NCBI GenBank assembly: GCA_017405945.1
Contig: JAFQZL010000048.1
Location: 1 to 64,000, forward strand
DNA from: Acidaminococcaceae bacterium
Lineage (GTDB): Bacteria; Bacillota; Negativicutes; Acidaminococcales; Acidaminococcaceae
Direction of reading: 5' to 3'
Length of the DNA stretch: 64,000 bases
This document shows, in pieces, positions 1 to 64,000 of the stretch. The notes beneath the pieces are model-generated. The model searched no databases. It was given only the letters and a program-made list of their open reading frames with translations, and was not told the origin of the DNA. Made by a program: the position numbers and the translations under genes. Position 1 is the stretch's first letter, and each line of letters begins with the position of its first letter.

Positions 1-150
1 CGTATCTTGGCGTTCAGCCAGCGATAGCCGTGCGATGGATACTTCCAATGGTACTCCTGGAACAGCAGGACGTTGCTCAAAAGGCGCTTTTCTTTGCCCG
101 ACGGCTGAGAAAGATGTTTTTTCCAAGCGTAGAAACTGCTCTGTTTGTTA
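1..150 (-). pseudogene. IS3-family transposase OrfB fragment, running off the left edge
   Basis: On the minus strand an open frame without a usable start reads FYAWKKHLSQPSGKEKR and then YHWKYPSHGYRWLNAKIR. The second segment resembles the N-terminal part of IS3-family OrfB proteins, which have a YGYR-like box just before the DDE core. The frame runs on past base 1. Upstream (to the right) it dissolves into AT-rich sequence with no OrfA and no clear terminal inverted repeat, so the 5' end looks lost. The catalytic DDE residues would lie outside the window. It is probably a relic at the edge of the element; the family call is from motif memory only. Confidence 0.55.
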
Positions 151-205
151 TATAAATAATGTTTATTATACAAATAATATTCGTTATATAAATAACATTT
201 ATTGT
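137..205. repeat. AT-rich tract with repeated ATAATGTTTATTAT-like motifs
   Basis: The tract repeats TTATATAAATAA and AATAATGTTTATTAT-like words between the IS3 fragment and the end of the M48 gene. Similar tracts occur at about 17761, 21090, 46600 and 50945, four times beside the large hairpin elements. Direct observation; function unknown (operator, bend or partition site). Confidence 0.5.
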
Positions 206-1152
206 TTAAGCGTGCCGGGATTTCCCGGATGCTTTGCCAGGTATTTTTGGATGGTTTCGATCCGGTGGAGGAGGGACGGATGGTCGTTGCCGATATTGGC
301 CAGCACACCTTTCTTTTCATCCGGCGGCGATTCTTTTTCCAAGAGTTCCAGTCCGCACAGCAGTTCCGGTCCGAACCCGATCTTGCAGGCGTACCGGTCT
401 GCGGCGTGTTCGTCCATGCGGTAGAACCACAGGACGATGTAGTTGGTTATATTGTTGAACAGCCATAAAACGCCGCAGATCAGGTTGATGGACCATATGA
501 CGACGATGCTGATGATTTGGATCAGCGGAATTACCCCTATTACCTTTGCAAGGAACCAGTTAATCTTGTCCAACGCGTAAGCGGAGATGTTTCCGCAGGT
601 TTCCATCACGAGGATAAACGATAATACAAGGGAATGGCCGTAGGATATATGCCCCATCTCGTGGGCCAGGAACCCGTCCAGCAGGGCCGGTGTCTGCTCT
701 GCGGCGGACAGCGTGCCGCGGGTGACGAGGATGTTGTTCAGCCCGAAGGCGGCCGCGTTGATTTCCTTGTTTTCGATGATATAAATGTGGTATTTTTTCT
801 TTTTCAGCCCGCCCCTGGATATGATGTTGTCTATATGCGTTTGAATGAAGGCGTTTTCTTCCGCGCCGGCCTTGTGCCAGCCGCTTGTCTTTGCCAGTAT
901 CCATGCCATCAGGCGGGTAGGTGACAGCAGGAGGGGAAGGACGAGGAAGATGTAAAAGACGACATCCAGAACGCTTTCCGGTCTTATGGGCCGTCCGAAC
1001 CATTGCAGCAGGCGCTGCATCCAGTCCAGCTGGTGTATGTCGAACGTGAACACCACGAAGGTGAGGAACAGGCCGACGAGGATGATGTTTGAGATAAACG
1101 AGAACAAAATCGCAATGATGCTTCGCAGGATGGAGAAGATTCTTGTGAACAT
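199..1152 (-). CDS. M48-family membrane zinc metallopeptidase (HtpX-like)
   Basis: The protein has 317 residues from the ATG at 1152; a longer reading from 1305 would run into the repressor gene and is not favoured. Hydrophobic segments near residues 5-40 and 55-75 and again after the active site suggest a membrane protein. The zinc site is HEMGH, followed about 75 residues later by the DEHAADRYACKIG segment supplying the third ligand, as in HtpX/STE24 peptidases. A second M48 protein at 29736-30656 shares the RG(T/A)xxxxxx...LAHE and DRYAC blocks. It starts 4 bp after the stop of the XRE gene, so the two are cotranscribed. Substrate unknown; M48 peptidases on mobile elements are unusual cargo. 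Confidence 0.85.
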   Translation of the reverse strand: MFTRIFSILRSIIAILFSFISNIILVGLFLTFVVFTFDIHQLDWMQRLLQWFGRPIRPESVLDVVFYIFLVLPLLLSPTRLMAWILAKTSGWHKAGAEENAFIQTHIDNIISRGGLKKKKYHIYIIENKEINAAAFGLNNILVTRGTLSAAEQTPALLDGFLAHEMGHISYGHSLVLSFILVMETCGNISAYALDKINWFLAKVIGVIPLIQIISIVVIWSINLICGVLWLFNNITNYIVLWFYRMDEHAADRYACKIGFGPELLCGLELLEKESPPDEKKGVLANIGNDHPSLLHRIETIQKYLAKHPGNPGTLKQ

Positions 1153-1156
1153 GGGG

Positions 1157-1519
1157 CTATTGTTTTCCTTTATGCGTGTTGTGGTACAGTTCGATGAAAC
1201 GGCGTATAAAGTTAAGCTCCTTATAGTCCATGATGCCGACGAGGCTGCGGATGGCACGGCGCTGGAACTCCTCCGGCGCGTCGTTTGCGTCAGATTCCCC
1301 GTCACCCTCGATCAGCCATTCATACCGCCAGCCCGTCATCTTATGAAGGGTGCGGACCACTTCGACGGACGGCTGGGACAGGCCTTTTTCAAGGTTGGAG
1401 AGATAGGACTGGGATACGCCCAGGGCCTGGGCGAATTCCGTTTGGCTCATTTCAAGGTAGGTGCGTGCCGCACGGATGCGTTCCGCCAGCCTTTTTTTAT
1501 CTTCATCCGTTCTAACCAT
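1157..1519 (-). CDS. XRE-family transcriptional regulator
   Basis: The protein has 120 residues. Residues 8-65 form a Cro/C1-type helix-turn-helix with the recognition segment SQTEFAQALGVSQSYLSNLE. The C-terminal 55 residues are not recognised. It is the first gene of a two-gene minus operon with the M48 peptidase and lies divergent to topB across a 198-bp intergenic region, so it may control both directions. RBS-like GGGAGGG precedes the ATG. Confidence 0.85.
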   Translation of the reverse strand: MVRTDEDKKRLAERIRAARTYLEMSQTEFAQALGVSQSYLSNLEKGLSQPSVEVVRTLHKMTGWRYEWLIEGDGESDANDAPEEFQRRAIRSLVGIMDYKELNFIRRFIELYHNTHKGKQ

Positions 1520-1641
1520 GCCGGTCCCTCCCGATTCATCGTTTGGGTGTATTTTAACATATGGTTTTTTTTAAGGGCAAATAATTTGGTTTGCTGAACA
1601 AAAAATATGCTTTGAATTATGTATATAAAATGATATTTTTC

Positions 1642-1670
1642 TTGTTATTAGTGCCGTCAGATGATATAAT
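1642..1670 (+). promoter_or_regulatory. Promoter of topB
   Basis: TTGTTA (1642-1647), a 17-bp spacer and TATAAT (1665-1670) lie 48 bp before the topB start, whose AGGAGG is at 1705-1710. Read directly; no other good -10 box lies in this gap. Confidence 0.75.
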
Positions 1671-1717
1671 AAATGTATAGACAATAACTATGTTAATGAA
1701 TTTTAGGAGGAAGGACA

Positions 1718-3958
1718 TTGAAACTGTATATCGCAGAAAAGAAGAATGTTGCGGATGTCATGGCGGAATACCTTTTTGGCAAGGATTTCGCGACATTCAA
1801 GAAAGCGCGTTATTACAAAAAAGGGGATACCGTGGTCACATGGGCCATGGGGCATGTGCTTGAGATGGCGCCGCCTTCCCATTACGGTGCGGAAAAATGG
1901 ACGGATTATCCCGTGATGCCCGAAAAATGGGAAAAACTGCCTTCCTCAAAAGCCCAGAGCCGGGAGCAGCTGGCGGCGATCGGAGAGCTGCTGAAGACGG
2001 CGGATGTGGTCGTGAACGGCGGGGACCCTGACAGGGAAGGGCAGCTGCTCGTCGATGAGATTCTTGTTTATTTCAACTACAGGAAGGCTACCCAGCGTAT
2101 CTATATCCAGGCATGGGACCACGATTCGGTAAAAAAGGCGTTTGGCAGCATAATTGATTACAAGCTGAACGGGGCGGACGCCTGCGGCTGTATGTATAAA
2201 GCCGGATATTGCAGGGAACGGGCCGACTGGCTGGTCGGAATGAACCTGTCCCGCGCTTATACCGTGCAGGCCCGGAAACAGAAGATATATGATCTGTTCC
2301 GTATCGGGCGGGTGGTGACGCCCACCCTTGCCCTTGTCGTACACAGGGAAGAAGAGATACAGAACTTTGTGGAAAAAGAATATTATGAGATGGTCGGGAC
2401 GTTCCATAAGGACGGTTCCCAGAAGACGTTTACGGCACGTCATGTGCCTGGGGAAGATCTGCCTATGGACAGCGAGGGGCGTGTACTGGACAAGAACGTC
2501 CTTGCAATCGTCATGGGGAAGGTCACGGGACGGCCGGGCAAGGTTACGAAATGTACCTGCAAGAAAGGGACAGAATCCCCGCCGCTGCCGTACTCGCTGG
2601 ATACCCTGCAGGTAGAGGCGAACCGTTCGCTGGGATATTCCCCGAAGGTTGTACTCGATACGGCGCAGAGTTTGTATGAGAAGAAACTGACCAGCTATCC
2701 CCGCTCGGACTGTAACTATATCCCCACGAGCCAGCACGGGGACGGGGAAAAAATTCTGAAAATGCTGGCCGGGTACGGCATCCCGGGTGCGGATCAGGGA
2801 AGCCTTGTCAACAAGAGCAAGGCGTTCAACGACAAAAAGGTGACGGCGCACCACGCGATCATCCCGACCGGCGTTGTACCGAAGGAACTGAACGAGAAAG
2901 AGACCGCCCTGTACAAGATGATAGCCTCCCGCTATGTATTGCAGTACCTCCCGTCCTGCGAGTTCAACAGCATGCAGTTCGAGATCACGGTAGCGGGAGA
3001 GCTTTTCAAGGGAAGCGGGAAAAGCATTTTAAAAGAAGGTTTCCGCGAATTTATGAGGCGGGATGCCAAAGAAGATAAAAAGGACGAAGAACAGGCGGAA
3101 CTCCCTGACATCCGGGAAGGGGATTCGGTCGCCGGGGAATACAAGATAGAGGAAAAGGTGACGAAACCGCCGTCACGGTTTACCGAAGGCACACTCTTGG
3201 CTGCGATGACGAACATATGGCGTTTTGTGGATCCGAAGAACCCGAACAGGGAAAAGCTGAAAGAGGTCAAGGGGATCGGAACGCCTGCCACGAGGGACGA
3301 CATCATCGCAAAGCTGATGCAGACGCAGTTCGGTGTAAAGAAGGACGGAACACCCAATATCCTCACGCCTATGGTGACGAAAGAGAAGAAGGAACTGGTA
3401 CCTACGGATTTCGGCAAGACGCTGATAAAGAATATAGCCGAGTCCCTGACGAAGCCGGACCTGACCGCTGTTATGGAGATGGCGTTGTCGGAGATTGCCG
3501 AAGGAAAACGGGACCCGGCGGAATATATGCAAAAAGTGGCGGATATGGTCAAGAGCAATATCCGTTTCGCCGAGGAACGGCAATACGAGGATATACGGAA
3601 GACCGCGCCGTCGAAGGCCTATCCCTGCCCGGTATGCGGAAAACCCCTTATCCAGCTGTATTCCAAGGCAAAGGGTAAAAAATTTTGGATATGTAAGGGT
3701 TGTGAGGAAACAACAGGCAAGGCCCGGTTCTTTGATGATGAAAAGAACGAGCCTTTCATCCCGAAATGCCCGAAGTGCGGGACTGTTCTGAAGCGTCTCG
3801 CCCGCAAGGACGGAAGCGGATATTTTTGGATGTGCGAAAAATGCGAGGGCAGCGACAAGTTCTTCGAGGACAAGAACGGAAAACCTGTTTTGAAAAAGAC
3901 CGCAAAGACGGCCGGGGCGAAAGCCAAGGGGCGTACAAGGGCGTTAAAGAAGAGGTAA
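1718..3958 (+). CDS. topB: DNA topoisomerase III (type IA), mobile-element type
   Basis: The protein has 746 residues with a TTG start 7 bp after AGGAGG. The Toprim domain begins with Glu7 (YIAEKKN) and carries the metal site GGDPDREGQ (Asp103, Asp105, Glu107). The relaxing tyrosine is Tyr327 in TSYPRSDCNYIP. Two C-terminal zinc ribbons of CPxCG...C-x2-C form occupy about residues 636-720, followed by a Lys/Arg tail. TopB resolves single-strand-linked DNA, and plasmids and ICEs often carry it for replication or transfer. The next gene starts 6 bp later, so the two are one operon. Confidence 0.95.
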   Translation: MKLYIAEKKNVADVMAEYLFGKDFATFKKARYYKKGDTVVTWAMGHVLEMAPPSHYGAEKWTDYPVMPEKWEKLPSSKAQSREQLAAIGELLKTADVVVNGGDPDREGQLLVDEILVYFNYRKATQRIYIQAWDHDSVKKAFGSIIDYKLNGADACGCMYKAGYCRERADWLVGMNLSRAYTVQARKQKIYDLFRIGRVVTPTLALVVHREEEIQNFVEKEYYEMVGTFHKDGSQKTFTARHVPGEDLPMDSEGRVLDKNVLAIVMGKVTGRPGKVTKCTCKKGTESPPLPYSLDTLQVEANRSLGYSPKVVLDTAQSLYEKKLTSYPRSDCNYIPTSQHGDGEKILKMLAGYGIPGADQGSLVNKSKAFNDKKVTAHHAIIPTGVVPKELNEKETALYKMIASRYVLQYLPSCEFNSMQFEITVAGELFKGSGKSILKEGFREFMRRDAKEDKKDEEQAELPDIREGDSVAGEYKIEEKVTKPPSRFTEGTLLAAMTNIWRFVDPKNPNREKLKEVKGIGTPATRDDIIAKLMQTQFGVKKDGTPNILTPMVTKEKKELVPTDFGKTLIKNIAESLTKPDLTAVMEMALSEIAEGKRDPAEYMQKVADMVKSNIRFAEERQYEDIRKTAPSKAYPCPVCGKPLIQLYSKAKGKKFWICKGCEETTGKARFFDDEKNEPFIPKCPKCGTVLKRLARKDGSGYFWMCEKCEGSDKFFEDKNGKPVLKKTAKTAGAKAKGRTRALKKR

Positions 3959-3964
3959 TTTAAG

Positions 3965-4888
3965 ATGGATGAAAACGAAAAATACACAGATCCCGGCGAA
4001 CAGGCTTTGTTTGATGAGGAAATGACAGTCGTGATGGATGATCCGCTGGGTGGATACGCGCCTCCTTCGGAAAATGATGACGGGGACGAAGCCGAAGAAG
4101 GCGGCGGGGATACCCCGGACGAGGAAGAAGAAACCCCCGCCGGGCCGGAACACGTCCACGAGGAAAACGAGGCTTCTGCAGAGCCTTCCGCCACGGAAGA
4201 TCCCGGCGGGGATTCAAAGACGAAAGAGGTTTCCGAACCTGAGGAGCCGGAGATCAGCGAAGCGACGTCGGAAGACAATTTTGAAAATGCCCCGGACGAA
4301 GAAAATAAACTTGTGCTGTCGGAATTTTCCTATATCTCCCGGAAGATACGGGAACTGGAATCGAAGATAAACACGGTCGCCCTGTCCATAGAGGAATCGG
4401 CGGATACGGTGGACCGCGTCAACCGGAGTATGAAGGCAATGCTTGAAAGCATACAAGAAACCGAGAGCATCATGGAAAACAAGGTGTCTGATTTTCAGGA
4501 CGGGACAGAGAGCTGGGGAGCGGATATGAACCGCGTTGCCGAGAACGTCCGGCAGGCGTGTAGGGATTCGCGGGGCTTTTTAAGCGATGAACTGAAGCAT
4601 GAGATGAAGCGGCTGCAGGAAGACATCATCCGCACTACGACAGACGGTGTCCGGGGGGAAACGGCATCCGTCCTGACGGAGGCACGGGACAATTACGAGG
4701 AGCTGCTGGATCAGGTGGTCACGAATTACAGACAGTTCTGCAAGGCTTCCTCGCAGCACCAGAAGGACCTGATGAAGAAAGGGTATTTTGAGGAAGTGCG
4801 CCAGCTGCGGCGTATCCTGTATGGTGTATTGATCGGGCAGTTTGTCGTGTTTGCACTCCTTGTGATTTTTCTTGTGATGAGGAGATAG
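3965..4888 (+). CDS. Acidic coiled-coil protein with C-terminal membrane anchor
   Basis: The protein has 307 residues. The first 100 are very acidic and low in complexity (runs of E, D, P). Residues 110-270 look like long heptad-repeat helices, and the last 25 residues are one hydrophobic segment (LRRILYGVLIGQFVVF) ending in MRR, which suggests a tail-anchored inner-membrane protein facing the cytoplasm. It follows topB in an operon and is the last gene before CRISPR leader I. I do not recognise a family; a scaffold for the DNA-transfer or replication complex is only a guess. Confidence 0.8.
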   Translation: MDENEKYTDPGEQALFDEEMTVVMDDPLGGYAPPSENDDGDEAEEGGGDTPDEEEETPAGPEHVHEENEASAEPSATEDPGGDSKTKEVSEPEEPEISEATSEDNFENAPDEENKLVLSEFSYISRKIRELESKINTVALSIEESADTVDRVNRSMKAMLESIQETESIMENKVSDFQDGTESWGADMNRVAENVRQACRDSRGFLSDELKHEMKRLQEDIIRTTTDGVRGETASVLTEARDNYEELLDQVVTNYRQFCKASSQHQKDLMKKGYFEEVRQLRRILYGVLIGQFVVFALLVIFLVMRR

Positions 4889-4896
4889 GGATGATT

Positions 4897-5012
4897 TTTG
4901 CAAACCCCGGTCTTAATGCCGGGAAAGGGGGTGGTTTATGGTACGGAAAGATTTTGACACGCAATATGTAGTGGCAGGCTCTTTTATAGGAACACAAATT
5001 GTGCCGTTTAGG
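4897..5012 (+). promoter_or_regulatory. CRISPR leader I
   Basis: This is the 116 bp between the preceding stop and the first repeat. It aligns without a gap to the 116 bp after cas12a (9419-9534), with about 64% identity by hand count; both end exactly at a repeat. TTGACA lies at 4954-4959, but I see no good -10 box at normal spacing. A short CCCGG/CCGGG hairpin near 4905-4922 may end the upstream operon. Confidence 0.75.
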
Positions 5013-5489
5013 GTTTAATAGTTATATGTAATTTCTACTCTTGTAGATGAAGCCCACGTGTTATAGCTATGGGGTTTAATAGTTATATGTAATTTCTACT
5101 CTTGTAGATGATACGTTGTCCTGCGGTTGGTTCGTGGTTTAATAGTTATATGTAATTTCTACTCTTGTAGATGATACGTTGTCCTGCGGTTGGTTCGTGG
5201 TTTAATAGTTATATGTAATTTCTACTCTTGTAGATTTACGGACTGCACTTTGGCAATTTCGTTTAATAGTTATATGTAATTTCTACTCTTGTAGATTTCA
5301 GGACACCGCATTTATCTTGGCCGCGTTTAATAGTTATATGTAATTTCTACTCTTGTAGATCGGGAAGCTTCAAGTCGGGCTTTGCGGGTTTAATAGTTAT
5401 ATGTAATTTCTACTCTTGTAGATGAAAACTCGGGTTTGGTCAAGGACGTTGATGTTTAATAGTTATATGTAATTTCTACTATCGTAGAT
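5013..5489 (+). CRISPR. CRISPR array I, type V-A: 8 repeats, 7 spacers
   Basis: The repeats are 36 nt, starting at 5013, 5074, 5137, 5200, 5261, 5325, 5388 and 5454. Each begins GTTTAATAGTTATATG and ends in the Cas12a handle TAATTTCTACTCTTGTAGAT. The last repeat is changed in the loop (CTACTATCGTAG), the usual mark of the leader-distal end, so transcription runs left to right into cas12a. Spacers are 25, 27, 27, 25, 28, 27 and 30 nt. Spacers 2 and 3 (5110-5136 and 5173-5199) are identical, an internal duplication. I found no target for any spacer inside this window. Confidence 0.98.
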
Positions 5490-5536
5490 CAGGCTGCCGG
5501 GATATTACCGTATTATGTAATTAGGAGAACAATATT

Positions 5537-8500
5537 ATGGCAAATTTTAATGGATTTACCCAGAAATATAAAAGTCCCAAGACGTTAAGGTTTGGAATTG
5601 TACCGTTGGGAAAAACGCTGGAAAACATGAATAAATATGGTATCATTTCCGAGGACCGACAGCGTAATGAAAATTATAAAAAGATAAAGTCCGTATTGGA
5701 CCGTTTTTATAAGACGTATATTGAAATGTGCCTGAAAGACGTAAAGATAGATTGGGGGCCGTTATATGAGGCAGTGGTAGCTTACCGGGCAGAACGCTCC
5801 CCGGAAAACAGGGACGATTTAGAATCTTTGCAGAAAAGGTACAGGAAAACAGTTGTTGGCCTGTTGACGAAAAACAAAGAACTGTTTAAGGCATTGTTCA
5901 GCAAGCGTTTATTTGACGGAACGGTTGCGTCCAAACTGCCAGGCCTCATACTGACGGCGGAAGACGAGGCACTCTTGGATTCATTTAAAGGGTTTACAAC
6001 ATATTTTGATAAATTTTTTAAAAATCGGAAAAACCTGTTCTCGGCGGAAAAAGAGCATTCGGCCGTCTCGTACCGCCTGGTCAACGAAAATTTTACAAAG
6101 TTCGTAACTGACTGCGAAATACTAAAACGTATCGGTGAAACTGTGCCGGACGTATTGGAAACACTGCGGAATACGAGTAGTCTGCAACTTTATGAAGGAT
6201 GTTGTCTGGAAGAAATTTTTTCTGCCGATTTTTATAGTTCGCTGTTGGGCCAGGAACAGATCGAACGGTTCAACCGGCTTATAGGCGGTATTTCCGCAGC
6301 ACCCGGCGAAGAAAAGGTTCAGGGGCTGAATGAAACGATGAAAGTCATTTTGGATAAGTCGCCGGACGAGGAACTGGCAGCCGTCCCGCATCGTTTCGTC
6401 CCTTTATATAAACAGCTTTTAATCGACCGGCAGGCCCCGTCTTTTATCCTTAAATCTTTTGGAAGCGACAGGGATGTTCTGGATGCTGTAGAGGGATATT
6501 TGAAAATGCTGGAATCCGGTCAGGCTTTAAGTAATATACGGGCGCTGTTTAACGGGCTGGAAACCTGTGCTGATTTGCAGCATGTTTATATCAGTAATGA
6601 TAAGCTGTCCGCCTTTTCGTCCTCGGTTTTCGGTCAGTGGAATCTCTGTAAGGAGATGTTGCGTGATTGGAAGATAGGGGATAAAGATAGAAAAATTACA
6701 AAGAAGCAGACTGCAGGGATCGACAAATGGCTGAAGAACAGCGATTTTTCCATTTCTGAAATTTGGCAGGCTGCGGGAGATGAACTGCCGGCTGGAAAAA
6801 TTGGTGAAAAAATACTGAAACTGGTGGACGCCGTCGAAGAACGGGCAGGCATTCCGTTGCCGGAAAGTCTGAAGACGCCTGAAGAAAAGGAAATTCTTAA
6901 AACCTTCTTGGATTCAGTTATGGATTTGTTGTCAAGGCTGCAGTGGTTCGATGTCGATGACTGTAACGGAAAAGACATGGGGTTTTATGGGCCGTTTGAA
7001 AAGGCGTTGCAGACGTTGCGCCCGGTCAGGCTTCTTTATAACCAGGTCCGTAATCATGTTACAAAGAAACCGTATTCGTTGTCTAAAATCAGGTTGAATT
7101 TTAGCAACGGCCAGTTGGGAAAAGGCTGGGACGAAAACAAGATCACGGACCATTGTGCGGTGCTTTTCACCAAGGGCGGGCAATATTATCTTGGTATCCT
7201 TAATAAGAACAATAGACCGGATTTTGAAACGCCAATACCGGTCGCCGGAGAAGCCCGTTACAAAAGGATGGTATATAAGCAGACGAAGTTTACTACAACG
7301 GTTCCCAAATGTGCGACAAACAGGAAGGATGTGGAAGCTCATTTCAGTGTGTCAGACGATGATTATGTGCTGTTTGGGGAAAATTTTGTGAACCCGTTGG
7401 TTATCACAAAGGAAATATATGACCTGAACCACGTTGAATACGGAAACGACAAGAACGACGACAAACATAAGAAGATTCAGGCGGAATATCTTAAATATAC
7501 GGGCGATCAGGAAGGGTACACGGAAGCGTTGTATAAGTGGATTGATTTTGTCAAGGAGTTTGCAAAGGCATATAAAAGGACTTCTGTCAATGATATGTCC
7601 TCCGTGTTGCCTACCGAACAGTATAAGAATCTGCTTGATTTTTACACGGACATGGACAAAACGGCTTATGAAATTGTTTTCCAAGACATCCCCGAAAAGG
7701 TTATAGATGCTTTTGTGGACGAGGGGAAACTGTTCCTCTTCCGTATCGAGACCAAGGACTTCAGGGCAGGATCGACAGGCAGGCCTAATCTTCAAACTCT
7801 ATACTGGAAAGCCCTCTTTGACCCGGAGAATATCAATAACCCGGTCATCAAGCTGAACGGGATGATAGAATTATTCTACCGCCCGAAGAGCGAAATGAAT
7901 GTTGTCCGGCACAGGGTGGGCGAAAAAATGGTAAATCGCGTTCTGAAGGACGGCAGGCCGCTGGACAATGAACTCCATAGTGAAATTTATCGCTATGTCA
8001 ACAATATGCTTGACAGACGTTTGTCAGCAAAGGAAAAAGCTGTATTACCGCTTGTGACGGTTCGTGATGTGCCGCACGAACTCACAAAAGACCGCCGGTT
8101 TACCGAGGACAAGTTCTTTTTTCATGCTTCTATCGTGCTTAACAATAAGAGCGACAAGACGACAGCCGGGTTTAACAAGGATGTCAGGGAATATTTGAAG
8201 AACAATCCCGACATGTATGTCATCGGCATTGACAGGGGGGAACGGAATCTGATCTATGCTGTTGTGATTAGCCCGGAAGGCCGGATTGTGGAACAGAAAT
8301 CATTTAATGTGGTCAACGGTTTTAATTATCACCATAAGCTGGATCAGCGGGAAAAGGAACGTATCGAGGCCCGGCAGGCATGGAACATCGTAGGGGAAAT
8401 TAAAGAATTAAAGGCGGGGTATTTGTCTAATGTGGTGCATGAAATATCCCGGATGATGATAAAATACAATGCGGTTGTGGTTCTGGAAAATCTGAACCTC

Positions 8501-9418
8501 CGGTTTAAACAGGTCCACGGTGGTATTGAAAAATCAGTCTACCAGCAGTTTGAGAGACAGCTGATAAACAAGCTTGGATTTCTTGTGTTCAAGGAACGGA
8601 CCGGTAGTAGTCCGGGGAGTGTCCTGAACGCTTATCAGCTGACCGATAGCACGAAAACGATGGAAAAAACGGGTATGCAGAACGGGTTTCTGTTTTACGT
8701 TCCGGCGGCGTATACATCCGCAGTTGATCCGGCAACCGGATTTTGTAACCCGTATGTTTTTTCAAAGGTCAAAAACACGAAAGCGGATATAGAGGAGTTT
8801 TTGAAGGGAATCCGGTCATTGCGATATGATAGGCTGACAGGGGATTTTATAGCACATTTGGACTTGTCCCAGAACGGGCGTTTCCAACGGGAGCTTGAAG
8901 GGATACTGCCCGAATGGGACGTTGTTTTGGAAGCGAATGTTATGACAAAAAGCTTCGACGGAACCAGCTTTATCCGAGGAAAGCGCATCGAATTCCGACG
9001 CGATGAGTATGGTCACGCGCAATATGACACCTATCTTCCCTGTCAGGCACTGTGTAAGGCGTTGCAACAGTCCGGGATAGAATATAAGACTGGCGAAGAC
9101 GTACTTCCGCCGGTTCTTCGCAAAAAGGATCCCGTACTGGCAGCTGCGGTATTCAAAGCGTTGCGCCTGGGCCTGCAGATGCGGAACAGCAATGCGGAGA
9201 CGGGGGAAGATTATTTCAGTTCGGTCGTTAAGAACGGGGCAGGCCCGTGTTTCGACAGCCGTTCGGCGGACGAGACGATGCCAAAAGATGCCGACGCCCT
9301 TGGCGCTTACCATATTGCCCTCAAAGGCTTATTGGCATTGGAGAAGCTTCGGAAAGGCGAAAGCATGGGCATAAAGAACGCGGAATGGCTGCAGTTCGTT
9401 CAACAGCGGCATTCGTAA
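5537..9418 (+). CDS. cas12a: Cas12a (Cpf1), type V-A CRISPR effector nuclease
   Basis: The protein has 1293 residues, normal for the family. RuvC-I is GIDRGERN with Asp899, RuvC-II is VVVLENLNLRF with Glu984, and RuvC-III is DADALGAYHIALKG with Asp1253. The Nuc-domain arginine is Arg1216 in LQMRNSNAETGEDY. His863 in KFFFHASI matches the crRNA-processing histidine of AsCas12a, so the protein should process both repeat types and cut DNA. RBS is TAGGAG at 5521-5526. No cas1, cas2 or cas4 is in the window, so spacer uptake would have to be supplied in trans or be absent. Its place on a mobile element suggests a role against competing elements. Confidence 0.98.
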   Translation: MANFNGFTQKYKSPKTLRFGIVPLGKTLENMNKYGIISEDRQRNENYKKIKSVLDRFYKTYIEMCLKDVKIDWGPLYEAVVAYRAERSPENRDDLESLQKRYRKTVVGLLTKNKELFKALFSKRLFDGTVASKLPGLILTAEDEALLDSFKGFTTYFDKFFKNRKNLFSAEKEHSAVSYRLVNENFTKFVTDCEILKRIGETVPDVLETLRNTSSLQLYEGCCLEEIFSADFYSSLLGQEQIERFNRLIGGISAAPGEEKVQGLNETMKVILDKSPDEELAAVPHRFVPLYKQLLIDRQAPSFILKSFGSDRDVLDAVEGYLKMLESGQALSNIRALFNGLETCADLQHVYISNDKLSAFSSSVFGQWNLCKEMLRDWKIGDKDRKITKKQTAGIDKWLKNSDFSISEIWQAAGDELPAGKIGEKILKLVDAVEERAGIPLPESLKTPEEKEILKTFLDSVMDLLSRLQWFDVDDCNGKDMGFYGPFEKALQTLRPVRLLYNQVRNHVTKKPYSLSKIRLNFSNGQLGKGWDENKITDHCAVLFTKGGQYYLGILNKNNRPDFETPIPVAGEARYKRMVYKQTKFTTTVPKCATNRKDVEAHFSVSDDDYVLFGENFVNPLVITKEIYDLNHVEYGNDKNDDKHKKIQAEYLKYTGDQEGYTEALYKWIDFVKEFAKAYKRTSVNDMSSVLPTEQYKNLLDFYTDMDKTAYEIVFQDIPEKVIDAFVDEGKLFLFRIETKDFRAGSTGRPNLQTLYWKALFDPENINNPVIKLNGMIELFYRPKSEMNVVRHRVGEKMVNRVLKDGRPLDNELHSEIYRYVNNMLDRRLSAKEKAVLPLVTVRDVPHELTKDRRFTEDKFFFHASIVLNNKSDKTTAGFNKDVREYLKNNPDMYVIGIDRGERNLIYAVVISPEGRIVEQKSFNVVNGFNYHHKLDQREKERIEARQAWNIVGEIKELKAGYLSNVVHEISRMMIKYNAVVVLENLNLRFKQVHGGIEKSVYQQFERQLINKLGFLVFKERTGSSPGSVLNAYQLTDSTKTMEKTGMQNGFLFYVPAAYTSAVDPATGFCNPYVFSKVKNTKADIEEFLKGIRSLRYDRLTGDFIAHLDLSQNGRFQRELEGILPEWDVVLEANVMTKSFDGTSFIRGKRIEFRRDEYGHAQYDTYLPCQALCKALQQSGIEYKTGEDVLPPVLRKKDPVLAAAVFKALRLGLQMRNSNAETGEDYFSSVVKNGAGPCFDSRSADETMPKDADALGAYHIALKGLLALEKLRKGESMGIKNAEWLQFVQQRHS

Positions 9419-9534
9419 ATTGCAAACCCTGATCTTAATGTCCGGTTGAGAGGTGTTTTGTGATGTTTGATGTTTTTGTCATACAATATATAGTAGTATT
9501 CCTTCACGGTGAAACACTAATTACGCCGTAAAGG
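9419..9534 (+). promoter_or_regulatory. CRISPR leader II with promoter
   Basis: It starts at the base after the cas12a stop and is the homologue of leader I (same length, 116 bp). A promoter is visible: TTGTGA (9458-9463), 18 bp, TACAAT (9482-9487), giving a start about 40 nt before the first repeat. Confidence 0.7.
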
Positions 9535-9634
9535 GTCTAATAGATAAAAAGAATTTCTACTCTTGTAGATATTGCAGGCGAGCGGTCCAGTACGACGTGT
9601 CTAATAGATAAAAAGAATTTCTACTCTTGTAGAT
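9535..9634 (+). CRISPR. CRISPR array II, diverged repeats (2 repeats, 1 spacer)
   Basis: 36-nt repeats lie at 9535-9570 and 9599-9634, with a 28-nt spacer at 9571-9598. They begin GTCTAATAGATAAAAAG, unlike array I, but keep GAATTTCTACTCTTGTAGAT, the part that forms the mature handle. The sequence after the second repeat (AAGGGCCTTGCTGGGCAAAT) could serve as a last guide. Cas12a should process both. Confidence 0.9.
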
Positions 9635-9698
9635 AAGGGCCTTGCTGGGCAAATCCACTGCAGACCAAATACGGAGAATGAGGTGAGGTGACAACATA

Positions 9699-9839
9699 AT
9701 GGATACGTTTTCAGAGGTGCTTAAAAAATACATACCGAAGCTATTATTGATTATGTATCGGCTTGCGGTCTTGTTTTGGCTTTGTGCAATATGGGCAGCA
9801 GTTTGCAGGATCGGAAACGTGTTAGGAGCGATACCGTGA
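9699..9839 (+). CDS. 46-residue hydrophobic peptide encoded between CRISPR repeats
   Basis: Reading from ATG 9699 gives MDTFSEVLKKYIPKLLLI..., then MYRLAVLFWLCAIWAAV, then CRIGNVLGAIP. A short charged head is followed by a strongly hydrophobic, Trp-rich segment of about 25 residues, as in single-span membrane peptides, including many toxins. An AGGTGAGGTG ribosome site at 9681-9690 lies 8 nt before the ATG. It occupies almost exactly the gap between repeats 9599-9634 and 9869-9904. No homology can be claimed; the coding call rests on RBS, composition and position. Confidence 0.55.
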   Translation: MDTFSEVLKKYIPKLLLIMYRLAVLFWLCAIWAAVCRIGNVLGAIP

Positions 9840-9868
9840 CCGAAAAAACGCAAATTCTGTCGTAAAAA

Positions 9869-10025
9869 GTATAACAGCTATATAGAATTTCTACTCTTGT
9901 AGATATTTCGACAATATTGCGTCTTGCAGCGTCTGTTACAAAGAATTTCTACTTTTGTAGATTGTATTGTTCTTTTTGTATTTGTCATTGTCTAATAGAT
10001 AAAAAGAATTTCTACTATTGTAGAT
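9869..10025 (+). CRISPR. Three further degenerate Cas12a-type repeats
   Basis: Units lie at 9869-9904 (36 nt, starts GTATAACAGCTATATAG), 9931-9962 (32 nt, internally shortened) and 9990-10025 (36 nt, starts GTCTAATAG). All keep AATTTCTAC-N4-GTAGAT; the loop varies (TCTT, TTTT, TATT) but the stem CTAC/GTAG is intact. The spacers between them are 26 and 27 nt (9905-9930, 9963-9989). The region is separated from 9535-9634 by the 46-codon gene. Confidence 0.85.
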
Positions 10026-10129
10026 TTTTTGTCCTTTCTGTCACTGTAGCCGTTACTGTGTCCGTCACTGTTTGGCACATCGTTGTAAAACCCGTATTTT
10101 ACTATAGTTAGAAGTGTACCCCTTGGTGC

Positions 10130-10160
10130 GTCTAACTGTTATTAGTAATTTTCTATTTCC
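10130..10160 (+). repeat. Remnant of a CRISPR repeat
   Basis: GTCTAACTGTTATTAGTAAT followed by TTTCTATTTCC resembles the first 28 nt of the repeats but lacks the GTAG arm, so it cannot be processed. It also forms the right arm of a 7-bp inverted repeat, AGTTAGA/TCTAACT, with its left arm near 10107. Probably the decayed end of array II. Confidence 0.45.
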
Positions 10161-10161
10161 A

Positions 10162-10188
10162 AAAGAGGCCTTAACGGGCCTCTTTTTT
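10162..10188 (+). terminator. Rho-independent terminator after the CRISPR region
   Basis: AAAGAGGCC and GGCCTCTTT pair around TTAACG, and the stem runs into TTTTTT. It closes array II before the ardC gene. Confidence 0.85.
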
Positions 10189-10286
10189 CGTCCCTTCCGT
10201 AAAATGCAAGGAAAACCGGAAGCCATATTATAATGAGTAATAAGGATACAGACCAAGGTCGTAATTTATTGCGGAGGTTGGGCAAC

Positions 10287-11420
10287 ATGGACGAAAAGAC
10301 AACGGAAACGCCAAAGAAAAAATACAAGTGGCAGGAAGAACGGGAAGCGTTCACAAAGGCTGTCGTGGAACAGCTCCAACAGGGCAAGGTGTTCTTTTGG
10401 GACCAGGGCGTAAGGGATACCGGGATAGACCGGAGCGCGGTCACGGGAAAACCGTACCGGGGCGGCAATGCCATGCGGCTGTACATATACGGCCTTATGA
10501 TGAAGGACGAGTTCAATGGGGAGACGCGCTGGGCGACGTTCAAGCAGGCCTCAGACCGCGGCTGGAAACTGAAAAAAGGAAGTAAGGGCATACATCTTGA
10601 GTATTGGAAACAGGTGTCCTTGGAGGATATAAAAAAAAGGAATCCTTCGCTGACGGAGGAAGAGGCCAGGGAAAAATGGCGGGACACGCCCCCGGTCTGC
10701 AACTGTTTTACCGTATTCAACTGTTCCCAGATGGAGAACGTGCCTCCGCTCCCACCGAGGGAGGAATCGGACGCGGAATACCCGGAGCTGCAGGCGGTGC
10801 TGGATAATTGCGAGGCGAAAGTGTTGCACGACCAGACCAGCCGGAACTTTTACAGCCCGGTTTCGGACGAGATCCATCTTATGTCGAAGGAAAACTTTAA
10901 GTCGGACGGGTTTTATTATGGTACGGCTGTCCACGAGGTAGCCCATTCGACCGGTGCGAAAGGGCGGCTGGACCGTCAGATAGAGAACAGGTTTGGGACG
11001 CCGGAATACGCAAAAGAGGAAGCGGTGGCGGAATTCACGTCCATGTTCCTCTGCAAGCATTTCGGCGCGCAGATGGGCGAGGAACACATCAAAAACCACA
11101 TGGCATACATAGACGGCTGGGCTGAAGAGTTCAAGAAGGATCCGAACCTTTTGTTCCAGCTGGCGGGGGAAGCCTCCAGAGCGGAAGATTATATCGTATC
11201 GAACTACATGAAGGGGCTGGATTTGGAACGCCGGGAAGCCAAATACGAGAAGAAAATTGCGGAACTTGCCAAGATCCCGGAGGAGAAGAAGCAGGAACAA
11301 AAGGCAGAGGCCGTGAAGACCGCCGGCAAGGAAAAGGAAAGACCGGTGAAACGGACATCGCACAGGACGGCGGAGGAAACGAAAGGCAGGACAAGGAGCC
11401 TTAATTTTTTGCAGGACTGA
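10287..11420 (+). CDS. ardC: ArdC-like antirestriction protein (ssDNA-binding domain plus zincin)
   Basis: The protein has 377 residues from ATG 10287, which has GGAGG 9 nt upstream; an in-frame ATG at 10233 has a poorer site. Residues 10-150 match the ArdC N-terminal ssDNA-binding domain (WQEEREAFTKAVVEQLQQGK; GKPYRGGNAMRLY). The C-terminal zincin-like domain has H216-EVAH-220 with a downstream EEAVAEFTS glutamate. A basic, low-complexity tail follows. In the family, ArdC protects incoming plasmid DNA from host restriction. It lies directly after the Cas12a locus and starts a plus-strand run. Confidence 0.88.
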   Translation: MDEKTTETPKKKYKWQEEREAFTKAVVEQLQQGKVFFWDQGVRDTGIDRSAVTGKPYRGGNAMRLYIYGLMMKDEFNGETRWATFKQASDRGWKLKKGSKGIHLEYWKQVSLEDIKKRNPSLTEEEAREKWRDTPPVCNCFTVFNCSQMENVPPLPPREESDAEYPELQAVLDNCEAKVLHDQTSRNFYSPVSDEIHLMSKENFKSDGFYYGTAVHEVAHSTGAKGRLDRQIENRFGTPEYAKEEAVAEFTSMFLCKHFGAQMGEEHIKNHMAYIDGWAEEFKKDPNLLFQLAGEASRAEDYIVSNYMKGLDLERREAKYEKKIAELAKIPEEKKQEQKAEAVKTAGKEKERPVKRTSHRTAEETKGRTRSLNFLQD

Positions 11421-11469
11421 TTCAACAAAATGAATTTTAACGGTTTGGAAGCTGAAGAAGGTGCATACA

Positions 11470-13410
11470 ATGGCCAGGGTAAAAGAAAAGACAGCGGAAA
11501 AGACTGAAAAGGCGAAGGTAGTAAAGGCGAAGGACTGGGTGCGCCATGCGCTGATGCGATACGGGATGAAGATGGAAGACACGGGGGGCCTCTCCCAGCA
11601 GGACGCGGAGGAGATGCTGGAAAGCTGCCGTGAGGAAAAGAGGCGCCGCATGGAAAAACCCGCTACGGAGGCGCAGAAGGAAGAGCTGGGAAAACTGGGC
11701 ATCGCCTTTAAAGACGGGATGACGGTAAAAGAGGCCAGCGATGCGATGCGTGACCATTACCGGCGTCAGGCCCCGCCCGCCACGGATGCGCAGATGAAAT
11801 GGCTGTCGTCCCATCACATAAAAGAAGACATCGTGACCAAGGCCGAGGCGAGCCGTGCCATCGCACGGCATATTGCAAGGGAGGAGATACCTCGGTATAT
11901 GCCTCCCAAAGACGGGAATTTCGCACCGAAAGACCTTTACCTGATGGAGGCGCGCCGCCAGTACGAGGCAAACGAAAGAAGCTTCCGCAATTACGACGAG
12001 ATCGGCGTCATCCAGAAGATGCTGGCCGAAGGCGTGACGGAAAGCACGGTGCGTTCCACGGTTTCTGTCTATTCGCCCCTGCACGCCAAGTGTTCGGAAA
12101 ACCAGATGGATTATTTGGTCAGCCTGGCCGCGTCAGACAGAAAGGTGGCGGGGAAGATGGAAGAAAAAGGGAAAAAGGTGCATCCGCCCTCCGAGAAGCA
12201 GATCGCACTGATGAAGAAGAAAAAGATCGCCTATACCGAGGGGATGAGCAGCCTTCAGGCTGCGGCCCTGATAGCCCGGAAACTGAATTTGGAGATGTTG
12301 CAGAACCACAAGCCGGATCTGTTAAAGGAATGGAACGCAGTGGAGTTCTACCGTTCTTTCGCCCAGGCGGAGCTGCGTAAAGTCGGCTGGGACGTCAAAC
12401 GGTATACGGACACGCCTGCGGTCATCGCCATGGCCGAGCGGGGGTTCACGAAGTCCGTCATCTGCGGTACGCTGGACAGCAATTCCCCGAAGTGCGGGAA
12501 GAGTCAGGAGGAATGGCTGGAACGGACGGTAGGGCGCGTCCTTGAAAAACATGAGAAGGACAAGCGGGAGAAGGCGGAAGAACAGGCAAAAGAGGTTCCT
12601 GTACGGGACGAGAACCCGCTGGCGGGCCTTGGCGAGGAAGTCGCTTTCGAGGACGAAGCGAAAGAGATGCCGCGGGAAGAGACGAAAGACGCGGGCCGCA
12701 AGTACGAGATTACAAACATCACGCTGGCGCAGGAGGGGATATTGCTGCGGCGCATCCGTGCGCTGAAGGATATCCCGGAACACGGGATAGCCAGCGGAGA
12801 TTTCGGTGGTTATATCATGTCATCGAAAAACCTGTCCCACGAAGGAAGCTGCTGGGTGGCGGAGGATGCAAAGGTGTACCGGAACGCCATCGTATGCGAG
12901 GACGCGGTCGTCTGTGGGAAAGCCGAGGTAACGGACCGGGCCATCGTGGCGGGCGAGTCATGGGTGGACGGTGAAAGTCATGTGATGGGGAACGCCGTCG
13001 TGATAGACAGCGCGGTCGTGACCGGGCATGGCGCCGTAGCGGAGAACGGTTTGGTATGTGAGGACGGTTATGTAAAAGGGTTCGGATGCGTAAAAGGGAA
13101 CGGCCTTGTAGCCGGGAGCGATAACGGTATCGACGGGAAGACCGTGGTCGATACGTCCGCAGAGGATCTGACGGAATACCTGTCTTCCCTGCAGCAGACA
13201 TATCGGGAGACCGTTCATGCTGAAAATTCGGGCAGGACGGAAACCATCGCGCACATTTCCGGCGCAGCGGACAACATCAAGCCTGCGGTCGTGAAAAGAC
13301 CGGCCCGTCGGGGGTTGGAGAAAGACAATGAACCGCTGCGGAAGAAGCCGGTAAAACGCAAACGGGCAGAAAAAGAGGACAAGGTTAAGGAGACCGCACG
13401 GAAAAAATAA
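11470..13410 (+). CDS. Large protein with C-terminal hexapeptide-type beta-helix
   Basis: The protein has 646 residues from ATG 11470 (AAGGTG just upstream). The N-terminal 400 residues hold repeated helical blocks of the type AT(E/D)AQ(K/M)...LxxxxIKxxMTxxEASxAI. The C-terminal part starts with a module RIRALKDIPEHGIASGDFGG, then LSHEGSCWVAEDAKVYRNAI, and runs into V-A-G-N repeats with the 6-residue period of left-handed parallel beta-helices. The same module occurs twice each in the proteins at 51101 and 53404. Such proteins are known from phages and plasmids, but their role is unknown to me. Confidence 0.75.
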   Translation: MARVKEKTAEKTEKAKVVKAKDWVRHALMRYGMKMEDTGGLSQQDAEEMLESCREEKRRRMEKPATEAQKEELGKLGIAFKDGMTVKEASDAMRDHYRRQAPPATDAQMKWLSSHHIKEDIVTKAEASRAIARHIAREEIPRYMPPKDGNFAPKDLYLMEARRQYEANERSFRNYDEIGVIQKMLAEGVTESTVRSTVSVYSPLHAKCSENQMDYLVSLAASDRKVAGKMEEKGKKVHPPSEKQIALMKKKKIAYTEGMSSLQAAALIARKLNLEMLQNHKPDLLKEWNAVEFYRSFAQAELRKVGWDVKRYTDTPAVIAMAERGFTKSVICGTLDSNSPKCGKSQEEWLERTVGRVLEKHEKDKREKAEEQAKEVPVRDENPLAGLGEEVAFEDEAKEMPREETKDAGRKYEITNITLAQEGILLRRIRALKDIPEHGIASGDFGGYIMSSKNLSHEGSCWVAEDAKVYRNAIVCEDAVVCGKAEVTDRAIVAGESWVDGESHVMGNAVVIDSAVVTGHGAVAENGLVCEDGYVKGFGCVKGNGLVAGSDNGIDGKTVVDTSAEDLTEYLSSLQQTYRETVHAENSGRTETIAHISGAADNIKPAVVKRPARRGLEKDNEPLRKKPVKRKRAEKEDKVKETARKK

Positions 13411-13436
13411 TGAAGTTCAGCAAGAATGTATTTGTA

Positions 13437-13465
13437 TTGACAATAATTCAAAGGTAATTTATAAT
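13437..13465 (+). promoter_or_regulatory. Strong promoter without a following gene
   Basis: TTGACA (13437-13442), a 17-bp spacer and TATAAT (13460-13465) form a perfect consensus promoter, with the TGTATTGACAATAA core shared with other promoters of the element. The next gene is 420 bp away and has its own promoter. Confidence 0.75.
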
Positions 13466-13471
13466 CAAAGT

Positions 13472-13642
13472 GTGGGTAGCCGTCAAAGGGATCTGTACCT
13501 GGCAGTCGTATCTTCGCCTATTTTCGCCTATCTTCTCTTTTTTGCGACTTGCCAATAAGCCGGTCGGTCCCGATTGTTCGCCTAATAAAAGCTATCCTTT
13601 CCCTGGCACGGATCATTGTTTGTGGTCCGTGCTTTTATATTT
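13472..13642 (+). ncRNA. Candidate small RNA, about 170 nt
   Basis: It starts at the expected position after the 13437 promoter and ends in a clear terminator (GCACGGA 13606-13612, TCCGTGC 13626-13632, then TTTTATATTT). No ribosome site and no convincing reading frame lie between. Internal direct repeats TTCGCCTAT occur near 13513-13533. Lengths of this kind fit antisense or trans-acting plasmid RNAs, but no target is evident. Confidence 0.55.
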
Positions 13643-13651
13643 GGTAAATTT

Positions 13652-13689
13652 GTTAATGTATTGACGATAACGGTTAAAGATGATACAAT
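13652..13689 (+). promoter_or_regulatory. Operator and promoter of the repressor gene at 13885
   Basis: GTTAATGTATTGACGATAAC (13652-13671) contains the -35 TTGACG (13661-13666); TACAAT (13684-13689) follows after 17 bp. Nearly the same 20-mer lies at the ssb promoter (34977-34996, minus) and the repressor promoter at 56667-56686 (minus). Confidence 0.75.
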
Positions 13690-13715
13690 AATAGTGGTTG
13701 GTGGCAACCAGACAC

Positions 13716-13790
13716 AGAAGCCCGGATGCTCTATCACAGGCTGTTTCACCGGAAGTAAAGGACGTAACGCGCAGCCCGGTCCGGGCTTCT
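13716..13790 (+). ncRNA. Structured 5' leader with alternative pairing
   Basis: AGAAGCCCGG (13716-13725) pairs perfectly with CCGGGCTTCT (13781-13790). The right arm can also pair locally with AGCCC at 13773-13777, so two exclusive folds exist. It lies in the 190-nt leader of the repressor mRNA, after a small GGTTG/CAACC hairpin. An attenuator or regulator-binding RNA is possible; no known riboswitch class is recognised. Confidence 0.4.
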
Positions 13791-13884
13791 AATTCACGAT
13801 GTCAGATAGCAACATGGGTCGAAAAAGTTATTTTAACGACGTGGGCGAAAGAGGAATATTTTTAACAGAAAAGAGGAGATAGCC

Positions 13885-14640
13885 ATGGGTGTAAAGGAAG
13901 AATTCCTGCGGGTGCGTATGGATGAAATGGGGGTTTCACAGGCAGACCTGTCCCGGAAGACGGATATACCGCCCGGAACGATCAGCAATTTTCTGCGGAG
14001 CGAGGACGGCATAGAAAAGACCAGTTATAGCAACGTCAGGAAGATATGTGATGTACTGGGTGTGAACATGGATGATTTGGAACGTATCGGCCCGGACGGG
14101 AAACTGCCCGAACCGCCTCTGCAGAACACGGAAGAAACGGCCGGAGAACCGGATCGGAACGACATCCCCGCAGCAGACGTAGCAGATGGGGAAGAAAGCC
14201 CTGTTGTTGAAACGGAACTGACGGAACAACAGAAAGCAGGGGGCGAAGATAAAAAAATCACCACAGATGAAGCCGCTGAACAGGTTGCGGATGCTGTGGT
14301 GACGCCGGGGCAGGATTTACAGGAAGAGTGGGTTTGTGAAGTGAAGAATTATGTTGAATTCCGCCTTCAGCCCTGTTGTCCCGCCGGATACGATATAAGG
14401 AGAACAGTTTCCGTCATCCCGCCCGATCAGACGGCAGAGACGGGCGAGATGTATGTGGTGCGGTTACCGGGGAAACCGAAACCGGTGCTGCGGAAGGTTT
14501 GGCGGATGGATGACGGGCTGCTGTTGGTCGGGCCGGGCGAGTTTGACGAGACCCCCCGCATCATCAGGCCGGACGCGGAAGGGTTTTCCATTGTAGGCAA
14601 AGTGGTTACGGAGGAGGACTACACTGACGATTTGTGTTGA
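13885..14640 (+). CDS. XRE repressor with S24/LexA-like C-terminal domain
   Basis: The protein has 251 residues. Residues 1-65 form a helix-turn-helix (SQADLSRKTDIPPGTISNFL). Residues 75-150 are an acidic linker. Residues 155-245 resemble the peptidase S24 fold of phage repressors (TGEMYVVRLPGKPKPVLRKV, then GFSIVGKVV), but the usual Gly-Ser-Met nucleophile segment is not visible, so self-cleavage is doubtful. GAGGAG lies 7 nt before ATG. It is a likely master regulator, given the shared operator in its own promoter. Confidence 0.75.
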   Translation: MGVKEEFLRVRMDEMGVSQADLSRKTDIPPGTISNFLRSEDGIEKTSYSNVRKICDVLGVNMDDLERIGPDGKLPEPPLQNTEETAGEPDRNDIPAADVADGEESPVVETELTEQQKAGGEDKKITTDEAAEQVADAVVTPGQDLQEEWVCEVKNYVEFRLQPCCPAGYDIRRTVSVIPPDQTAETGEMYVVRLPGKPKPVLRKVWRMDDGLLLVGPGEFDETPRIIRPDAEGFSIVGKVVTEEDYTDDLC

Positions 14641-14665
14641 CGATAATTGTTTTTGGCATTACAAT
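14637..14665 (+). promoter_or_regulatory. Promoter of the 14699 gene
   Basis: TTGACG (14637-14642), overlapping the preceding stop codon, 17 bp, TACAAT (14660-14665). It has the same TTGACGATAA core as the promoter at 13661. Confidence 0.75.
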
Positions 14666-14698
14666 AACAGTAAATGCTGAAAATGTGAGGACGATAGT

Positions 14699-14950
14699 AT
14701 GGCAAGACCGTTTATGCCGGAAGGCGAAAAAAAGGATGTAAGCCTGCAGGTAAGGGCGACCAAGAGCGATGTGGATGCGATCAAGTCCGCCGTTCAGAAC
14801 ATCCGCACCACGCTGATGGTGCTGAAGAGGATGGAAGGCGGCGACAAGTATCCCGTATCGAAGACGGCCGACATTCTGAAGGCTGCCGTGCAGCATTATG
14901 ACGAGGTGCTTCGGAACGAGCTGGCGGCCAGGATCAATGCGATGCCCTGA
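14699..14950 (+). CDS. Small helical protein, possible DNA-binding (RHH-like)
   Basis: The protein has 83 residues and starts MARPFMPEGEKKDVSLQVRA, a pattern like the strand preceding ribbon-helix-helix folds, followed by two amphipathic helices. No family is recognised with confidence. It is monocistronic between its own promoter and a long-stem terminator at 15056. GTGAGGACGAT before the ATG is a weak ribosome site. Confidence 0.6.
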   Translation: MARPFMPEGEKKDVSLQVRATKSDVDAIKSAVQNIRTTLMVLKRMEGGDKYPVSKTADILKAAVQHYDEVLRNELAARINAMP

Positions 14951-15055
14951 AATGTCTTTGGACGGGCGGGCATGTTTTTTGTGCGGTAAAAATTCAGTAT
15001 ATTGAAAAAAGAAAACGGTAGACAGATAACCAGCCTTTCCTTTCTTGTTTTTTAT

Positions 15056-15127
15056 AAATCAACAGCGGCAGGCAGATGGGATGCGTTACAAGACGTTCCC
15101 GGAAAACCTGCCGCTGTTGATTTTTCT
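15056..15127 (+). terminator. Long-stem terminator
   Basis: ATCAACAGCGGCAGG (15058-15072) pairs with CCTGCCGCTGTTGAT (15107-15121), 15 bp, followed by TTTTCTTT; the loop is 34 nt. The long loop is unusual for a simple terminator, and the unit could be the end of a small RNA. Confidence 0.75.
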
Positions 15128-15159
15128 TTAAATAAAAATTCATAAAACGAGAAAATGTA

Positions 15160-15188
15160 TTGACATTAACACATAAAAGTAGTATAAT
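15160..15188 (+). promoter_or_regulatory. Promoter of the ERF gene
   Basis: TTGACA (15160-15165), 17 bp, TATAAT (15183-15188). TGTATTGACATTAAC belongs to the operator family seen at ssb. Confidence 0.8.
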
Positions 15189-15242
15189 AAAGTAGGCGAA
15201 AAAATAACAGTTTCTTTAAAAGAAGAAAAAGGAGAGAAGACA

Positions 15243-15908
15243 ATGGAAAACGTAAAGACTATTGTAGAGAACCTGACACCTGAATTTGTACAGAACGTGA
15301 TCGCCCTGCAGAAGAAGGTATATGTCGGCAAGAACAGGAACAATACGTTTGCCGATTTCAAGTACCGTTCGCTGGACGATATTTTTCAGAAGACGAAACC
15401 GGCTGCGGCGGAATTGGGGCTTTTATTGTTTATGACGGACGAGGTCGTCGTGCGCGGGAACCGTTTTTACGTGGAAGCTACCGCCGTTCTGACGGACGGG
15501 AAATCCACGATCAGGACGACTGCTTATGCCCGTGAGGCGGAACACAAGACGAAAAGTGATGACGCACAGGTGACCGGCATGGCCTCCACGTATGCCCGTA
15601 AATACTGCCTTGACGGACTGCTGCAGACCGGGGGGTCTGTCAGCGACATTGACAGCCTGAACAACGAGGAAGAGGAAGCTCCCGTTGAAGCCGAACCCGT
15701 GAAGAGCAAGAACCAGATTATCAAGGAAGTTGTCAAGGAAGCGGAAAAGAAAGGTTATACCGCCGACGACGTGAAAGTGCTGATCGAGATTCATTTCAAC
15801 AAGTATTCCTCCAAAGACGTGACGCAGGAAGAAGCGTATCTGCTTGAGAAGAATTTCGTGGAGTGGTTAAAGAACGATATTCCCGCAAAAGACAACAAGA
15901 CTGCGTGA
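15243..15908 (+). CDS. ERF-family single-strand annealing protein
   Basis: The protein has 221 residues with GGAGAG 8 nt before ATG. Residues 1-130 match the ERF family: an early LQKKVYVGKN segment, FADFKYRSLDDIF, and STYARKYCLDGLLQTGG near residue 118. An acidic linker and a helical C-terminus follow. ERF proteins anneal complementary single strands in phage and plasmid recombination. Together with SSB, the YqaJ exonuclease and RecD2 it gives the element its own recombination set. Confidence 0.85.
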   Translation: MENVKTIVENLTPEFVQNVIALQKKVYVGKNRNNTFADFKYRSLDDIFQKTKPAAAELGLLLFMTDEVVVRGNRFYVEATAVLTDGKSTIRTTAYAREAEHKTKSDDAQVTGMASTYARKYCLDGLLQTGGSVSDIDSLNNEEEEAPVEAEPVKSKNQIIKEVVKEAEKKGYTADDVKVLIEIHFNKYSSKDVTQEEAYLLEKNFVEWLKNDIPAKDNKTA

Positions 15909-15965
15909 TGAAGACAAGGCTGCGGCATCTGCCGCAGCCTTGCATATAAAACGAGGAGGTTTCGG

Positions 15966-16340
15966 ATGGGCAAAGGCAAGTGGGAAGTTTACAGCAATCA
16001 GATAGGGGGCAACAAATATTATATCGTCGGAAGGCAGGTTGACGATACGAAACCTGCGGAAATGCTGAACGTAGAGTTCCGTGGGCGGTATATGGGCGAC
16101 AAGTCGGCTTGCAAGATGGTGGCTGACGAGATGAACGCATCTCCGCCGTCGGCGGAATTATGGATACCTGTTGATGAGAAGCTGCCTCCTGTCGGTGAGA
16201 TGGTCGCTGTTACCTGCGTGACGAAAAAAGGCGTCCGTAACTGGAACAGGGCGTTCGTTGATGCGACGGGTTTTTGGCACGGATCGGGAAGCATGTCCGG
16301 TGTCGTGGCATGGATGCCGATGGCCGTTTATAAGGGCTGA
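15966..16340 (+). CDS. DUF551-like small protein
   Basis: The protein has 124 residues with GAGGAGG 7 nt before ATG. The C-terminal half has the DUF551 pattern: WIPVDEKLPPVGEMVAVTCV, then GVVAWMPMAVY. The first 60 residues are extra. The family is common in phages and prophages with unknown function. It follows the ERF gene by 57 bp and is probably cotranscribed. Confidence 0.7.
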   Translation: MGKGKWEVYSNQIGGNKYYIVGRQVDDTKPAEMLNVEFRGRYMGDKSACKMVADEMNASPPSAELWIPVDEKLPPVGEMVAVTCVTKKGVRNWNRAFVDATGFWHGSGSMSGVVAWMPMAVYKG

Positions 16341-16472
16341 TTTTGCAAACCGGTTTCCCGGTACGCAGATTTCCCGTAGAAGACATTTTTAAAGTCGCTT
16401 GATGTATTTGTCGTAAAAGGGATAGAAAACGCTTATATGAGGCTTATATGAAGCAAAAAAGAGTCCTCGTGG

Positions 16473-16507
16473 AAATGGCTGGCGTAAGCCGGCCATTTTG
16501 TTTTTTA
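16473..16507 (+). terminator. Terminator
   Basis: AAATGGCTGGC and GCCGGCCATTT pair (one G-T) around GTAA and are followed by TTGTTTTTT. Upstream, GCTTATATGA is repeated in tandem at about 16431-16451. Confidence 0.8.
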
Positions 16508-16551
16508 TTACGCAGGCGGATTGTTCGTAAATCCGCCTGCGTAATAAAAAA
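16501..16551. terminator. 21-bp perfect inverted repeat between convergent operons
   Basis: 16501-16521 and 16531-16551 are perfect complements with T and A tracts at the outer ends and a 9-nt loop, so the structure can stop transcripts from both sides. It overlaps the terminators on either side, a triple stack. Confidence 0.75.
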
Positions 16552-16578
16552 CAGCCCGTGCGTTTTGCAGGGGCTGTT
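16550..16578 (-). terminator. Terminator of the 17498-16590 operon
   Basis: On the minus strand AACAGCCC and GGGCTGTT pair and run into TTTTTATT. Confidence 0.8.
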
Positions 16579-16589
16579 CGGTAACTGTT

Positions 16590-16814
16590 TTATTTTATCC
16601 CTTTCTTTCGGCACTCGTCTTTCAGTTCCTCGATGAGGTTTTCCACTTCGTACATATCCATTTCTTCAGGGTTATAGAGGTCATCATAGTCCAATTTTTT
16701 CAGCAGGCTTTTGGCTTCGTCCATCTGTTGCTGGGACGGGCTGACGGCACTTTTCATGCCGTCAAGCATTTCCCTTGCGTTTTCGTATGTTTTTTCAATA
16801 TCGGTCATTTTCAT
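16590..16814 (-). CDS. Small acidic helical protein
   Basis: The protein has 74 residues (MKMTDIEKTYENAREMLDG...), almost entirely charged helix, net acidic. GAGAGGA precedes the ATG. It is the last gene of the operon behind hairpin element 1, 18 bp after the YubB-like gene. No family is recognised. Confidence 0.7.
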   Translation of the reverse strand: MKMTDIEKTYENAREMLDGMKSAVSPSQQQMDEAKSLLKKLDYDDLYNPEEMDMYEVENLIEELKDECRKKGIK

Positions 16815-16832
16815 CCGTCCTCTCTTAACTCA

Positions 16833-17498
16833 TCAGTCCCTGTCATTGTCATCGTATTCGATTTTATTGATGCTGATAAATGCGTTGTCATCTAAATCCT
16901 CTAACGCTTTGTCCTCGAACATTTCCAACAGTTTGTCTATATCTTCTTCCTTGGTGGCAAGGATACGCTGCAAGGATTTGCGGATACTGTCCTCTTTGCG
17001 TTCCCACGAAGGTTCTTCGCCAAATTCCTCAATATACATCTGTGGGATTTTGTCCTTGTTGTAGATGCACACATCCACGAAAAACTCTTCGTCGAAGAAG
17101 CGGTGTTTCACATCGTTGCTGTAATAAACGCCCATGCCAGGCTCTTCGGAAGAATAATAGTAGTTGCAGTGGGGGGCGTATTTTTCAAGCAGGGCGTACC
17201 ACATATCAGGCATCGGTCCCCAAGCGGTTTCTGTGGTGTAAGAGATGCAGGCTTCATCATCATCCTCGTCCTCGATGTCGAATCCGTCAATGACAGAACC
17301 ACGGCAACGATAACCATTCTCTGCGTCCTCGTCAGAGCGTTTGAGTCCTGCGAAGCCGACGATGTTCCCTAACCAGCCCGTTCCGAAACCGTTATCGCAG
17401 AAATTTTTGCTTGTCCATTTTTCAAGATTGTCGAATAAAGGCGTGATTTCCTTTTTCGGTCCGACGATTTTCTCACAGTTGTAGCACCAGTTTGGCAT
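16833..17498 (-). CDS. YubB/Api92-like ferredoxin-fold-domain protein
   Basis: The protein has 221 residues from ATG 17498, with GAGAGGA just upstream; a longer reading would enter the hairpin. It begins MPNWCYNCEKIVGPK and has WGPMPDMW plus many aromatic and acidic residues, matching the MPNWC...N...W pattern of the DUF1281/YubB (Api92-like) family. YubB-type genes are known from conjugative plasmid leading regions. It is the first gene after hairpin element 1, which supports expression early in transfer. Function unproven. Confidence 0.8.
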   Translation of the reverse strand: MPNWCYNCEKIVGPKKEITPLFDNLEKWTSKNFCDNGFGTGWLGNIVGFAGLKRSDEDAENGYRCRGSVIDGFDIEDEDDDEACISYTTETAWGPMPDMWYALLEKYAPHCNYYYSSEEPGMGVYYSNDVKHRFFDEEFFVDVCIYNKDKIPQMYIEEFGEEPSWERKEDSIRKSLQRILATKEEDIDKLLEMFEDKALEDLDDNAFISINKIEYDDNDRD

Positions 17499-17533
17499 GA
17501 TTTTTTCCTCTCTTTCTCTACTCTTTGATATTG

Positions 17534-17717
17534 CCCTGTGGGCGGGTGTTTTTGCGTTTTTCGCACCGACAGGGACGCATATTCCACGTTCCGACGCAAG
17601 GGGTCGCCAAAAAAAATTACGCTTCATTTTTTTTGACGATTCACATGCCCCTTGCGGAAGGTAAACGTGGAATATGCTACACTGTTGGAAGAAAAAAAGA
17701 AACCTCTTCTCAACCGT
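17534..17717 (-). promoter_or_regulatory. Large hairpin element, copy 1 (candidate single-strand promoter)
   Basis: Nested stems: 17577-17590 with 17664-17677 (14 bp perfect), CGCAAGGGG 17595-17603 with CCCCTTGCG 17648-17656, and an inner A8/T8 stem (13 of 14 pairs) closing the loop TACGCTTC. On the right arm TTGCGG and TACACT (17678-17683) resemble -35 and -10 boxes. TACACT faces mismatches when folded, and CTGT just outside it pairs again with ACAG. The minus-strand ATG follows at 17498. Confidence 0.8.
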
Positions 17718-17760
17718 GGGATCCGGTTCGTGGCAGGGTGGCGCAGTATGTCTTCCGAAG

Positions 17761-17800
17761 CATAATGTTTGTAATGTTAATAATAAAGATTATTATGTTC
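17761..17800. repeat. AT-rich ATAATGTTTATTAT-like tract beside hairpin 1
   Basis: CATAATG words in both orientations occur over 40 bp, preceded by AGCATAATG as also at hairpin 4. Confidence 0.5.
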
Positions 17801-17850
17801 ACAGCCTATCCTTTTTCATGCGCCGCCAGGCGCAATATCCGAATAACAGG

Positions 17851-17878
17851 GATACAGGAACGGATCCGTTCCTGTATC
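17851..17878. repeat. 28-bp perfect palindrome
   Basis: GATACAGGAACGGA is followed directly by its complement. It lies 9 bp after the end of the 17887 gene without a T run, so it is more likely a protein-binding site or weak terminator than a strong terminator. Confidence 0.6.
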
Positions 17879-17886
17879 TTCCATTT

Positions 17887-18552
17887 TCAAAACGGGCAAG
17901 GCTCGTTGTCCGTCGGCGTATCTTTATCATGGAAGCGTGCGCCCAGTATCGTTTTTCCGTAGATCTCAACGGTCTGGATTCCGTAATCACGTTTTACGAC
18001 GTCCCCGTCAAGGAAGTTTGATAAAGCCCCGTACAGCTCCACGACATCGGTCAGGGTAAGACCGTCGAAATTGGGAATGACGCTGCTCGCAAATTCCTGA
18101 AAGCATACGTCGCTGGTCTGCATATAATCTTCCATGATTTCGGCGTATCTTTCATGCAGCAGGCTTGCCCGTTTGTCTTCCTGTTCCTGCAGTATTTCCG
18201 GGAGCGATTCATTCCTGGCTTTTTCACGTTCCACGACGGCGGTATATGTATTTCCGTCATATTCGATTTCCCACGTCCCGGTAAAGAAGTCTTCCGGCTC
18301 GGTGCAGCAAAGTTCAGCCCCGTTATAGTCGAAGAGGACGGCTTCCGTCCATGCGGTGTTATGATCGCCTTCACGGTATTGGACGCCGCAGCATTTGATG
18401 TCCATCAGCTTGCCGTCGTCAAATTTTGCGGTGACGGTATAGGTCACGTTTTCCGGAAGGCACTCGTTTTCATCTTCCGGTTCATGTGCAAGGAAGCGTT
18501 CAATGGCATTTGCAAGCCGTTCCGCAATAATTACGGTCGTTTTGTAGTTCAT
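17887..18552 (-). CDS. Hypothetical acidic protein
   Basis: The protein has 221 residues with AAAGGAG before ATG. It contains beta-rich segments (YTVTAKFDDGKLMDIKCCGV; TWEIEYDGNTYTAVV) and a helical second half. It is strongly acidic and not recognised. It is the last gene of the operon starting at 20738, behind hairpin 2. An anti-defence or DNA-mimic role would fit context and charge but is only inference. Confidence 0.7.
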   Translation of the reverse strand: MNYKTTVIIAERLANAIERFLAHEPEDENECLPENVTYTVTAKFDDGKLMDIKCCGVQYREGDHNTAWTEAVLFDYNGAELCCTEPEDFFTGTWEIEYDGNTYTAVVEREKARNESLPEILQEQEDKRASLLHERYAEIMEDYMQTSDVCFQEFASSVIPNFDGLTLTDVVELYGALSNFLDGDVVKRDYGIQTVEIYGKTILGARFHDKDTPTDNEPCPF

Positions 18553-18569
18553 CGTTTTCTCCTTTTTTG

Positions 18570-18761
18570 TTATTGCCCGTTTTCGTTCAGTATCTCGGTC
18601 AGCACGTCCAGTGCGGTTTTGACAGTCCGCAGGTGTTTGGCGTCGCCCTCGTCATCGGTGTTCATATCGGATTCAGCCAGGTAGTTGTAGGTGGTTTCCA
18701 GGTCTGTTACCAGCGTATGCAGTTCCTTTTTGCTGGTATAGATGTCACAGTTGATGTGCAT
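18570..18761 (-). CDS. Small helical protein
   Basis: The protein has 63 residues (MHINCDIYTSKKELHTLVTD...), two helices, acidic. AAAGGAG lies 7 nt before ATG. It is 17 bp from the next gene in the same operon. No family known. Confidence 0.65.
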   Translation of the reverse strand: MHINCDIYTSKKELHTLVTDLETTYNYLAESDMNTDDEGDAKHLRTVKTALDVLTEILNENGQ

Positions 18762-18818
18762 ATCGGTTCTCCTTTCGTTTTATGGCGGGCCGGGAGGATT
18801 CCCGGCCCCGTCAGCGTT

Positions 18819-19250
18819 TCAGAATAATGCGATTTCCAAAGGTCGCAGGGCGTTCCTGCAATTCCGTATTGCGTCCAGCACAAACGTTTTCTTGTCTTTT
18901 TCGTCTAACGATTTTTCAATATAGTCCAATTCTTTTTCCACAGCTTCTTCTTTCGTATCGTATTGCGTGTCCCATACGCTTAACCCATGCCCCCATCCCT
19001 GAAGCGGGAATGTGCAGGACGAACCACTAATCCACTTTCCGTTTGGTAATTGCATGAAACTGATTCTCGCAATATATCGCGGTCTGTCAAACAGTATTTG
19101 TTCTTCTACGTTATCGTTTTTATAAAAGCTCAATCCGTTTATACACCAGCCACTTTTGTCAATTACCATATCCCCACGAAAACCACAAGACAGCCATTTT
19201 TCATATTGTCTTTTGTTTTCTCTTTCCTGTCTTTCTTTAAAAGTATCCAT
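18819..19250 (-). CDS. Hypothetical protein
   Basis: The protein has 143 residues. A charged N-terminal helix (KERQERENKRQYEKW) precedes a Gly/Trp-rich middle (PNGKWISGSSCTF, GWGHGLSVWDTQY) and a helical tail. It starts 2 bp after the stop of the preceding gene. Unrecognised; operon behind hairpin 2. Confidence 0.65.
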   Translation of the reverse strand: MDTFKERQERENKRQYEKWLSCGFRGDMVIDKSGWCINGLSFYKNDNVEEQILFDRPRYIARISFMQLPNGKWISGSSCTFPLQGWGHGLSVWDTQYDTKEEAVEKELDYIEKSLDEKDKKTFVLDAIRNCRNALRPLEIALF

Positions 19251-19252
19251 AT

Positions 19253-19468
19253 TTACACTTCTTTCTTTTCGTACTCGATTTGATGGTTAAGGTATGACCA
19301 TTCCTCGTGTATAATAAGGTTCGACCGGGAAAGGCAGTTCACATAACCAAAGTAATAACAGCTCATTCTTGCCCGTGTTTCCTTGTCTTTTTCCTTGCGG
19401 ATTTCTGCAAGCAAGTTTTTCAGGATTCTTGCATGGCACTCCGGCAGATGATTCAGGATATTTTCCAT
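19253..19468 (-). CDS. Small hypothetical protein
   Basis: The protein has 71 residues, helical, with MSCYYFGYVNCLSRSN in the middle. AAAGGAG lies before ATG. Same operon; not recognised. Confidence 0.6.
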   Translation of the reverse strand: MENILNHLPECHARILKNLLAEIRKEKDKETRARMSCYYFGYVNCLSRSNLIIHEEWSYLNHQIEYEKKEV

Positions 19469-19483
19469 TGTTACCGCTCCTTT

Positions 19484-19729
19484 CTATTTCACGATACTGA
19501 TTAAGTCTTTACGCCATACGACATACAAGCCGTTGCCTTTTTCTTTGCCGGGGAAGTGGAATCTGTTTTTCAGTAGGCAGTAAACCTGTTTATCCTTCAA
19601 GAAAATCCTCGTTTCGTTTACCAGTTCGTTGTAAGCGTCCACAAGAATCCTGCACTGGTCGGTGTTAAATCCTCTCGGTCTTTTTCCGTCAACGCACATT
19701 TTTCCCACGTATTTCTGTAACTCTTTCAT
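19484..19729 (-). CDS. Small hypothetical protein
   Basis: The protein has 81 residues, basic (KDKQVYCLLKNRFHFPGKEK), with AAAGGAG before ATG. It lies between RadC and the 71-residue gene in the operon behind hairpin 2. Not recognised. Confidence 0.6.
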   Translation of the reverse strand: MKELQKYVGKMCVDGKRPRGFNTDQCRILVDAYNELVNETRIFLKDKQVYCLLKNRFHFPGKEKGNGLYVVWRKDLISIVK

Positions 19730-19779
19730 TCTGTTCTCCTTTCTGCCGTGCCCCGCAGGGCACGGCTTCGACTGAAAGT

Positions 19780-20445
19780 TTATAAATCTCCGTGTTCTTT
19801 GAAGCTGTAATGTCTTCCGTCGCCGATGACTACATGGTCAAGCAGGGGGATTCCCAGCACTTCGCCAGCTTCTGCCAACGCTTTTGTCAGTCTGTGGTCT
19901 TCAACGCTGGGGCAGGGGTCACCGGAGGGGTGGTTGTGTGCTACAAGTATGGAGGCGGCGTGTGCCGTGACGGCTTGTGCGAAGACTTCTCTCGGGTGTA
20001 CTACTGCACTGGTCAGGCTTCCCTCGGATATCTGCTTTACTTTTGTAATTCTGTTTTTTGAGTTCAACGTCATTACAAAGAATTTCTCGTGGGTTTCGTG
20101 CCGAAGCCGGTCCATAAAGAATTTTGCGGCGTCTCCGGGGCTGGTGATACGTTTCGGCTCATCGGTTTTCAGTCTTGCGATTCTCATTCCAAGTTCGATG
20201 GAGGCAAGGATTCTTGCGGCTTCGGTCTTGTTCAAGCCTAAATATTTCAGCCCGTCGCTGTCCTGTCTTAACAGTCCTTTTAATCCGTCAAGCTGTCCAG
20301 CGAAAAGGCTGTCCTCTTTGTGCATAAGGCATTTTGCCTTTTCGCTGTTGTTAAGGATTACGCCTAAAAGGGCTTCCGTGCTGACGGTCGTTGCCCCATA
20401 GTTCTCAATGGCTTCGACGGATTCGTTGATTCTGTAATCTTTCAT
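19780..20445 (-). CDS. radC: RadC-like JAB-domain protein
   Basis: The protein has 221 residues. The JAMM/MPN metal site is LVAHNHPSGDPCPSVEDHRL near residue 170, preceded by VMTLNSKNRI. The N-terminal UPF0758 helices are present. GAGAGGAG lies before ATG. RadC-like genes recur in plasmid and ICE accessory regions; the biochemical role is not established, and a deubiquitinase-like or anti-defence role has been suggested for relatives. It is the second gene after hairpin 2. Confidence 0.9.
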   Translation of the reverse strand: MKDYRINESVEAIENYGATTVSTEALLGVILNNSEKAKCLMHKEDSLFAGQLDGLKGLLRQDSDGLKYLGLNKTEAARILASIELGMRIARLKTDEPKRITSPGDAAKFFMDRLRHETHEKFFVMTLNSKNRITKVKQISEGSLTSAVVHPREVFAQAVTAHAASILVAHNHPSGDPCPSVEDHRLTKALAEAGEVLGIPLLDHVVIGDGRHYSFKEHGDL

Positions 20446-20483
20446 AGTCTTTCTCCTCTCTCTATTTTTTATCTGTCTGCGTT

Positions 20484-20738
20484 TTATGGCATTACGTTGC
20501 AGGTTGTTAATTCGATACCCGTTTCATCAAAATCGGCTTCGCCGTCGGACAGGCACTGTTCGATGTTACGCCCGGTTTCGTCCGTTGTTTTTCCTCTGCG
20601 TTTGAGTTCATCATTTACTACGCTACGGAAAAAGGCTTCGGCTTTTTTCTGTGTAGGGAATACCCAGTATTCCTTTTCCCTCATATCCGTCCAGATAACC
20701 AATGGTCTGTTACTAAACATCTTGTGTGCTTTCATCAT
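20484..20738 (-). CDS. Small protein, first gene after hairpin 2
   Basis: The protein has 84 residues from ATG 20738 (MMKAHKMFSNRPLVIWTDMR...), with GAGAGGAG 8 nt upstream. A longer frame exists but would start inside the hairpin. A beta-hairpin-like start (PLVIWTDMREKEYWVFPTQK) is followed by an acidic end. Not recognised. Confidence 0.7.
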   Translation of the reverse strand: MMKAHKMFSNRPLVIWTDMREKEYWVFPTQKKAEAFFRSVVNDELKRRGKTTDETGRNIEQCLSDGEADFDETGIELTTCNVMP

Positions 20739-20771
20739 CGCTTTTCTCCTCTCTCTGCTCTTGTATCTATG

Positions 20772-20962
20772 TCCTGCGGGGGAATTTTTTGATTTTTTTC
20801 GCACCTACGGTGAAGCACGGACAACCGACCGACGCAAGGGACTTTCAAAAAAAATTACACCTCATTTTTTTTGAAAGGTTCATTTTACCCTTGCGGAAGG
20901 AATCGGTTTCCGTGCTACACTGTTGGAAGAAAAAAAGAAACCCTCCACTCCAACATGATCCG
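20772..20962 (-). promoter_or_regulatory. Large hairpin element, copy 2
   Basis: The outer stem AGCACGG...ACCGA / TCGGTTTCCGTGCT has one bulge and differs in sequence from copy 1 while still pairing. The middle stem is CGCAAGGG/CCCTTGCG; the inner stem CTTTCAAAAAAAAT / ATTTTTTTTGAAAG is perfect (14 bp) around loop TACACCTC. At the base TACACT pairs with the left arm except at its second base A. The operon of RadC follows. Confidence 0.8.
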
Positions 20963-21157
20963 TTTTCGTGAAGGCTTCTTCGGAAGAATATTGTCCGTTC
21001 TGTCCTTTTTGTCACAGGAAGGAAGAAAACGACAGAACCGGTTTTTTGATGTATTTTTTTGTTCGTATGGGACAAAAAGGACAAAAATGATATAATGTTT
21101 ATTATGGAAATAACAAACATTATTTAGATTATTTTTATTGAAGAATATTAAATAATA

Positions 21158-21186
21158 TTGATTTATGTTGATAATTATGGTATAAT
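21158..21186 (+). promoter_or_regulatory. Promoter of the restriction-modification gene
   Basis: TTGATT (21158-21163), 17 bp, TATAAT (21181-21186), 32 bp before the GTG start. Upstream 21090-21125 holds the ATAATGTTTATTATG palindrome also found beside hairpins 1, 4 and 5. Confidence 0.7.
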
Positions 21187-21218
21187 AAAGGTAATAAAAA
21201 CAAGAGAGGTACTGTGTT

Positions 21219-23978
21219 GTGAACGAGTTGGAGCAACGCAAGGCAGCGAAAGCCTTTGCGGAGGCATGGCGTAACAAAGGCGATGAAAAACAGCATACAC
21301 AGCAGTTTTGGAGCGATCTGCTGCACCGGGTATACGGCATCACGAATTTTTCCCAGCGGGTTGAGTTCGAGAAGCGTGTACCGTTACTGCACACCAGCTT
21401 CATTGATGTTTATATTCCTGAAACGAATGTGCTGATCGAGCAGAAGTCGATGGATGTTGATCTTCTCAAACGCAAAAAGCAAAGTGACGGCAGTGAGCTG
21501 AACCCCTTTGAGCAGGCGCAGCGCTACGGGGCCAGGCTGCCGTTCTCCGAACGCCCGCGCTGGATCGTTACATGTAATTTCCAGAAATTCGTCATTTATG
21601 ACATGGAAGCGGTCCGTCCGGAGGCGAAGCCTACGGAAATCCTTTTGGAAGAGCTGCCGGAAAAGTTTTCCATGCTTTCCTTCATGGTGGACGCCAGCAT
21701 CAGGAAGATCACCGTTGAACAGGAGCTTTCTTTCAAGGCGGGCGAGCTTGTCGGAAGATTATATGATATGATGCTCCCGTTGTATAAGGATCCCACGGCC
21801 GAGTCCACATTGCAGAGCCTTAATAAACTCTGCGTCCGTATTGTATTCTGTTTATATGCGGAGGATGCCCTGCTGTTCGGGCCAAAAGGCACAGAGTTCC
21901 ACGATTACCTTGAAGGGGAGTCCAATACCCGTATGGCGCTGATGCGGTTGTTCATTATCCTTGACCAGCGTGAGAACGACCGTGAACCATACACGGAAAA
22001 AGTCTTGATGGATTTTCCGTACGTCAACGGCGGATTGTTCGCCGAAAACATTGAAATCCCCATCATTCCCGATGATGTGAAGAACCTGATTTTAAAGGAT
22101 ATGTCCGAGAACCTGGACTGGAGCAAAATATCACCAACCATCTTCGGCGCGGTATTTGAATCCACCTTGAACCCGGAGACAAGGCGAAAGGGTGGGATGC
22201 ATTACACCAGCGTCCGGAACATCCACAAGGTCATAGATCCCTTGTTCCTCGACAATCTTGAGGCGGAATTTGATAAGATACTGACCGACAATATGTCGGG
22301 GCCAAGGCGGAGGACGGCCTTGGAAACATTCCAGAACAAACTGACGACGCTGTATTTTCTCGATCCTGCGTGTGGATCAGGAAACTTTCTCACGGAAACG
22401 TTCCTGTCGATACGCAGGCTGGAAAACAGGGTTATCGAATGCCTGCAGAAAGGGCAGATGGTACTGGAATTTGCGAATCCCGTAAAAGTTTCCATCAAAC
22501 AATTCGCCGGTATCGAGATCAATGATTTCGCCGTGACCGTTGCGCGGACCGCTTTATGGATCGCGGAAAGCCAGATGATCAAGGAAACAGAAGCCATTGT
22601 AAATCAGACAATAGACTTTTTCCCGTTAAAAACCGACGCAAAGATTGTGGAGGGGAACGCGCTCCGGATGGACTGGAACGATGTCATGGTTGTCTCTAAA
22701 TACGCTTTGGCATATATCATGGGGAATCCGCCGTTTGTCGGCTTTACTTTTATGTCAAAAGAACAAAAGTCGGATATGCAACATATCTTCCCCGGTATCA
22801 AAAATTTAGACCTCGTTTCCGCATGGTATAAAAAGGCGTCAGATTACATTGATGGTACAAGAATTGAATGTTGTTTTGTTTCCACGAATTCAATAACGCA
22901 GGGCGAAACAGTATCAAGGCTTTGGAAAAACCTGGATATAAAAATCAATTTTGCTTATAGGAGTTTTATTTGGGACAGCGAAGCGAATAACAAAGCGCAC
23001 GTGCATTGTGTTATAATTGGTTTTTCAAAGTTCAACAAATCGAAAAAACTTATCTTTGACAAAGATACAACAATAGAGGCTGCTAACATAAATCCGTATT
23101 TAATGGATGCCCCGGATCTATTGGTCGAAAGCAGGAACAAACCGTTATGCAATGTCCGTAAAATGATTTACGGCAATAAGCCCGCAGATGGAGGTTTTTT
23201 AATAATCGAGGATAACGAGTATGCCTCGTTTATTAGCCAGGAACCGCAGGCCAAGAAATATATCAGGCCGTTATTGGGAGCCGTAGAATATTTACATAAC
23301 AAAAAAAGGTTTTGCTTATGGTTGGAAAACGTTTCTCCTGCGGAATTGAAAAAATGTCCGCTTATTTTGGACCGTGTAAAAAAATGCAAAGAAAATAGAG
23401 AAAATAGTATAGCTGCAGGTATCAGAAAATTTGCTGACACTCCGACGCTGTTTGCTCAAATTACTCAACCTGTTGGGAAGCCGTATATTATTGTTCCACG
23501 GGTATCGTCTGAAACAAGACGATATATTCCTATGGGATTTATAGATGGCAACACTATTGCGAGCGATGCAGTACAAATTATTCCAGATGCATCTTTATAT
23601 GATTTTGGTATTTTGGAAAGTAATGTTCACATGGCTTGGATGCGAACTGTTGCAGGAAGGTTAGAAAGTCGTTACCGTTATTCTAAAGATGTTGTTTATA
23701 ACAATTTTCCGTGGTGTACGCCGACTGACCAACAGCGAGAGAAAATCGAAAAGACTGCTCAATCAATTTTAGATGCACGGGCAAATTATCCCGAATCGTC
23801 ATTGGCTGACCTTTACGATGAAACGCTTATGCCTGTCGATTTACGCAAAGCACACAAAGCAAACGACCGTGCTGTTATGGAAGCATACGGTATGTGGGGA
23901 AAGGTTAACTCCGAAGCCGAATGTGTTGCATGGCTGTTCAAGATGTATGAAGGGCTGGTCGGTTCACAACTTAAATAA
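21219..23978 (+). CDS. MmeI-like type IIG restriction-modification enzyme / class I DNA methyltransferase
   Basis: The protein has 919 residues with a GTG start. The N-terminal region (about 62-82) has FIDVYIPETNVLIEQKS, a D-x-ExK-type nuclease site as in MmeI-like enzymes. The methyltransferase core has motif I LDPACGSGNF near residue 382 and motif IV GNPPF with Asn503, typical of N6-adenine methylation. The C-terminal half would hold target recognition. From about 22750 onward the GC content falls compared with the N-terminal part, suggesting exchange of the recognition domain. Probably a stand-alone enzyme that modifies the element and cuts unmodified DNA. Confidence 0.85.
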   Translation: MNELEQRKAAKAFAEAWRNKGDEKQHTQQFWSDLLHRVYGITNFSQRVEFEKRVPLLHTSFIDVYIPETNVLIEQKSMDVDLLKRKKQSDGSELNPFEQAQRYGARLPFSERPRWIVTCNFQKFVIYDMEAVRPEAKPTEILLEELPEKFSMLSFMVDASIRKITVEQELSFKAGELVGRLYDMMLPLYKDPTAESTLQSLNKLCVRIVFCLYAEDALLFGPKGTEFHDYLEGESNTRMALMRLFIILDQRENDREPYTEKVLMDFPYVNGGLFAENIEIPIIPDDVKNLILKDMSENLDWSKISPTIFGAVFESTLNPETRRKGGMHYTSVRNIHKVIDPLFLDNLEAEFDKILTDNMSGPRRRTALETFQNKLTTLYFLDPACGSGNFLTETFLSIRRLENRVIECLQKGQMVLEFANPVKVSIKQFAGIEINDFAVTVARTALWIAESQMIKETEAIVNQTIDFFPLKTDAKIVEGNALRMDWNDVMVVSKYALAYIMGNPPFVGFTFMSKEQKSDMQHIFPGIKNLDLVSAWYKKASDYIDGTRIECCFVSTNSITQGETVSRLWKNLDIKINFAYRSFIWDSEANNKAHVHCVIIGFSKFNKSKKLIFDKDTTIEAANINPYLMDAPDLLVESRNKPLCNVRKMIYGNKPADGGFLIIEDNEYASFISQEPQAKKYIRPLLGAVEYLHNKKRFCLWLENVSPAELKKCPLILDRVKKCKENRENSIAAGIRKFADTPTLFAQITQPVGKPYIIVPRVSSETRRYIPMGFIDGNTIASDAVQIIPDASLYDFGILESNVHMAWMRTVAGRLESRYRYSKDVVYNNFPWCTPTDQQREKIEKTAQSILDARANYPESSLADLYDETLMPVDLRKAHKANDRAVMEAYGMWGKVNSEAECVAWLFKMYEGLVGSQLK

Positions 23979-24004
23979 TTAAAACTGTCGGGGAGGGGTT
24001 TATT

Positions 24005-24592
24005 ATGCTATCGTATTTGACAACGGGATCTATATTATTCTCTTTATATACATACTTTACCGGAAAGAAGTTAAAAAAGGCTTTTGAAACAGAGCTTTTC
24101 GATATTTTCACCAAAAACTATGCCAAAACTTTAGAGATAGAAACAACGAGAATAAATGATTTTGCCAAATTTTATGTCTCGAACGCAGGTATAATAATGG
24201 GCAGTTCGTCCCCACAGTATTTAAAGAAATGCCTGTCTGCTTCGGCGAACTTATCTTTGGCGTGGTTGTTGCCGTTGTTATGTGGCGTTTTAAATTACTT
24301 TTTTGGTGACACATCCTATAAGCTATATACCAGTATCATTGCCGTAATCGTTGCATTTATCAATTACAGGAGCGGGTTGTTTTCATACTTTGCGACACAG
24401 GACAACGAGCAGAATTACGTCCGGGCAATAATGAATTACAGAACGCAGCATCCTGAAGACGAGACGGTAAAAATGCTGACAGACAGCGATCCCGTTACGG
24501 GGAAATATCAGTCTGATCTTGCCGTGAGGATAATGAAACGCTGGTTAGACCGTTCTATCGCTGTCGTGCAAATGGAAAAAATGGGACTATAG
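24005..24592 (+). CDS. Two- to three-span membrane protein
   Basis: The protein has 195 residues. A hydrophobic start (MLSYLTTGSILFSLYTYF) and a hairpin of two spans near residues 75-125 (LSLAWLLPLLCGVLNYFFGD; LYTSIIAVIVAFINY) surround a helical domain. GGGGAGGGG precedes ATG; the gene follows the methyltransferase by 26 bp, so it probably belongs to the same operon. The layout resembles small membrane effectors of defence systems, but no family is recognised. Confidence 0.7.
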   Translation: MLSYLTTGSILFSLYTYFTGKKLKKAFETELFDIFTKNYAKTLEIETTRINDFAKFYVSNAGIIMGSSSPQYLKKCLSASANLSLAWLLPLLCGVLNYFFGDTSYKLYTSIIAVIVAFINYRSGLFSYFATQDNEQNYVRAIMNYRTQHPEDETVKMLTDSDPVTGKYQSDLAVRIMKRWLDRSIAVVQMEKMGL

Positions 24593-24624
24593 AACATGGA
24601 TGAAACAAGAAGCCGGAGGTAAAA

Positions 24625-25128
24625 ATGGAAACGGGTATCATTATTACTGTTTGCATAGTTGCTGTTTATTTTTTCTTCATCAAGAAGAAATCAGCCGAGC
24701 CGAAAGGCTCGCCGGAACACGCAAGGGCGTTTAAGAATTTCAGGGAAAGCCATTCCGCGATGTTTCAAGGGAATTATGGGCATTTTCGCAGTAAGATTGT
24801 CGACAGTGCGGAAAAAGTTTTCTTTGAGAAAATTTATGATAAAGAAAAACACAAAAACTCGGAAGCGGATGTGTTATTCACCATTTTTTATGCCATTTGC
24901 GGAAACCTGTCCTCGTTTGGAAAATATGATATGCCTAAAGACATCGGGACAACCGCATTTCTGCTGATAGATGATGCGCAGCAGTTCGGCTCCGACATAT
25001 TATCCGAAATGTTGCAGAAAAAAATAATAAACATGAGAGAATTTGACCATATGGGCAGGATGCTATTGGATTCGTCTTTGAAAGCAGCGGGTACTGATCT
25101 GGACACGATGTTCGGAAAACCGCATTGA
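24625..25128 (+). CDS. Single-span membrane-anchored protein
   Basis: The protein has 167 residues. Residues 3-20 (TGIIITVCIVAVYFFFI) form an N-terminal span followed by KKK, so the helical remainder is cytoplasmic by the positive-inside rule. GGAGG lies 7 nt before ATG. It is third in the operon after the methyltransferase and the 2-TM protein; not recognised. Confidence 0.7.
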   Translation: METGIIITVCIVAVYFFFIKKKSAEPKGSPEHARAFKNFRESHSAMFQGNYGHFRSKIVDSAEKVFFEKIYDKEKHKNSEADVLFTIFYAICGNLSSFGKYDMPKDIGTTAFLLIDDAQQFGSDILSEMLQKKIINMREFDHMGRMLLDSSLKAAGTDLDTMFGKPH

Positions 25129-25171
25129 CATAAGGTGTATGAAAACATTATGAAAGCAGAGGTAAAATGAT

Positions 25172-25345
25172 ATGGCACGGGCAAAAAAAGACGGGCAGTA
25201 TTTTAACTGTTATTTGCGTAAAGATATTTTGGAACAGCTTTCGGAGTATTCTGATGATACGGGAATCCCGAAAACAGTTATCGTTGAGAAAGCGCTGGAG
25301 AAATATCTTGCAGACACAAAAACGGATTTACGGGCGAAAGAATAA
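25172..25345 (+). CDS. Ribbon-helix-helix DNA-binding protein
   Basis: The protein has 57 residues: MARAKKDGQYFNCYLRKDIL, then EQLSEYSDDTGIPKTVIVEK, then ALEKYLADTK. A polar beta-strand, helix, turn with GIPKTVIVEKAL and second helix match CopG/Arc-type RHH repressors. AGAGG lies about 10 nt before ATG. It ends the methyltransferase operon and may regulate it. Confidence 0.75.
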   Translation: MARAKKDGQYFNCYLRKDILEQLSEYSDDTGIPKTVIVEKALEKYLADTKTDLRAKE

Positions 25346-25372
25346 AAAAAATCCACCGAAAATCGCTGGATT
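25346..25372 (-). terminator. Terminator of the PLD-ATPase operon
   Basis: On the minus strand AATCCA and TGGATT pair and run into TTTTTTATT. The loop GATTTTCGG resembles that of the thyX terminator at 28322. Confidence 0.75.
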
Positions 25373-25395
25373 ATAAAGGTATTTATTATACATTT

Positions 25396-26025
25396 TTAAT
25401 TGGTATAATGCCAATTATTCTCTTTTATTTGTTTTTCGTTTTCTTTTTTCATCTGTCTATATTCTGTTATCAGATTATAAAAAGTGGCTCTTTTCAGACC
25501 AGATTTTTCCAAAAATTCCTTGGATGTTATTTTTTTTGTTTCCCACTGTTCATAAAGTTCTGCCCAATTTTTAGGAAACTCTACCCGGCTGCGTCCCGCA
25601 TTTGACTTCCTGTTTTCAGGCATCTTTATGACACGCTTTCCTGCCTGCCTCAACACAGACTCCTGTATTGTCTGCAGAATCGCCTGATTTAACGGTTCAG
25701 AGACACCCCATTGGTAAGTTGTCTTAAAATCATATATCAGCAGAATACGAGGCTTCTGAATAAACCAGTCCAGCTGGGTGACGACCTCTGTCTCATTAAG
25801 ACCTAACGATGCAGGATTAGTTATAATACAAACATCATTCTCCTGCATTGTTTCTTTAATTTTTTCCAGTTCCCCAAAACTCCGCCTCGGCTCACGGCTG
25901 ATATAGATTTCATTATGTTTGTAAAACGCGCTAATATTCTGCAGAACATACTGCAGTTCTTCTATTCGGTCGTCCTGCTTTACATAAAGGTAAATATTAC
26001 CAACTTTTCTCATTGTCATACCCAA
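25396..26025 (-). CDS. Serine-recombinase-like protein lacking catalytic residues, with HTH
   Basis: The protein has 209 residues. The N-terminal 125 residues follow the resolvase fold (SFGELEKIKETMQENDVCII, LDWFIQKPRILLIYDF) but the VRVST-type nucleophile region reads YLYVKQDD and the LSRLGR arginine motif reads NPASLGLN, so recombination activity should be lost. Residues 165-190 (ITSKEFLEKSGLKRATFYNL) form a helix-turn-helix like that of the intact recombinase at 55148. It starts 9 bp after the stop of the PLD-ATPase gene. Likely a DNA-binding or sensing partner, perhaps the repressor of the operon. Confidence 0.7.
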   Translation of the reverse strand: MGMTMRKVGNIYLYVKQDDRIEELQYVLQNISAFYKHNEIYISREPRRSFGELEKIKETMQENDVCIITNPASLGLNETEVVTQLDWFIQKPRILLIYDFKTTYQWGVSEPLNQAILQTIQESVLRQAGKRVIKMPENRKSNAGRSRVEFPKNWAELYEQWETKKITSKEFLEKSGLKRATFYNLITEYRQMKKENEKQIKENNWHYTN

Positions 26026-26034
26026 CCTTTCAAA

Positions 26035-28212
26035 TTATGAAAGCAAATTCTTTAACCTGGCACGGATGCCCGTATCGAACCGGAACCCAAGATGATGTTC
26101 CAGTTCCTTACGGTTCATGCGAATTTTGGCATTATTAGCATCAGGAAGCTTTTCAGCCTGTATCTCACGAGGAAGAAGACTGGCCCAGTTCGATACCATC
26201 TTCTGTCCTGTTTTATCATTGCTTAAACAAATAGTAACATATTTTTCATCAATATAAAACGATTTCTTTTCTGTTTCATAAAGTCTAATTATCCGTTTCA
26301 GTTCCTCATCATAAACCGATTGTGAGTTAGCAGCATAATCAACATCCCACGACAATACTTTCATATATTTAGGAATGTCAAAACCGTATTCTTTAATAAT
26401 TTGAATAATGATTTTTGACGATTTTTTCATCAATTCAGGTGAATACTTATCCGTAAGTCCTTCTCCTGTATACAGCTTATTTAATTCGTCCGCAACGTAC
26501 GGAAGCATATAGGACAAATACTTGCGATAGAAAGCAGTACCGACACGGTTAATCAACTGCCTACCTTTTGTATCCATCTCACGAGGAATTACCTTGCTCG
26601 AAAGTCCAATATCAAAACTCATAAACACCATTCGCTTTCGCAGCGTTTCATCAGGATCAGACACTACGTTGGAAGCAAATACAGTCATTGGTTGACACTC
26701 ACGCTGTTCGATTTCGCAAGAATCTACTGTTCGTATCATTCCTGCAAAGGCGATTTTAAACGAGGAAGTAACTTCATCAATAAAAATAGGAATACCTTTG
26801 TGCAAGTATTTTTCATGCTTTTGAAAGATTTCTAAATCCTTTGACTTAACCCTATCAAATTTATACGTAAACCCTTTTTTGCCAGTCATCATTTTCAAAA
26901 AATACTGTACCATAAAGGTCTTTCCGCTATTTGATTTGGGCGAATTCAATAAAATATATAAAGGCAAACCTGATGTGCCAATATCACGCAGATATGCGGC
27001 ACAGCGCAATTTTGCATTAAACGGTGAAGAAAACATCGCATTCATCAATTTAAAATAATTATCTTTCGCCTGTTCTACCCGGCCAATAAAATTATCAAAG
27101 TTTGAAAATACCGAAAGCAGTTCCTTAATATCATTTTTCACATCATCATCCGATGGAAACAGGTCAACCTTTTGTTTATCCAAAAAAACAGTATTAGTCG
27201 GATAATCTATTGTCATACGAGGATATTCTTCCGACTTTTTTTCAATACTAATTTTTTTCATACTAACTTTGTTGGCAAGAAACGAATATTTCGTAATAAG
27301 CTTGGGAACTAACTGAATCACACCATTCTTTGATGATAATTTGAGTTCCTTGGATATTTCCCTATGGAACTGCTTCAGATTCTCCAAATCTTTGTTATAT
27401 TCAATAATTTCAAATTTAATTTCAGGGTCATTGATCTCCCTGACAATAATAGCCTTATCAATTATGCTTTTCTGTATATTTTCAAGTATAGGATTGTCAT
27501 CCTTTATCGAATACATTTCCGTTTCTACGCCTGCGATATCCTTGTCAGGAAGCTCCTCCATAGGCGTTTCTCTGACTTCCTGTTCAACCCGTGCGTTCGG
27601 AATAACAGGTTCAGACAGCGCCCAAGCGGTTTCAAACTCTGCCAGATACGCATCATAAGTGGCAGGGTCATCGCTGACAACAAAGTTTTCAATTTGGTTA
27701 AGTCCTGTCCATGCCCGAGCAGAAATATTGGCAGAAGGCATAATTGCACGTGTCCTGCCGTCATCGGCTTTCAGAAGATATATCTTACGATGGTCAATCA
27801 ATGCCATCGGGCACCGTATCTCTACTTCTTCTTCAACAACCCGTTTCGCCAGCTTCTTATTACGGTGCAGGCTTAACCGTAGTTCGTCAGATGTTGCCAT
27901 TATCTCATCCATTTGGTTTGCCAATGTCTGATTCAACTTCGAAGCAACAAATTCTGCGCCAAGAATAATCTGCGCCTGCTCAAACTTCTCTGTCAACCGT
28001 GCTACAAAGCCAAAGTTATAAGAAAAAGATATGACCTTTAAGTCCTGATACCCGTTAAAAAGGCTCAACGGGTCTTCCATCGTAGTGTCTTCATACTTTA
28101 CCCAATGACACCGTATCAGATTGTTATTGGAAATAAAATCGTTTCTGTTGACAACCGTTATCTGCGGGATTTCAGTTTCTCCAAACAAACTCGTTACATT
28201 ATCATCAGCCAT
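26035..28212 (-). CDS. PLD-family nuclease fused to a P-loop ATPase
   Basis: The protein has 725 residues. About residues 130-175 hold one PLD motif, DHRKIYLLKADDGRTRAIM followed by PSANIS (His about 140, Asn about 159), as in HKD nucleases of restriction and defence systems. Residues 240-400 are unassigned. A P-loop LNSPKSNSGKTFM lies near residue 428 and a Walker B IPIFIDEV near 476, with helical sequence to the end. A single HKD motif would require a dimer. It heads a two-gene operon with its own promoter and operator repeats beside an RM system, so a defence role is the best inference. I do not know this architecture as a named system. Confidence 0.75.
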   Translation of the reverse strand: MADDNVTSLFGETEIPQITVVNRNDFISNNNLIRCHWVKYEDTTMEDPLSLFNGYQDLKVISFSYNFGFVARLTEKFEQAQIILGAEFVASKLNQTLANQMDEIMATSDELRLSLHRNKKLAKRVVEEEVEIRCPMALIDHRKIYLLKADDGRTRAIMPSANISARAWTGLNQIENFVVSDDPATYDAYLAEFETAWALSEPVIPNARVEQEVRETPMEELPDKDIAGVETEMYSIKDDNPILENIQKSIIDKAIIVREINDPEIKFEIIEYNKDLENLKQFHREISKELKLSSKNGVIQLVPKLITKYSFLANKVSMKKISIEKKSEEYPRMTIDYPTNTVFLDKQKVDLFPSDDDVKNDIKELLSVFSNFDNFIGRVEQAKDNYFKLMNAMFSSPFNAKLRCAAYLRDIGTSGLPLYILLNSPKSNSGKTFMVQYFLKMMTGKKGFTYKFDRVKSKDLEIFQKHEKYLHKGIPIFIDEVTSSFKIAFAGMIRTVDSCEIEQRECQPMTVFASNVVSDPDETLRKRMVFMSFDIGLSSKVIPREMDTKGRQLINRVGTAFYRKYLSYMLPYVADELNKLYTGEGLTDKYSPELMKKSSKIIIQIIKEYGFDIPKYMKVLSWDVDYAANSQSVYDEELKRIIRLYETEKKSFYIDEKYVTICLSNDKTGQKMVSNWASLLPREIQAEKLPDANNAKIRMNRKELEHHLGFRFDTGIRARLKNLLS

Positions 28213-28250
28213 TGTTTTTTCTCCTTGTATTATTCCAGAAATAAGACTTA

Positions 28251-28311
28251 ATTTTTAGACTTCCTTACTGTATTGTATCGTTTATCCAAAAATAAGTCAA
28301 TATTTTTAGAC
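28251..28311 (-). promoter_or_regulatory. Promoter and direct-repeat operator of the PLD-ATPase operon
   Basis: Minus-strand TTGACT (28295-28300), 17 bp, TACAAT (28272-28277). The plus-strand word ATTTTTAGAC occurs at 28251-28260 and 28302-28311, flanking the promoter, as expected for an autoregulator site. Confidence 0.7.
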
Positions 28312-28321
28312 AGCCCAAAAA

Positions 28322-28354
28322 CAAAAAAATCCAGCCGAAAATTGACTGGATTTT
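28322..28354 (-). terminator. Terminator of the thyX operon
   Basis: On the minus strand AAAATCCAG and CTGGATTTT pair and end in T7. Confidence 0.8.
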
Positions 28355-28398
28355 AAAAGAAAAGCTATATACTTTTACATGTATCGCAAAACTTATCA

Positions 28399-29055
28399 TT
28401 ATTGCCTTTCACTGTTGTCGTCTCCAAAAACTTCGTTACACAGGATGTCATCAAAAACGATAGGGATCACGTGTTTAAACGTTTCCAACAGGGGGACCGC
28501 AACCTCCCGCATCTGCGGATGGGCCGCCGGGCTGGTGCGGAGCTTGAAGAAATGCCGCCACTCTCGGAGGTTCATCGTTACGATGATTTCCGTTTTCAGA
28601 CTGTTTGGCAGTACGGCCCTGGCCTCCTGCGGCGTCGCCCCCAGCCGGATCAGTTCCATATAATCTTCCTCGATCCGCTGCATGGCATTTGTCCATACGC
28701 CCATCTTCGCCGGGTCGTCCTTCCAATAGAACGGGCGGATGAAGGTCAGCTCGTTGCCGAATTTCTCATTGGAGTAATTGCAGTATCTGGTACTTTCCTG
28801 CGAATACGAGGCGATCCGGTGTCTGACGATCTCATGCGTCACGCCCCGGTCACAGGTGATGCGGACGGTCACCTTTTCATGCTCAAGAACGGACTCGTGG
28901 CCTTTTTTGATGATGTTAAAGACAAATCTCCGAGCGGAATCCTTTGTAATTTTGTTCTCGCTTTTGTAACAGGTGCGCCCGGCCCGTTCGATACGCCGCA
29001 GCATTTCCTCGCCGTTGACAGGCAGGAACCAAAAACTCGGTTCAATGATTTTCAT
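28399..29055 (-). CDS. thyX: Flavin-dependent thymidylate synthase
   Basis: The protein has 218 residues. The ThyX signature RHRIASYSQESTRY (RHRxxS) lies near residue 78, and REWRHFFKLRTSPAAHPQMR supplies the C-terminal dUMP and FAD contacts. It makes dTMP from dUMP with methylene-tetrahydrofolate and FAD. AAGGAGG precedes ATG. Phages and large plasmids carry thyX to support their own DNA synthesis. It is the last gene of an operon starting with the second M48 peptidase. Confidence 0.95.
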   Translation of the reverse strand: MKIIEPSFWFLPVNGEEMLRRIERAGRTCYKSENKITKDSARRFVFNIIKKGHESVLEHEKVTVRITCDRGVTHEIVRHRIASYSQESTRYCNYSNEKFGNELTFIRPFYWKDDPAKMGVWTNAMQRIEEDYMELIRLGATPQEARAVLPNSLKTEIIVTMNLREWRHFFKLRTSPAAHPQMREVAVPLLETFKHVIPIVFDDILCNEVFGDDNSERQ

Positions 29056-29097
29056 TTTGGCAGTCCTCCTTTTTTATGTTTGCCAACACAAAATTTG

Positions 29098-29469
29098 TTA
29101 TTGCTTTAATTCCGGCAAACCGGTAAAACCTATGCAATAAATGGTTCGTTTAGCCAGTTTGGCCAGCCGGAATATATAGTTTGTCTCGATTTCCTTCCCG
29201 CTCCCGAACAGGATGACCTCGTCAACCAAAGACATGATCTCCAATATGCAGGCCTGGCGTTTCGGGATGGAATCGGGCAGGGGCAGGGCATAGCACGAAA
29301 TATGGCAGGAACGCGCCCAGATTTCCGTTATATGACACGTTCCGTCCTGACGGAACGTGTATATCGTGTTTCCTTTTTTAACGCGCTCCTGAAGGATTTT
29401 TCGCACTGCATCCATGTCTGCGAAGCTGGCGTTTCCGTAAACAAGGAATCTCTTGGATTTATTCTCCAT
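29098..29469 (-). CDS. Small Rossmann-like (SLOG-type) hypothetical protein
   Basis: The protein has 123 residues. Alternating strands and helices (RFLVYGNASFADMDAVRKIL; EVILFGSGKEIETNYIFRLA; RTIYCIGFTG) suggest a nucleotide-binding Rossmann-like fold of the DUF2493/SLOG kind. The family call is tentative. It overlaps the upstream gene by 11 bp. Confidence 0.6.
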   Translation of the reverse strand: MENKSKRFLVYGNASFADMDAVRKILQERVKKGNTIYTFRQDGTCHITEIWARSCHISCYALPLPDSIPKRQACILEIMSLVDEVILFGSGKEIETNYIFRLAKLAKRTIYCIGFTGLPELKQ

Positions 29470-29752
29470 CTTTATTCCTCATGCGGAGCAGCGCCTCGTA
29501 TTCTTTTACAAGCCTTTTTTGTTTTCGTTTAAGGCATTGATCTTCTTTTTGTTTTCTGCAGATACGTTCCTTTTTCTCCGCAAACCGGTCCCGCCCGGAC
29601 GGGCCGTTCAGTACCGTCCGCCCACGTCGTTGCCGGAGGTAGTCGGTAATGAAACGGTCTTCCTCCTCGGATACCCAGTATGTTTTATGGATTCTTACCA
29701 CCCTTCCGAAAGGGCGTCCTACGTTCTTTTTATTATCAGTCATATTTTTCAT
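29459..29752 (-). CDS. Basic small protein, MobC-like start
   Basis: The protein has 97 residues, very basic. NVGRPFGRVVRIHKTYWVSE followed by EEDRFITDYLRQRR resembles the ribbon-helix-helix start of some relaxosome accessory proteins, with a Lys/Arg coiled tail. No relaxase is nearby, so this is only a suggestion. It overlaps the M48 gene by 17 bp. Confidence 0.55.
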   Translation of the reverse strand: MKNMTDNKKNVGRPFGRVVRIHKTYWVSEEEDRFITDYLRQRRGRTVLNGPSGRDRFAEKKERICRKQKEDQCLKRKQKRLVKEYEALLRMRNKDGE

Positions 29753-30656
29753 CCTCTTCTACGCGGCCCATATATTGCCGGATGCGTTTGAGCCGTTTTT
29801 CTGTTACGGGATGCGTAGACCAGAAGCTGTCCACGAATCCTACAGGCTTTTCACTCCTCGTGACGAAGGAAAGGCCCTTGTACAGTTCTGCGGCAAAGCC
29901 CAGCTCACAGGCGTAACGGTCCGCGTCGTATTCTTCATACCGGGAAAATAACAGCGTGACCAATAGAGACGGCACATTGATTACAAAATGGATCACTGTG
30001 AGGCAGATCGCCACAGCCCAGGTATAAATCCCCAACACGATATTCACGATAGGAATCCACACGAGCCAGTTGCAGACCATCACGGTCAAATTCAGGATGC
30101 TGACGGCCATATCCCCGAAGAAACCCATGCAGGAAAGCAGGATGTTGATGCGGGTATCCCCGTTATGGATGTGTCCTGCTTCGTGAGCGAGGATCCCGGC
30201 CAAGGGAAGCGTCCATAATTTGTCGATGGCGCCACGAGTCACGATGATATTGTTTTTCCCGAACGCAGCTGCGTTGCACCCCGCTTCTTCCAGCACGTAC
30301 AGGTTATAATCATTTAAAGCCCTGCCTTCCTTTTCACAGACAAGACGCAGGGCGCCGCTGAGTTTTTCATAGTCTTTCCCGGTCGCCTTCCTTGCCCCCA
30401 TCATAAAAAGAATGATGCGCTGCATAAGCCAGGTGCGGCAAAAGAGGCAGGGGACGAAAATGGTAACAAGAGACAGGTTTAGGATCAGGTTCTCCGTGGT
30501 AGGAGGGATATGCAGGAACACAAGCATATCCTTTACCCCGTTCCACAATGGTTCGGGCGTGCAGTACCACACTGCACCCCAAAGGACAGACACCAACCCC
30601 ATGTTGGCAATGAATGTTAAAGTTAAAGCGACAAATCCACGAATCATGGCAAGCAT
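29736..30656 (-). CDS. Second M48-family membrane zinc metallopeptidase
   Basis: The protein has 306 residues from ATG 30656, where AGGAGGT is 7 nt upstream. Membrane spans lie near residues 5-30, 50-75 and 165-220. The zinc site is LAHEAGHIHNGDTRI and the third ligand lies in EEYDADRYACELGF. It is paralogous to the protein at 199-1152 but clearly diverged. It is the first gene of the operon with the RHH-like, Rossmann-like and thyX genes. Two 36-nt repeats lie 58 bp before its start. Confidence 0.88.
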   Translation of the reverse strand: MLAMIRGFVALTLTFIANMGLVSVLWGAVWYCTPEPLWNGVKDMLVFLHIPPTTENLILNLSLVTIFVPCLFCRTWLMQRIILFMMGARKATGKDYEKLSGALRLVCEKEGRALNDYNLYVLEEAGCNAAAFGKNNIIVTRGAIDKLWTLPLAGILAHEAGHIHNGDTRINILLSCMGFFGDMAVSILNLTVMVCNWLVWIPIVNIVLGIYTWAVAICLTVIHFVINVPSLLVTLLFSRYEEYDADRYACELGFAAELYKGLSFVTRSEKPVGFVDSFWSTHPVTEKRLKRIRQYMGRVEEDEKYD

Positions 30657-30714
30657 GGCCTGCACCTCCTTCCGTTACCGTTTCCGGTATTTTCATAATT
30701 AAGATGATTTAATC

Positions 30715-30786
30715 TTTCGCTACGTTTGTTGCTATCAGTTTTTCTGAATCTTTCTCATTACGTGTTGCTATCGGATTATGTGAATA
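30715..30786 (-). repeat. Two tandem 36-nt repeats before the M48 gene
   Basis: On the minus strand, units at 30786-30751 and 30750-30715; the second begins GATTCAGAAAAACTGATAGC and ends ACGTAGCGAAA. The same 36-nt unit occurs twice at 38014-38085. There are no spacers, so it is not a CRISPR array; operator or iteron-like use is likely. Confidence 0.75.
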
Positions 30787-30795
30787 ATATATTTT

Positions 30796-31662
30796 TTAAG
30801 CTTCCGCCGTTTCTTTTGGCAGGACGATTTTCCCGTCTTTCCAGTTAGGCGGATAGATCTCATGGGCGTGGTTCATAATGCCGATCGGGTAGGGCTTTGG
30901 CGGCTTCTCGTGTCGGTCCAGCTCATACCACACAGTAAAAAGGTGGCTCAGGAACAGCTTGGTGGCATACCGGGCGGCCCGCTGGGTGATATGGGACGGT
31001 GGTAGTTTGCCCGACTCATAACACTGCTGCATCTCCTTGTTCTTGAAATGTTTTGTGGCCAGGATGGCCTTGCACTGGTCCCGGTATTCCAGATTCTCGT
31101 TCTTTTTCGTTTCATACTGTTTACGGAGCAAGTAAACTTTTCCATAAACCGCGTCATCCCGTCCGGACATCTTGATGAAGCTTTGTCCGATTTTCCAGCA
31201 GAGCGTTTTCAAACGGGGGTTCCAAGGTCTCTTTTCGCCCTTCATCCATTTTTTCGTCGGGTCAAGTCCTGCGAACGCATGGATCTGCCCGGCGGTCTCC
31301 ACCCGTTTTATGTCGATGTTGGCGATAAGCCCGGCGGCAAGCACCGGTCCGATGCCGACGATACTCATCATCCACCGGGCGATAGGCTTGGCCTCCACAT
31401 ATTCCGCAAGGCAGGCTCTGATGTTGCTTTCGAGTGTTTTATAGTTCTTTGCAAAGAACGAAATCGTTTCATGGGGTTCCGCCCCGTCCTTTCCGGCCGC
31501 CTTGTCAATGGCGCGGATCTGGTTGGTGGAGCGGATGCGCCCCGCCTGCAGTTGGTAATACGTGTCTACCAAGAACCGTGCCTCTGTGTCCGTCAGGGTA
31601 GCGGACGCTGTTTTCACGTCTTTTGATAGTTTTGCCAGGGCTGTGAGTTCTGTAAATTCCAT
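30796..31662 (-). CDS. IS110-type Tnp_20 domain protein without DEDD domain
   Basis: The protein has 288 residues. Residues 100-190 match the C-terminal domain of IS110/IS116 recombinases (SIVGIGPVLAAGLIANID; AGQIHAFAGLDPTKKW; a Trp-Asn-Pro-Arg-Leu block). The N-terminal 95 residues are helical and carry no RuvC-like DEDD motifs. IS ends are not visible, and the gene sits in an operon with DUF1848 and small genes, so it looks like a domesticated derivative rather than an active element. Proteins of this shape are probably misnamed transposases. Confidence 0.75.
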   Translation of the reverse strand: MEFTELTALAKLSKDVKTASATLTDTEARFLVDTYYQLQAGRIRSTNQIRAIDKAAGKDGAEPHETISFFAKNYKTLESNIRACLAEYVEAKPIARWMMSIVGIGPVLAAGLIANIDIKRVETAGQIHAFAGLDPTKKWMKGEKRPWNPRLKTLCWKIGQSFIKMSGRDDAVYGKVYLLRKQYETKKNENLEYRDQCKAILATKHFKNKEMQQCYESGKLPPSHITQRAARYATKLFLSHLFTVWYELDRHEKPPKPYPIGIMNHAHEIYPPNWKDGKIVLPKETAEA

Positions 31663-31676
31663 GGTCTTCTTCCCGT

Positions 31677-31865
31677 TTACAGCAGGTCGTTGAAATTATA
31701 TTGTTCCTTAATATCTACCTGCAGCCTTCCGTTTCCTAAATCCCGTTTGGACAGGACGACGTATTCACGCTTCCTGCTTTCAAGGTATTCGATGTGTTTT
31801 TCAAATTCGCTGGTTTTATCAAATTCGATCCGTTTGTTTACGCTGGCTGCGATTACCTTTTTCAT
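31677..31865 (-). CDS. Small hypothetical protein
   Basis: The protein has 62 residues (MKKVIAASVNKRIEFDKTSE...), charged, with a YVVLSKRDLGNGRLQVDIKE beta segment. It lies 14 bp upstream of the Tnp_20-type gene in the same operon. Not recognised. Confidence 0.6.
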   Translation of the reverse strand: MKKVIAASVNKRIEFDKTSEFEKHIEYLESRKREYVVLSKRDLGNGRLQVDIKEQYNFNDLL

Positions 31866-31867
31866 GT

Positions 31868-32044
31868 TTATACCCCTTTGCTCTCATTGATGGCAGAATT
31901 CATTTTGTCTTTCCATTCCCGCAACAGTTTATTGTTTTGCCGGAGGAATCTCCGTATACCCGCCCGGCGCACCTTGACGGGAAGCCTGTTGTTTGGGACA
32001 TAATATCGTCTGATGCTCTCGAAATTTTGTCTGTGTTCGTTCAT
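31868..32044 (-). CDS. Small basic protein
   Basis: The protein has 58 residues from ATG 32044 with AAAGGAG upstream: MNEHRQNFESIRRYYVPNNR, then a basic helix rich in Arg and Lys (KVRRAGIRRFLRQNNKLLRE). It lies between DUF1848 and the 62-residue gene. Nucleic-acid binding is possible from charge; not recognised. Confidence 0.6.
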   Translation of the reverse strand: MNEHRQNFESIRRYYVPNNRLPVKVRRAGIRRFLRQNNKLLREWKDKMNSAINESKGV

Positions 32045-32055
32045 ATTTTCTCCTT

Positions 32056-33015
32056 TCATTCCATAGCGCCCCCGAACAGGTCCGTTTCCCTGCGGACCAG
32101 CGACCGGGCGTTCTTGTTTTCCACAACCTCGTCTTCCTCCCGCACCCTGTCGCACAGCATGGGGGAATTGATGTCATACCGGGCGGAGATAAGCTTTACC
32201 ATAGCATCGCCCTTCAGGTTGGCATAACAGTAACGGCATCCGTTTGGGCAGGTGTTATACGTGCCGATGTCGATGCTCGTCGAGCAGAGGCATTCGGACC
32301 GCTGGGCAGTATCTTTTCCAAGAGGGGAGAGCGTCGTACCCAAGAGCCTCTCGATCCGTGTCTTGTCGATACAGGCGTTGTGACCGATACCGACGGGGGA
32401 CAGGTCTATTTCCTCGGCACAGGTAGAAACCGTCATCCCGTGTTCTTTGGCTGTCACGGCGAGCTTGGACGAGAAGTCCAGCAGGAAATCATCGGTTTTG
32501 TCTTCCGCCTGCAGTCCGGTAACGGCTTGTCCGTATACGCTGTAATTATCCAAGAAGGAAATGACGCAGGTATCTGTGTATCCCTCTAATGTCCTGGCTA
32601 TTTCCCCGAAGGCCCGTAAATGATATTCAGGCGTGTAGCGGTCGTTGAACAGGATAGGGTCATACCGCCAAACCATGCGGTCTTTCCCCAGCTGTTCTGA
32701 CAGCCGGATGAAAGCCGGAAGGATGACGTTCTTCTTGTTTGGGATATGCGGTTCTATGTCTTTCCCGTAACCGGTCACCGTAAACTGAAAATAATACATA
32801 TAGTCCCGTATCGCCGGGAGTTTGTCCAGCATCGGCAGGGGATTCTTGGTCCAGAACACGATGCAGTCCACAACGGACGGGGAGAGGCTGATCCTTGAAA
32901 CGCTGTGCCGGAACTTGGGATTCCGGACGAAAAGGAAACCTTCCTGCACACGTTTCAAAAACCAGTCGCTGTAACAGGCCGGTATGTCCGTTCTTCTGCT
33001 TGCTGAAATAATCAT
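32056..33015 (-). CDS. DUF1848 iron-sulfur protein (SPL-like)
   Basis: The protein has 319 residues, starting MIISASRRTDIPACYSDWF, the DUF1848 signature. The C-terminal cluster CPNGCRYCYAN and an earlier CLCST segment would bind an iron-sulfur centre, distantly like spore photoproduct lyase. The TKNPLPML and QFTVTGYG blocks are also typical. DNA repair has been proposed for the family but not shown. It heads an operon with three small genes and the Tnp_20-type gene. Confidence 0.85.
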   Translation of the reverse strand: MIISASRRTDIPACYSDWFLKRVQEGFLFVRNPKFRHSVSRISLSPSVVDCIVFWTKNPLPMLDKLPAIRDYMYYFQFTVTGYGKDIEPHIPNKKNVILPAFIRLSEQLGKDRMVWRYDPILFNDRYTPEYHLRAFGEIARTLEGYTDTCVISFLDNYSVYGQAVTGLQAEDKTDDFLLDFSSKLAVTAKEHGMTVSTCAEEIDLSPVGIGHNACIDKTRIERLLGTTLSPLGKDTAQRSECLCSTSIDIGTYNTCPNGCRYCYANLKGDAMVKLISARYDINSPMLCDRVREEDEVVENKNARSLVRRETDLFGGAME

Positions 33016-33028
33016 GTTGCGTTTCCCC

Positions 33029-33799
33029 CTATGATTTGCGTCTTTTTGTCAACAAAGTGTTTTTTCCATATTTCGACTTTTGTAATTGCAGTCGCCTAAC
33101 AGCATTTTCAATGTCAAAAGCAGGCACTTTATTGGGTATATACTTACTGTTTTTATCCAAAATGGGATACATCAATGCCTGCAACACGATACGCCGTTCA
33201 ATAAATTTCTTCACAGATGAAGGCCGGGACTTATTCCCTAACAGGTTTATCGGAAAAGTCCTTTTTAACTGTTCAATAAGCGTTCTTTCAATCAATGGCA
33301 TCATATAATCTTCCCAATTACCGCCAATGCCGTTCAAAGGAAATTGCATAAGGGTTATGATATTAGCTCTTACCGGCCAGCTAAACAAATCACTTTCTTT
33401 GGGACGTATATGCCAAATATCCAAGGTATTACAAATTACGGGCATTCTGTATTGAGCCAATATTTCAGAGGAATAAACGCTTTGATCACCAGCATCCGGA
33501 AAAATCTTTGTAAAAAAGGATTCGCCGTATTTTTTTATAAAGTTCTGCACAAAGACGGCCTCTGCTGCGGTTATTGAGTCGGTCGAATACGGCATTAGAG
33601 TTCGTCCTCTAATGAAGTCAAAGGAAACCGCGAACACATTAGCTAAAGCCTCATAAGCTTTAGTTGAGGGTGTTGAATTTCCAATTTCATAATTGGCTAC
33701 CGTACCTTTGCTGCTCATATCGCAAAGAATCGAAATCTCCGAAAGTGATATACCGTAAGAGTTTCGTAGCAACTTAATAATGCTTGCAGAAAATCTCAT
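33029..33799 (-). CDS. XRE-family regulator with long C-terminal domain
   Basis: The protein has 256 residues. The helix-turn-helix is residues 5-60 (ISLSEISILCDMSSKGTVAN). The remaining 190 residues are unrecognised. It lies 3 bp after the stop of another XRE gene, and the two are probably cotranscribed. Base composition is AT-rich compared with flanking genes, a sign of separate origin. Confidence 0.75.
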   Translation of the reverse strand: MRFSASIIKLLRNSYGISLSEISILCDMSSKGTVANYEIGNSTPSTKAYEALANVFAVSFDFIRGRTLMPYSTDSITAAEAVFVQNFIKKYGESFFTKIFPDAGDQSVYSSEILAQYRMPVICNTLDIWHIRPKESDLFSWPVRANIITLMQFPLNGIGGNWEDYMMPLIERTLIEQLKRTFPINLLGNKSRPSSVKKFIERRIVLQALMYPILDKNSKYIPNKVPAFDIENAVRRLQLQKSKYGKNTLLTKRRKS

Positions 33800-33802
33800 G
33801 GG

Positions 33803-34396
33803 TTACTCCTTTGGCCTGTATTTTAAATCTTTCGTATAATATTCCTTTAAGTAGATGTAACGTACGCGTTTTCTGAATATAGGTTGGTAACGGCAATTCA
33901 CGAAAATCTTATTTGAAAGAAAGTCTATAAAGTCCGAGGCTTTTAAAAAATTTTCTTGTTCTATATCCATCAAAAACGTAATATGTATCAAAAATATAAG
34001 CCTGCCGTTAATTGCATAATCAGCTTCATCGGGAATGATACTTGCGTCCTTTTCATAGTGGATAGATTGGTTGTTTCTCCATAGGGCGATAACGTCTTTA
34101 ATAACGGCCTCGGCATTTAATATATGAATACGTTGTTTTAAGTATTTCTGTGCCGCTGTTATTGACGCTTTGGTATAAGGCGTGTCCGATAAACCCGTAA
34201 GCCATTCCAAAGATACCCCGAAAAACAAAGCGATTTTTAGAAGCGTAAAATAGGATGGCAGGCTTTTGCCGGTTTCGAATTGGCTGATAGCAGCTGACGA
34301 GGTCATGCCAAGAATATCAGCAAGCTCGGTCATCGTTACATTATGTGATTCCCGTAATTCTTTTAGACGGGTTTTAAAAACGTTTTCAAAAACCAT
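33803..34396 (-). CDS. XRE-family regulator
   Basis: The protein has 197 residues. The helix-turn-helix is residues 8-65 (VTMTELADILGMTSSAAISQ FETGKSLPS). The C-terminal 120 residues are unassigned. It pairs with the next XRE gene; both may control the DUF1848 operon below them. Confidence 0.8.
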   Translation of the reverse strand: MVFENVFKTRLKELRESHNVTMTELADILGMTSSAAISQFETGKSLPSYFTLLKIALFFGVSLEWLTGLSDTPYTKASITAAQKYLKQRIHILNAEAVIKDVIALWRNNQSIHYEKDASIIPDEADYAINGRLIFLIHITFLMDIEQENFLKASDFIDFLSNKIFVNCRYQPIFRKRVRYIYLKEYYTKDLKYRPKE

Positions 34397-34438
34397 ACTT
34401 TCCTCATTTTCTCCACGTATCTTTAGCGGTCAGCATTA

Positions 34439-34480
34439 TAAAAAGCCCCGCCTGCCATCCGGCAGGAAAGCAGGCAGGGC
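34439..34480 (-). terminator. Terminator of ssb
   Basis: On the minus strand GCCCTGCCTGC and GCAGGCGGGGC pair and end in TTTTAT. Confidence 0.8.
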
Positions 34481-34492
34481 GAGAGAGGACTA

Positions 34493-34903
34493 TCAGAACG
34501 GCATTTCTTCGTCAAACGGATCGGTGTCGATTCCGCCCTGCGGAGCAGAGGCAGAGGACGTTGCCGTGTTGGGTTTGCCGGACGATTTTGCACCAAAGTC
34601 GAATTTTTCCACGTTCACTTCATAGGTACGGCGTTTCTCACCGGTACTCTTGTCAACATAGTCGTTGATGGACATCCAGCCTTCAATAGCCAGCTGGTCG
34701 CCCTTGTGGCAGTATTTTGCCAACAGGGAAGCGGCCTGTCGCCACACCACGCAGTCGAAAAAGTCGGTTTCATACTTGTCGCTCTGTTTATTCTTGAACG
34801 GGCGTGTCACAGCCAGGGAAAAACGAGCCAGCTCCGTACCGCTCTGCGAGGTCTTTACTTCAATGTCTTTTGTCAGTCTGCCGATTAAAATAATCTTGTT
34901 CAT
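34493..34903 (-). CDS. ssb: Single-stranded DNA-binding protein
   Basis: The protein has 136 residues from ATG 34903 (MNKIILIGRLTKDIEVKTSQ), with GGAG upstream. The OB fold has the typical FDCVVWRQ and KGDQLAIEGW blocks, and the acidic tip ends DPFDEEMPF, which recruits partner proteins. Plasmid SSBs are classic leading-region genes. It has its own strong promoter with the shared 20-bp operator and may also be read from hairpin 3. Confidence 0.97.
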   Translation of the reverse strand: MNKIILIGRLTKDIEVKTSQSGTELARFSLAVTRPFKNKQSDKYETDFFDCVVWRQAASLLAKYCHKGDQLAIEGWMSINDYVDKSTGEKRRTYEVNVEKFDFGAKSSGKPNTATSSASAPQGGIDTDPFDEEMPF

Positions 34904-34958
34904 ACCATAATCTCCTTTTTTCAATAAAATAAATTTTTGGGGCATTGCCCTTTATTAA

Positions 34959-34996
34959 AGTATACCATAATAACGAGTTATTGTCAATACATTAAC
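34959..34996 (-). promoter_or_regulatory. ssb promoter with shared operator
   Basis: Minus-strand GTTAATGTATTGACAATAAC spans 34996-34977 and includes the -35 TTGACA (34987-34982); TATACT (34964-34959) follows after 17 bp. Confidence 0.85.
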
Positions 34997-35116
34997 TCAT
35001 ATAATGAACAATAAAGTTGCGATTAGCGAATTTTTGAACCACGCCATCCAAACCACAGCGACCGCGCCAAGGAACACTGTGTCGCAATGGTTCCTCATCC
35101 CTCTGCTCATCATCAT
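34997..35116 (-). CDS. 39-residue membrane peptide behind hairpin 3
   Basis: From ATG 35116 the reading is MMMSRGMRNHCDTVFLGAVA, then VVWMAWFKNSLIATLLFII. It is strongly hydrophobic with two possible short spans. AGGAGG lies 4-9 nt before the triple ATG. It is the first frame after hairpin 3, and its stop abuts the ssb operator. No family; coding supported by RBS, position and composition. Confidence 0.55.
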   Translation of the reverse strand: MMMSRGMRNHCDTVFLGAVAVVWMAWFKNSLIATLLFII

Positions 35117-35148
35117 ATTTCCTCCTTTCTCTCCTCTTCCGTCATCGT

Positions 35149-35340
35149 CCCTGTGGGCCGCTGCTGTTTTGGATTTTTTCTTGCCACATTAAAAACGACC
35201 GGACAAGCCCGGAGCGCAAGGGGTCGCCCAAAATTTTTACGCACCACAAAAATTTCGGGGGATGCCACTTGCCCCTTGCGGGGAAGGCGCGGTCGTTACA
35301 ATGGGGGAAGGAAAAAACCGGAAACGCACTCCACTCCCAG
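35149..35340 (-). promoter_or_regulatory. Large hairpin element, copy 3
   Basis: Outer stem AACGACCG/CGGTCGTT, middle stem CGCAAGGGG/CCCCTTGCG, inner stem CCCAAAATTTTT / AAAAATTTCGGG (one mismatch). The inner stem differs at many positions from the A8/T8 of other copies but still pairs. TACAAT lies at the base of the right arm, unpaired, 15 nt after TTGCGG. The AT tract found at the other copies is missing. Confidence 0.75.
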
Positions 35341-35413
35341 ATCAACGGACATATCCGAAAAGTATATCTTTCGTTATAAGTCTAATAAAAAGTTTTCTAT
35401 TTGAATTATACTT

Positions 35414-35448
35414 AAAATAAAAAAACAGTATCCAAAATGGATACTGTT
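35414..35448 (-). terminator. Terminator of the 35894 repressor gene
   Basis: On the minus strand AACAGTATCCA and TGGATACTGTT pair around TTT and run into TTTTTTTATTTT. A second hairpin ACAGCC/GGCTGT with a plus-strand T7 lies at 35455-35476. Confidence 0.8.
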
Positions 35449-35474
35449 CCTCTTACAGCCGCAAGGCTGTTTTT

Positions 35475-35894
35475 TTATTTGTCTTTTTCCTCCTGGGCGA
35501 TCCTTGCGTAAACTTCGGCGGTTTTCAGCAGGAAATCTTTCCCGCCGGGGGCGAGGGACTGGTAATATTTGAGCAGTTTCTGCTCGTCCGGCGCCAGCGC
35601 GTCAGATCCGGTTCGTTTGTCTATGTCGGAGGCTTTGCCTTCACCGGTGAGCCAGTTGGTGCTGACATGGAGCTTCTCGGCAATGAGCTTGAGCTTGTCT
35701 ATCCTCGGTTCTGCGTTCTTGGCAAGGTATTGGGAGATGTTCGACGGGGCAATATCGCAGGCCTTAGCCAGTTCCGCCTGTGACATCATGCGGGACGCCA
35801 GCGCAAACGCAAGTCTGAAGGAAAACGTGTTTTCTATGGCCGGGGAAGACGAATCATTTACTTTTTTCTTCAGTATCTTTTTTGTGTTGCTCAT
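35475..35894 (-). CDS. XRE-family repressor
   Basis: The protein has 139 residues from ATG 35894 with AGGAGG upstream. The helix-turn-helix is near residues 28-80 (MSQAELAKACDIAPSNISQY), followed by LHVSTNWLTGEG and a helical C-terminus. It is divergent to the 36150 gene; the 250-bp gap holds promoters and repeated words, the layout of a phage-like immunity switch. Confidence 0.85.
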   Translation of the reverse strand: MSNTKKILKKKVNDSSSPAIENTFSFRLAFALASRMMSQAELAKACDIAPSNISQYLAKNAEPRIDKLKLIAEKLHVSTNWLTGEGKASDIDKRTGSDALAPDEQKLLKYYQSLAPGGKDFLLKTAEVYARIAQEEKDK

Positions 35895-36050
35895 AACGGC
35901 TCCTCCTGTTATCAACGCCTTTGTTTCCGCTTTATTGTAACACAAAACTGAAAGATGCACAACGTTTTTGGTAATAAAGTATTGTATTTGTAAAAAAAAT
36001 ATTTAATGTGTTAACAAAAACTACAAAATCGAAAAAAAGTTTTTTGTATG

Positions 36051-36132
36051 TTGACAAATTGAATAAAAGCAATTACAATATATATAAAACAGAACATTTA
36101 AAATTGTATAAAAAGTTAAAGCAATTACAATA
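36051..36132 (+). promoter_or_regulatory. Promoter and repeated operator before 36150
   Basis: TTGACA (36051-36056), 17 bp, TACAAT (36074-36079). AAAGCAATTACAATA occurs at 36066-36080, over the -10, and again at 36118-36132, a likely repressor site. Confidence 0.75.
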
Positions 36133-36149
36133 ATAAAGGAGTGGAAAAA

Positions 36150-36434
36150 GTGGTTAGAAGGCAGGGAAGGACCGGGAAGCCTTATAACGTAGCATTTTCA
36201 TCCAAGCGGCTAAAAGGCCGGATTGTGGAAGTGTACGGTTCTGCGGCACGCTTTGCCGCCGCTATGGGGATGAGCAAGGCGTCATTAAGCGGACGCCTTA
36301 CCGGACGCACTCCGTTTTTGCAGGGGGAGATCTGGTATGCATGCATCCTTTTACAGATTAAGAAGGAGGAAATAGGCGACTTCTTCTTCTGTCCGGAAGA
36401 GAGGGGTGACGGACACGATGACGGAGATCTTTGA
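36150..36434 (+). CDS. DUF739/Cro-like regulator
   Basis: The protein has 94 residues from GTG 36150, 8 nt after AGGAG; an in-frame GTG at 36141 overlaps the RBS. GRIVEVYGSAARFAAAMGMS then KASLSGRLTGRTPF is a helix-turn-helix like phage Cro/DUF739 proteins. It is divergent from the XRE gene at 35894 and probably forms the opposing half of the switch. Confidence 0.75.
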   Translation: MVRRQGRTGKPYNVAFSSKRLKGRIVEVYGSAARFAAAMGMSKASLSGRLTGRTPFLQGEIWYACILLQIKKEEIGDFFFCPEERGDGHDDGDL

Positions 36435-36756
36435 CAACAAGCATTGTGTTTACGTTTTTCTGATCGCTGTGATGGAAGGCTGCACACTGGAAAAGGCGAA
36501 GGCGTTATACGAGGGCGAAAAGGTTTGGGTGTCTCCTGAAATGATAGAGGAGATGGCCGAGATGTACAAGACCATGAACATGCAGGAGATTGCAGAGGTT
36601 TATGGGTTAAAACGACAGCAGGTTGGCTTATTCCTGCAACAATGGCGAGAGGAACAGAAAAAGAGAAGCGAGGGAAAGGAAAATGAAAACGGCGAAACTG
36701 ATAATGACGGTAAAAATGATGCAGGATCGGGAGGCGTGGCTGAAGCAGCGGAATAA
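36406..36756 (+). CDS. Small protein with HTH-like segment
   Basis: The protein has 116 residues from GTG 36406, or 112 from ATG 36418. It overlaps the end of the preceding gene and the start of the next one, so translation is coupled. MQEIAEVYGLKRQQVGLFLQ near residue 60 is helix-turn-helix-like; the tail is acidic and low in complexity. Not otherwise recognised. Confidence 0.65.
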   Translation: MTDTMTEIFDNKHCVYVFLIAVMEGCTLEKAKALYEGEKVWVSPEMIEEMAEMYKTMNMQEIAEVYGLKRQQVGLFLQQWREEQKKRSEGKENENGETDNDGKNDAGSGGVAEAAE

Positions 36757-37606
36757 AGGGATCGGCGGTACGGATGCTTCTATAATAATGGGTATGAGCC
36801 GGTTCAAGACGCTGCATCGGTTATGGGCGGAAAAAACAGGCAGATTTCAGGCGGAGGATATTTCCGATAACGAGGCCGTGCATTTTGGCTCGATACTGGA
36901 AGAGGTAGTCGCCGAGGAATTCGTGCGGCGTACCGGAAAGAAGGTAAAGAAGCAGGGGCTTCTCCGTTCGCTGGAGCATTCGTGGATGCTGGCCAGCGTG
37001 GACCGCGTGCTGGTCGGGGAAGAAGCAGGTCTTGAATGCAAGACGGCCTCCTTTATGATGCGGAAAGAATGGGAAGACGGTTACGGTCGGTTCGGAGGCA
37101 TTCCCGAAGGTTATTATTGCCAGTGCCAGTGGTATATGGCAGTGACCGGGTATTCCAGATGGTATATCGCCTGTCTGATCGGCGGGCAGCATTACGTCTG
37201 CCGCACGGTGGAGCGGGACGAGGATTTCATCCGCGAGATGATTATGAAGACAGGCGCATTTTGGGCAAGCGTGAATAATGATACGCTTCCTCCCGTGGAC
37301 TGCACCGAGGACTGTGCGAGGAACCTGACCGCTGTATACCAGGGCGTGGAGAATCGCAGTGCGGAACTGCCCGAAACGATGGAAGATTCTTTTATTATGC
37401 TGGAGGACATTGATCGCAGGATCGCCGAGCTGCAGGACCAGAGGGCGTTGCACGAGAACCTGATCAAGGCGGAGCTGAAGGACGCGGAATACGGCAGGAC
37501 GGCGTCCGGGTATTACGCAAGCTGGAAACGCAGCAAGCGGTTCTACAAAGGCACCAACATACCGATCCGTTCGTTCCGGTACGGGAAGGGGGCGGCGGCG
37601 ACATGA
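36683..37606 (+). CDS. YqaJ-family viral recombinase exonuclease
   Basis: The protein has 307 residues from ATG 36683 (GGAAAGGAAA upstream). GIGGTDASIIMGMSRFKT opens the YqaJ fold; ASVDRVL and GLECKTAS carry the D-ExK nuclease residues, and YYCQCQWYMAVTGYSRW is the typical second half. YqaJ exonucleases pair with annealing proteins such as the ERF protein at 15243 in phage-type recombination. Confidence 0.88.
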   Translation: MKTAKLIMTVKMMQDREAWLKQRNKGIGGTDASIIMGMSRFKTLHRLWAEKTGRFQAEDISDNEAVHFGSILEEVVAEEFVRRTGKKVKKQGLLRSLEHSWMLASVDRVLVGEEAGLECKTASFMMRKEWEDGYGRFGGIPEGYYCQCQWYMAVTGYSRWYIACLIGGQHYVCRTVERDEDFIREMIMKTGAFWASVNNDTLPPVDCTEDCARNLTAVYQGVENRSAELPETMEDSFIMLEDIDRRIAELQDQRALHENLIKAELKDAEYGRTASGYYASWKRSKRFYKGTNIPIRSFRYGKGAAAT

Positions 37607-37995
37607 GGAACATTTCCGTATATCGAAGCTTTAACTGCCAGAACCCGTCCGGCATTACGCCCAACATCGGTTGGTACGCCCTGTGCGAATGTGTACTGAC
37701 CGACCATACCCCCTGTGATGTACTGTACAGGTGGTGCGGTTTGGAAAAGAAATCAAAACCGTCAGGCCGTGCATCGGTGACGCGCAGATATGTCCATGTG
37801 GACGTCGTCAAGCTGCGCCGCCTGAAAGAAGAGCAGAAGATTTCCTTTTCGGCCATGGCGAAGATGGCAGGGACGAGCCTGTATCCCTTTTGGAAGCTGT
37901 TCCGGAACAACGAGGGACGCATATTGGAAGGGTCCCTGCGGATGCTGGAAGAAAAGATGCACCTGAAACGGGGCGAACTGGAATTGATCGCCTGA
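37603..37995 (+). CDS. Putative regulator with a GWYALxEC domain
   Basis: The protein has 130 residues and overlaps the exonuclease by 4 bp (ATGA). Residues 10-46 (NPSGITPNIGWYALCECVLT, then VLYRWCGL) match residues 10-46 of the protein at 47710-48147 (NPAGIVINLGWYALAECILT, VLSKWCGI). The C-terminal halves differ: here a basic helical segment with KISFSAMAKMAGTSLYPF, likely helix-turn-helix. The shared N-terminal domain is unknown to me. Confidence 0.7.
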   Translation: MRNISVYRSFNCQNPSGITPNIGWYALCECVLTDHTPCDVLYRWCGLEKKSKPSGRASVTRRYVHVDVVKLRRLKEEQKISFSAMAKMAGTSLYPFWKLFRNNEGRILEGSLRMLEEKMHLKRGELELIA

Positions 37996-38013
37996 CAGCG
38001 ACAATATAGACAA

Positions 38014-38085
38014 GATTCAGAAGAAAGAATTGTAACACATGTAGCGAAAGATTCAGAAGAACTGATAGTAACACACGTAGCGAAA
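38014..38085 (+). repeat. Two tandem 36-nt repeats before 38179
   Basis: 38014-38049 and 38050-38085 both begin GATTCAGAAGAA and end GTAGCGAAA (30 of 36 positions identical by eye). The same unit occurs twice at 30715-30786 on the minus strand, again just upstream of a gene. Confidence 0.8.
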
Positions 38086-38178
38086 GTTTTACAAAACAGC
38101 GCAAGGGAAAACGTAAGCTGTGTTAAGATTGGCATAGGAACAGATTTGTTTTTAGTCAATCGAAAGCGTGGTGATCGT

Positions 38179-38799
38179 ATGGATTTCAGTGTAGACTGGG
38201 ATAATCTGCCGGTGATGGATGGAGAGGTCACGCCCCGGCCCCTGAAGGCTGTGTCCCTGTTGAAGATGGACAGAACGGGGCTGCGGATGCTGACAACCGC
38301 TGACAACTTCAAAGAGATGGATAAGTATATCCGGGACTACAGCGCCACCGGGCATAACCGGACAAGGATATGTGTTTTGACCGCTCGCTGGAAGGTGGAA
38401 GAAAATTTTAAAGGGTTCGGCGTGATGGTCGTCCCGCTGCGAATAGACAGGAAGCTTTCCTTGGAAACGGATATCTGTGAGAAAGCGCTGATGCAGGATA
38501 TATTCCGGCAATGCAAGTTTATCCGTGAGGACACGAGCGACAAACGGGAAGCAAAGCATACCAACGCGCTCGCAGCTTCACTGTATTGCCTCGATGGGTT
38601 GCGCGAGCCGTTCCTGACAGCCATAAGAAGCAAATGGGAACATTCTTCGGAAGAGTTTTCGTCGAGGTATGTCAGGGGAGAGAACGGGCAGGGGAAACGC
38701 ATACCCGCCGTCCGTGACGTCAAGACGGGGAAGAAGACCGCAAAGAAACAAAAAAACACAAAAACAAGGGAACGGGACGGGCTGAAAAAGACGCTTTGA
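38179..38799 (+). CDS. Hypothetical protein with basic tail
   Basis: The protein has 206 residues from ATG 38179; a TTG at 38146 is less likely. The core is a mixed fold (RTRICVLTARWKVEENFKGF; GVMVVPLRIDRKL), and the last 45 residues are Lys/Arg/Thr-rich, as in nucleic-acid binders. It may be controlled by the 36-nt repeats 90 bp upstream. Not recognised. Confidence 0.65.
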   Translation: MDFSVDWDNLPVMDGEVTPRPLKAVSLLKMDRTGLRMLTTADNFKEMDKYIRDYSATGHNRTRICVLTARWKVEENFKGFGVMVVPLRIDRKLSLETDICEKALMQDIFRQCKFIREDTSDKREAKHTNALAASLYCLDGLREPFLTAIRSKWEHSSEEFSSRYVRGENGQGKRIPAVRDVKTGKKTAKKQKNTKTRERDGLKKTL

Positions 38800-38815
38800 A
38801 AAGGCGGTGGGAAAG

Positions 38816-39472
38816 ATGTCGTTTTCGGTAGAAGAAGATTTTTTCTGCAATGTCTATTGCGAGATGGTGAACTGGGAATGGGAACGGTCCATGCAAAAGG
38901 CCCTCTCTGAATCCAGGGCGGAACTGCAGGAATCAAGGGACAGGCTCAATGCCGTCCATCACAAGGGTTCCCTTATTATGAAAAAGATGCGGGATACCGC
39001 TATCGGGACTGACAAGTATCTTCTTCTTCAAAACGCTTTGAAGAAGGTAAAAGCGGCACAGGTAAAATGTACCGCGGATTTTTATGAACGGAAACACAGG
39101 CACACTGTTTTCACGAAGCAGTACCGTACGGAAAGCAGGAAACGGAAGGGCCAGGCAAAAGCCGTGTTCAACGGGATGACGCTGAACCAGAAGGTCTTAT
39201 TGGCAAGGAGCCTGATGGACAGGGGCATCGCCGTGACCGCCTGCAGGAAATATCTTGTCGCTGCGGAAGAACATGCGGCCTCATACGGTATGGCCATGGA
39301 CCAGGTACAGGAAAGTGCGGATCTGGCACTGCACCGCGAAACAGAAAAGGATATAGCAGTAAAAGAATGGCGTCAGAAAAGAGTAAGCCCCCATCCCCGA
39401 CGTAAAGAGGCGAAAAAAAATACTTATCAGCGTTCAGGATATGCCGAAGGCAGGAAAATAGAAATCTGCTAA
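38816..39472 (+). CDS. Basic coiled-coil hypothetical protein
   Basis: The protein has 218 residues from ATG 38816, 17 bp after the previous stop. Long helices (MQKALSESRAELQESRDRLN) and a Lys/Arg-rich second half. Probably in an operon with 38179. Not recognised. Confidence 0.65.
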   Translation: MSFSVEEDFFCNVYCEMVNWEWERSMQKALSESRAELQESRDRLNAVHHKGSLIMKKMRDTAIGTDKYLLLQNALKKVKAAQVKCTADFYERKHRHTVFTKQYRTESRKRKGQAKAVFNGMTLNQKVLLARSLMDRGIAVTACRKYLVAAEEHAASYGMAMDQVQESADLALHRETEKDIAVKEWRQKRVSPHPRRKEAKKNTYQRSGYAEGRKIEIC

Positions 39473-39486
39473 TACATATTTTTTTA

Positions 39487-39537
39487 CTTGCGGAAAATAA
39501 TATAAAGTATATAGTAAAGGATATTATTTTCCGCAAG
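39487..39537. repeat. 17-bp perfect inverted repeat
   Basis: CTTGCGGAAAATAATAT (39487-39503) and its complement (39521-39537) flank AAAGTATATAGTAAAGG. It lies 44 bp before the 39581 gene and contains -10-like words; an operator or regulatory hairpin. Confidence 0.7.
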
Positions 39538-39580
39538 GGAAGATGAAATATGCCTTGGGCAAGATTTAAAGGAGAAGTAA

Positions 39581-39835
39581 ATGAACAGAAACAAGAAGAA
39601 GAAGGAGATTATTGAAAGGTTGGATACATTGGGCATTCCGGCGGTTCCGGACGAAAGCGGAAAGATCACGCTTGCTCTGGTCAGTCAGGAGACGAAAAGA
39701 AATATCTGTCTTCCCTTGGAGGAGATGGAGGATCTGATAGACAAGGCTTGTGAAATCGGTCTGCGCAGCCTTGCTGACGGCGTCTTAAAAAACATCGTTA
39801 TCACGCTTTACAACAAGGAATATGTCTACAAGTAA
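39581..39835 (+). CDS. Small protein, paralogue of 62297-62566
   Basis: The protein has 84 residues. KKKKEIIERLDTLGIPAVPD, ICLPLEEMEDLIDKACEIGL and TLYNKEYVYK align along their length with the 89-residue protein at 62297. GGAG precedes ATG. Single gene between an inverted repeat and a terminator. Function unknown. Confidence 0.7.
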   Translation: MNRNKKKKEIIERLDTLGIPAVPDESGKITLALVSQETKRNICLPLEEMEDLIDKACEIGLRSLADGVLKNIVITLYNKEYVYK

Positions 39836-39858
39836 TACCGCTGTATAGCAGGTGTAAA

Positions 39859-39885
39859 AAAGAAAGGGCGAAAGCCCTTTCTTTT
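39859..39885 (+). terminator. Terminator
   Basis: AAAGAAAGGGC, GAAA, GCCCTTTCTTT, then T: a stable stem with a tetraloop. Confidence 0.85.
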
Positions 39886-39898
39886 AGACCATCAACAT

Positions 39899-39965
39899 AA
39901 TGTTTCTAATAAATATTATATAGATTATATAAATCATATAGATTATATAGATTATATAGAACATA
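39899..39965. repeat. ATATAGATT direct repeats before parA (candidate partition site)
   Basis: TATATAGATTATATA-like units repeat four times directly upstream of the parA promoter region. Such iterated AT-rich arrays upstream of parA often bind the partner RHH protein. Confidence 0.55.
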
Positions 39966-39999
39966 TGAAACACGTAGAACAGATGAAGGAGGAAACATT

Positions 40000-40689
40000 G
40001 TGAAAGTTATTTCGGTAGTCAACACGAAAGGCGGCACGGGAAAGAGTACAATCGCCGTCAACATCGCCGCAGTGCTGGCAGAAAAAGGAAAGAAAGTCAT
40101 GCTTTTCGACATGGACGAGAAACAAAAATCCAGCATGGATTTCTGCCGGATCAGGGCCGGCGACAAGACGCTCCCGAAGATTATGGCGGGGACGCTTCTG
40201 CCGGAGCTGCTGGTCGAGGACATCAGGGACTACGACAATTTCGATTACGTGGTAATTGACGCGGGAGCCGGTGACAACGGGCAGGCCCGTGCAGCCGTCC
40301 TGTGCAGCGAACACGGTATGTTGCTCATCCCCGTGCAGCCGTCCACGTTCGACTCCTGGGCGGCAGAAGATACCTTATCCATGCTGCGGGACTGTCAGCG
40401 TCGGTTCATAGGGAGTTTTGATAAAAATTATATCCTGATGAGCCGTCAGCCGACCAACCGCAATATGAATATCCTGAAAGACGCTGACGAGAGTTTCCGC
40501 AGCAAATGTGAAAAGTATCACGTAAGGATGATGGAAAGCGTCATCCACGAGCGTACCGCATTCCGGGAATCCGTCGGCGAGGGGATGGGCGTTTCGGAAT
40601 ATGCAAAGAAAAAACCGTCAGCAAAGAAAGCAGCTGCTGACATGGAAAACCTGGTCGAAGAGATTTTAGGGATTTTAGAGGAGGAATAA
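40000..40689 (+). CDS. parA: ParA partition ATPase
   Basis: The protein has 229 residues with a GTG start after GGAGGAAAC. The deviant Walker A is VVNTKGGTGKST (residues 6-17), Walker B is YVVIDAGAG, and VQPSTFDSWAAED follows. The short form without an N-terminal HTH is type Ib, whose partner is a small RHH protein, here the next gene. ParA moves plasmid copies along the nucleoid, indicating that the element exists as a plasmid at least part of the time. Confidence 0.93.
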   Translation: MKVISVVNTKGGTGKSTIAVNIAAVLAEKGKKVMLFDMDEKQKSSMDFCRIRAGDKTLPKIMAGTLLPELLVEDIRDYDNFDYVVIDAGAGDNGQARAAVLCSEHGMLLIPVQPSTFDSWAAEDTLSMLRDCQRRFIGSFDKNYILMSRQPTNRNMNILKDADESFRSKCEKYHVRMMESVIHERTAFRESVGEGMGVSEYAKKKPSAKKAAADMENLVEEILGILEEE

Positions 40690-40692
40690 ACT

Positions 40693-40917
40693 ATGCCATT
40701 GACAGAAAGACCGACGGACAACGACGTAAGGAGTTTTTTGGATGGAAAATCAGCAAAACCACGGACGAACAGGAACACCGTAAAAGAACGTTCCTATCTT
40801 CTTCGTCTCCCTGCGGATGAGATGGCCCGTATAAAGTCGATCGCGGCAAGGCGGGGAGAGACGATGAAGGAATTTATGGCCCACGCTATTATAAAGGCGT
40901 GTGAAGAAGAGGAATGA
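40693..40917 (+). CDS. RHH partition partner (ParG/ParB-like)
   Basis: The protein has 74 residues, starting 3 bp after parA. A disordered basic N-terminus precedes ERSYLLRLPADEMARIKSIA and GETMKEFMAHAIIKACEE, the strand-helix-helix of CopG-type proteins. By position it should bind the repeats at 39899-39965. Confidence 0.8.
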   Translation: MPLTERPTDNDVRSFLDGKSAKPRTNRNTVKERSYLLRLPADEMARIKSIAARRGETMKEFMAHAIIKACEEEE

Positions 40918-41195
40918 TTACAAGAGAGTGGCATCGGAGACACAAGGACAGATCGAGGGAAAATCTTGATGAATGGTTAAACCGGTACGCAACCGCCAAT
41001 TTTGAGGCCGGTATTGCTTTCGCAGCCATGTTCATCTCCCGTGTCCTGAAAGAAAAGCGCATAGTCACGGACGACGATATCAAAGCATTGAAATTTCACG
41101 AGAAACAATCCGGAGACGCAGAAAGCCGGCATATTTCTCCCATGGAATACAAAGACAAGACTGACAGCAAAAGGGTATACGACAAATTTAAGTGA
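40914..41195 (+). CDS. Hypothetical protein of the par operon
   Basis: The protein has 93 residues and overlaps the RHH gene by 4 bp (ATGA). Helical (ENLDEWLNRYATANFEAGIA) with charged ends. Not recognised; translationally coupled to the partition genes. Confidence 0.65.
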   Translation: MITREWHRRHKDRSRENLDEWLNRYATANFEAGIAFAAMFISRVLKEKRIVTDDDIKALKFHEKQSGDAESRHISPMEYKDKTDSKRVYDKFK

Positions 41196-41234
41196 TGCAA
41201 AAATTAACAGACGTGTCAGAAAGGTTAGGTAAAA

Positions 41235-41687
41235 ATGACTTGGGTATCGCACAGCGTTGTTACATACGCCACGATGTTTGTGGTTACGCACAACGTATAT
41301 ATCGCAGGGGCCGCCATGCTGGGCAGCACGTTCCCGGATCGCATCGAAGGCCCGTTGTGGCAGATGTGGCACCGTTCCTATTCACATTGGTTCGTCCTGT
41401 ACGTAGCGGTCATGGCGCTTTTATGGTCGCCTGACATCTTATCCGTGAACGGCCCGTTCCTGTGGAAAGAGGGGCTTGGCCATACGGCGAGGACGTTTTT
41501 CTTTTGGTTCTTCGCCGGGGCATTGCTTCATATACCGGAGGATGCAATATGCGGACCGGTACCGTTCCTGTATCCGACGAAACGGACGACAGTACTGCCC
41601 AGATTGTTCAGGGTGAGGTCGGTCGGGGAATTCTTTTTCGTGACCGGATATTGCATGTTACTTTATTTACTAAACAAATGGATATAA
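41235..41687 (+). CDS. YdjM/DUF457-like membrane metal-dependent hydrolase
   Basis: The protein has 150 residues with four hydrophobic segments. The histidine/acid pattern SHSVVTYATMF, GSTFPDRIEG, HRSYSHWF and LLHIPEDAICG fits the YdjM (LexA-regulated, membrane-bound metal hydrolase) family. Substrate unknown. It lies 39 bp after the par operon. Confidence 0.75.
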   Translation: MTWVSHSVVTYATMFVVTHNVYIAGAAMLGSTFPDRIEGPLWQMWHRSYSHWFVLYVAVMALLWSPDILSVNGPFLWKEGLGHTARTFFFWFFAGALLHIPEDAICGPVPFLYPTKRTTVLPRLFRVRSVGEFFFVTGYCMLLYLLNKWI

Positions 41688-41703
41688 GAAAGGAATGTTA
41701 TTT

Positions 41704-42141
41704 ATGACAATATCTCCAAACAACACTGGTTCTTTAACCCCTTCTGCGCCTGTATCTCCTTTGGCACAGCCTTCGCAGCAGCAGGCGTTAAAGGCGTTTG
41801 TAAAGAATAATTTGCGCGAGGGGATTGATTACGGGCAGATCCCCGGGGTAAAGAACAACGTGCTTTTTAAGCCCGGGGCCACCAAAATAATCAATTTCCT
41901 GCGGCTTAAACCACAGGTTGAGTTACTGCATACCGTGTTCGAGCCGGAACCCAAAGCTATCTCATATACAGTCAAGGTAACATTGGTTACGGAAGACGGG
42001 GCGGCGTTAACCGAAGCGCTGGGCGCAGCCAACACGCTTGAACCGAAGTTTATGAAAGGTGGCATGGGATCGCAGAACCTGGTGGTCAGCCAGGCAGTAA
42101 AGAGGGCTACCATAAGCGCAGTAAAAAACCTGCTCGTATAG
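41704..42141 (+). CDS. Phage-type protein of unknown function (GIDYGxIPG family)
   Basis: The protein has 145 residues from ATG 41704. KNNLREGIDYGQIPGVKNNV followed by LFKPGATKIINFL resembles a family found in phages and plasmids, where the motif reads GxDYGxIPG..KPGAEKL. VVSQAVKRATISAVKNLL matches its C-terminal end. The biochemical role is unknown; its position before recD2 suggests DNA metabolism. Confidence 0.65.
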   Translation: MTISPNNTGSLTPSAPVSPLAQPSQQQALKAFVKNNLREGIDYGQIPGVKNNVLFKPGATKIINFLRLKPQVELLHTVFEPEPKAISYTVKVTLVTEDGAALTEALGAANTLEPKFMKGGMGSQNLVVSQAVKRATISAVKNLLV

Positions 42142-42179
42142 GACTTGTCCAAAAGAAATAACGGGGAAAGGATTATGGT

Positions 42180-44510
42180 ATGTCAGAACAGTTTATGGGG
42201 CGGGAACTGCTCCAATTAGAGTGCAAAGTAAAAAATATCCGCTTTTTCTCCACAGAAAACGGCTTTACCATATTGGACTGCAGGGAAGAGGAAACCGGGG
42301 CGCGGCTTGTAGCAAAGGGATATATGCCGGCGGTCAGGAAAGATACGGTATATATCTTTGACGGTAACTGGGTAGAGGACAGGAAATACGGCCGCCAGTT
42401 TGAAATCGTATCATTTGACGAGGTGTTCCCGACCACTGTCGAAGGCATAGAGGGGTTTCTTTCCAGCGGCCTGATCAAGGGGATCGGCCCTGCTTACGCC
42501 AAGCGGATCGTGGAAACGTTTGGCACGGATACGCTGGACATCATAGAAGATACTCCGGAAAGGCTGTTGGAAGTTCCCGGAATCGGAAAAGGGCGGATGG
42601 AAAAGATAAAAGGAAGCTGGGAAGAACGCCGGGAAGTAAAAAACATTATGACGTTTTTACGGGGCTTCAACGTGACCAGCAACCAAGCCTGCCGTATCTA
42701 TAAGCAGTATGGGAAGGAAAGCATCCAGAAAGTCAAGGACAATCCGTATCAGCTGGTGGATGATATTTGGGGGTTCGGTTTCAAGACCGTAGACAAGATC
42801 GCGCTGAACATTGGCATCGAGCCTGATAAATATGAACGGCTGCGGAGCGGCCTGATGTTTGTGCTTGAAGACGCTGCGTCGCAGGGGCATTGCTACCAGC
42901 CACGAAGCATTTTGTTGAGAAAAGCGGCGGAGCTGTTGGAAACAGACGAGGAAAGCCTTGCTGCATCGCTGGACAGGATGGTGGCGGAAAATGATGTCAA
43001 GACAGAGGACTATCCAAAGATACAGGGTGCCTATAATGTAAATAACCCGCTGGTATATTTGGACAAGTATTATTATGCGGAAATCGGCGTTTCCGACTGC
43101 CTGTACAATATCGCCAACGGAAGGAGCAGACTGTACTTTCACAACACCGATTTTATAGTGGACCGTGTCCAGCTGGCTACCGGGATGCAGTACGATGAGG
43201 TACAGCAGGAAGCGATTCGGGCGGCGGTGAACAACAAGGTGCTTGTGATAACCGGCGGGCCTGGGACGGGAAAGACGACCACGACAAAAGGAATCATCAC
43301 GGCCTTTAGTGAGGCACGTGCAAGAATCTTGCTGGCAGCCCCGACCGGGATGGCGGCGAAGCGTCTCGCCGAATCCACGGGGATGAAAGCCATAACGATC
43401 CACCGGCTTTTGGAATTCGACGGAAACTCGCACGAATTTATGCGGAACGAAAAAGAAAAGCTGGAAGGGGACGTGTTGCTGGTGGACGAGTGTTCCATGG
43501 TAGACATCCTGCTGATGCACAGCCTTCTGAAGGCCGTTCCCAGCAACATGACAGTCATCCTTGTCGGGGATATTGACCAGCTGCCCAGCGTAGGCGCAGG
43601 TAATGTCCTGCGGGATATTATCAATTCCCGCTGTTTTTCCGTAGTGCGTCTTACCTGCATCCACAGGCAGGCACAGGAAAGCGGTATCGTAATGGGGGCC
43701 TATGCCGTGAACAACGGAACTCTTCCGAACCTGAACAATCAGAGCAAGGATTTCTTTTTTATGGATATGGACGCCCTGATGAAAAAACAAGGTGCATCGG
43801 AATATAACGCGAAAGAATATGCGGAGGAGGCTGCGAGGCAGATCGTACTCCTTGTAAGCGCCGTGATCCCCCGTCATTTCGGGTACAGCCCCGAAGATAT
43901 ACAGGTGTTGTCCCCTATGCGAAAAGGGGAAGTGGGTGTCACCGCGCTGAACAACATGATCCAGAAGCAGGTGAATCAGGAGGCAGACGGCATCAACCGT
44001 GGTTCATATGTTTTCAAGCCGGGCGATAAGGTGATGCAGATCCGCAATAATTACGATAAAAAAGTATTCAACGGGGACATCGGCAAGATTATCAGCATAG
44101 ACAAGAACGAGCAGACGCTGTGGGTAAAGTACGACGGCAAGCGGAAAGAGAACGGGGTACTTGTAGACAACATAGTTGATTATGAGTTTTCCGAGCTGGA
44201 CGAGCTGGTGTTGTCTTATGCCTCCACGATCCATAAGGCGCAGGGATCTGAATATCCCGTCGTTGTCATGCCGGTGATGATGAACCATTGGATGATGCTC
44301 CAGCGGAACCTGATATACACCGGGATCACCCGCGCCAAGAAACTCCTGATCATCGTGGGAACGCGGACCGCCATGAAGACAGCTGTAAACAATATGGTGG
44401 TACAGAGACGGAATACCTTGTTAACGGAGAGAATACAAAACTGCTATTACAGTAAAAAGTATCAGAAGAAAGGAAAAAACTATGTTAAAGGAAGAAATGC
44501 CGTTGGTTGA
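42180..44510 (+). CDS. recD2: RecD2-like SF1B helicase
   Basis: The protein has 776 residues. The N-terminal OB-like part and helix-hairpin-helix repeats (IKGIGPAYAKRIVETFG, LLEVPGIGKGRMEKI) precede the helicase motifs: Walker A ITGGPGTGKTTTTKG near residue 358, DEAD-type VDECSMVD, GDIDQLPSVGAG, LTCIHRQAQ and YASTIHKAQGSEYPVVV. RecD2 is a 5'-3' helicase acting without RecBC. On this element it probably serves replication or recombination with SSB and the primase. Confidence 0.93.
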   Translation: MSEQFMGRELLQLECKVKNIRFFSTENGFTILDCREEETGARLVAKGYMPAVRKDTVYIFDGNWVEDRKYGRQFEIVSFDEVFPTTVEGIEGFLSSGLIKGIGPAYAKRIVETFGTDTLDIIEDTPERLLEVPGIGKGRMEKIKGSWEERREVKNIMTFLRGFNVTSNQACRIYKQYGKESIQKVKDNPYQLVDDIWGFGFKTVDKIALNIGIEPDKYERLRSGLMFVLEDAASQGHCYQPRSILLRKAAELLETDEESLAASLDRMVAENDVKTEDYPKIQGAYNVNNPLVYLDKYYYAEIGVSDCLYNIANGRSRLYFHNTDFIVDRVQLATGMQYDEVQQEAIRAAVNNKVLVITGGPGTGKTTTTKGIITAFSEARARILLAAPTGMAAKRLAESTGMKAITIHRLLEFDGNSHEFMRNEKEKLEGDVLLVDECSMVDILLMHSLLKAVPSNMTVILVGDIDQLPSVGAGNVLRDIINSRCFSVVRLTCIHRQAQESGIVMGAYAVNNGTLPNLNNQSKDFFFMDMDALMKKQGASEYNAKEYAEEAARQIVLLVSAVIPRHFGYSPEDIQVLSPMRKGEVGVTALNNMIQKQVNQEADGINRGSYVFKPGDKVMQIRNNYDKKVFNGDIGKIISIDKNEQTLWVKYDGKRKENGVLVDNIVDYEFSELDELVLSYASTIHKAQGSEYPVVVMPVMMNHWMMLQRNLIYTGITRAKKLLIIVGTRTAMKTAVNNMVVQRRNTLLTERIQNCYYSKKYQKKGKNYVKGRNAVG

Positions 44511-44700
44511 TATAAATGGCGTACCGTTTGTGCAGAAATCTGTTTTTAATTTAAAAAAAGACGTCGGGCTGTACCTGAAGATTACACAGCAGACAAAAGC
44601 GGACATTGAATATTTGTGCCGGGTCAATGGTATGAGCCAGTCAAGGCTCATATCCACCCTTGTAGAAAAATCCGTAAAAGAGGTCCGGCACGAATCGTGA
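44482..44700 (+). CDS. Small RHH-like protein
   Basis: The protein has 72 residues and overlaps the recD2 end by 29 bp. LKITQQTKADIEYLCRVNGM followed by SQSRLISTLVEKSVKEV is a ribbon-helix-helix-type helix pair. Possible regulator of the operon. Confidence 0.65.
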   Translation: MLKEEMPLVDINGVPFVQKSVFNLKKDVGLYLKITQQTKADIEYLCRVNGMSQSRLISTLVEKSVKEVRHES

Positions 44701-44707
44701 CATAAAA

Positions 44708-44735
44708 GCGGCTGTCGTAAAAACAGCCGCCTTTT
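44708..44735 (+). terminator. Terminator of the recD2 operon
   Basis: GCGGCTGT and ACAGCCGC pair around CGTAAAA and end in CTTTTC. Confidence 0.8.
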
Positions 44736-44759
44736 CATGCGGTTTGGCGTCATAAAATA

Positions 44760-44794
44760 ATTTATGCAACGATAATTGAAACCTGTGTTACGAT
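44760..44794 (+). promoter_or_regulatory. Promoter with shared 16-bp upstream box
   Basis: ATTTATGCAACGATAA (44760-44775) is identical to 51037-51052. In both, GCAACG sits 17 bp before a -10 box, here TACGAT (44789-44794). The -35 is non-standard, so an activator is likely. Confidence 0.6.
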
Positions 44795-44854
44795 AGTTTC
44801 AGTGAAAGGTCACTCGATCAAAAATAAATTTATGAGAAAAAGGAGATCAAGATC

Positions 44855-45478
44855 ATGGCAACTGAAAAGACTAAAGAAGCTGAAGCCCAGGTTGAAAAGA
44901 AGTACGTGTCCTACTGCATCCCGGCAACGTTCATCGACCAGAAGTATACCGATGCCCTGAACAAGAAATATCCGGACAGAAAACGGGTGGTAGTACATAC
45001 CCGGAACGCCGACCGGAGCATCAACTGGGAAGAATCCCTGTTCTTGGCGGCCGAAAGCAAAAGCGGAAAGCCCCGTCTGAACCCGATGACCGAAGAACAG
45101 AAAGAAAAGCAGGGACTTGACGCAAAGAAAGATTACTATATTGTCAATTTCTCGGAAGACCACAAAGACAAGGTGTTCATCAACAAGCGTACCGGCACCG
45201 ATGAGAACGGCAAAGGCATCTACGAGCAGTCTACCCGTGAACTGAACGAGCAGGAATTTGCGGCGACCATGAAAGCGATGGAACCCTGGCACAATTACGC
45301 CCGCAAGGAAGAAGCCGGCAAGGAGCAGGCGGTAGCAAAAGAAGCGGAGAAAGCTCCGAAAGCAGAAGAAAAAGCTCCGAAGGCAGAGGAGAAGGCCGCA
45401 GAGAAAGCACCGAAGAAGGTCGCTAAAAAAAAGACTACGACACAGAGCAAAGCTAAAACACAGGCTAAAACGATGTAA
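44855..45478 (+). CDS. Protein with histone-H1-like Lys/Ala tail
   Basis: The protein has 207 residues. Residues 15-140 are a compact domain (CIPATFIDQKYTDALNKKYP; DYYIVNFSEDHKDKVFINKR); residues 150-207 are Lys/Ala/Glu repeats (KAPKAEEKAPKAEEKA, then KKVAKKKTTTQSKAKTQAK) as in H1-like nucleoid proteins. AAGGAG lies before ATG. Single gene with its own promoter and terminator. It could coat or organise DNA; no family is recognised for the core. Confidence 0.75.
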   Translation: MATEKTKEAEAQVEKKYVSYCIPATFIDQKYTDALNKKYPDRKRVVVHTRNADRSINWEESLFLAAESKSGKPRLNPMTEEQKEKQGLDAKKDYYIVNFSEDHKDKVFINKRTGTDENGKGIYEQSTRELNEQEFAATMKAMEPWHNYARKEEAGKEQAVAKEAEKAPKAEEKAPKAEEKAAEKAPKKVAKKKTTTQSKAKTQAKTM

Positions 45479-45500
45479 CATCCTGTGGCGTAAACCAAAC

Positions 45501-45528
45501 AGCAGCGGAAATTCCGCTGCTGTTTTTT
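45501..45528 (+). terminator. Terminator
   Basis: AGCAGCGG and CCGCTGCT pair around AAATT, followed by GTTTTTT. Confidence 0.85.
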
Positions 45529-45547
45529 ATTCTTCACCCGGCAAGGC

Positions 45548-45814
45548 CTACGCTGACAACCAGGCCTCGGCGTCTGCTTTCGCGTCCCGGACAGTCCAAT
45601 AATCGCTTCGGTCATCGTACCATTGGCCGCGGATCTTTCTCGGTTGTTCTTCCGGTTTTACGAAAGTCCATCCGTTTTCTGTCCGGATATAAAATTCCAG
45701 CGTACAGTAATGCGGGTATTTACGGACTCGGCATTGTTTGTTCCCGGTTTCCATGATATGAACCGTCTGTCTGTGCCTTCCTTCGCCGTAGTGTGTGATG
45801 TGCCATTTAGCCAT
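45548..45814 (-). CDS. Small basic/aromatic hypothetical protein
   Basis: The protein has 88 residues from ATG 45814 (MAKWHITHYGEGRHRQTVHI...), rich in His, Tyr and Trp. GGGAGAG precedes ATG. Second gene after hairpin 4; not recognised. Confidence 0.65.
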   Translation of the reverse strand: MAKWHITHYGEGRHRQTVHIMETGNKQCRVRKYPHYCTLEFYIRTENGWTFVKPEEQPRKIRGQWYDDRSDYWTVRDAKADAEAWLSA

Positions 45815-45879
45815 GATTTCTCTCCCGTTACCAATTATAGAGGGGGACAGGATGGTTTGTCCCCCCCGGTTTGCTGTCA

Positions 45880-46350
45880 TCAGAAATGCGTGTCATAAAC
45901 AGCCTCGAAGCAGACTGTCACATAGCCTTTTTCCGGCTCGCTGTTCATCAGCGTGGTGCAGAAATCAATTTCGGTCTCAAAGCATCCGTCCGTCACAAAC
46001 TGATACCCGCTTTCCAAAATCCCGTAAATCAACCGGTTTTTCCATCTGCAAAGGGTTTCTGCGTTTATCGGCTGTCTTGCGTGTTCCCTGACATTTTCTG
46101 CCATTTTTTCAAGGCAGGCCCGGACTTCTTTTTTGGGAATAAAGTATTTCTTGCCGGAGCAGATAATATTCTTTAAACCGAACATGGACTCCAATGCTTT
46201 TACAAAATTTTTTTCCGTCCACTCATTTTCCTCTGCAAGTCCGATGTAATCAAAACGCCCTTTGACCTCGTTCCATACATCGTCATCTTCGGGGATATAC
46301 CGGCTTTCGCTTAAATCGTTTACTGATACTACAAATAACGGCTGGTGCAT
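45880..46350 (-). CDS. Acidic hypothetical protein, first gene after hairpin 4
   Basis: The protein has 156 residues from ATG 46350 with GAGAGGAG upstream; the longer frame would start in the hairpin leader. MHQPLFVVSVNDLSESRYIP, PKKEVRACLEKMAENVREHA and VTDGCFETEIDFCTTL are visible blocks. Net acidic. Not recognised; expressed from hairpin 4 by position. Confidence 0.7.
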   Translation of the reverse strand: MHQPLFVVSVNDLSESRYIPEDDDVWNEVKGRFDYIGLAEENEWTEKNFVKALESMFGLKNIICSGKKYFIPKKEVRACLEKMAENVREHARQPINAETLCRWKNRLIYGILESGYQFVTDGCFETEIDFCTTLMNSEPEKGYVTVCFEAVYDTHF

Positions 46351-46383
46351 TGTTATTCTCCTCTCTCCACTCACTCATCTTCG

Positions 46384-46566
46384 CCCTGTGGGCTGTGTTT
46401 TTGCGTTTTTCGCACCTACGGGGCAGCACAGACGACAGGCTGGAACGCAAGGGGTCTTCCCAAAAAATTTACACTTCAATTTTTGGGGAAGATGCTACTC
46501 GCCCCTTGCGGGAAAGACGGTCTGTGCTACGCTGTAGGCAGAAAAAAAAGAACCTCCGCTCAACCG
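46384..46566 (-). promoter_or_regulatory. Large hairpin element, copy 4
   Basis: Outer stem AGCACAGAC/GTCTGTGCT (perfect), middle stem CGCAAGGGG/CCCCTTGCG, inner stem CTTCCCAAAAAATT / AATTTTTGGGGAAG (one mismatch), loop ACACTTC. TACGCT at the base lies 16 nt after TTGCGG; its second base A is mismatched and CCTAC/GTAGG pairs again outside it. Confidence 0.8.
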
Positions 46567-46599
46567 TAAATATCAGCTGGCGGAGATTTTCTTACAAAG

Positions 46600-46663
46600 C
46601 ATAATGAAAGAGATTATAATAATGTTTGTTATTAACATAATAGACATAATAAAGATAATGAAT
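46600..46663. repeat. AT-rich CATAATG tract beside hairpin 4
   Basis: AGCATAATG, AATAATGTTTGTTATT and ACATAATAGACATAATAAAG repeat over 64 bp, matching the tracts beside hairpins 1 and 5. It also separates the hairpin from the 3' end of the primase gene. Confidence 0.5.
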
Positions 46664-46675
46664 ATAGCATTTCCA

Positions 46676-47713
46676 TTATAAACGCCGGACAGCAGCTCCT
46701 TTGTGCAGGTTGTAAAGGAACTGCTGCATTTTTTGTTTGAATTCGTCCGGGGCTTTCATAAGATATTCGTTGGGATCTTTGTAGGAACCGCTTACGGATG
46801 AGACCAGACGATAGCGGATACCGTGTTTCCTGCATTCAGAGGCAAGTTTTCTTGTGGCATCTTTTCCCGCTTCATCATTGTCCAGGGCGATAAGACAGGT
46901 TCCTTTCGGTTTTGTTTTAACCAGTTTTTCCACGAAACGGTTTATCCGTGCAATACTTCCCAGCGCGACCGCAGGCGCGCCGACGGCGTACAGGGAAAGG
47001 CAGTCGAATTCGCCTTCCACCACAAAGAAACAGAAGGAATTTTCGATGGCTTTTTGTCCGAAGAAATAGTCCTGAAGCTGACCGCATTTCATCTTTGAAA
47101 ACTGTTTCTTCTGCTTTTTCCGTGTATCCCGCGCAAGGTAGGCGTGTTTTCCTAATGGTATGATGAGGCGGGGGGTATAGTAGTGCTTGCTTTTTGATGC
47201 GTTTTTAGGATGTTCCCATCTCGGATCAAAGCCGATACCGAAACCGTCGGCCAGCCGGGCCGGGATTCCCCGCGAGGCAAGATACTGATAACCGCCTTTA
47301 TTCATGTTCCTGAAACAGGAACGGAAATAATCAACATAGTCAACGGTGTCTTCAGCAGGTCCGGCCGTTGTTCCGACAGGTTGGTCCGGCGGGGCGGGAA
47401 CAGGGCGGATCGGTATCTTGTTATCATCAGGCAGATATATATTGCAAAGAGATTTAAAGGCTTCTTTACGGTTCGGCAGGTGTTCAAGTTTCATGCAGAG
47501 GTCAAGCATTCCCCCGTTTTCCCCGCAGGAATGGCAATACCATGTCCGTTTGGCGAAATCCACGGCCAGCGCGCCTGTGGAATGGGCGCCGTGCGTACCG
47601 CTTCCACAGAACGGGCATTGATAAAAGTTCTTGGTTTTTGCGTCTTTTTGAAGGACGGAGTTTATGTAGTCAGGGAAATGTTCAAGCAGAACCTGAAACT
47701 TTTGGCTTTTCAC
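46676..47713 (-). CDS. CHC2 zinc-finger / Toprim primase
   Basis: The protein has 345 residues from GTG 47713, with AGGAGG 8 nt upstream and a 4-bp overlap with the upstream gene. The zinc finger uses Cys33, Cys36, Cys60 and Cys63 (CPFCGSG...WYCHSC). The Toprim core has VVEGEFDCLSLYAVG and IALDNDEAGKDA. It is shorter than DnaG and lacks the helicase-binding domain, as in plasmid and phage primases. It would prime the element's lagging strand or the transferred strand. Confidence 0.9.
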   Translation of the reverse strand: MKSQKFQVLLEHFPDYINSVLQKDAKTKNFYQCPFCGSGTHGAHSTGALAVDFAKRTWYCHSCGENGGMLDLCMKLEHLPNRKEAFKSLCNIYLPDDNKIPIRPVPAPPDQPVGTTAGPAEDTVDYVDYFRSCFRNMNKGGYQYLASRGIPARLADGFGIGFDPRWEHPKNASKSKHYYTPRLIIPLGKHAYLARDTRKKQKKQFSKMKCGQLQDYFFGQKAIENSFCFFVVEGEFDCLSLYAVGAPAVALGSIARINRFVEKLVKTKPKGTCLIALDNDEAGKDATRKLASECRKHGIRYRLVSSVSGSYKDPNEYLMKAPDEFKQKMQQFLYNLHKGAAVRRL

Positions 47714-48147
47714 GACGCGATTCCTCCTGTTTTCCGTTTTTCCTTGCTGTAACGGGGGTCTTTGCTGATATATCCGGTCCACCGGTTCCGTTTTTCGAAG
47801 CCGTTGTCCCGCAACATCTTGGTAACCAGCCTCGGTGTGCATTGCACCAGCTTCGCAATTTCGACATTGGAAAGCTCGTTAAACAGTTTATAGATCAGCA
47901 AAGCTTTCTCGCTTTTCGTCTTCTGCGATGCCAGGATATTTTTCAGTTCCTTTTTGCGGGAAGTTTTGCACATGGATTTCCTTGTTTTTGTCCGGGTATC
48001 GTCGTCACGGATCCCGCACCATTTAGATAAAACATGCTGGGTTTTATGTTCCGTCAGTATGCACTCGGCAAGGGCGTACCAGCCAAGGTTGATAACGATA
48101 CCGGCGGGGTTTTGGCTGCTGTATTGTTGGTAAACATAGTTAAACAT
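47710..48147 (-). CDS. Putative regulator with GWYALxEC domain and HTH
   Basis: The protein has 145 residues from ATG 48147 (GGAG upstream). Residues 10-46 (NPAGIVINLGWYALAECILT) are homologous to the 37603 protein. The C-terminal half has KLFNELSNVEIAKLVQCTPR followed by LVTKMLRDNGF, a helix-turn-helix of the Trp-repressor/MerR-like sort. It overlaps the primase by 4 bp and may control it. A minus promoter TTGACG-18-TATAAT lies upstream. Confidence 0.7.
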   Translation of the reverse strand: MFNYVYQQYSSQNPAGIVINLGWYALAECILTEHKTQHVLSKWCGIRDDDTRTKTRKSMCKTSRKKELKNILASQKTKSEKALLIYKLFNELSNVEIAKLVQCTPRLVTKMLRDNGFEKRNRWTGYISKDPRYSKEKRKTGGIAS

Positions 48148-48231
48148 TTTTATATCTCCGTAATATCTGTTATTGCCATTACAATTATATAGTAAACGAA
48201 TTATATACGTCAACAGAGTGAATTTTTGGCA

Positions 48232-48256
48232 GAGCATGGGGGATACCCCCATGCTC
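48232..48256. terminator. Strong hairpin at the end of the PARP operon
   Basis: GAGCATGGGGG, ATA, CCCCCATGCTC, with CTTTTT on the plus side. It lies just beyond the PARP stop and may stop transcription in both directions. Confidence 0.65.
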
Positions 48257-48265
48257 TTTTTCACT

Positions 48266-49699
48266 CTAATCTCCAAATTCCACCAAGTAGTTCAGCACCA
48301 CTGCGGATTCGTCATAGAACACGATTTCCTCGTTCCGCAGAGCCATATTGCCGGGGATAGCGTGTACGCAGTTGCAATTCTGACTAACCATGCTCCGTCT
48401 TGCGTTCTCGCCCATTTCGTTGACCGGCTTATAAGGTGTTCCGTAGGCGGTGGCATACAATCCCAAGATTCCTCTCGGCTCGTTTCCGTTAGACCAATAT
48501 GAGCCACGATAAGAGGTATATCCGCACGACTTGTTGGGGGATACCGCAAAATAGATTCCGTTGCCGAACATCTTGCCGGTGATTCGTGCGTTGGGGTTCA
48601 GCAATAAGCCATTGGACAGAATGGAAGCCCAATTTGCGTTCCGGCTTCCGTGCCAAAGTTTCCGCACATCGTGGATATTATGTTTCTTGCGGTATTCTGT
48701 GAAGCGTTTTTCCTGCACATGGGGTTTTACCCGCCAGATACGTTTGATTTTGTCCTTGTGGTCGAAATTGGAAAGGTACTGCATGACTTCGGCTTTCTGC
48801 TTATCGTTGACAAGGTAGATTTCCGTGTCGGCAAAAGTGCCTTGTGCGGTAGGTTTCATAATCGCGGCTTCCATAGCGCAGATGAGACTTTCCTCAAAGT
48901 CGATGATTTGGGCAAAATCACTGACGGAATGAGCAAAATAATTGCCGATGTTGTCTCTCTGCATTGGGTTGCTCTTCCGTGGGGAAAGTACGATAAGTTC
49001 CGCAAGGCAGTTGTTGAAATCACTGACGGTCTTGCAGGCGCAGAGTTCTTTCCATAATCTGCGACATTCCTTGACCTGGGCCTCGGTGAAATGGCGTATG
49101 GACAAGGCGGTGTCCAAGACATTCCGTGCGTATCTCTGCAAAAGGCTGTACAGTTCACGATGTGGGGCAAGCGCCGGGTCATCTGTTTTCACCACGGCGG
49201 TTGAGTTTCCGTCATTCAGATAGAATTTGCTTTTGTCGGTATAGCCTTTGGACAGTTTCTCATAATAGCGAATCCAATACAGATAGCTTTCGTAAGGCTC
49301 CTGCACTGTCCTTACGTTCCCTTTGGAAACATCGTCAAGTCTGCCGTAGTCGGCGTACACAACGTTCCCTTCCGGTCGCAGGATATAAGCCTTGTAATTG
49401 TTGCTCTCGTGGTGTACGCAGGTGAGGTAGGCTTTTTTATAGGTGCTTCTCGCAAGTCCTTTAATATAGTTCTTGACAGTGACGAACATGGACGGCTTCA
49501 CCACGCCGTTTTCCGTGTATGTGCCACGTTTTTTTACGTCCAATTCGGCGGTGCCGTTTGGGCAGTGGATTTCGATTTTGCTTGGGATAGGGATATTCAG
49601 CAAACGCTTGCCCACATTTTCCCAAAAGTTGCTCTCGGTTTCGTTGTACAAGAAATACTGTTTCATCGTTCCGTCAAAAATCATGGTAGCCTGCAACAT
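48266..49699 (-). CDS. Bacterial PARP with WGR-like domain
   Basis: The protein has 477 residues. Residues 85-160 resemble a WGR domain with YGR (YILRPEGNVVYADYGRL). The C-terminal ADP-ribosyltransferase domain has the PARP triad: His about 349 in LWHGSRNANW, Tyr about 382 in GNGIYFAVSPNKS, Glu about 458 in RNEEIVFYDE. The glutamate suggests chain-forming PARP activity from NAD+. GAGAGGAG lies before ATG. It ends the four-gene operon behind hairpin 5; a WGR-PARP sensing DNA ends or modifying host defence on entry would fit. Rare in bacteria. Confidence 0.88.
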   Translation of the reverse strand: MLQATMIFDGTMKQYFLYNETESNFWENVGKRLLNIPIPSKIEIHCPNGTAELDVKKRGTYTENGVVKPSMFVTVKNYIKGLARSTYKKAYLTCVHHESNNYKAYILRPEGNVVYADYGRLDDVSKGNVRTVQEPYESYLYWIRYYEKLSKGYTDKSKFYLNDGNSTAVVKTDDPALAPHRELYSLLQRYARNVLDTALSIRHFTEAQVKECRRLWKELCACKTVSDFNNCLAELIVLSPRKSNPMQRDNIGNYFAHSVSDFAQIIDFEESLICAMEAAIMKPTAQGTFADTEIYLVNDKQKAEVMQYLSNFDHKDKIKRIWRVKPHVQEKRFTEYRKKHNIHDVRKLWHGSRNANWASILSNGLLLNPNARITGKMFGNGIYFAVSPNKSCGYTSYRGSYWSNGNEPRGILGLYATAYGTPYKPVNEMGENARRSMVSQNCNCVHAIPGNMALRNEEIVFYDESAVVLNYLVEFGD

Positions 49700-49714
49700 T
49701 TTCGTTTCTCCTCT

Positions 49715-49924
49715 CTATTTCCGTATAACAGTAAATTCGTAGTCCGTATCAAGTTCGCTTTCGATAATATCAAGGGATTTGACAAATTCAACGCCTTTGT
49801 CAAACGCCTTGCCGGATTTCAGCCATTCTTTCAGTTCCTCATCGGTTGCGTTCCTCATATCGTGGGGAACATTTACGCTGTACCGGTTATAAGAGGTTTC
49901 TTTCATAACGAACATAATGTACAT
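49715..49924 (-). CDS. Small acidic protein
   Basis: The protein has 69 residues, MYIMFVMKETSYNRYSVNVP then an acidic helical part. AAAGGAG precedes ATG. Third gene of the PARP operon; not recognised. Confidence 0.6.
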   Translation of the reverse strand: MYIMFVMKETSYNRYSVNVPHDMRNATDEELKEWLKSGKAFDKGVEFVKSLDIIESELDTDYEFTVIRK

Positions 49925-49939
49925 AATGTTTCTCCTTTC

Positions 49940-50188
49940 TTATTCCACGATATGTCCGTATGCCTTGACTTCCACGATTCGGTCCTCGCTGGAATCCATT
50001 TCGTCACACAAACTCGCCCAAAGTTCCGTCAATTCCGTTTCCTTGTCCTCTCCGTACAAGTCCAATTCCGTTTCAAACCATTGTCCTCGGTTCTCTTGGA
50101 ACAGTACGGCAACAGTGGTCGGAACGTGGGGCGCCACGTTCCATTTCTGTTTTTCCTTTGCCTTTTTGATGGCTTCTGCTATGGTCAT
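49940..50188 (-). CDS. Small acidic protein
   Basis: The protein has 82 residues from ATG 50188 (MTIAEAIKKAKEKQKWNVAP...), with GAGAGGA upstream. The C-terminal half is acidic (DLYGEDKETELTELWASLCD). Second gene of the PARP operon; not recognised. Confidence 0.65.
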   Translation of the reverse strand: MTIAEAIKKAKEKQKWNVAPHVPTTVAVLFQENRGQWFETELDLYGEDKETELTELWASLCDEMDSSEDRIVEVKAYGHIVE

Positions 50189-50202
50189 TTTCCTCTCTCC
50201 TT

Positions 50203-50631
50203 TCATTTTTCCACTCTGTTTGCGGTAGTGGTAGCTTCTGCGGTTTCTTCCGTTTCTTCCATATCGACATCTTCCAAACCTAAATCATTTTCAATTTCCA
50301 AAAACTCTTCCGCAAGCGCCCAGGCTTTTTCGCAGGCTTCGTCCTTGTTTTGTGCTTCCGTGGTTACGGATAACTTCACTTCTGCGTAATAAAGGCATTT
50401 ATAATATCCGTTACCGCTATCGTGGTAAAACTCATCATCATCGCATTCGGTAAATTCGCTATATGTGGAAACGACTGTCAGGGCGCCGTCGAAATACTTT
50501 TTTCCGTCCTCGATATCAAACGGAGGTTTTGCTTCTTCTTCCACACAATGCACACCATAATAAGTATCGTGCAACACATAGCTTTGTTCGTGATAATTGC
50601 CTTTTACCAAAATATCGGTTTTGTATTTCAT
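50203..50631 (-). CDS. Acidic hypothetical protein, first gene after hairpin 5
   Basis: The protein has 142 residues with GAGAGAGAGGA 6 nt before ATG. Beta-rich start (MKYKTDILVKGNYHEQSYVL), YHDSGNGYYKCLYYAEVKLS, then a very acidic tail (ENDLGLEDVDMEETEETAE). Not recognised; acidic small proteins at leading positions are often anti-defence DNA mimics, an inference only. Confidence 0.7.
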   Translation of the reverse strand: MKYKTDILVKGNYHEQSYVLHDTYYGVHCVEEEAKPPFDIEDGKKYFDGALTVVSTYSEFTECDDDEFYHDSGNGYYKCLYYAEVKLSVTTEAQNKDEACEKAWALAEEFLEIENDLGLEDVDMEETEETAEATTTANRVEK

Positions 50632-50664
50632 GATTTTTCCTCTCTCTCTACTCGCTCATCTATG

Positions 50665-50850
50665 CCCTGTGGGCGGGATTTTTTGATTTTTTTCGCACCC
50701 ACAGGGGAGCGTGGGGCAAACCCGTAGCGCAAGGGGGATTCCAAAAAAAATTACACCTCATTTTTTTTGGAAGATGCCACTTGCCCCTTGCGGGAAGGGT
50801 GGCCCATGCTACGCTGTTGGAAGAAAAAAAGAAACCTCCACTCAACCGTG
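50665..50850 (-). promoter_or_regulatory. Large hairpin element, copy 5
   Basis: Outer stem AGCGTGGG / CCCATGCT (one G-T), middle stem CGCAAGGGG/CCCCTTGCG, inner stem TTCCAAAAAAAAT / ATTTTTTTTGGAA perfect, loop TACACCTC. TACGCT lies 16 nt after TTGCGG; its second base is mismatched and CCCACAG/CTGTTGG pairs beyond it. The PARP operon follows. Confidence 0.8.
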
Positions 50851-50944
50851 ATCAGGTCTCCCAAAGATTCCAAAAGAGGTGTTCGTTATGAAACAGATCA
50901 TTAACCGATGCAGCAAAAGAAATTTTATCTTTTCGTCTGTTTAT

Positions 50945-51015
50945 CATAATATTTATTATGTTTATTATGTAAATAATGTTAGATATAAACATAATGAGCA
51001 TAATGTAAATAATGT
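50945..51015. repeat. AT-rich CATAATG tract beside hairpin 5
   Basis: CATAATATTTATTATG, TTTATTATGTAAATAATG and AACATAATGAGCATAATG occur in about 70 bp between hairpin 5 and the 51101 promoter. Confidence 0.5.
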
Positions 51016-51036
51016 TGTAACGTACATCCTGCCTGT

Positions 51037-51071
51037 ATTTATGCAACGATAACCGCGTCCTGTTTTATAAT
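51037..51071 (+). promoter_or_regulatory. Promoter of the beta-helix operon with shared box
   Basis: ATTTATGCAACGATAA (51037-51052), GCAACG 17 bp before TATAAT (51066-51071), as at 44760. Confidence 0.65.
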
Positions 51072-51100
51072 CATTATAAGTAGAAAGCGAGGTGTCTTTT

Positions 51101-53392
51101 ATGCCGGAAAATGAGATGAACAAGGACGCAAAGCGGCCTTTTGCGATGACGGAGGCAGAAAAACAGCAGGTTATGGATAACATAGAAGAAGAAAAAACAA
51201 AACGCCGTACCCGCCGTGTTTTACTGGAAGAAGAAGATTTCGCCCAAGCCCGCGCCAGCGCCGGGGCGGTTATGGAAGACGCAAAAAAATACGAAATATT
51301 GAAAGAGGATTTTAAGGAGATCAACGGCCAGCGGGTTTACCGTATCAGGGCATTAAAAGATATTGATCCGGAAAAGGGAATCGTAGCGGGTATGCTTGGC
51401 GGATATGTGGCGACGGAGGAAAACCTTTCCCACAGTGGAAAATGCTGGATCGCCGACGATGCCGTTGTTTATGAGGACGCAAAGATAATAGGCGACGCGC
51501 TTGTCTGCGGGAAAGCCTCTGTGTACGATCAGGCGGTAATAGGGGAAAACGCCCAGATCCGGGATAACGCTGTTGTTTGCGGGCATGTGCTGGTCCGCGG
51601 CGAAGCAAAAGTCTGCGATGGTGCTGCCGTAAAGGACTATGCCAGCGTCATGGGGGCCTCTGTGATAGCCGGCCGGGCGAAAGTTTACGATAGCGCCACG
51701 GTTCTTGACGGTAAGGTTGATATGAACGCGCGTGTCTTTGACGAGGCAAAAGTCCAAGGGGCGACGGTTTCTTCCACAGCCTGTGTATACGGCGGTTCCG
51801 AAATCACCGGGGAATCCGTGGTACAGGGCAATTCCCGTATTTATGGAAACGCAAAGATAGCCGGGGATGTGGCGATATATGGCAATGCCCAGGTATACGG
51901 GAATGCACAGGTGAGCGGGAACTGCTTTATCGAAGGAAACGCACAGGTCTTTGATAATGTCGTTATGAAAGGCGCTGTGTCGGTAAAAGGGAACGCCAAA
52001 GTTTTTGGTGACGCAGCAGTCCGTGGGAACGCGTCCATCGAGGGGCGTTCAAAGGTCCATGGGAATGCCGATATAAGCGGGAATGTATTTATTAAAGACG
52101 ACGTGCAGGTTTATGATAATGCGAGAATTTCGGATAATGCTTTACTATCCGGCGAGGTACAGGTCTTTGAAAATGCGAGGATCGGCGATAAGGCACGTAT
52201 TGACGGGTATGCGATTATTCAGGGCAATGCGCTTATAGAAGACAACGCCCTTGTATTCGGCCACGCGAAGATTACGGATAACGCAAAGGTGGTAGGGGAT
52301 TCCCACGTTTACGGGAATGCCGTCATCAGGGAAGAAGCATGGGTTAAAAGCTCAAAGGTATTTGGAGACGCGGAAATCCACGGAAACGCAATGCTTACAG
52401 ACAACGCAAGACTGGCGTTTGACGCAAAAGTTGCAGAAGGCGTGGTCAGCGGAAAAGAACAGGATTCGGAAAAGAAATTTGAGCTGACAGACGAGGCAAA
52501 AGAAATTGACCTGATGAATCACGGCATATGTACGGTACATCGCATCCGTGCGTTGAAAGACGTACCGGAATGCGGCATCAAAGCCGGCGATTTGGGCGGA
52601 TGGGTGCAGTCTGAAGAGAATCTTTCCCATAGCGGCCAGTCTTGGATCGCAAATGACGCTGTAGTGTGTGGGAACGCCGTCGTAACAGACGATGCATTCG
52701 TCTGTGATAAAGCTATCGTATCGGATAACGCCTGCATCGCCGGAAAGAGCCGGGTAGAAGATATGGCGTATATATCAGAAAGGGCAGTCGTAAGAGACAA
52801 AGCCGTTATTTATTCGGCCGCGATCGTTAGCGGCGACGCATGGGTAGTTGACAAGGCCCGTGTTTTTGATAATGCCCAGGTATACGGCGAAACAAGGGTC
52901 TCCGAAAACTGCAGGATATACGGGAATGCGACGATCCGTGATTCCGTGGTACGTGGCGAAAGCCTTGTCCACGGGAATTCCGTTGTAAAGGACGGGGCTA
53001 CAATCAGCGGGGACAGGGAAATGGACGGAAACGCGGTAGCCAAAGGCATCGGCCAGCGTATCCAGACTGACAGCCGGTACAAGGAGGCGACCTCGTTTGT
53101 CCGTGACCAGAAAATCATTGATGTTTTACGGAACAGGGTACAGCGGTTTGTGACAGAACTGCAAAACCGCAAGGTGATCGAATTAAGAAGCCCGCAGGAG
53201 CAGAATGTAATAGAAAAAATGTACTCAAAGACGCAACGTATTACGCAACATGCTTTAAATAGCGGACAGCGAGATGCAATCAACGAGAAATTAGACAAAG
53301 GAATCAATAAAGCGGCAGAAACGTTAAAGCGGGCGAAAGAGCGCATGGAAGCCCGGAAAAGAAACAAAGTCCAGCCGAATGTCCGTAAATGA
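51101..53392 (+). CDS. Giant hexapeptide beta-helix protein
   Basis: The protein has 763 residues from ATG 51101 (GCGAGG upstream). After a charged head, the module YRIRALKDIDPEKGIVAGML, LSHSGKCWIADDAVVYED starts a long run of V-x-G-N-A-x repeats to about residue 450; a second module (HRIRALKDVPECGIKAGDLG) starts another run to about 640. The tail is helical and basic. The 6-residue period predicts two left-handed beta-helices. No acyltransferase catalytic residues are evident. It is cotranscribed with 53404. Confidence 0.8.
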   Translation: MPENEMNKDAKRPFAMTEAEKQQVMDNIEEEKTKRRTRRVLLEEEDFAQARASAGAVMEDAKKYEILKEDFKEINGQRVYRIRALKDIDPEKGIVAGMLGGYVATEENLSHSGKCWIADDAVVYEDAKIIGDALVCGKASVYDQAVIGENAQIRDNAVVCGHVLVRGEAKVCDGAAVKDYASVMGASVIAGRAKVYDSATVLDGKVDMNARVFDEAKVQGATVSSTACVYGGSEITGESVVQGNSRIYGNAKIAGDVAIYGNAQVYGNAQVSGNCFIEGNAQVFDNVVMKGAVSVKGNAKVFGDAAVRGNASIEGRSKVHGNADISGNVFIKDDVQVYDNARISDNALLSGEVQVFENARIGDKARIDGYAIIQGNALIEDNALVFGHAKITDNAKVVGDSHVYGNAVIREEAWVKSSKVFGDAEIHGNAMLTDNARLAFDAKVAEGVVSGKEQDSEKKFELTDEAKEIDLMNHGICTVHRIRALKDVPECGIKAGDLGGWVQSEENLSHSGQSWIANDAVVCGNAVVTDDAFVCDKAIVSDNACIAGKSRVEDMAYISERAVVRDKAVIYSAAIVSGDAWVVDKARVFDNAQVYGETRVSENCRIYGNATIRDSVVRGESLVHGNSVVKDGATISGDREMDGNAVAKGIGQRIQTDSRYKEATSFVRDQKIIDVLRNRVQRFVTELQNRKVIELRSPQEQNVIEKMYSKTQRITQHALNSGQRDAINEKLDKGINKAAETLKRAKERMEARKRNKVQPNVRK

Positions 53393-53403
53393 GGAAAGAC
53401 ATC

Positions 53404-55116
53404 ATGGAAAAAAAGTACGAGCTGTTGAAAGACGACCACAAAGAAATAGACGGCCAGCTGGTCTACCGTATCCGCGCAACAAGGGATTTTATGTTTGACC
53501 CGAACGATCCGGGCCATCATTATCCGGGGGTGCGGAAAGGGATGCTTGGCGGGTATATCCAGTCGGAAAGCAACCTGTCCCATAACGGCGACTGCTGGAT
53601 AGGGACTCCCGGCGCAGCCGGGGATACTATTGTTTACGGGGGTTCCGTGGTTGAAGGAGACGGACACGTGGAAGGGGATATAACCATCAAAAACTCCCAC
53701 ATCACGGGATTTGTGGACGGGCATCGAACTGTTATCGAAAATTCAAGGATAGAAGAAAATGCCTGGGTGCATCTTTTTAACGACGGGAAGATTATTGACA
53801 GTTATATCTTCGGAAACGCCCAGATCAGGTACGGCGGAGACATTACCTATTCCGTAATATCCGGGGAATCCCAGATACAGGGCGGCAAAGGGATGGAGAT
53901 ATACGCTTCCAAGATCAACGGAAACGCATCCGTGGTCTGCACCGGAGCCGGCTTTGAGCCAAAAATCTACAACTCGTTCTTGGAAGAACACACGATGGTG
54001 CGGGAAAATACGAAGGTTTTGAACAGCACCGTAACCGGACACGGGTATATTTGCGGTGATGCGGAGGTCAGGGATTCATTCATCTCGGAATCGGCAAGCA
54101 TCGGCGGAAAGGCAAAACTGGAAAACACGGTCGTAAAAGAAAAAGCCATGGTATATGGCAACGCAAAGACCAGCAAGAGTGAAATACTGGGCGACGCCCG
54201 TATATACCGGGACGCTGTCGTGGAAAACTCCGTGGTTACAGGTAACGCAAGGATACGGGGAGACGCAGAAGTACGGAACTTCCGGAAAGAAAATTCTTTT
54301 TCCGGATCCGTAGACCATGGTATATACGACGCGGAGCAGATGGCATTATCCGCAGCTCCCAAGCAGGAAAAAACGCACAGCGGGAATAAGCCTTCCATCA
54401 GTCCGAGTATAAGTACAGAGAAAAAGTACGAGCTGGCGATGGATGAGGCGTCCTGTACGATGTTCGGTAAAAAACATTACCGTATCCGGGCATTGCGGAA
54501 CATACCCGAACAGGGCATTACTGCGGGGCAGATTGGCGGATATGTGGAGGGCGAAAAGAACCTTTCGCAGGAGGGCAGCTGCTGGATCGCACACGACGCC
54601 CTTGTGTCCGGTGATGCGCTTGTGGAAAAGGACGCGGTCGTCAGCTGGCGCACTACCATCATGGATTCGGCGAAGATTACCGGGAAGGCTATGGTGACCG
54701 GTTTTGCGGTAGTTTCAGGGAACGCCGTGGTCGGCGAGAACGCTCATGTGACAGGCGCTGCAATCATCATGGACGACGCACAGGTATCAAGCTCCGCATA
54801 TATTTGTGATGATGCGAAAATATGCGGCAAAGCGAAGATCGGGACCGCAACGGTAAAAGACGAGGCTTTCATCATGGATTCTTTCGTCTGGGGCGACGCA
54901 CATATCAGCGGGAACGCGGTCGTGGTGAACCATGCGAACCTGCATAACGGCATAAAGCTTTCCGGCTACGATTACGCAGACGGGAAGAACGGGATCAGGC
55001 AGCAGGATCCGGCGGCAAAGAAGCTCTTTCATAATACGCGTGAATACAGGAAGAAAAAGCCTTTTGAGAAAAACAGGAATACAGGAAAAGAGAGCAAGAC
55101 CAATATCAGAAAATAA
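53404..55116 (+). CDS. Second hexapeptide beta-helix protein of the operon
   Basis: The protein has 570 residues from ATG 53404 (GAGGAAAG upstream); an ATG at 53389 overlapping the previous stop is also possible. It holds two copies of the module: VYRIRATRDFMF...GMLGGYIQSESNLSHNGDCW and HYRIRALRNIPEQGITAGQI, each followed by beta-helix repeats, and a basic tail. Paralogue of 51101 and 11470. Role unknown. Confidence 0.78.
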   Translation: MEKKYELLKDDHKEIDGQLVYRIRATRDFMFDPNDPGHHYPGVRKGMLGGYIQSESNLSHNGDCWIGTPGAAGDTIVYGGSVVEGDGHVEGDITIKNSHITGFVDGHRTVIENSRIEENAWVHLFNDGKIIDSYIFGNAQIRYGGDITYSVISGESQIQGGKGMEIYASKINGNASVVCTGAGFEPKIYNSFLEEHTMVRENTKVLNSTVTGHGYICGDAEVRDSFISESASIGGKAKLENTVVKEKAMVYGNAKTSKSEILGDARIYRDAVVENSVVTGNARIRGDAEVRNFRKENSFSGSVDHGIYDAEQMALSAAPKQEKTHSGNKPSISPSISTEKKYELAMDEASCTMFGKKHYRIRALRNIPEQGITAGQIGGYVEGEKNLSQEGSCWIAHDALVSGDALVEKDAVVSWRTTIMDSAKITGKAMVTGFAVVSGNAVVGENAHVTGAAIIMDDAQVSSSAYICDDAKICGKAKIGTATVKDEAFIMDSFVWGDAHISGNAVVVNHANLHNGIKLSGYDYADGKNGIRQQDPAAKKLFHNTREYRKKKPFEKNRNTGKESKTNIRK

Positions 55117-55150
55117 AAAGGGACCCCGTGTAAAGCGGGGTCCTCTTTTA
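55116..55150. terminator. Bidirectional terminator
   Basis: GGACCCCG and CGGGGTCC pair around TGTAAAG with A and T runs outside. It separates convergent operons. Confidence 0.85.
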
Positions 55151-55774
55151 TTGTTCGGCCTGGCTTGGTTCTGACAGGCCGGTCTCTGTACTGGCTGTAA
55201 CGGGTTCTGTTTTTAACTTTTCCTCGTATTGTCGCATCAGTTTGAGAAGGACGGGACGGGAAATCTTCAGTTCCCTTGCAATTTGGGAACGGCTCATACG
55301 CCGGGAAAGCCAGAGCTGGTAATATTGTTCAAAGTCATCAGGGAGCTTGCGCGGTTGTCTTCCCTTATATACATGTTTCAGCTTTGCCTGTTCGATGCCT
55401 TCCCGCTGCCGTTCTAACAGGGTTTCCCGTTCAAGCTGGGCGATGGAGGCTATGATGGTAAAGAAAAACTGCCCGATCGGCGTACTGATGTCGCAATTTT
55501 CTTTTAGGCTTACGAAATTCACGTTTTTCTTCTTTAACTCGTTTGTGATCTTGATCAGGTCCGGCACGCTGCGGCCGAGCCGGGACAGTTCAAGGACACA
55601 AAGCGTGTCTCCTTCCCGGACGAACTCCAACATATTTTTCAGTCCCTGGCGTTCCATATTTTTACCGGACAATTTATCAATGAAGATTTTTTCGGCTCCC
55701 CATTTGTTTAGTGCGGCGATCTGCCGGTCTTCATGTTGTTCGATGGTAGACACCCGGACATATCCGATCTTCAA
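55148..55774 (-). CDS. Serine recombinase (resolvase/invertase)
   Basis: The protein has 208 residues from TTG 55774, 6 nt after AGAGGTG. KIGYVRVSTIEQHEDRQ holds the nucleophilic serine, and LCVLELSRLGRSVPDL the active-site arginines; the E-helix and a C-terminal Hin-like HTH (MSRSQIARELKISRPVLLKL) follow. Small serine recombinases resolve plasmid multimers or invert segments. Inverted words such as CAAAATCGTTT/AAACGATTTTTG lie upstream as possible sites. Confidence 0.92.
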   Translation of the reverse strand: MKIGYVRVSTIEQHEDRQIAALNKWGAEKIFIDKLSGKNMERQGLKNMLEFVREGDTLCVLELSRLGRSVPDLIKITNELKKKNVNFVSLKENCDISTPIGQFFFTIIASIAQLERETLLERQREGIEQAKLKHVYKGRQPRKLPDDFEQYYQLWLSRRMSRSQIARELKISRPVLLKLMRQYEEKLKTEPVTASTETGLSEPSQAEQ

Positions 55775-56124
55775 AAAAATCACCTCTTGTATAAAAATTT
55801 CCCGGATTTTGGTTACGATTTTTTTTGCGGTTTTTCTCAAAAAATCGAAGTCTCAAAATCGTTTATATGAGCATTTTAAACTGTGGCTCGATACTTTGTA
55901 TACCCCCGCCTCTGAAAAAGGCCTTAAAAACGATTTTTGAAAAATCGAAGGCGAGTCGTTATTCAAAACTGTAAAGATAGCTTCAGATATTGCTTTACAA
56001 TTTAGAAATTTATTGTTTTTGAAAGTCTAAATTTACAACAGTGTTCAAAATGGGGGTAGAAAGCATGGGAGTACCCCAAATTTACAACATTTTGACCGGT
56101 CCCCCGCAAAAAATCCCGTTTTTT
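55775..56124. other. Intergenic region with inverted words, possible res site
   Basis: 350 bp without a gene. It contains AAAATCGTTT (about 55856) and AAACGATTTTTG (about 55928) as an inverted pair, AAAAATCGAAG twice, and ATTTACAACA twice (about 56031 and 56089). A recombination site for the adjacent serine recombinase is possible. Confidence 0.4.
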
Positions 56125-56622
56125 TTATTTCTTGGACGGCGTATGTTCCAGCCGTTTTTTCAGGCAGTTTTCCGCGTCCAGACGCCGGCTGAATTTTTCA
56201 TCCCCGTAATTAAGGATCGAGGCATAGACGAGGATCTCTTTCCGGATCTTTTCCTTGTACGTGTTGATCCGTGCCGACAGGGCAGCATAATTTTGAGCCT
56301 GCTTGAGTATATCGCTTCCTTGTCCTTCGGCCATAAGGATAAGCTTTTCCGATTTTTCCAGATTCGGCTCGTTGACATCACGTTTTGACAGGCCGAGCAG
56401 CCAGTCGGCGGACACGCCGAAGGTGGTCACCGCCTTTGAGATGATGCACAGGCCCGGCAGGTGCTGGCCCCGTTCGATGGTGCAGATGTTGGTGACGGCC
56501 GTTCCGAGCAGTTTCGCCATATCGCCCTGGCTGAGCTTGTAATTCATTCGTAATATGCGTATATGTATCCCGCATAGATTCAGGTTATCCGGCGTATCTC
56601 CGGGGTTTCGTTTTGTTTTCAT
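56125..56622 (-). CDS. XRE-family repressor
   Basis: The protein has 165 residues with AGGAGG before ATG. Helix-turn-helix near residues 25-75 (LSQGDMAKLLGTAVTNICTI), then FGVSADWLLGLSKRD and a helical C-terminus. It faces the replication genes across a divergent region; its promoter carries the shared operator. Confidence 0.85.
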   Translation of the reverse strand: MKTKRNPGDTPDNLNLCGIHIRILRMNYKLSQGDMAKLLGTAVTNICTIERGQHLPGLCIISKAVTTFGVSADWLLGLSKRDVNEPNLEKSEKLILMAEGQGSDILKQAQNYAALSARINTYKEKIRKEILVYASILNYGDEKFSRRLDAENCLKKRLEHTPSKK

Positions 56623-56648
56623 AAGGGCGTCCTCCTTCTATTAACTTT

Positions 56649-56686
56649 ATTTTAATAAATAAATAGGTTAATGTCAATACAATAAC
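56649..56686 (-). promoter_or_regulatory. Promoter with shared operator (repressor gene)
   Basis: Minus-strand GTTATTGTATTGACATTAAC spans 56686-56667; TTGACA is followed after 17 bp by TAAAAT (56654-56649). Confidence 0.75.
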
Positions 56687-56831
56687 TTATTTTATTTAGT
56701 TTATATTTTTTTTGCAAAATATAGTTTTTATTGAGAAAAACCATAGTTTTGATTAAACATTGCAATAGATTTTATGTTGATAAAAAACGAATAGAACTTT
56801 AAGTTAAAATTTCATAAAACTGCAAAAAGTA

Positions 56832-56861
56832 TTGACAATAATGGCGAAAAAATGGTAAAAT
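56832..56861 (+). promoter_or_regulatory. Promoter of the replication operon
   Basis: TTGACA (56832-56837), 18 bp, TAAAAT (56856-56861); GTATTGACAATAA core as in the shared operator. Confidence 0.7.
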
Positions 56862-56900
56862 TAAGTAAGAAATTCAGGAATACACAAGGAGGTGCAGAAG

Positions 56901-57164
56901 TTGCGGATAAAGAAGGAGATGTTTGATTCGCTGATGAAGTATCAGGAACTGCGAACTGGGCTTACCAAAGGACAGATATACGAAAAGCACGACCTGAACT
57001 ATGCAATCGTTTCCAAAGCCCGCCTGGGCGGCCACGTCGCCCCGAAGACCGTGTTCCGTATCGCATCCATGCTGGAATGCGATCCGGTGGAGCTGGTCAT
57101 TGAAGAAGACTTGCCGAAGCAGATGAAAGAAAAGAAAAAGCGGGGTAACGGAAATGAAGCATGA
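56901..57164 (+). CDS. Small Cro-like regulator
   Basis: The protein has 87 residues from TTG 56901, 7 nt after AAGGAGG. LTKGQIYEKHDLNYAIVSKA, then VAPKTVFRIASMLECDPVEL, is a compact helix-turn-helix of the XRE/Cro type. Divergent to the repressor at 56622. It overlaps the GNAT gene by 11 bp. Confidence 0.75.
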   Translation: MRIKKEMFDSLMKYQELRTGLTKGQIYEKHDLNYAIVSKARLGGHVAPKTVFRIASMLECDPVELVIEEDLPKQMKEKKKRGNGNEA

Positions 57165-57687
57165 GCGGACGGCGGAGGCAGCGGGGAAAGAAAGTCTGAC
57201 CGGTGACAGCAGACAGCTGGCGGCCGGGATGTATTGCGAATACCTTTCGGAACTCCGGCAAATACAGGGAGATCTGCCGGGACAGGGTACGTTCATGGAA
57301 CGGTTTGAAAGCGTGTGGGAGGCTGAAGACACAGTATGGCATTTCCTGTATGACGGGAAGGACGTAGCCGGATTCGTGGTCATCGGGCTGTACCCGAACT
57401 GCCATCCTGCGGCGGACTATTATATCGAGGAGGCCTATGTGTCCCCATCGTTCCGGGGGCGGGGCCTGATGAAAGATTTTATCCTTCGGCATACCCGCGA
57501 GCATGGGACGGTGTACTGCATGTTCGTCCTGACGAAAAACGTAAAAGCTTCGGCATATTGGGACTATGTGTTCAGCCTGGCGGGATATGAACCACTGCTG
57601 TTGTCAGAAGTAGCGAAACCGGAACCGCTGCTGGTACAAAAAGGATACCGGGCGAAAGAAAAAAAGCGGAAGGGCTGGACCTTATGA
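57154..57687 (+). CDS. GNAT-family N-acetyltransferase
   Basis: The protein has 177 residues. YYIEEAYVSPSFRGRGLMKD is GNAT motif A with the acetyl-CoA pyrophosphate-binding R-G-R-G-L, followed by motif B with a tyrosine near YWDYVF. Substrate unknown. It lies between the Cro-like and replication genes and may be cotranscribed. Confidence 0.85.
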   Translation: MKHERTAEAAGKESLTGDSRQLAAGMYCEYLSELRQIQGDLPGQGTFMERFESVWEAEDTVWHFLYDGKDVAGFVVIGLYPNCHPAADYYIEEAYVSPSFRGRGLMKDFILRHTREHGTVYCMFVLTKNVKASAYWDYVFSLAGYEPLLLSEVAKPEPLLVQKGYRAKEKKRKGWTL

Positions 57688-57749
57688 ATATTAACGGAGA
57701 AAAAACATGAAACAGACTTATAGCTATTTTTTGAAGGAAGGAGAATTTA

Positions 57750-59168
57750 GTGGAAGCATTAGAAGATAAAAAATCCAAACCCAAAAGATATTACTGGCTG
57801 AAATTGCGGAAGGAGTTTTTTAAACAAAAGACCATAAAGAAGATGCGGCAGATACCGGGAGGGGAGATCTATGCGCTGATTTTCTTGGAGATGCTGACGA
57901 TCTCGTCCGAAACGGAGGGCATTATCGTTTTCGACCGTGTGGAATCAACGCCGGAGGAGGAGCTGGCCCTGGTTCTTGATGAGGATGTCAATGCGGTGAA
58001 GATGACGGTCAACATGTTGCGGATGCTGCATCTTTTGGAAGACTGCAACAACGGTGATTTTTTCCTCCCCGATGCTATAAAGATGACCGGATCGGAAAGC
58101 GAATCAGCCGAAAGGGTAAGGCGGTCACGCGCAAAACATAAGAATAACGAAGGAAACCTGCTGAATTCCGCTTCCGCAGATAATGCCCATTATTTGGAGC
58201 CGGGAACCGGCAATAATCAAAAAGTCGAAACCGAAAAAAACGATGGTCAAAAGGTCAAAGTAGATATAAAGCTTGTTCCTGAAGCGGATTTTGAACCTTC
58301 AAAAAAGAAAAGTGCGTTACATTGTAACAATGATGTAACAAACCGTAACACGACCGTTGCAAAAGAAGAGCCTGTGGATAACTCTGACGGATTATCGAGA
58401 ACAATTCCTGATAAGCAGGGGCAAAAAAACGATAGTCAAAAGGTCAAAAACATGTCTGAACAAGCTATAGAGCTGGACTTCGGAGACGACAGCGAACAAA
58501 ATGCGTTACATTGTAACAGCGATGTAACAAATTGTAACGAGCATAAAGAGAAAGAGTTAGAGTTAGAGAGAGATAAGCCTGTAACCAACCATCCAACAAG
58601 TAACAACTGTAGTAGTTTTAATGATACTGTAGGTACTAACTATAACATAACACGCGTGAATGCGCGTGCTATAGAAGAAAACAGCAAACCGGACGATTTT
58701 ATTCCGGACGACACATCTTTGCATACTGATAGCCCTGTTACGGAAGAAAAACCGTCAATGGTTGGATGGATGGACGGTAGTAAAAAAACTTCAACCCAAG
58801 AAGATGATACAGACACACTGTTTCAGAAGTTCATAAAGGAATATCCGAGACCTGTAAAGATGCAGGAACCGGCAAAAGCTGTTTTCCGTGAGCTGGTACA
58901 GAAGTACGGGGTGGATCCTTGCGACTTGATCGAGGCTGCGGCCCGTTACACACGGAAAGTGATCGAAGAGAAGACAATGGAACGCTGGATAACGATGCCG
59001 CAGAACTTTCTGGCGGACATGATGTGGGTAAAATTTATCGCCCCTACATGGAAGAACTGTCCGGTGTGCCACGGGGAAGGGTATTACAACGACGGGCAGG
59101 GGATGGTTTTCTGTAGATGTACCAAGCGATACAGTGACATACCCAAGCTGGACAACCATATGCGTTAG
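57750..59168 (+). CDS. Phage-type replisome organizer (replication initiator)
   Basis: The protein has 472 residues with GTG 57750, 6 nt after AAGGAG. Residues 10-130 match the phage replisome organizer N-terminal domain (RYYWLKLRKEFFKQKTIKKM; GGEIYALIFLEMLT). The middle 200 residues are low in complexity and contain duplicated peptides (ALHCN-DVTN, KNDxQKVK) caused by iterons in the DNA. The C-terminal part has WITMPQNFLADMMW and a CPVCHGEGYYND...FCRC zinc knuckle. It should bind the internal origin and load the helicase. Confidence 0.88.
   Translation: MEALEDKKSKPKRYYWLKLRKEFFKQKTIKKMRQIPGGEIYALIFLEMLTISSETEGIIVFDRVESTPEEELALVLDEDVNAVKMTVNMLRMLHLLEDCNNGDFFLPDAIKMTGSESESAERVRRSRAKHKNNEGNLLNSASADNAHYLEPGTGNNQKVETEKNDGQKVKVDIKLVPEADFEPSKKKSALHCNNDVTNRNTTVAKEEPVDNSDGLSRTIPDKQGQKNDSQKVKNMSEQAIELDFGDDSEQNALHCNSDVTNCNEHKEKELELERDKPVTNHPTSNNCSSFNDTVGTNYNITRVNARAIEENSKPDDFIPDDTSLHTDSPVTEEKPSMVGWMDGSKKTSTQEDDTDTLFQKFIKEYPRPVKMQEPAKAVFRELVQKYGVDPCDLIEAAARYTRKVIEEKTMERWITMPQNFLADMMWVKFIAPTWKNCPVCHGEGYYNDGQGMVFCRCTKRYSDIPKLDNHMR
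58311..58541. repeat. Iterons inside the initiator gene, candidate replication origin
   Basis: GTGCGTTACATTGTAACAATGATGTAACA-like blocks start at 58311 and again at 58500, each with a GTTACATTGTAAC palindrome and two more TGTAAC words. TTATTATG-free AT-rich sequence follows to about 58660. Origins inside the initiator gene are known in lambdoid phages. (Each block is about 40 bp; only parts are quoted.). Confidence 0.65.
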
Positions 59169-59188
59169 TTTGGAAGAGAGGGAAGAAT

Positions 59189-59470
59189 ATGGCGAAAGAA
59201 GCATTATCTGACATTATGACGGAAAAACAGCTGGCGGAGTATCTGCACGTATCGGTATATACCGTGCGCCGGATGCGTCTTTCGGAGGGGCTGCCGGTGC
59301 TGAAGTTTGACAATATGCGGGCCATCCTGTACTACCGCCCTGCGGTGGAAGACTGGCTGCGGGCCAAGTCCGTCCCGCAGGACGGCGGGGACGGGGATAC
59401 GGCTGAAGAAGAGAAAGAAAGCGGGAAGGGCCGCCGCCAAAAATACGGCATGGCCCCCATCCCTGACTGA
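59189..59470 (+). CDS. Excisionase / HTH_17 DNA-binding protein
   Basis: The protein has 93 residues. MTEKQLAEYLHVSVYTVRRM followed by YYRPAVEDWLRAK is the MerR-like fold of excisionases. It lies 14 bp before the integrase, as is usual for xis-int pairs. An acidic tail follows. Confidence 0.85.
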   Translation: MAKEALSDIMTEKQLAEYLHVSVYTVRRMRLSEGLPVLKFDNMRAILYYRPAVEDWLRAKSVPQDGGDGDTAEEEKESGKGRRQKYGMAPIPD

Positions 59471-59484
59471 AAGGGGACAGTTCG

Positions 59485-60681
59485 TTGAACAAGATTCGGT
59501 TTGTCGGCGCAGTAGAAAAGACGGTGGACGGGAAGAAGGTGCTGTACCGCAAGTTTTATTTCCGTGCGCTGCTCCCTGACGGCAGGACCGTGAACAGCAC
59601 GAGGCTCCTGACGGTCGGTGAGGATGAAAAGGCTGCGTACCGTGAATTTGAGGTTGCCTGCTTACGGGAGGGAGGGAAGAAGGGTTCCCCCCTCCGGCTG
59701 GCGGCTGTATGCCGGGACCTGACGCTGACGCAGGTGATGGACCTGCACAGGGATTCCAAGGCTGATTACGAGAAGGCGACGACGCAGTACCACCACTACC
59801 TGCGGAAACGGATAGACGAGGCCCTGGGCGCGAAAAAGATACGCGACATCCAGCTGTGGCAACTGGACGAGTTCAGCCGCCGGCTTGCGAAGGACCCGAA
59901 CAGGCTGACGGGGAAGCCGTTGAGCCGTGTGACGGTCCACCGTGTGCAGGCGTTCCTTGTCCAAATCTTCCACTGGGCGTACAAGAAGGGGTACATTGAC
60001 ACCGATCCCACGGTAAAGATGGAACGCTTCAAGAAGGTGAAGAGCCGTGTCACCGCTCCCAAACAGCAGGCGGTGGACGAGCTGGCGGATATGCTGATGA
60101 AAGAGGACATCCCCGGACATTACCGCATCTTCGCTTTTCTCGCCCTGTTCACGGGGATGAGGCGGGAGGAGATACTCGGACTGCGCTGGTCGGACATCGA
60201 CTTTTCGGGGGACGTCATCCACGTCCGGCAGGCCAGGGCAAAGGTTCCGGGGGCGGGGGTTTCTGTAAAAGATGTGAAAAACGAGTTTTCAACGAGGGAC
60301 ATACCGCTGTCCCGCCATCTGAAGAAGATGCTGCTGGAATGGGACCGGGTGATCCGTTCGAGGAAGCGCGACCTGCGGATGCTGTCAGGCAAGGAGGCAC
60401 TGGAATACGTCGTCATCAACGAGTTGTCCGGCAAGACCGGGCATCCCGATACCTATACGCACTGGCTGTCAAAGTTCGTAAAGGCGCACGGGCTGGGGAA
60501 GATAACCCCCCATATGCTCCGGCATTATTTTGTGACATATCTCCTTTCATCAGGCGCCGACCTGAAGACCGTCATGTCCGTCGCGGGCCACAACGATCCG
60601 GGGACCACCCTCGCTATATACGCCGCTGCCACGGAAAGCGGGAAGGAAAAAGCGAAACGGTTGCTGGACGATATTATCTGA
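59485..60681 (+). CDS. int: Tyrosine-family integrase
   Basis: The protein has 398 residues with a TTG start after AAAGGGG. The N-terminal arm-binding and SAM-like core-binding domains are followed by the catalytic residues: Arg in FTGMRREEILGLRW (about 223), HMLRHYF (about 344), GHNDP and the nucleophile in TLAIYAAA (about 378). Integration into a chromosome is likely; no tRNA or obvious att repeat is seen beside it, so the joint may be elsewhere or circular. Confidence 0.93.
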   Translation: MNKIRFVGAVEKTVDGKKVLYRKFYFRALLPDGRTVNSTRLLTVGEDEKAAYREFEVACLREGGKKGSPLRLAAVCRDLTLTQVMDLHRDSKADYEKATTQYHHYLRKRIDEALGAKKIRDIQLWQLDEFSRRLAKDPNRLTGKPLSRVTVHRVQAFLVQIFHWAYKKGYIDTDPTVKMERFKKVKSRVTAPKQQAVDELADMLMKEDIPGHYRIFAFLALFTGMRREEILGLRWSDIDFSGDVIHVRQARAKVPGAGVSVKDVKNEFSTRDIPLSRHLKKMLLEWDRVIRSRKRDLRMLSGKEALEYVVINELSGKTGHPDTYTHWLSKFVKAHGLGKITPHMLRHYFVTYLLSSGADLKTVMSVAGHNDPGTTLAIYAAATESGKEKAKRLLDDII

Positions 60682-61048
60682 TGCTGTTTATACCCAAAAC
60701 ATCTAAAATGGCGGAAAACGCGGCGTAAATCGTTTTTAAGCAACGTTTTTCAATTTAACAAACGGATTGCTGTTTAAGGTGGTATTTGCGGGTTGCTGAC
60801 GGTTATATGAGCTTTCAGGGGTATTTTTAAAAGAAAGTTTTGCTTGCTGAACAAAAAGTTTCATCAAAACGAATTTACGGGTAACGGCGGTTTAAATCAA
60901 AATCCGGCACATTGTTGCGCCGGATTTATTTTTTTACTGTTTTTTTCTTGGATGAACCGTCTAATTACGAGTACCGTAATTACCATTATTGCGTTTCGTT
61001 TTCGCCATAATATCGGTATACCTTTATTGCTTATTTTGTTTGTCCTTT
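60682..61048. other. Gap after the integrase with a strong terminator
   Basis: 370 bp without a gene. AAATCCGGC (60900-60908) and GCCGGATTT (60919-60927) form a plus-strand terminator ending TATTTTTTT. TAAATCGTTTTTAAG at 60726-60740 is shared, inverted, with 55923-55936. An attachment site could lie here, but none can be identified from one window. Confidence 0.6.
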
Positions 61049-61249
61049 CTATATTCCCCGGTATTCCCCTGTAAGTTTCGGGCAAAGCCCCATCCCGCCG
61101 TCTTCCCGTGGAAGCCTTTTATAATCGTTGCGGACGGGGCAGGCCCGGTTAAGGCATTTATAACAGTCTGTCCGGTCTCTCTTTTTGCGTTTTTCCTGTC
61201 TGTCCATATACCATTTCATGGCATACCAGTCGTTAATTGAATTACTCAT
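61049..61249 (-). CDS. Small Cys-rich protein
   Basis: The protein has 66 residues: MSNSINDWYAMKWYMDRQEK, basic middle, then four cysteines (CYKCLNRACP ... LCPK), possibly zinc-binding. End of the minus operon at the right side. Not recognised. Confidence 0.65.
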   Translation of the reverse strand: MSNSINDWYAMKWYMDRQEKRKKRDRTDCYKCLNRACPVRNDYKRLPREDGGMGLCPKLTGEYRGI

Positions 61250-61263
61250 CGCATTATCCTTTT

Positions 61264-61440
61264 TTAGTACCTGTATCGGTATTTCTCACCGGCAAATCTT
61301 CCTGCATGGATGTATTTTTTTATAAAATCGGCGGCTTCGCCTTTGGTCGTCCCGGTAAAAGCCACGCCATGCTCGTCTTCCAGCTCCTTGATAAAGTTGA
61401 GCTGTTTGTATGTTGGTCTTTCATTCCGCCAGCCCATCAT
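61264..61440 (-). CDS. Small protein, 58 residues
   Basis: MMGWRNERPTYKQLNFIKEL then EDEHGVAFTGTTKGEAADFI and KKYIHAGRFAGEKYRYRY. KQLNFIKELE...F.G.T.GEA..FI resembles DUF3072-like, primase-associated short domains. AAGGGGGTG precedes ATG, which overlaps the previous stop (TAATG). Confident as a gene, not in function. Confidence 0.75.
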   Translation of the reverse strand: MMGWRNERPTYKQLNFIKELEDEHGVAFTGTTKGEAADFIKKYIHAGRFAGEKYRYRY

Positions 61441-61937
61441 TACACCCCCTTTCTTTCGGTATGTACATATCCCTCGTATTCTTCCAAACTGCGGATTTCA
61501 GGGATGCCCTGAAGGAATTTGAGAAAAATCTTGCCGATCTTCGGCATATTGGCCGGATCGTTGGTGTCAATATCATCGACAAGGGATTTCAGATACCAGT
61601 CAGGGTAAGTCTTTTCATCGTCACCGTTAAAAATAAACTCATCGTCTTCTTTGAGGTCCGGCCGGTAATGTCTTGACAGCGAATCTTCAAAGTACGCTGC
61701 GCTCCATCCGTCGTAGGGGACGCGCAGTTTCCGGCAAACGGTTTCTACTTCGTCGAAATGCCCGTAGCAGGCCTCCGAATCGACAAAATGGGCCACGGTA
61801 TCGTCATCATCCCAGTTATCGTTGTTCCACAGTTTTCCCTCGTGATAGAACTCTGCCTGGACCGCCTCGTTCAGTTCAGGGTATCTTTCAATGTCGCTTT
61901 TGAGGATGTCCAATGTCCCCGTATATCTGTCTGACAT
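61440..61937 (-). CDS. Acidic hypothetical protein
   Basis: The protein has 165 residues, rich in Asp/Glu (WNNDNWDDDDTVAHF; LKEDDEFIFNGDDEKTYPDW). Compact, with many aromatics. An ArdA-like DNA mimic would look similar in charge, but the ArdA signature is not recognisable. Same minus operon. Confidence 0.7.
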   Translation of the reverse strand: MSDRYTGTLDILKSDIERYPELNEAVQAEFYHEGKLWNNDNWDDDDTVAHFVDSEACYGHFDEVETVCRKLRVPYDGWSAAYFEDSLSRHYRPDLKEDDEFIFNGDDEKTYPDWYLKSLVDDIDTNDPANMPKIGKIFLKFLQGIPEIRSLEEYEGYVHTERKGV

Positions 61938-61952
61938 AATAGTTTCTCCCTC

Positions 61953-62300
61953 CTAATTTTCTTCCCCGGATGCACAGCCTGTGTTTGCCGTAATCGGCTT
62001 TTCGTAATATTCGCTGTCCCCGAAATTGCAGTAATATGTTCCGTTCTTTTCCGATGCGTAGGCGCACTCATAACAGTGTACGAGCCGGACGTTTCGGTTG
62101 TTGAGCCATGCGAGGCAGCTGTCCTGCGAGGCAAACTCCTCCGTCCATGCCTCCCCGGTGCTGTTGTCTATGCCGATTATGGTGAATCCGTTTCGGTAAT
62201 AGAACAGCCCTGACGGCTCGTATGAGCCGTCTGCGGTTCTGCTTAAAAACAGGGCATCGGCCTCGGCGGCCGTCAGTTCCCTTGGCGTCATACCGTTCAT
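61953..62300 (-). CDS. Hypothetical protein
   Basis: The protein has 115 residues. TPRELTAAEADALFLSRTAD is a helical start, then GFTIIGIDNSTGEAWTEEFA and a four-cysteine end (CYECAYA...YCNFGD). It overlaps the next gene by 4 bp (ATGA). Not recognised. Confidence 0.7.
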   Translation of the reverse strand: MNGMTPRELTAAEADALFLSRTADGSYEPSGLFYYRNGFTIIGIDNSTGEAWTEEFASQDSCLAWLNNRNVRLVHCYECAYASEKNGTYYCNFGDSEYYEKPITANTGCASGEEN

Positions 62301-62566
62301 TGTTTGTCACCGTCCGGCTTATACCGGAGATAATACAGGGCGGTCAGTATCACGGGAAAGGTTTTCTTTTCCAGAAAAGATACACTGATGACCAATGCTT
62401 CATCAAGGAATTTTTCCATCTCGTCCGCCGGGAGTTTGATGACATCCTGCTTATAATCTTCGGAGAGTTTCACTTCAGGAAGCAGGATGTTTCCTTTGGC
62501 GTCGGTTTGTGCAGCGATTTGACAGCGGTTCAGTTTTTTGATGATTTTTTTGGTTTTTTTGTCCAT
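62297..62566 (-). CDS. Small protein, paralogue of 39581-39835
   Basis: The protein has 89 residues. KKTKKIIKKLNRCQIAAQTD, DVIKLPADEMEKFLDEALVI and ALYYLRYK align with the 84-residue protein at 39581. Its recurrence on both strands suggests a useful accessory function, unknown. Confidence 0.7.
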   Translation of the reverse strand: MDKKTKKIIKKLNRCQIAAQTDAKGNILLPEVKLSEDYKQDVIKLPADEMEKFLDEALVISVSFLEKKTFPVILTALYYLRYKPDGDKQ

Positions 62567-62596
62567 TTGTTTTTCCTTTCTTCATATTATATTTGT

Positions 62597-62625
62597 GGGG
62601 GGCTGTCCCCTTTTCGGGGACAGCC
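62597..62625 (-). terminator. Hairpin after the DUF3846 gene
   Basis: GGCTGTCCCC and GGGGACAGCC pair around TTTTC, 6 bp beyond the stop; no T run on the minus side, so termination may be weak. Confidence 0.55.
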
Positions 62626-62631
62626 GTTTCT

Positions 62632-62955
62632 TTAATTGTCTTTGGGTAAGGGGAACATATCCTTGTACTTGGGTATCAGCTCCTCCGGTATGTCCGTCAG
62701 GTCATCTTCCCCGTCGCCACAGAGGAAGAACGTTCCGTAGAGGATGTCAAGTATCTTTCCCTCGTCGTCGTAAAAAGGCCGGTTTGCCCGGGATCTGTTG
62801 AGTTTCCCTTCCTCGTTCACCACAAGGGCCACGGGGTCGTCGAAGGGGTGGAGGATTTCGATATAGCCGTTAACGATGTGTTGCAACGATTCCAAATCGT
62901 TCTGTACATTTTTTACGACGGCTTTCCTGCCGGGTTCAAAAACGATGATTTTCAT
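62632..62955 (-). CDS. DUF3846 protein
   Basis: The protein has 107 residues from ATG 62955 with AAGGAG upstream. IVNGYIEILHPFDDPVALVV, NEEGKLNRSRANRPF and ILYGTFFLCGDGEDD match the DUF3846 pattern found in phage and plasmid accessory genes. Function unknown. Confidence 0.85.
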   Translation of the reverse strand: MKIIVFEPGRKAVVKNVQNDLESLQHIVNGYIEILHPFDDPVALVVNEEGKLNRSRANRPFYDDEGKILDILYGTFFLCGDGEDDLTDIPEELIPKYKDMFPLPKDN

Positions 62956-62971
62956 AGTCAGCATCTCCTTT

Positions 62972-63397
62972 TTAATATGAAAGTGTTGTGTTCCATTTCG
63001 GGTTATTAAGCAGTTTTCTTGCACAGGTTATTGTTTCATTGTCAAGGTTGACGAATTTGACTTCTTCTCGTGTGGCGATGACAGAGTAGGCTACGATGTA
63101 CCGCAGTTTCTCGTTGCCGATTTCCTGATAGATGAACGCCTCGTTCTCCGGCAGGATTTCTTTCAGCTTTTCCGCAAAGGCTTCTATGCCTACGATATCA
63201 GAGTCCTCGTCGTCCGGGCCTGTACAGAATTCGATGCCCCCGTAAGAGCCGAAGCCGTGATATGTCTTTCCGTCCTTGGTAAAGGAAAAGTCGTGGATGT
63301 TGTCTTCGCTGGCAAGGTTGCCGAACAGGGCCTCGTACTTTTTTTCATCGGTGACTTGGAAATAATTGGTGCGGGATACCGCCATATAGTTCGCCAT
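62972..63397 (-). CDS. Acidic hypothetical protein
   Basis: The protein has 141 residues with AAAGGAG before ATG. DFSFTKDGKTYHGFGSYGGI, FCTGPDDEDSDIVGIEAFAE; mixed fold, acidic. It lies 16 bp upstream of the DUF3846 gene. Not recognised. Confidence 0.7.
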   Translation of the reverse strand: MANYMAVSRTNYFQVTDEKKYEALFGNLASEDNIHDFSFTKDGKTYHGFGSYGGIEFCTGPDDEDSDIVGIEAFAEKLKEILPENEAFIYQEIGNEKLRYIVAYSVIATREEVKFVNLDNETITCARKLLNNPKWNTTLSY

Positions 63398-63412
63398 AAC
63401 AGTTCTCCTTTC

Positions 63413-63603
63413 AGGTTTCCGTAAGCTGATATAGTTTATGGTTCAGCAAAACATTCAGCCCGTAACCGGTGCATTCATATTCATCTTCGATTCGGTATAC
63501 GCTGATACGCCCATAGCGTTTTTTCAGTTCCTTATATTTGCAAAAAGTCTCTTTCAGTGAGTCAAACGATTTTGCATAGATGCGTATGGAATAATAGGAC
63601 TAA
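63413..63603 (-). pseudogene. 5'-truncated small gene at a junction
   Basis: On the minus strand the frame YSIRIYAKSFDSLKETFCKY, then KELKKRYGRISVYRIEDEYE and CTGYGLNVLLNHKLYQLTET is coding-like and ends 16 bp before the next gene, but upstream it meets a stop without any ATG, at the inverted repeat 63593-63650. The start has been removed by an insertion, deletion or recombination there. Confidence 0.65.
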
Positions 63604-63650
63604 ATTCAAAAGGCTCGGCAAATAAAGGGTTTTTGAAGCTTAGTCCTATT
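63593..63650. repeat. 11-bp inverted repeat at the junction
   Basis: AATAGGACTAA (63593-63603) and TTAGTCCTATT (63640-63650), with TTCAAAA/TTTTGAA inside. It may be a terminator, a small mobile-element end or a recombination scar. Confidence 0.6.
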
Positions 63651-63696
63651 TTGTTTAGCCCACAAATGAGACTAATGATCGATTTAAGGAGGAAAC

Positions 63697-63999
63697 ATGC
63701 GCAGAATGAAGATCTTTCTGCGAAGCGTAGTGCTGCCTGTAACTCTGGCAGTACTGTTAGCGATGTTGTTCCTTCCCGTCTATTACAAAGACAATCAGCT
63801 GAACATGCTCCTGATGTGGATCTGCATCGGAGTACCGTACGGTATTCGAAGGATGTTTCTTTGGCTTGTGCCGCATAAGTATGATCTTGCCGGCACGGTC
63901 GGAGTAGTTGCTTTGGATGTTGTGTTGGAAGGAATCATCGGAGGCTTCGCACTTATATTCCAAATTCTTAGAGGTGTAATCGAAACCGTAAAAGGGTAA
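63697..63999 (+). CDS. Small membrane protein
   Basis: The protein has 100 residues with AGGAGG before ATG. Three hydrophobic segments (VVLPVTLAVLLAMLFLPVYY; NMLLMWICIGVPYGI; VVALDVVLEGIIGGFALIF). It resembles small multi-span proteins of conjugative transposons, but the family is uncertain. The stop is at the window edge. Confidence 0.75.
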   Translation: MRRMKIFLRSVVLPVTLAVLLAMLFLPVYYKDNQLNMLLMWICIGVPYGIRRMFLWLVPHKYDLAGTVGVVALDVVLEGIIGGFALIFQILRGVIETVKG

Positions 64000-64000
64000 A

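Follow-up and report, generated by a model that had tools for sequence, protein, structure and literature searches.

Covarying hairpins as probable single-strand promoters on the strand that a likely integrative and conjugative element is predicted to transfer

The window, by which we mean the whole 64,000-nucleotide stretch of contig C42 that was analysed, contains five hairpin-forming elements, E1 to E5, and two more copies, E6 and E7, are located on contig C14 (Table 1). The preliminary description had reported five co-oriented elements preceding minus-strand operons. Both the number and the layout were confirmed in the window, with all five copies on the plus strand, and E6 and E7 were added from beyond its view. 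When the contigs are arranged in the order reverse complement of C14–C42, all copies (7/7) have the same orientation, and directly behind each of them there is an operon on the opposite strand. A minus-strand ATG with a ribosome-binding site is present to the left of each of E1–E5, and the first ATG of the operon lies 69–87 nt away from the pairing partner of position −13 (7/7 copies).

Table 1. Positions of the hairpin copies and associated features in the window
Feature	Position	Strand	Remarks
141 bp shared exactly with the beginning of contig C14	1..141	+	Found at these two places of the genome only
E1 gene, 221 aa	16833..17498	-	Some relatives with PF18406 DUF1281_C (Api92-like)
E1	17549..17704	+	TTGCGG 17652-17657; extended -10 TGC-TACACT on the 3' arm, hexamer 17678-17683
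E2 operon, additional small genes	17887..19729	-	Unassigned
E2 operon, RadC-family protein	19780..20445	-	
First E2 gene, 84 aa	20484..20738	-	No family
E2	20785..20942	+	TTGCGG 20891-20896; extended -10 TGC-TACACT, hexamer 20916-20921
E3 operon, SSB (single-strand DNA-binding protein)	34493..34945	-	
First small ORF behind E3, 39 aa	34997..35116	-	
E3	35167..35326	+	Upstream of ssb; TTGCGG 35276-35281; -10 TACAAT 35297-35302; no TGn
First E4 gene, 156 aa	45880..46350	-	No family
E4	46398..46556	+	TTGCGG 46506-46511; extended -10 TGC-TACGCT, hexamer 46528-46533
E5 operon, CHC2/Toprim primase-like protein	46676..47713	-	
E5 operon, PARP-type ADP-ribosyltransferase (ART) domain protein	48266..49699	-	
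First E5 gene, 142 aa	50203..50631	-	No family
E5	50679..50836	+	TTGCGG 50788-50793; extended -10 TGC-TACGCT, hexamer 50810-50815

The products of the operons include SSB, RadC, a DUF1281_C-like protein, a PARP-type ART, a Toprim protein and a Fic protein, as well as many unassigned proteins. The E1 gene itself matches PF18406 weakly (E 0.12), and this domain is carried by 7 among the 120 relatives of the gene that were listed; in a BLASTP comparison, its product gave just a 48-residue match (E 0.018) to the DUF1281 protein of plasmid ColIb-P9. Known anti-defence families were absent from the genes scanned, which included part of the small genes, and PADLOC covers defence systems, not anti-defence ones. 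The proposal that the hairpins drive small anti-defence genes was not borne out by this set of products.

Genes for type IV secretion (T4SS) and for a MobA/MobL relaxase lie on contig C14, together with a predicted oriT and the copies E6 and E7. The predicted oriT is of the MOBQ type, adjoins the relaxase gene, and is conserved with a 73%-identical relaxase locus. Its nick position and the MOBQ strand sense are those that we take to apply at such sites. The polarity of the predicted oriT makes the plus strand the predicted transferred strand (T-strand), in agreement with the preliminary description, in which oriT polarity had been named as a check. Contrary to what had been supposed, the copies do not mark a leading region as the term is normally used: once the contigs are put in order, oriT is followed first by the T4SS genes, the copies are located 25.7–78.5 kb from the predicted oriT, and one copy is 3.5 kb from it on the lagging side. 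Integration was traced to tRNA-Pro, and the stretch joining the right end of C42 to contig C1 was not found. The host element is likely an integrative and conjugative element (ICE).

Folded as single-stranded DNA, each of E1–E5 forms a single long hairpin with a minimum free energy of −38.3 to −44.5 kcal/mol. According to the energy model, the copies share one design on the plus strand: a single stem whose top is rich in A+T, with TTGCGG at its middle (TTGTGC in E7) and TAnnnT close to the foot of the 3′ arm. Across the seven copies, compensatory changes were found at 18 of the 43 pairs, and 30 cells were changed on both sides, as compared with 12.2 in shuffles; values as high appeared in none of 500 shuffles in either case. 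Hence, the compensation described earlier for the outer and inner stems is real, and the covariation that had been proposed as a check was found. Paired cells accounted for 86.5% in the seven copies, versus 39.9–54.6% when the partners were slid by 1–3 columns; the consensus structure was drawn from the same seven rows on which it is tested, which favours the percentage paired. The middle stem, said to be conserved together with the loop, is nearly invariant (98.4% of its cells are paired across the seven copies), but not strictly so, as E2 carries CGCAAGGGA/CCCTTGCGG at this place, and the loop of E3 differs from that of the other copies. The paired columns contain 14 G:T cells versus 3 A:C cells, and therefore the plus strand appears to be the folded one.

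The first A of the putative −10 box TAnnnT (A−11) has a probability of being unpaired of at least 0.99 in 7/7 copies, versus averages of 0.14–0.31 for the flanking arm positions, and position −9, occupied by the second A or by G, is unpaired in 5/7 copies. Thus, the unpaired −11 A noticed previously is indeed present in each copy, but within the box it corresponds to the first A, not the second. An extended −10 motif (TGn), which had been overlooked, precedes the box in 6/7 copies, E3 having CGT instead. The hexamers themselves are poor: TTGCGG agrees with the −35 consensus at 3 of 6 positions only, and TACACT and TACGCT are weak −10 boxes. The distance between the boxes varies from 15 to 20 nt when measured on the 3′ arm alone (sd 1.73), and this variation had been regarded as a weak point. 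It dissolves when the spacing is averaged over both arms, giving 17.0–18.5 nt (sd 0.52, seven copies), as in a compensated spacer.

As in the case of Frpo1 and Frpo2 of plasmid F, a folded promoter on the T-strand, with the T-strand as a template, would precede ssb and other early genes, and the covariance model of the hairpins can be aligned with three parts of Frpo1: its A+T-rich top stem, 3′ bulge and GGGG/CCCC stem. In a search of F with this model, Frpo1 ranked second (E 0.089) and Frpo2 tenth (E 0.47) among 11 matches at E ≤ 1, and their scores were weak. The two systems differ in that the F copies sit in the leading region, whereas those described here are spread far from oriT; in addition, the −10 column of the hairpins has no clear counterpart in F, and E3 has no BLAST similarity to it. 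The model, built from the own copies alone, was also run on 55,002 of the 93,399 bases of ColIb-P9. The three best of its eight matches at E ≤ 1 (E 0.0012, 0.011 and 0.022) were sites on the T-strand, located upstream of leading operons, ssb included. Three leading operons of IncI1 are reported to be transcribed from ssi3–1, and the positions of our matches would fit these promoters, ssi1–3 (PMC10104558). The matches span the upper stem (model positions 17–118 or 37–102), not the −10 end. Moreover, all three operons of plasmids related to ColIb-P9 are reported to lie within about 12 kb of oriT (PMC10104558), whereas the copies described here, apart from the one on the lagging side, are 25.7–78.5 kb away. 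Samuel et al. 2024 defined Frpo-like candidates by a −35 box, a −10 box, an UP element and a fold in leading regions, and the role inferred for these is the same (PMC11541004). They were recognised there by consensus boxes and BLAST, whereas the hairpins studied here are distinguished by covariation, by residence in a likely ICE, by their spread, and by a conserved unpaired A−11.

Alternatively, the hairpins could be single-strand origins (sso), recruiting RNA polymerase solely to prime the second strand, with the genes read from ordinary double-strand promoters. The TAGCGT sequence, presumably the ssoA motif, is absent from both strands of 7/7 copies, and conventional minus-strand promoters around the copies are not good (the best agree at 7–8 of 12 positions, at places that are not constant, in a scan without a shuffle control). 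The copies outnumber what priming should need, and the short distance from the −13 partner base to the first ATG, common to all seven, also argues against this alternative. In its favour, the sso of many rolling-circle plasmids are recognised by the host RNA polymerase as promoters (PMC4595007), and the folded-promoter principle is common to F Frpo and many sso (PMC4595007, PMC7736820). A further point in its favour is a stretch that one relative of the hairpins has in common with small streptococcal plasmids (see below). The likeness to the sso of rolling-circle plasmids and ICEBs1 lies in the folded single-stranded structure; the difference is that sso prime DNA synthesis (PMC4595007), whereas each of the seven copies precedes an operon. 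On balance, we consider this alternative unlikely.

A structure in a minus-strand leader RNA (an attenuator, a riboswitch or a protein-binding leader), transcribed from a promoter further upstream, is very unlikely. Each hairpin sits in the 5′ region of its operon, within reach of such transcription, but the excess of G:T over A:C on the plus strand is the opposite of the bias expected from a minus-strand RNA, and the plus-strand model favours its own strand (e.g., 158.6 versus 37.0 bits), though it was built from it. At gathering scores, the window matched no Rfam family, and neither the unpaired A−11 nor the constant box distance of 17–18 nt is explained by RNA. That the plus strand encodes a non-coding RNA (e.g., a 6S-like decoy or an antisense RNA) or carries another signal of single-stranded DNA, for instance one for recombination or for a primase, is hardly credible: the conserved fold is that of the plus strand, and pairing alone cannot separate RNA from single-stranded DNA, but the plus-strand promoters to the left of E1–E5, the copies scanned, were no better than shuffles (5/5 at or near the shuffled mean), Rfam matches were absent from the window, and the location before operons together with TAnnnT and TGn fits a promoter. 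By eye, neither strand has a T-run after the hairpin; this speaks against the leader RNA, and the idea of an intrinsic terminator was dropped on the same ground.

Taken together, the modelled promoter geometry, the covariation, the predicted strand and the resemblance to Frpo and ssi make it probable that the seven covarying hairpins are Frpo/ssi-type single-strand promoters on the predicted T-strand of a likely ICE. The core of the preliminary description stands in this form, without the leading region and the anti-defence genes. The entering T-strand would fold into a hairpin, the stem of which could be bound by the host RNA polymerase as though it were duplex, with A−11 already open. Transcription would start near the base of the stem, use the 5′ arm as a template and run into the operon, so that SSB and other establishment proteins may be made ahead of the second strand. 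Second-strand synthesis would abolish the hairpin and turn the promoter off, and the hairpin transcripts may additionally prime this synthesis. More speculatively, and with the chances rather against it, Bacillota ICEs and proteobacterial plasmids could have one structural class of promoters in common, defined by the unpaired A−11 and the two-arm distance of 17–18 nt. In this element it would be strung along the whole T-strand, the operons firing in the order of entry as a zygotic clock, not as a leading-region switch.

Relative to known single-strand promoters, what is new here is the covariance-based detection, the likely ICE, the spread along the element, and the conserved unpaired A−11. 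BLAST with E3 did not link the hairpins to the known plasmid family, and a covariance-based definition allows such promoters to be looked for where sequence search fails. The hairpins also suggest which features a folded DNA must offer to RNA polymerase, namely a pre-opened A−11, an extended −10, and a spacing that is helical rather than that of one strand, and they suggest that entry-phase expression may take place along a 100-kb element, not solely beside oriT.

With E3 as the query, BLAST against 72,556 plasmid records, F included, gave no match at E ≤ 1, and E5 had no match among phages. The covariance model matched in 3 of 380 genomes of the class (8 candidates per genome were scored, and other forms may escape) and, among 398 genomes of the phylum, in the own genome only. 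Model R1 found nothing at E ≤ 0.5 on other stretches, taken from genomes G000, G011 and G030, and in a Selenomonas plasmid, of which 45.8 of the 65.8 kb were searched, the best match had an E of 0.21. A middle-stem pattern, which is unable to catch E6 or E7, matched 7 of 59 genomes of the family: the own genome, with the five window copies, and six others, in which the matches were coding sequence by appearance, as judged by eye. The exact promoter pattern had two matches in genome contigs (Aliiroseovarius and Duganella), unsupported by the covariance model, and none in viral contigs, where a search for TopoIII also found nothing. Homologues of the E1 gene were present in 10 of 379 genomes of the class, and its protein in 2 of 398 of the phylum, the own genome included in both counts; none of the 11 homologue loci outside the own genome had a comparable hairpin. 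Three relatives keep the hairpin-promoter design: one in G030 (TTGCCG-N16-TATAAT preceded by TGG), which adjoins a TrwC relaxase gene, one in a Megamonas plasmid (TTGTCT-N16-TATCAT) upstream of ardA-ssb, and one in G011 (TTGCGA-N15-TACAAT) upstream of an HTH gene. Two of the three lack a clearly unpaired A−11 (probability of being unpaired 0.51 in the Megamonas plasmid and 0.11 in G011). The top stem of the G030 relative contains a 51-nt stretch common to two small Streptococcus mutans plasmids, where model R1 gave a weak match (E 0.28).

The five hairpins of the preliminary description (E1–E5) were all found at their positions in contig C42 (64,428 bases, of which 1-64000 make up the window; parent genome 2.46 Mb, 63 contigs), and a hairpin scan of the window and further fetched stretches revealed two extra minus-strand copies, E6 and E7, in contig C14. 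A genome-wide search with a middle-stem pattern, unable to catch E6 or E7, returned the window copies only (n = 5). R1, a covariance model of the seven copies, recovered all seven from their own genome together with a minus-strand echo of E5 (8 candidates scored per genome in R1 genome searches).

Hairpin copies, relatives and element features (R1 E-values, here and in the text, are rough to a factor of about five)
Feature	Location	Strand	Details
E6	C14:31319-31472	minus	hairpin scan
E7	C14:2119-2224; C14:2093-2240	minus	hairpin scan; model
G011 relative	G011:C9:51898-52048		E 1e-15; precedes HTH gene
G030 relative	G030:C7:5809-5946		E 8e-6; TTGCCG-N16-TATAAT
MobA/MobL relaxase	C14:28172-30562	+	
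tRNA-Pro end, 3' copy	C14:34812		
tRNA-Pro, intact	C1:6285-6361		
Integrase	C42:59485-60681		

In the seven-row alignment, with the majority of single-sequence folds as structure and 43 pairs counted, 86.5% of cells were paired, a value favoured by the derivation of the structure from the same seven sequences; it was 39.9–54.6% once the 3' partners were slid. Changes on both sides of a pair, the stronger measure, bore out the compensated stem pairing originally claimed: they affected 18 pairs and 30 cells (shuffles 9.8 and 12.2; 0 of 500 as high), and the covariation score was 0.315 versus 0.163 in shuffles, a test inflated by kinship among the copies. G:T cells outnumbered A:C cells (14 versus 3), which indicates that the plus strand is the molecule predicted to fold.

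On the 3' arm, TTGCGG (TTGTGC in E7) lies 15–20 nt ahead of TAC(A/G)CT or TACAAT, and this -10 box is preceded by TGn in 6 of 7 copies. In fold predictions, A-11 was unpaired at P of at least 0.99 in all seven copies, with flanking positions averaging 0.14–0.31. The unpaired box A had been correctly recognized in the five window copies and mislabelled as the second A; it is actually the first. In outside relatives its probability of being unpaired was 0.94 (G030), 0.51 (Megamonas) and 0.11 (G011), that is, at least 0.94 in 8 of 10 hairpins counting the seven copies and these three. The variable box spacing, initially regarded as a weak point, vanishes when the distance is averaged over the two arms (mean 17.0–18.5, sd 0.52; 3' arm alone, sd 1.73); in E1 and E2, a longer 3' arm is offset by a shorter 5' arm. 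As the -10 box is on the 3' arm, the predicted template is the 5' arm plus the strand to its left, i.e., the opposite-strand operon in 7 of 7 copies. The base pairing with -13 is 69–87 nt from the first ATG, which predicts a leader slightly below this length.

E1 precedes a gene for a protein with DUF1281_C in 7 of 120 relatives listed, E2 a small gene and radC, E3 a short ORF and ssb, and E5 three small genes along with genes encoding ART-domain and Toprim proteins. Small genes also lie behind E4, E6 and E7, those scanned giving no family match; the E6 run includes a Fic protein. In PADLOC, the E1 protein weakly matched NsnC (E 4e-4) and the Toprim protein matched reverse-transcriptase-linked primases. 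The proposed anti-defence role gained no support, the operon genes scanned giving SSB, RadC, ART, Toprim and Fic and no known anti-defence family; 'establishment' would be a fair term for these operons. To the left of E3, the minus-strand block includes Thy1, a flavin-dependent thymidylate synthase (window 28399-29055). A small plus-strand gene is preceded by a distinct, symmetric hairpin, CTTGCGGAAAATAATAT / ATATTATTTTCCGCAAG (window 39462-39567), at which R1 gave no match.

C14 and C42 share an identical 141-base end absent elsewhere in the genome, so C42 would most simply follow reversed C14. Besides the relaxase, C14 encodes VirB8, CagX, TrbI, VirD4, TrbE and TrbL. The copied tRNA-Pro end and the intact tRNA-Pro likely mark an integrated element; a stretch joining the right end of C42 to C1 was looked for and not found. 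The element also carries an MmeI-type restriction-modification enzyme (window 21219-23978) and a Cas12a gene preceded by an array of 8 repeats and followed by several divergent ones (window 5012-5515, 5537-9418, 9512-10028), with no Cas1/Cas2 among the scanned neighbours. Large hexapeptide/beta-solenoid repeat proteins (window 51092-55116) resemble, by eye, those at C1:378-4506 next to tRNA-Pro, a region that may form the element's other end.

Upstream of the relaxase, on the C14 minus strand, an inverted repeat is followed by TAAGTTCGCTCT, which agrees at 10 of 12 letters with TAAGTGCGCCCT, the core of the MOBQ consensus quoted in PMC3832669; such loose matches arise by chance in 39 kb (11 listed for an 11-mer, ≤2 mismatches). 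What counts for the predicted oriT is its place beside the relaxase and the conservation of the block in G011, a genome with a 73%-identical relaxase. By the MOBQ nick rule, C14 minus (C42 plus) would be the transferred strand at this predicted oriT, in agreement with the strand originally proposed, and the boxes of all seven hairpins are on this predicted T-strand. With offsets that depend on the order C14–C42, E7 lies at +25.7, E1 at +45.4, E2 at +48.6, E3 at +63.0, E4 at +74.2 and E5 at +78.5 kb from the predicted oriT; E6, at -3.5 kb, would be last to enter.

Frpo is described as a single-strand promoter active upon entry and silenced when converted to duplex (PMC9849209), and an IncI1 leading region as three operons transcribed from ssi3-1 (PMC10104558). 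In ColIb-P9, taken as a control with known promoters (55,002 of 93,399 bases searched, picked for the leading side and some transfer genes), the best 3 of 8 R1 matches at E≤1 are T-strand sites that each precede a leading operon, that of ssb included; they are 79.5–88.9% mutually alike and match the Frpo copies of F. We take them as candidate ssi, placed by operon layout and not by published ssi coordinates. A DUF1281 gene, whose product aligns weakly with the E1 protein, is also present on this leading side. In F (98,990 bases), the repeat taken as Frpo1 ranked 2 (E 0.089) and Frpo2 10 (E 0.47) of 11 matches at E≤1; in 20 kb of the leading side, where 30 matches fell at E≤10, they came first and third. 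Frpo-like leading-region candidates have been reported from BLAST and consensus boxes (PMC11541004), and plasmids have been surveyed with BLAST (PMC12826799); our literature search, covering few subscription papers, found none on Frpo in Negativicutes, Frpo by covariance model, or ssDNA promoters in ICEs. By the computable tests made, except closeness to oriT, the elements would work like Frpo and ssi promoters, with which they may share sequence homology; they are filed apart from the BLAST-defined Frpo family and not counted as members.

R1 matched 3 of 380 class genomes, and among 398 phylum genomes its own genome only. The G030 hairpin is on the opposite strand to a TrwC relaxase gene, as are the seven copies relative to theirs. 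The best named plasmid relatives by TopoIII were one Megamonas and one Selenomonas plasmid, which makes a Negativicutes host likely. In Megamonas plasmid NZ_CP048628, the best R1 match (E 1.7e-4) is upstream of ardA-ssb and opposite the relaxase gene, the second being its minus-strand echo (E 0.0092); in 45.8 kb of the Selenomonas plasmid the best was E 0.21. Part of the G030 top stem (L077:5840-5890) is 85.5% identical over ~51 nt to a hairpin (L117:1408-1462) of a small Streptococcus mutans plasmid with RepL and MobV, which might connect ICE promoters to the single-strand origins of rolling-circle plasmids. On the Megamonas plasmid, a second near-perfect hairpin (L030:39000-39074) lies ~60 nt past the promoter-like one.
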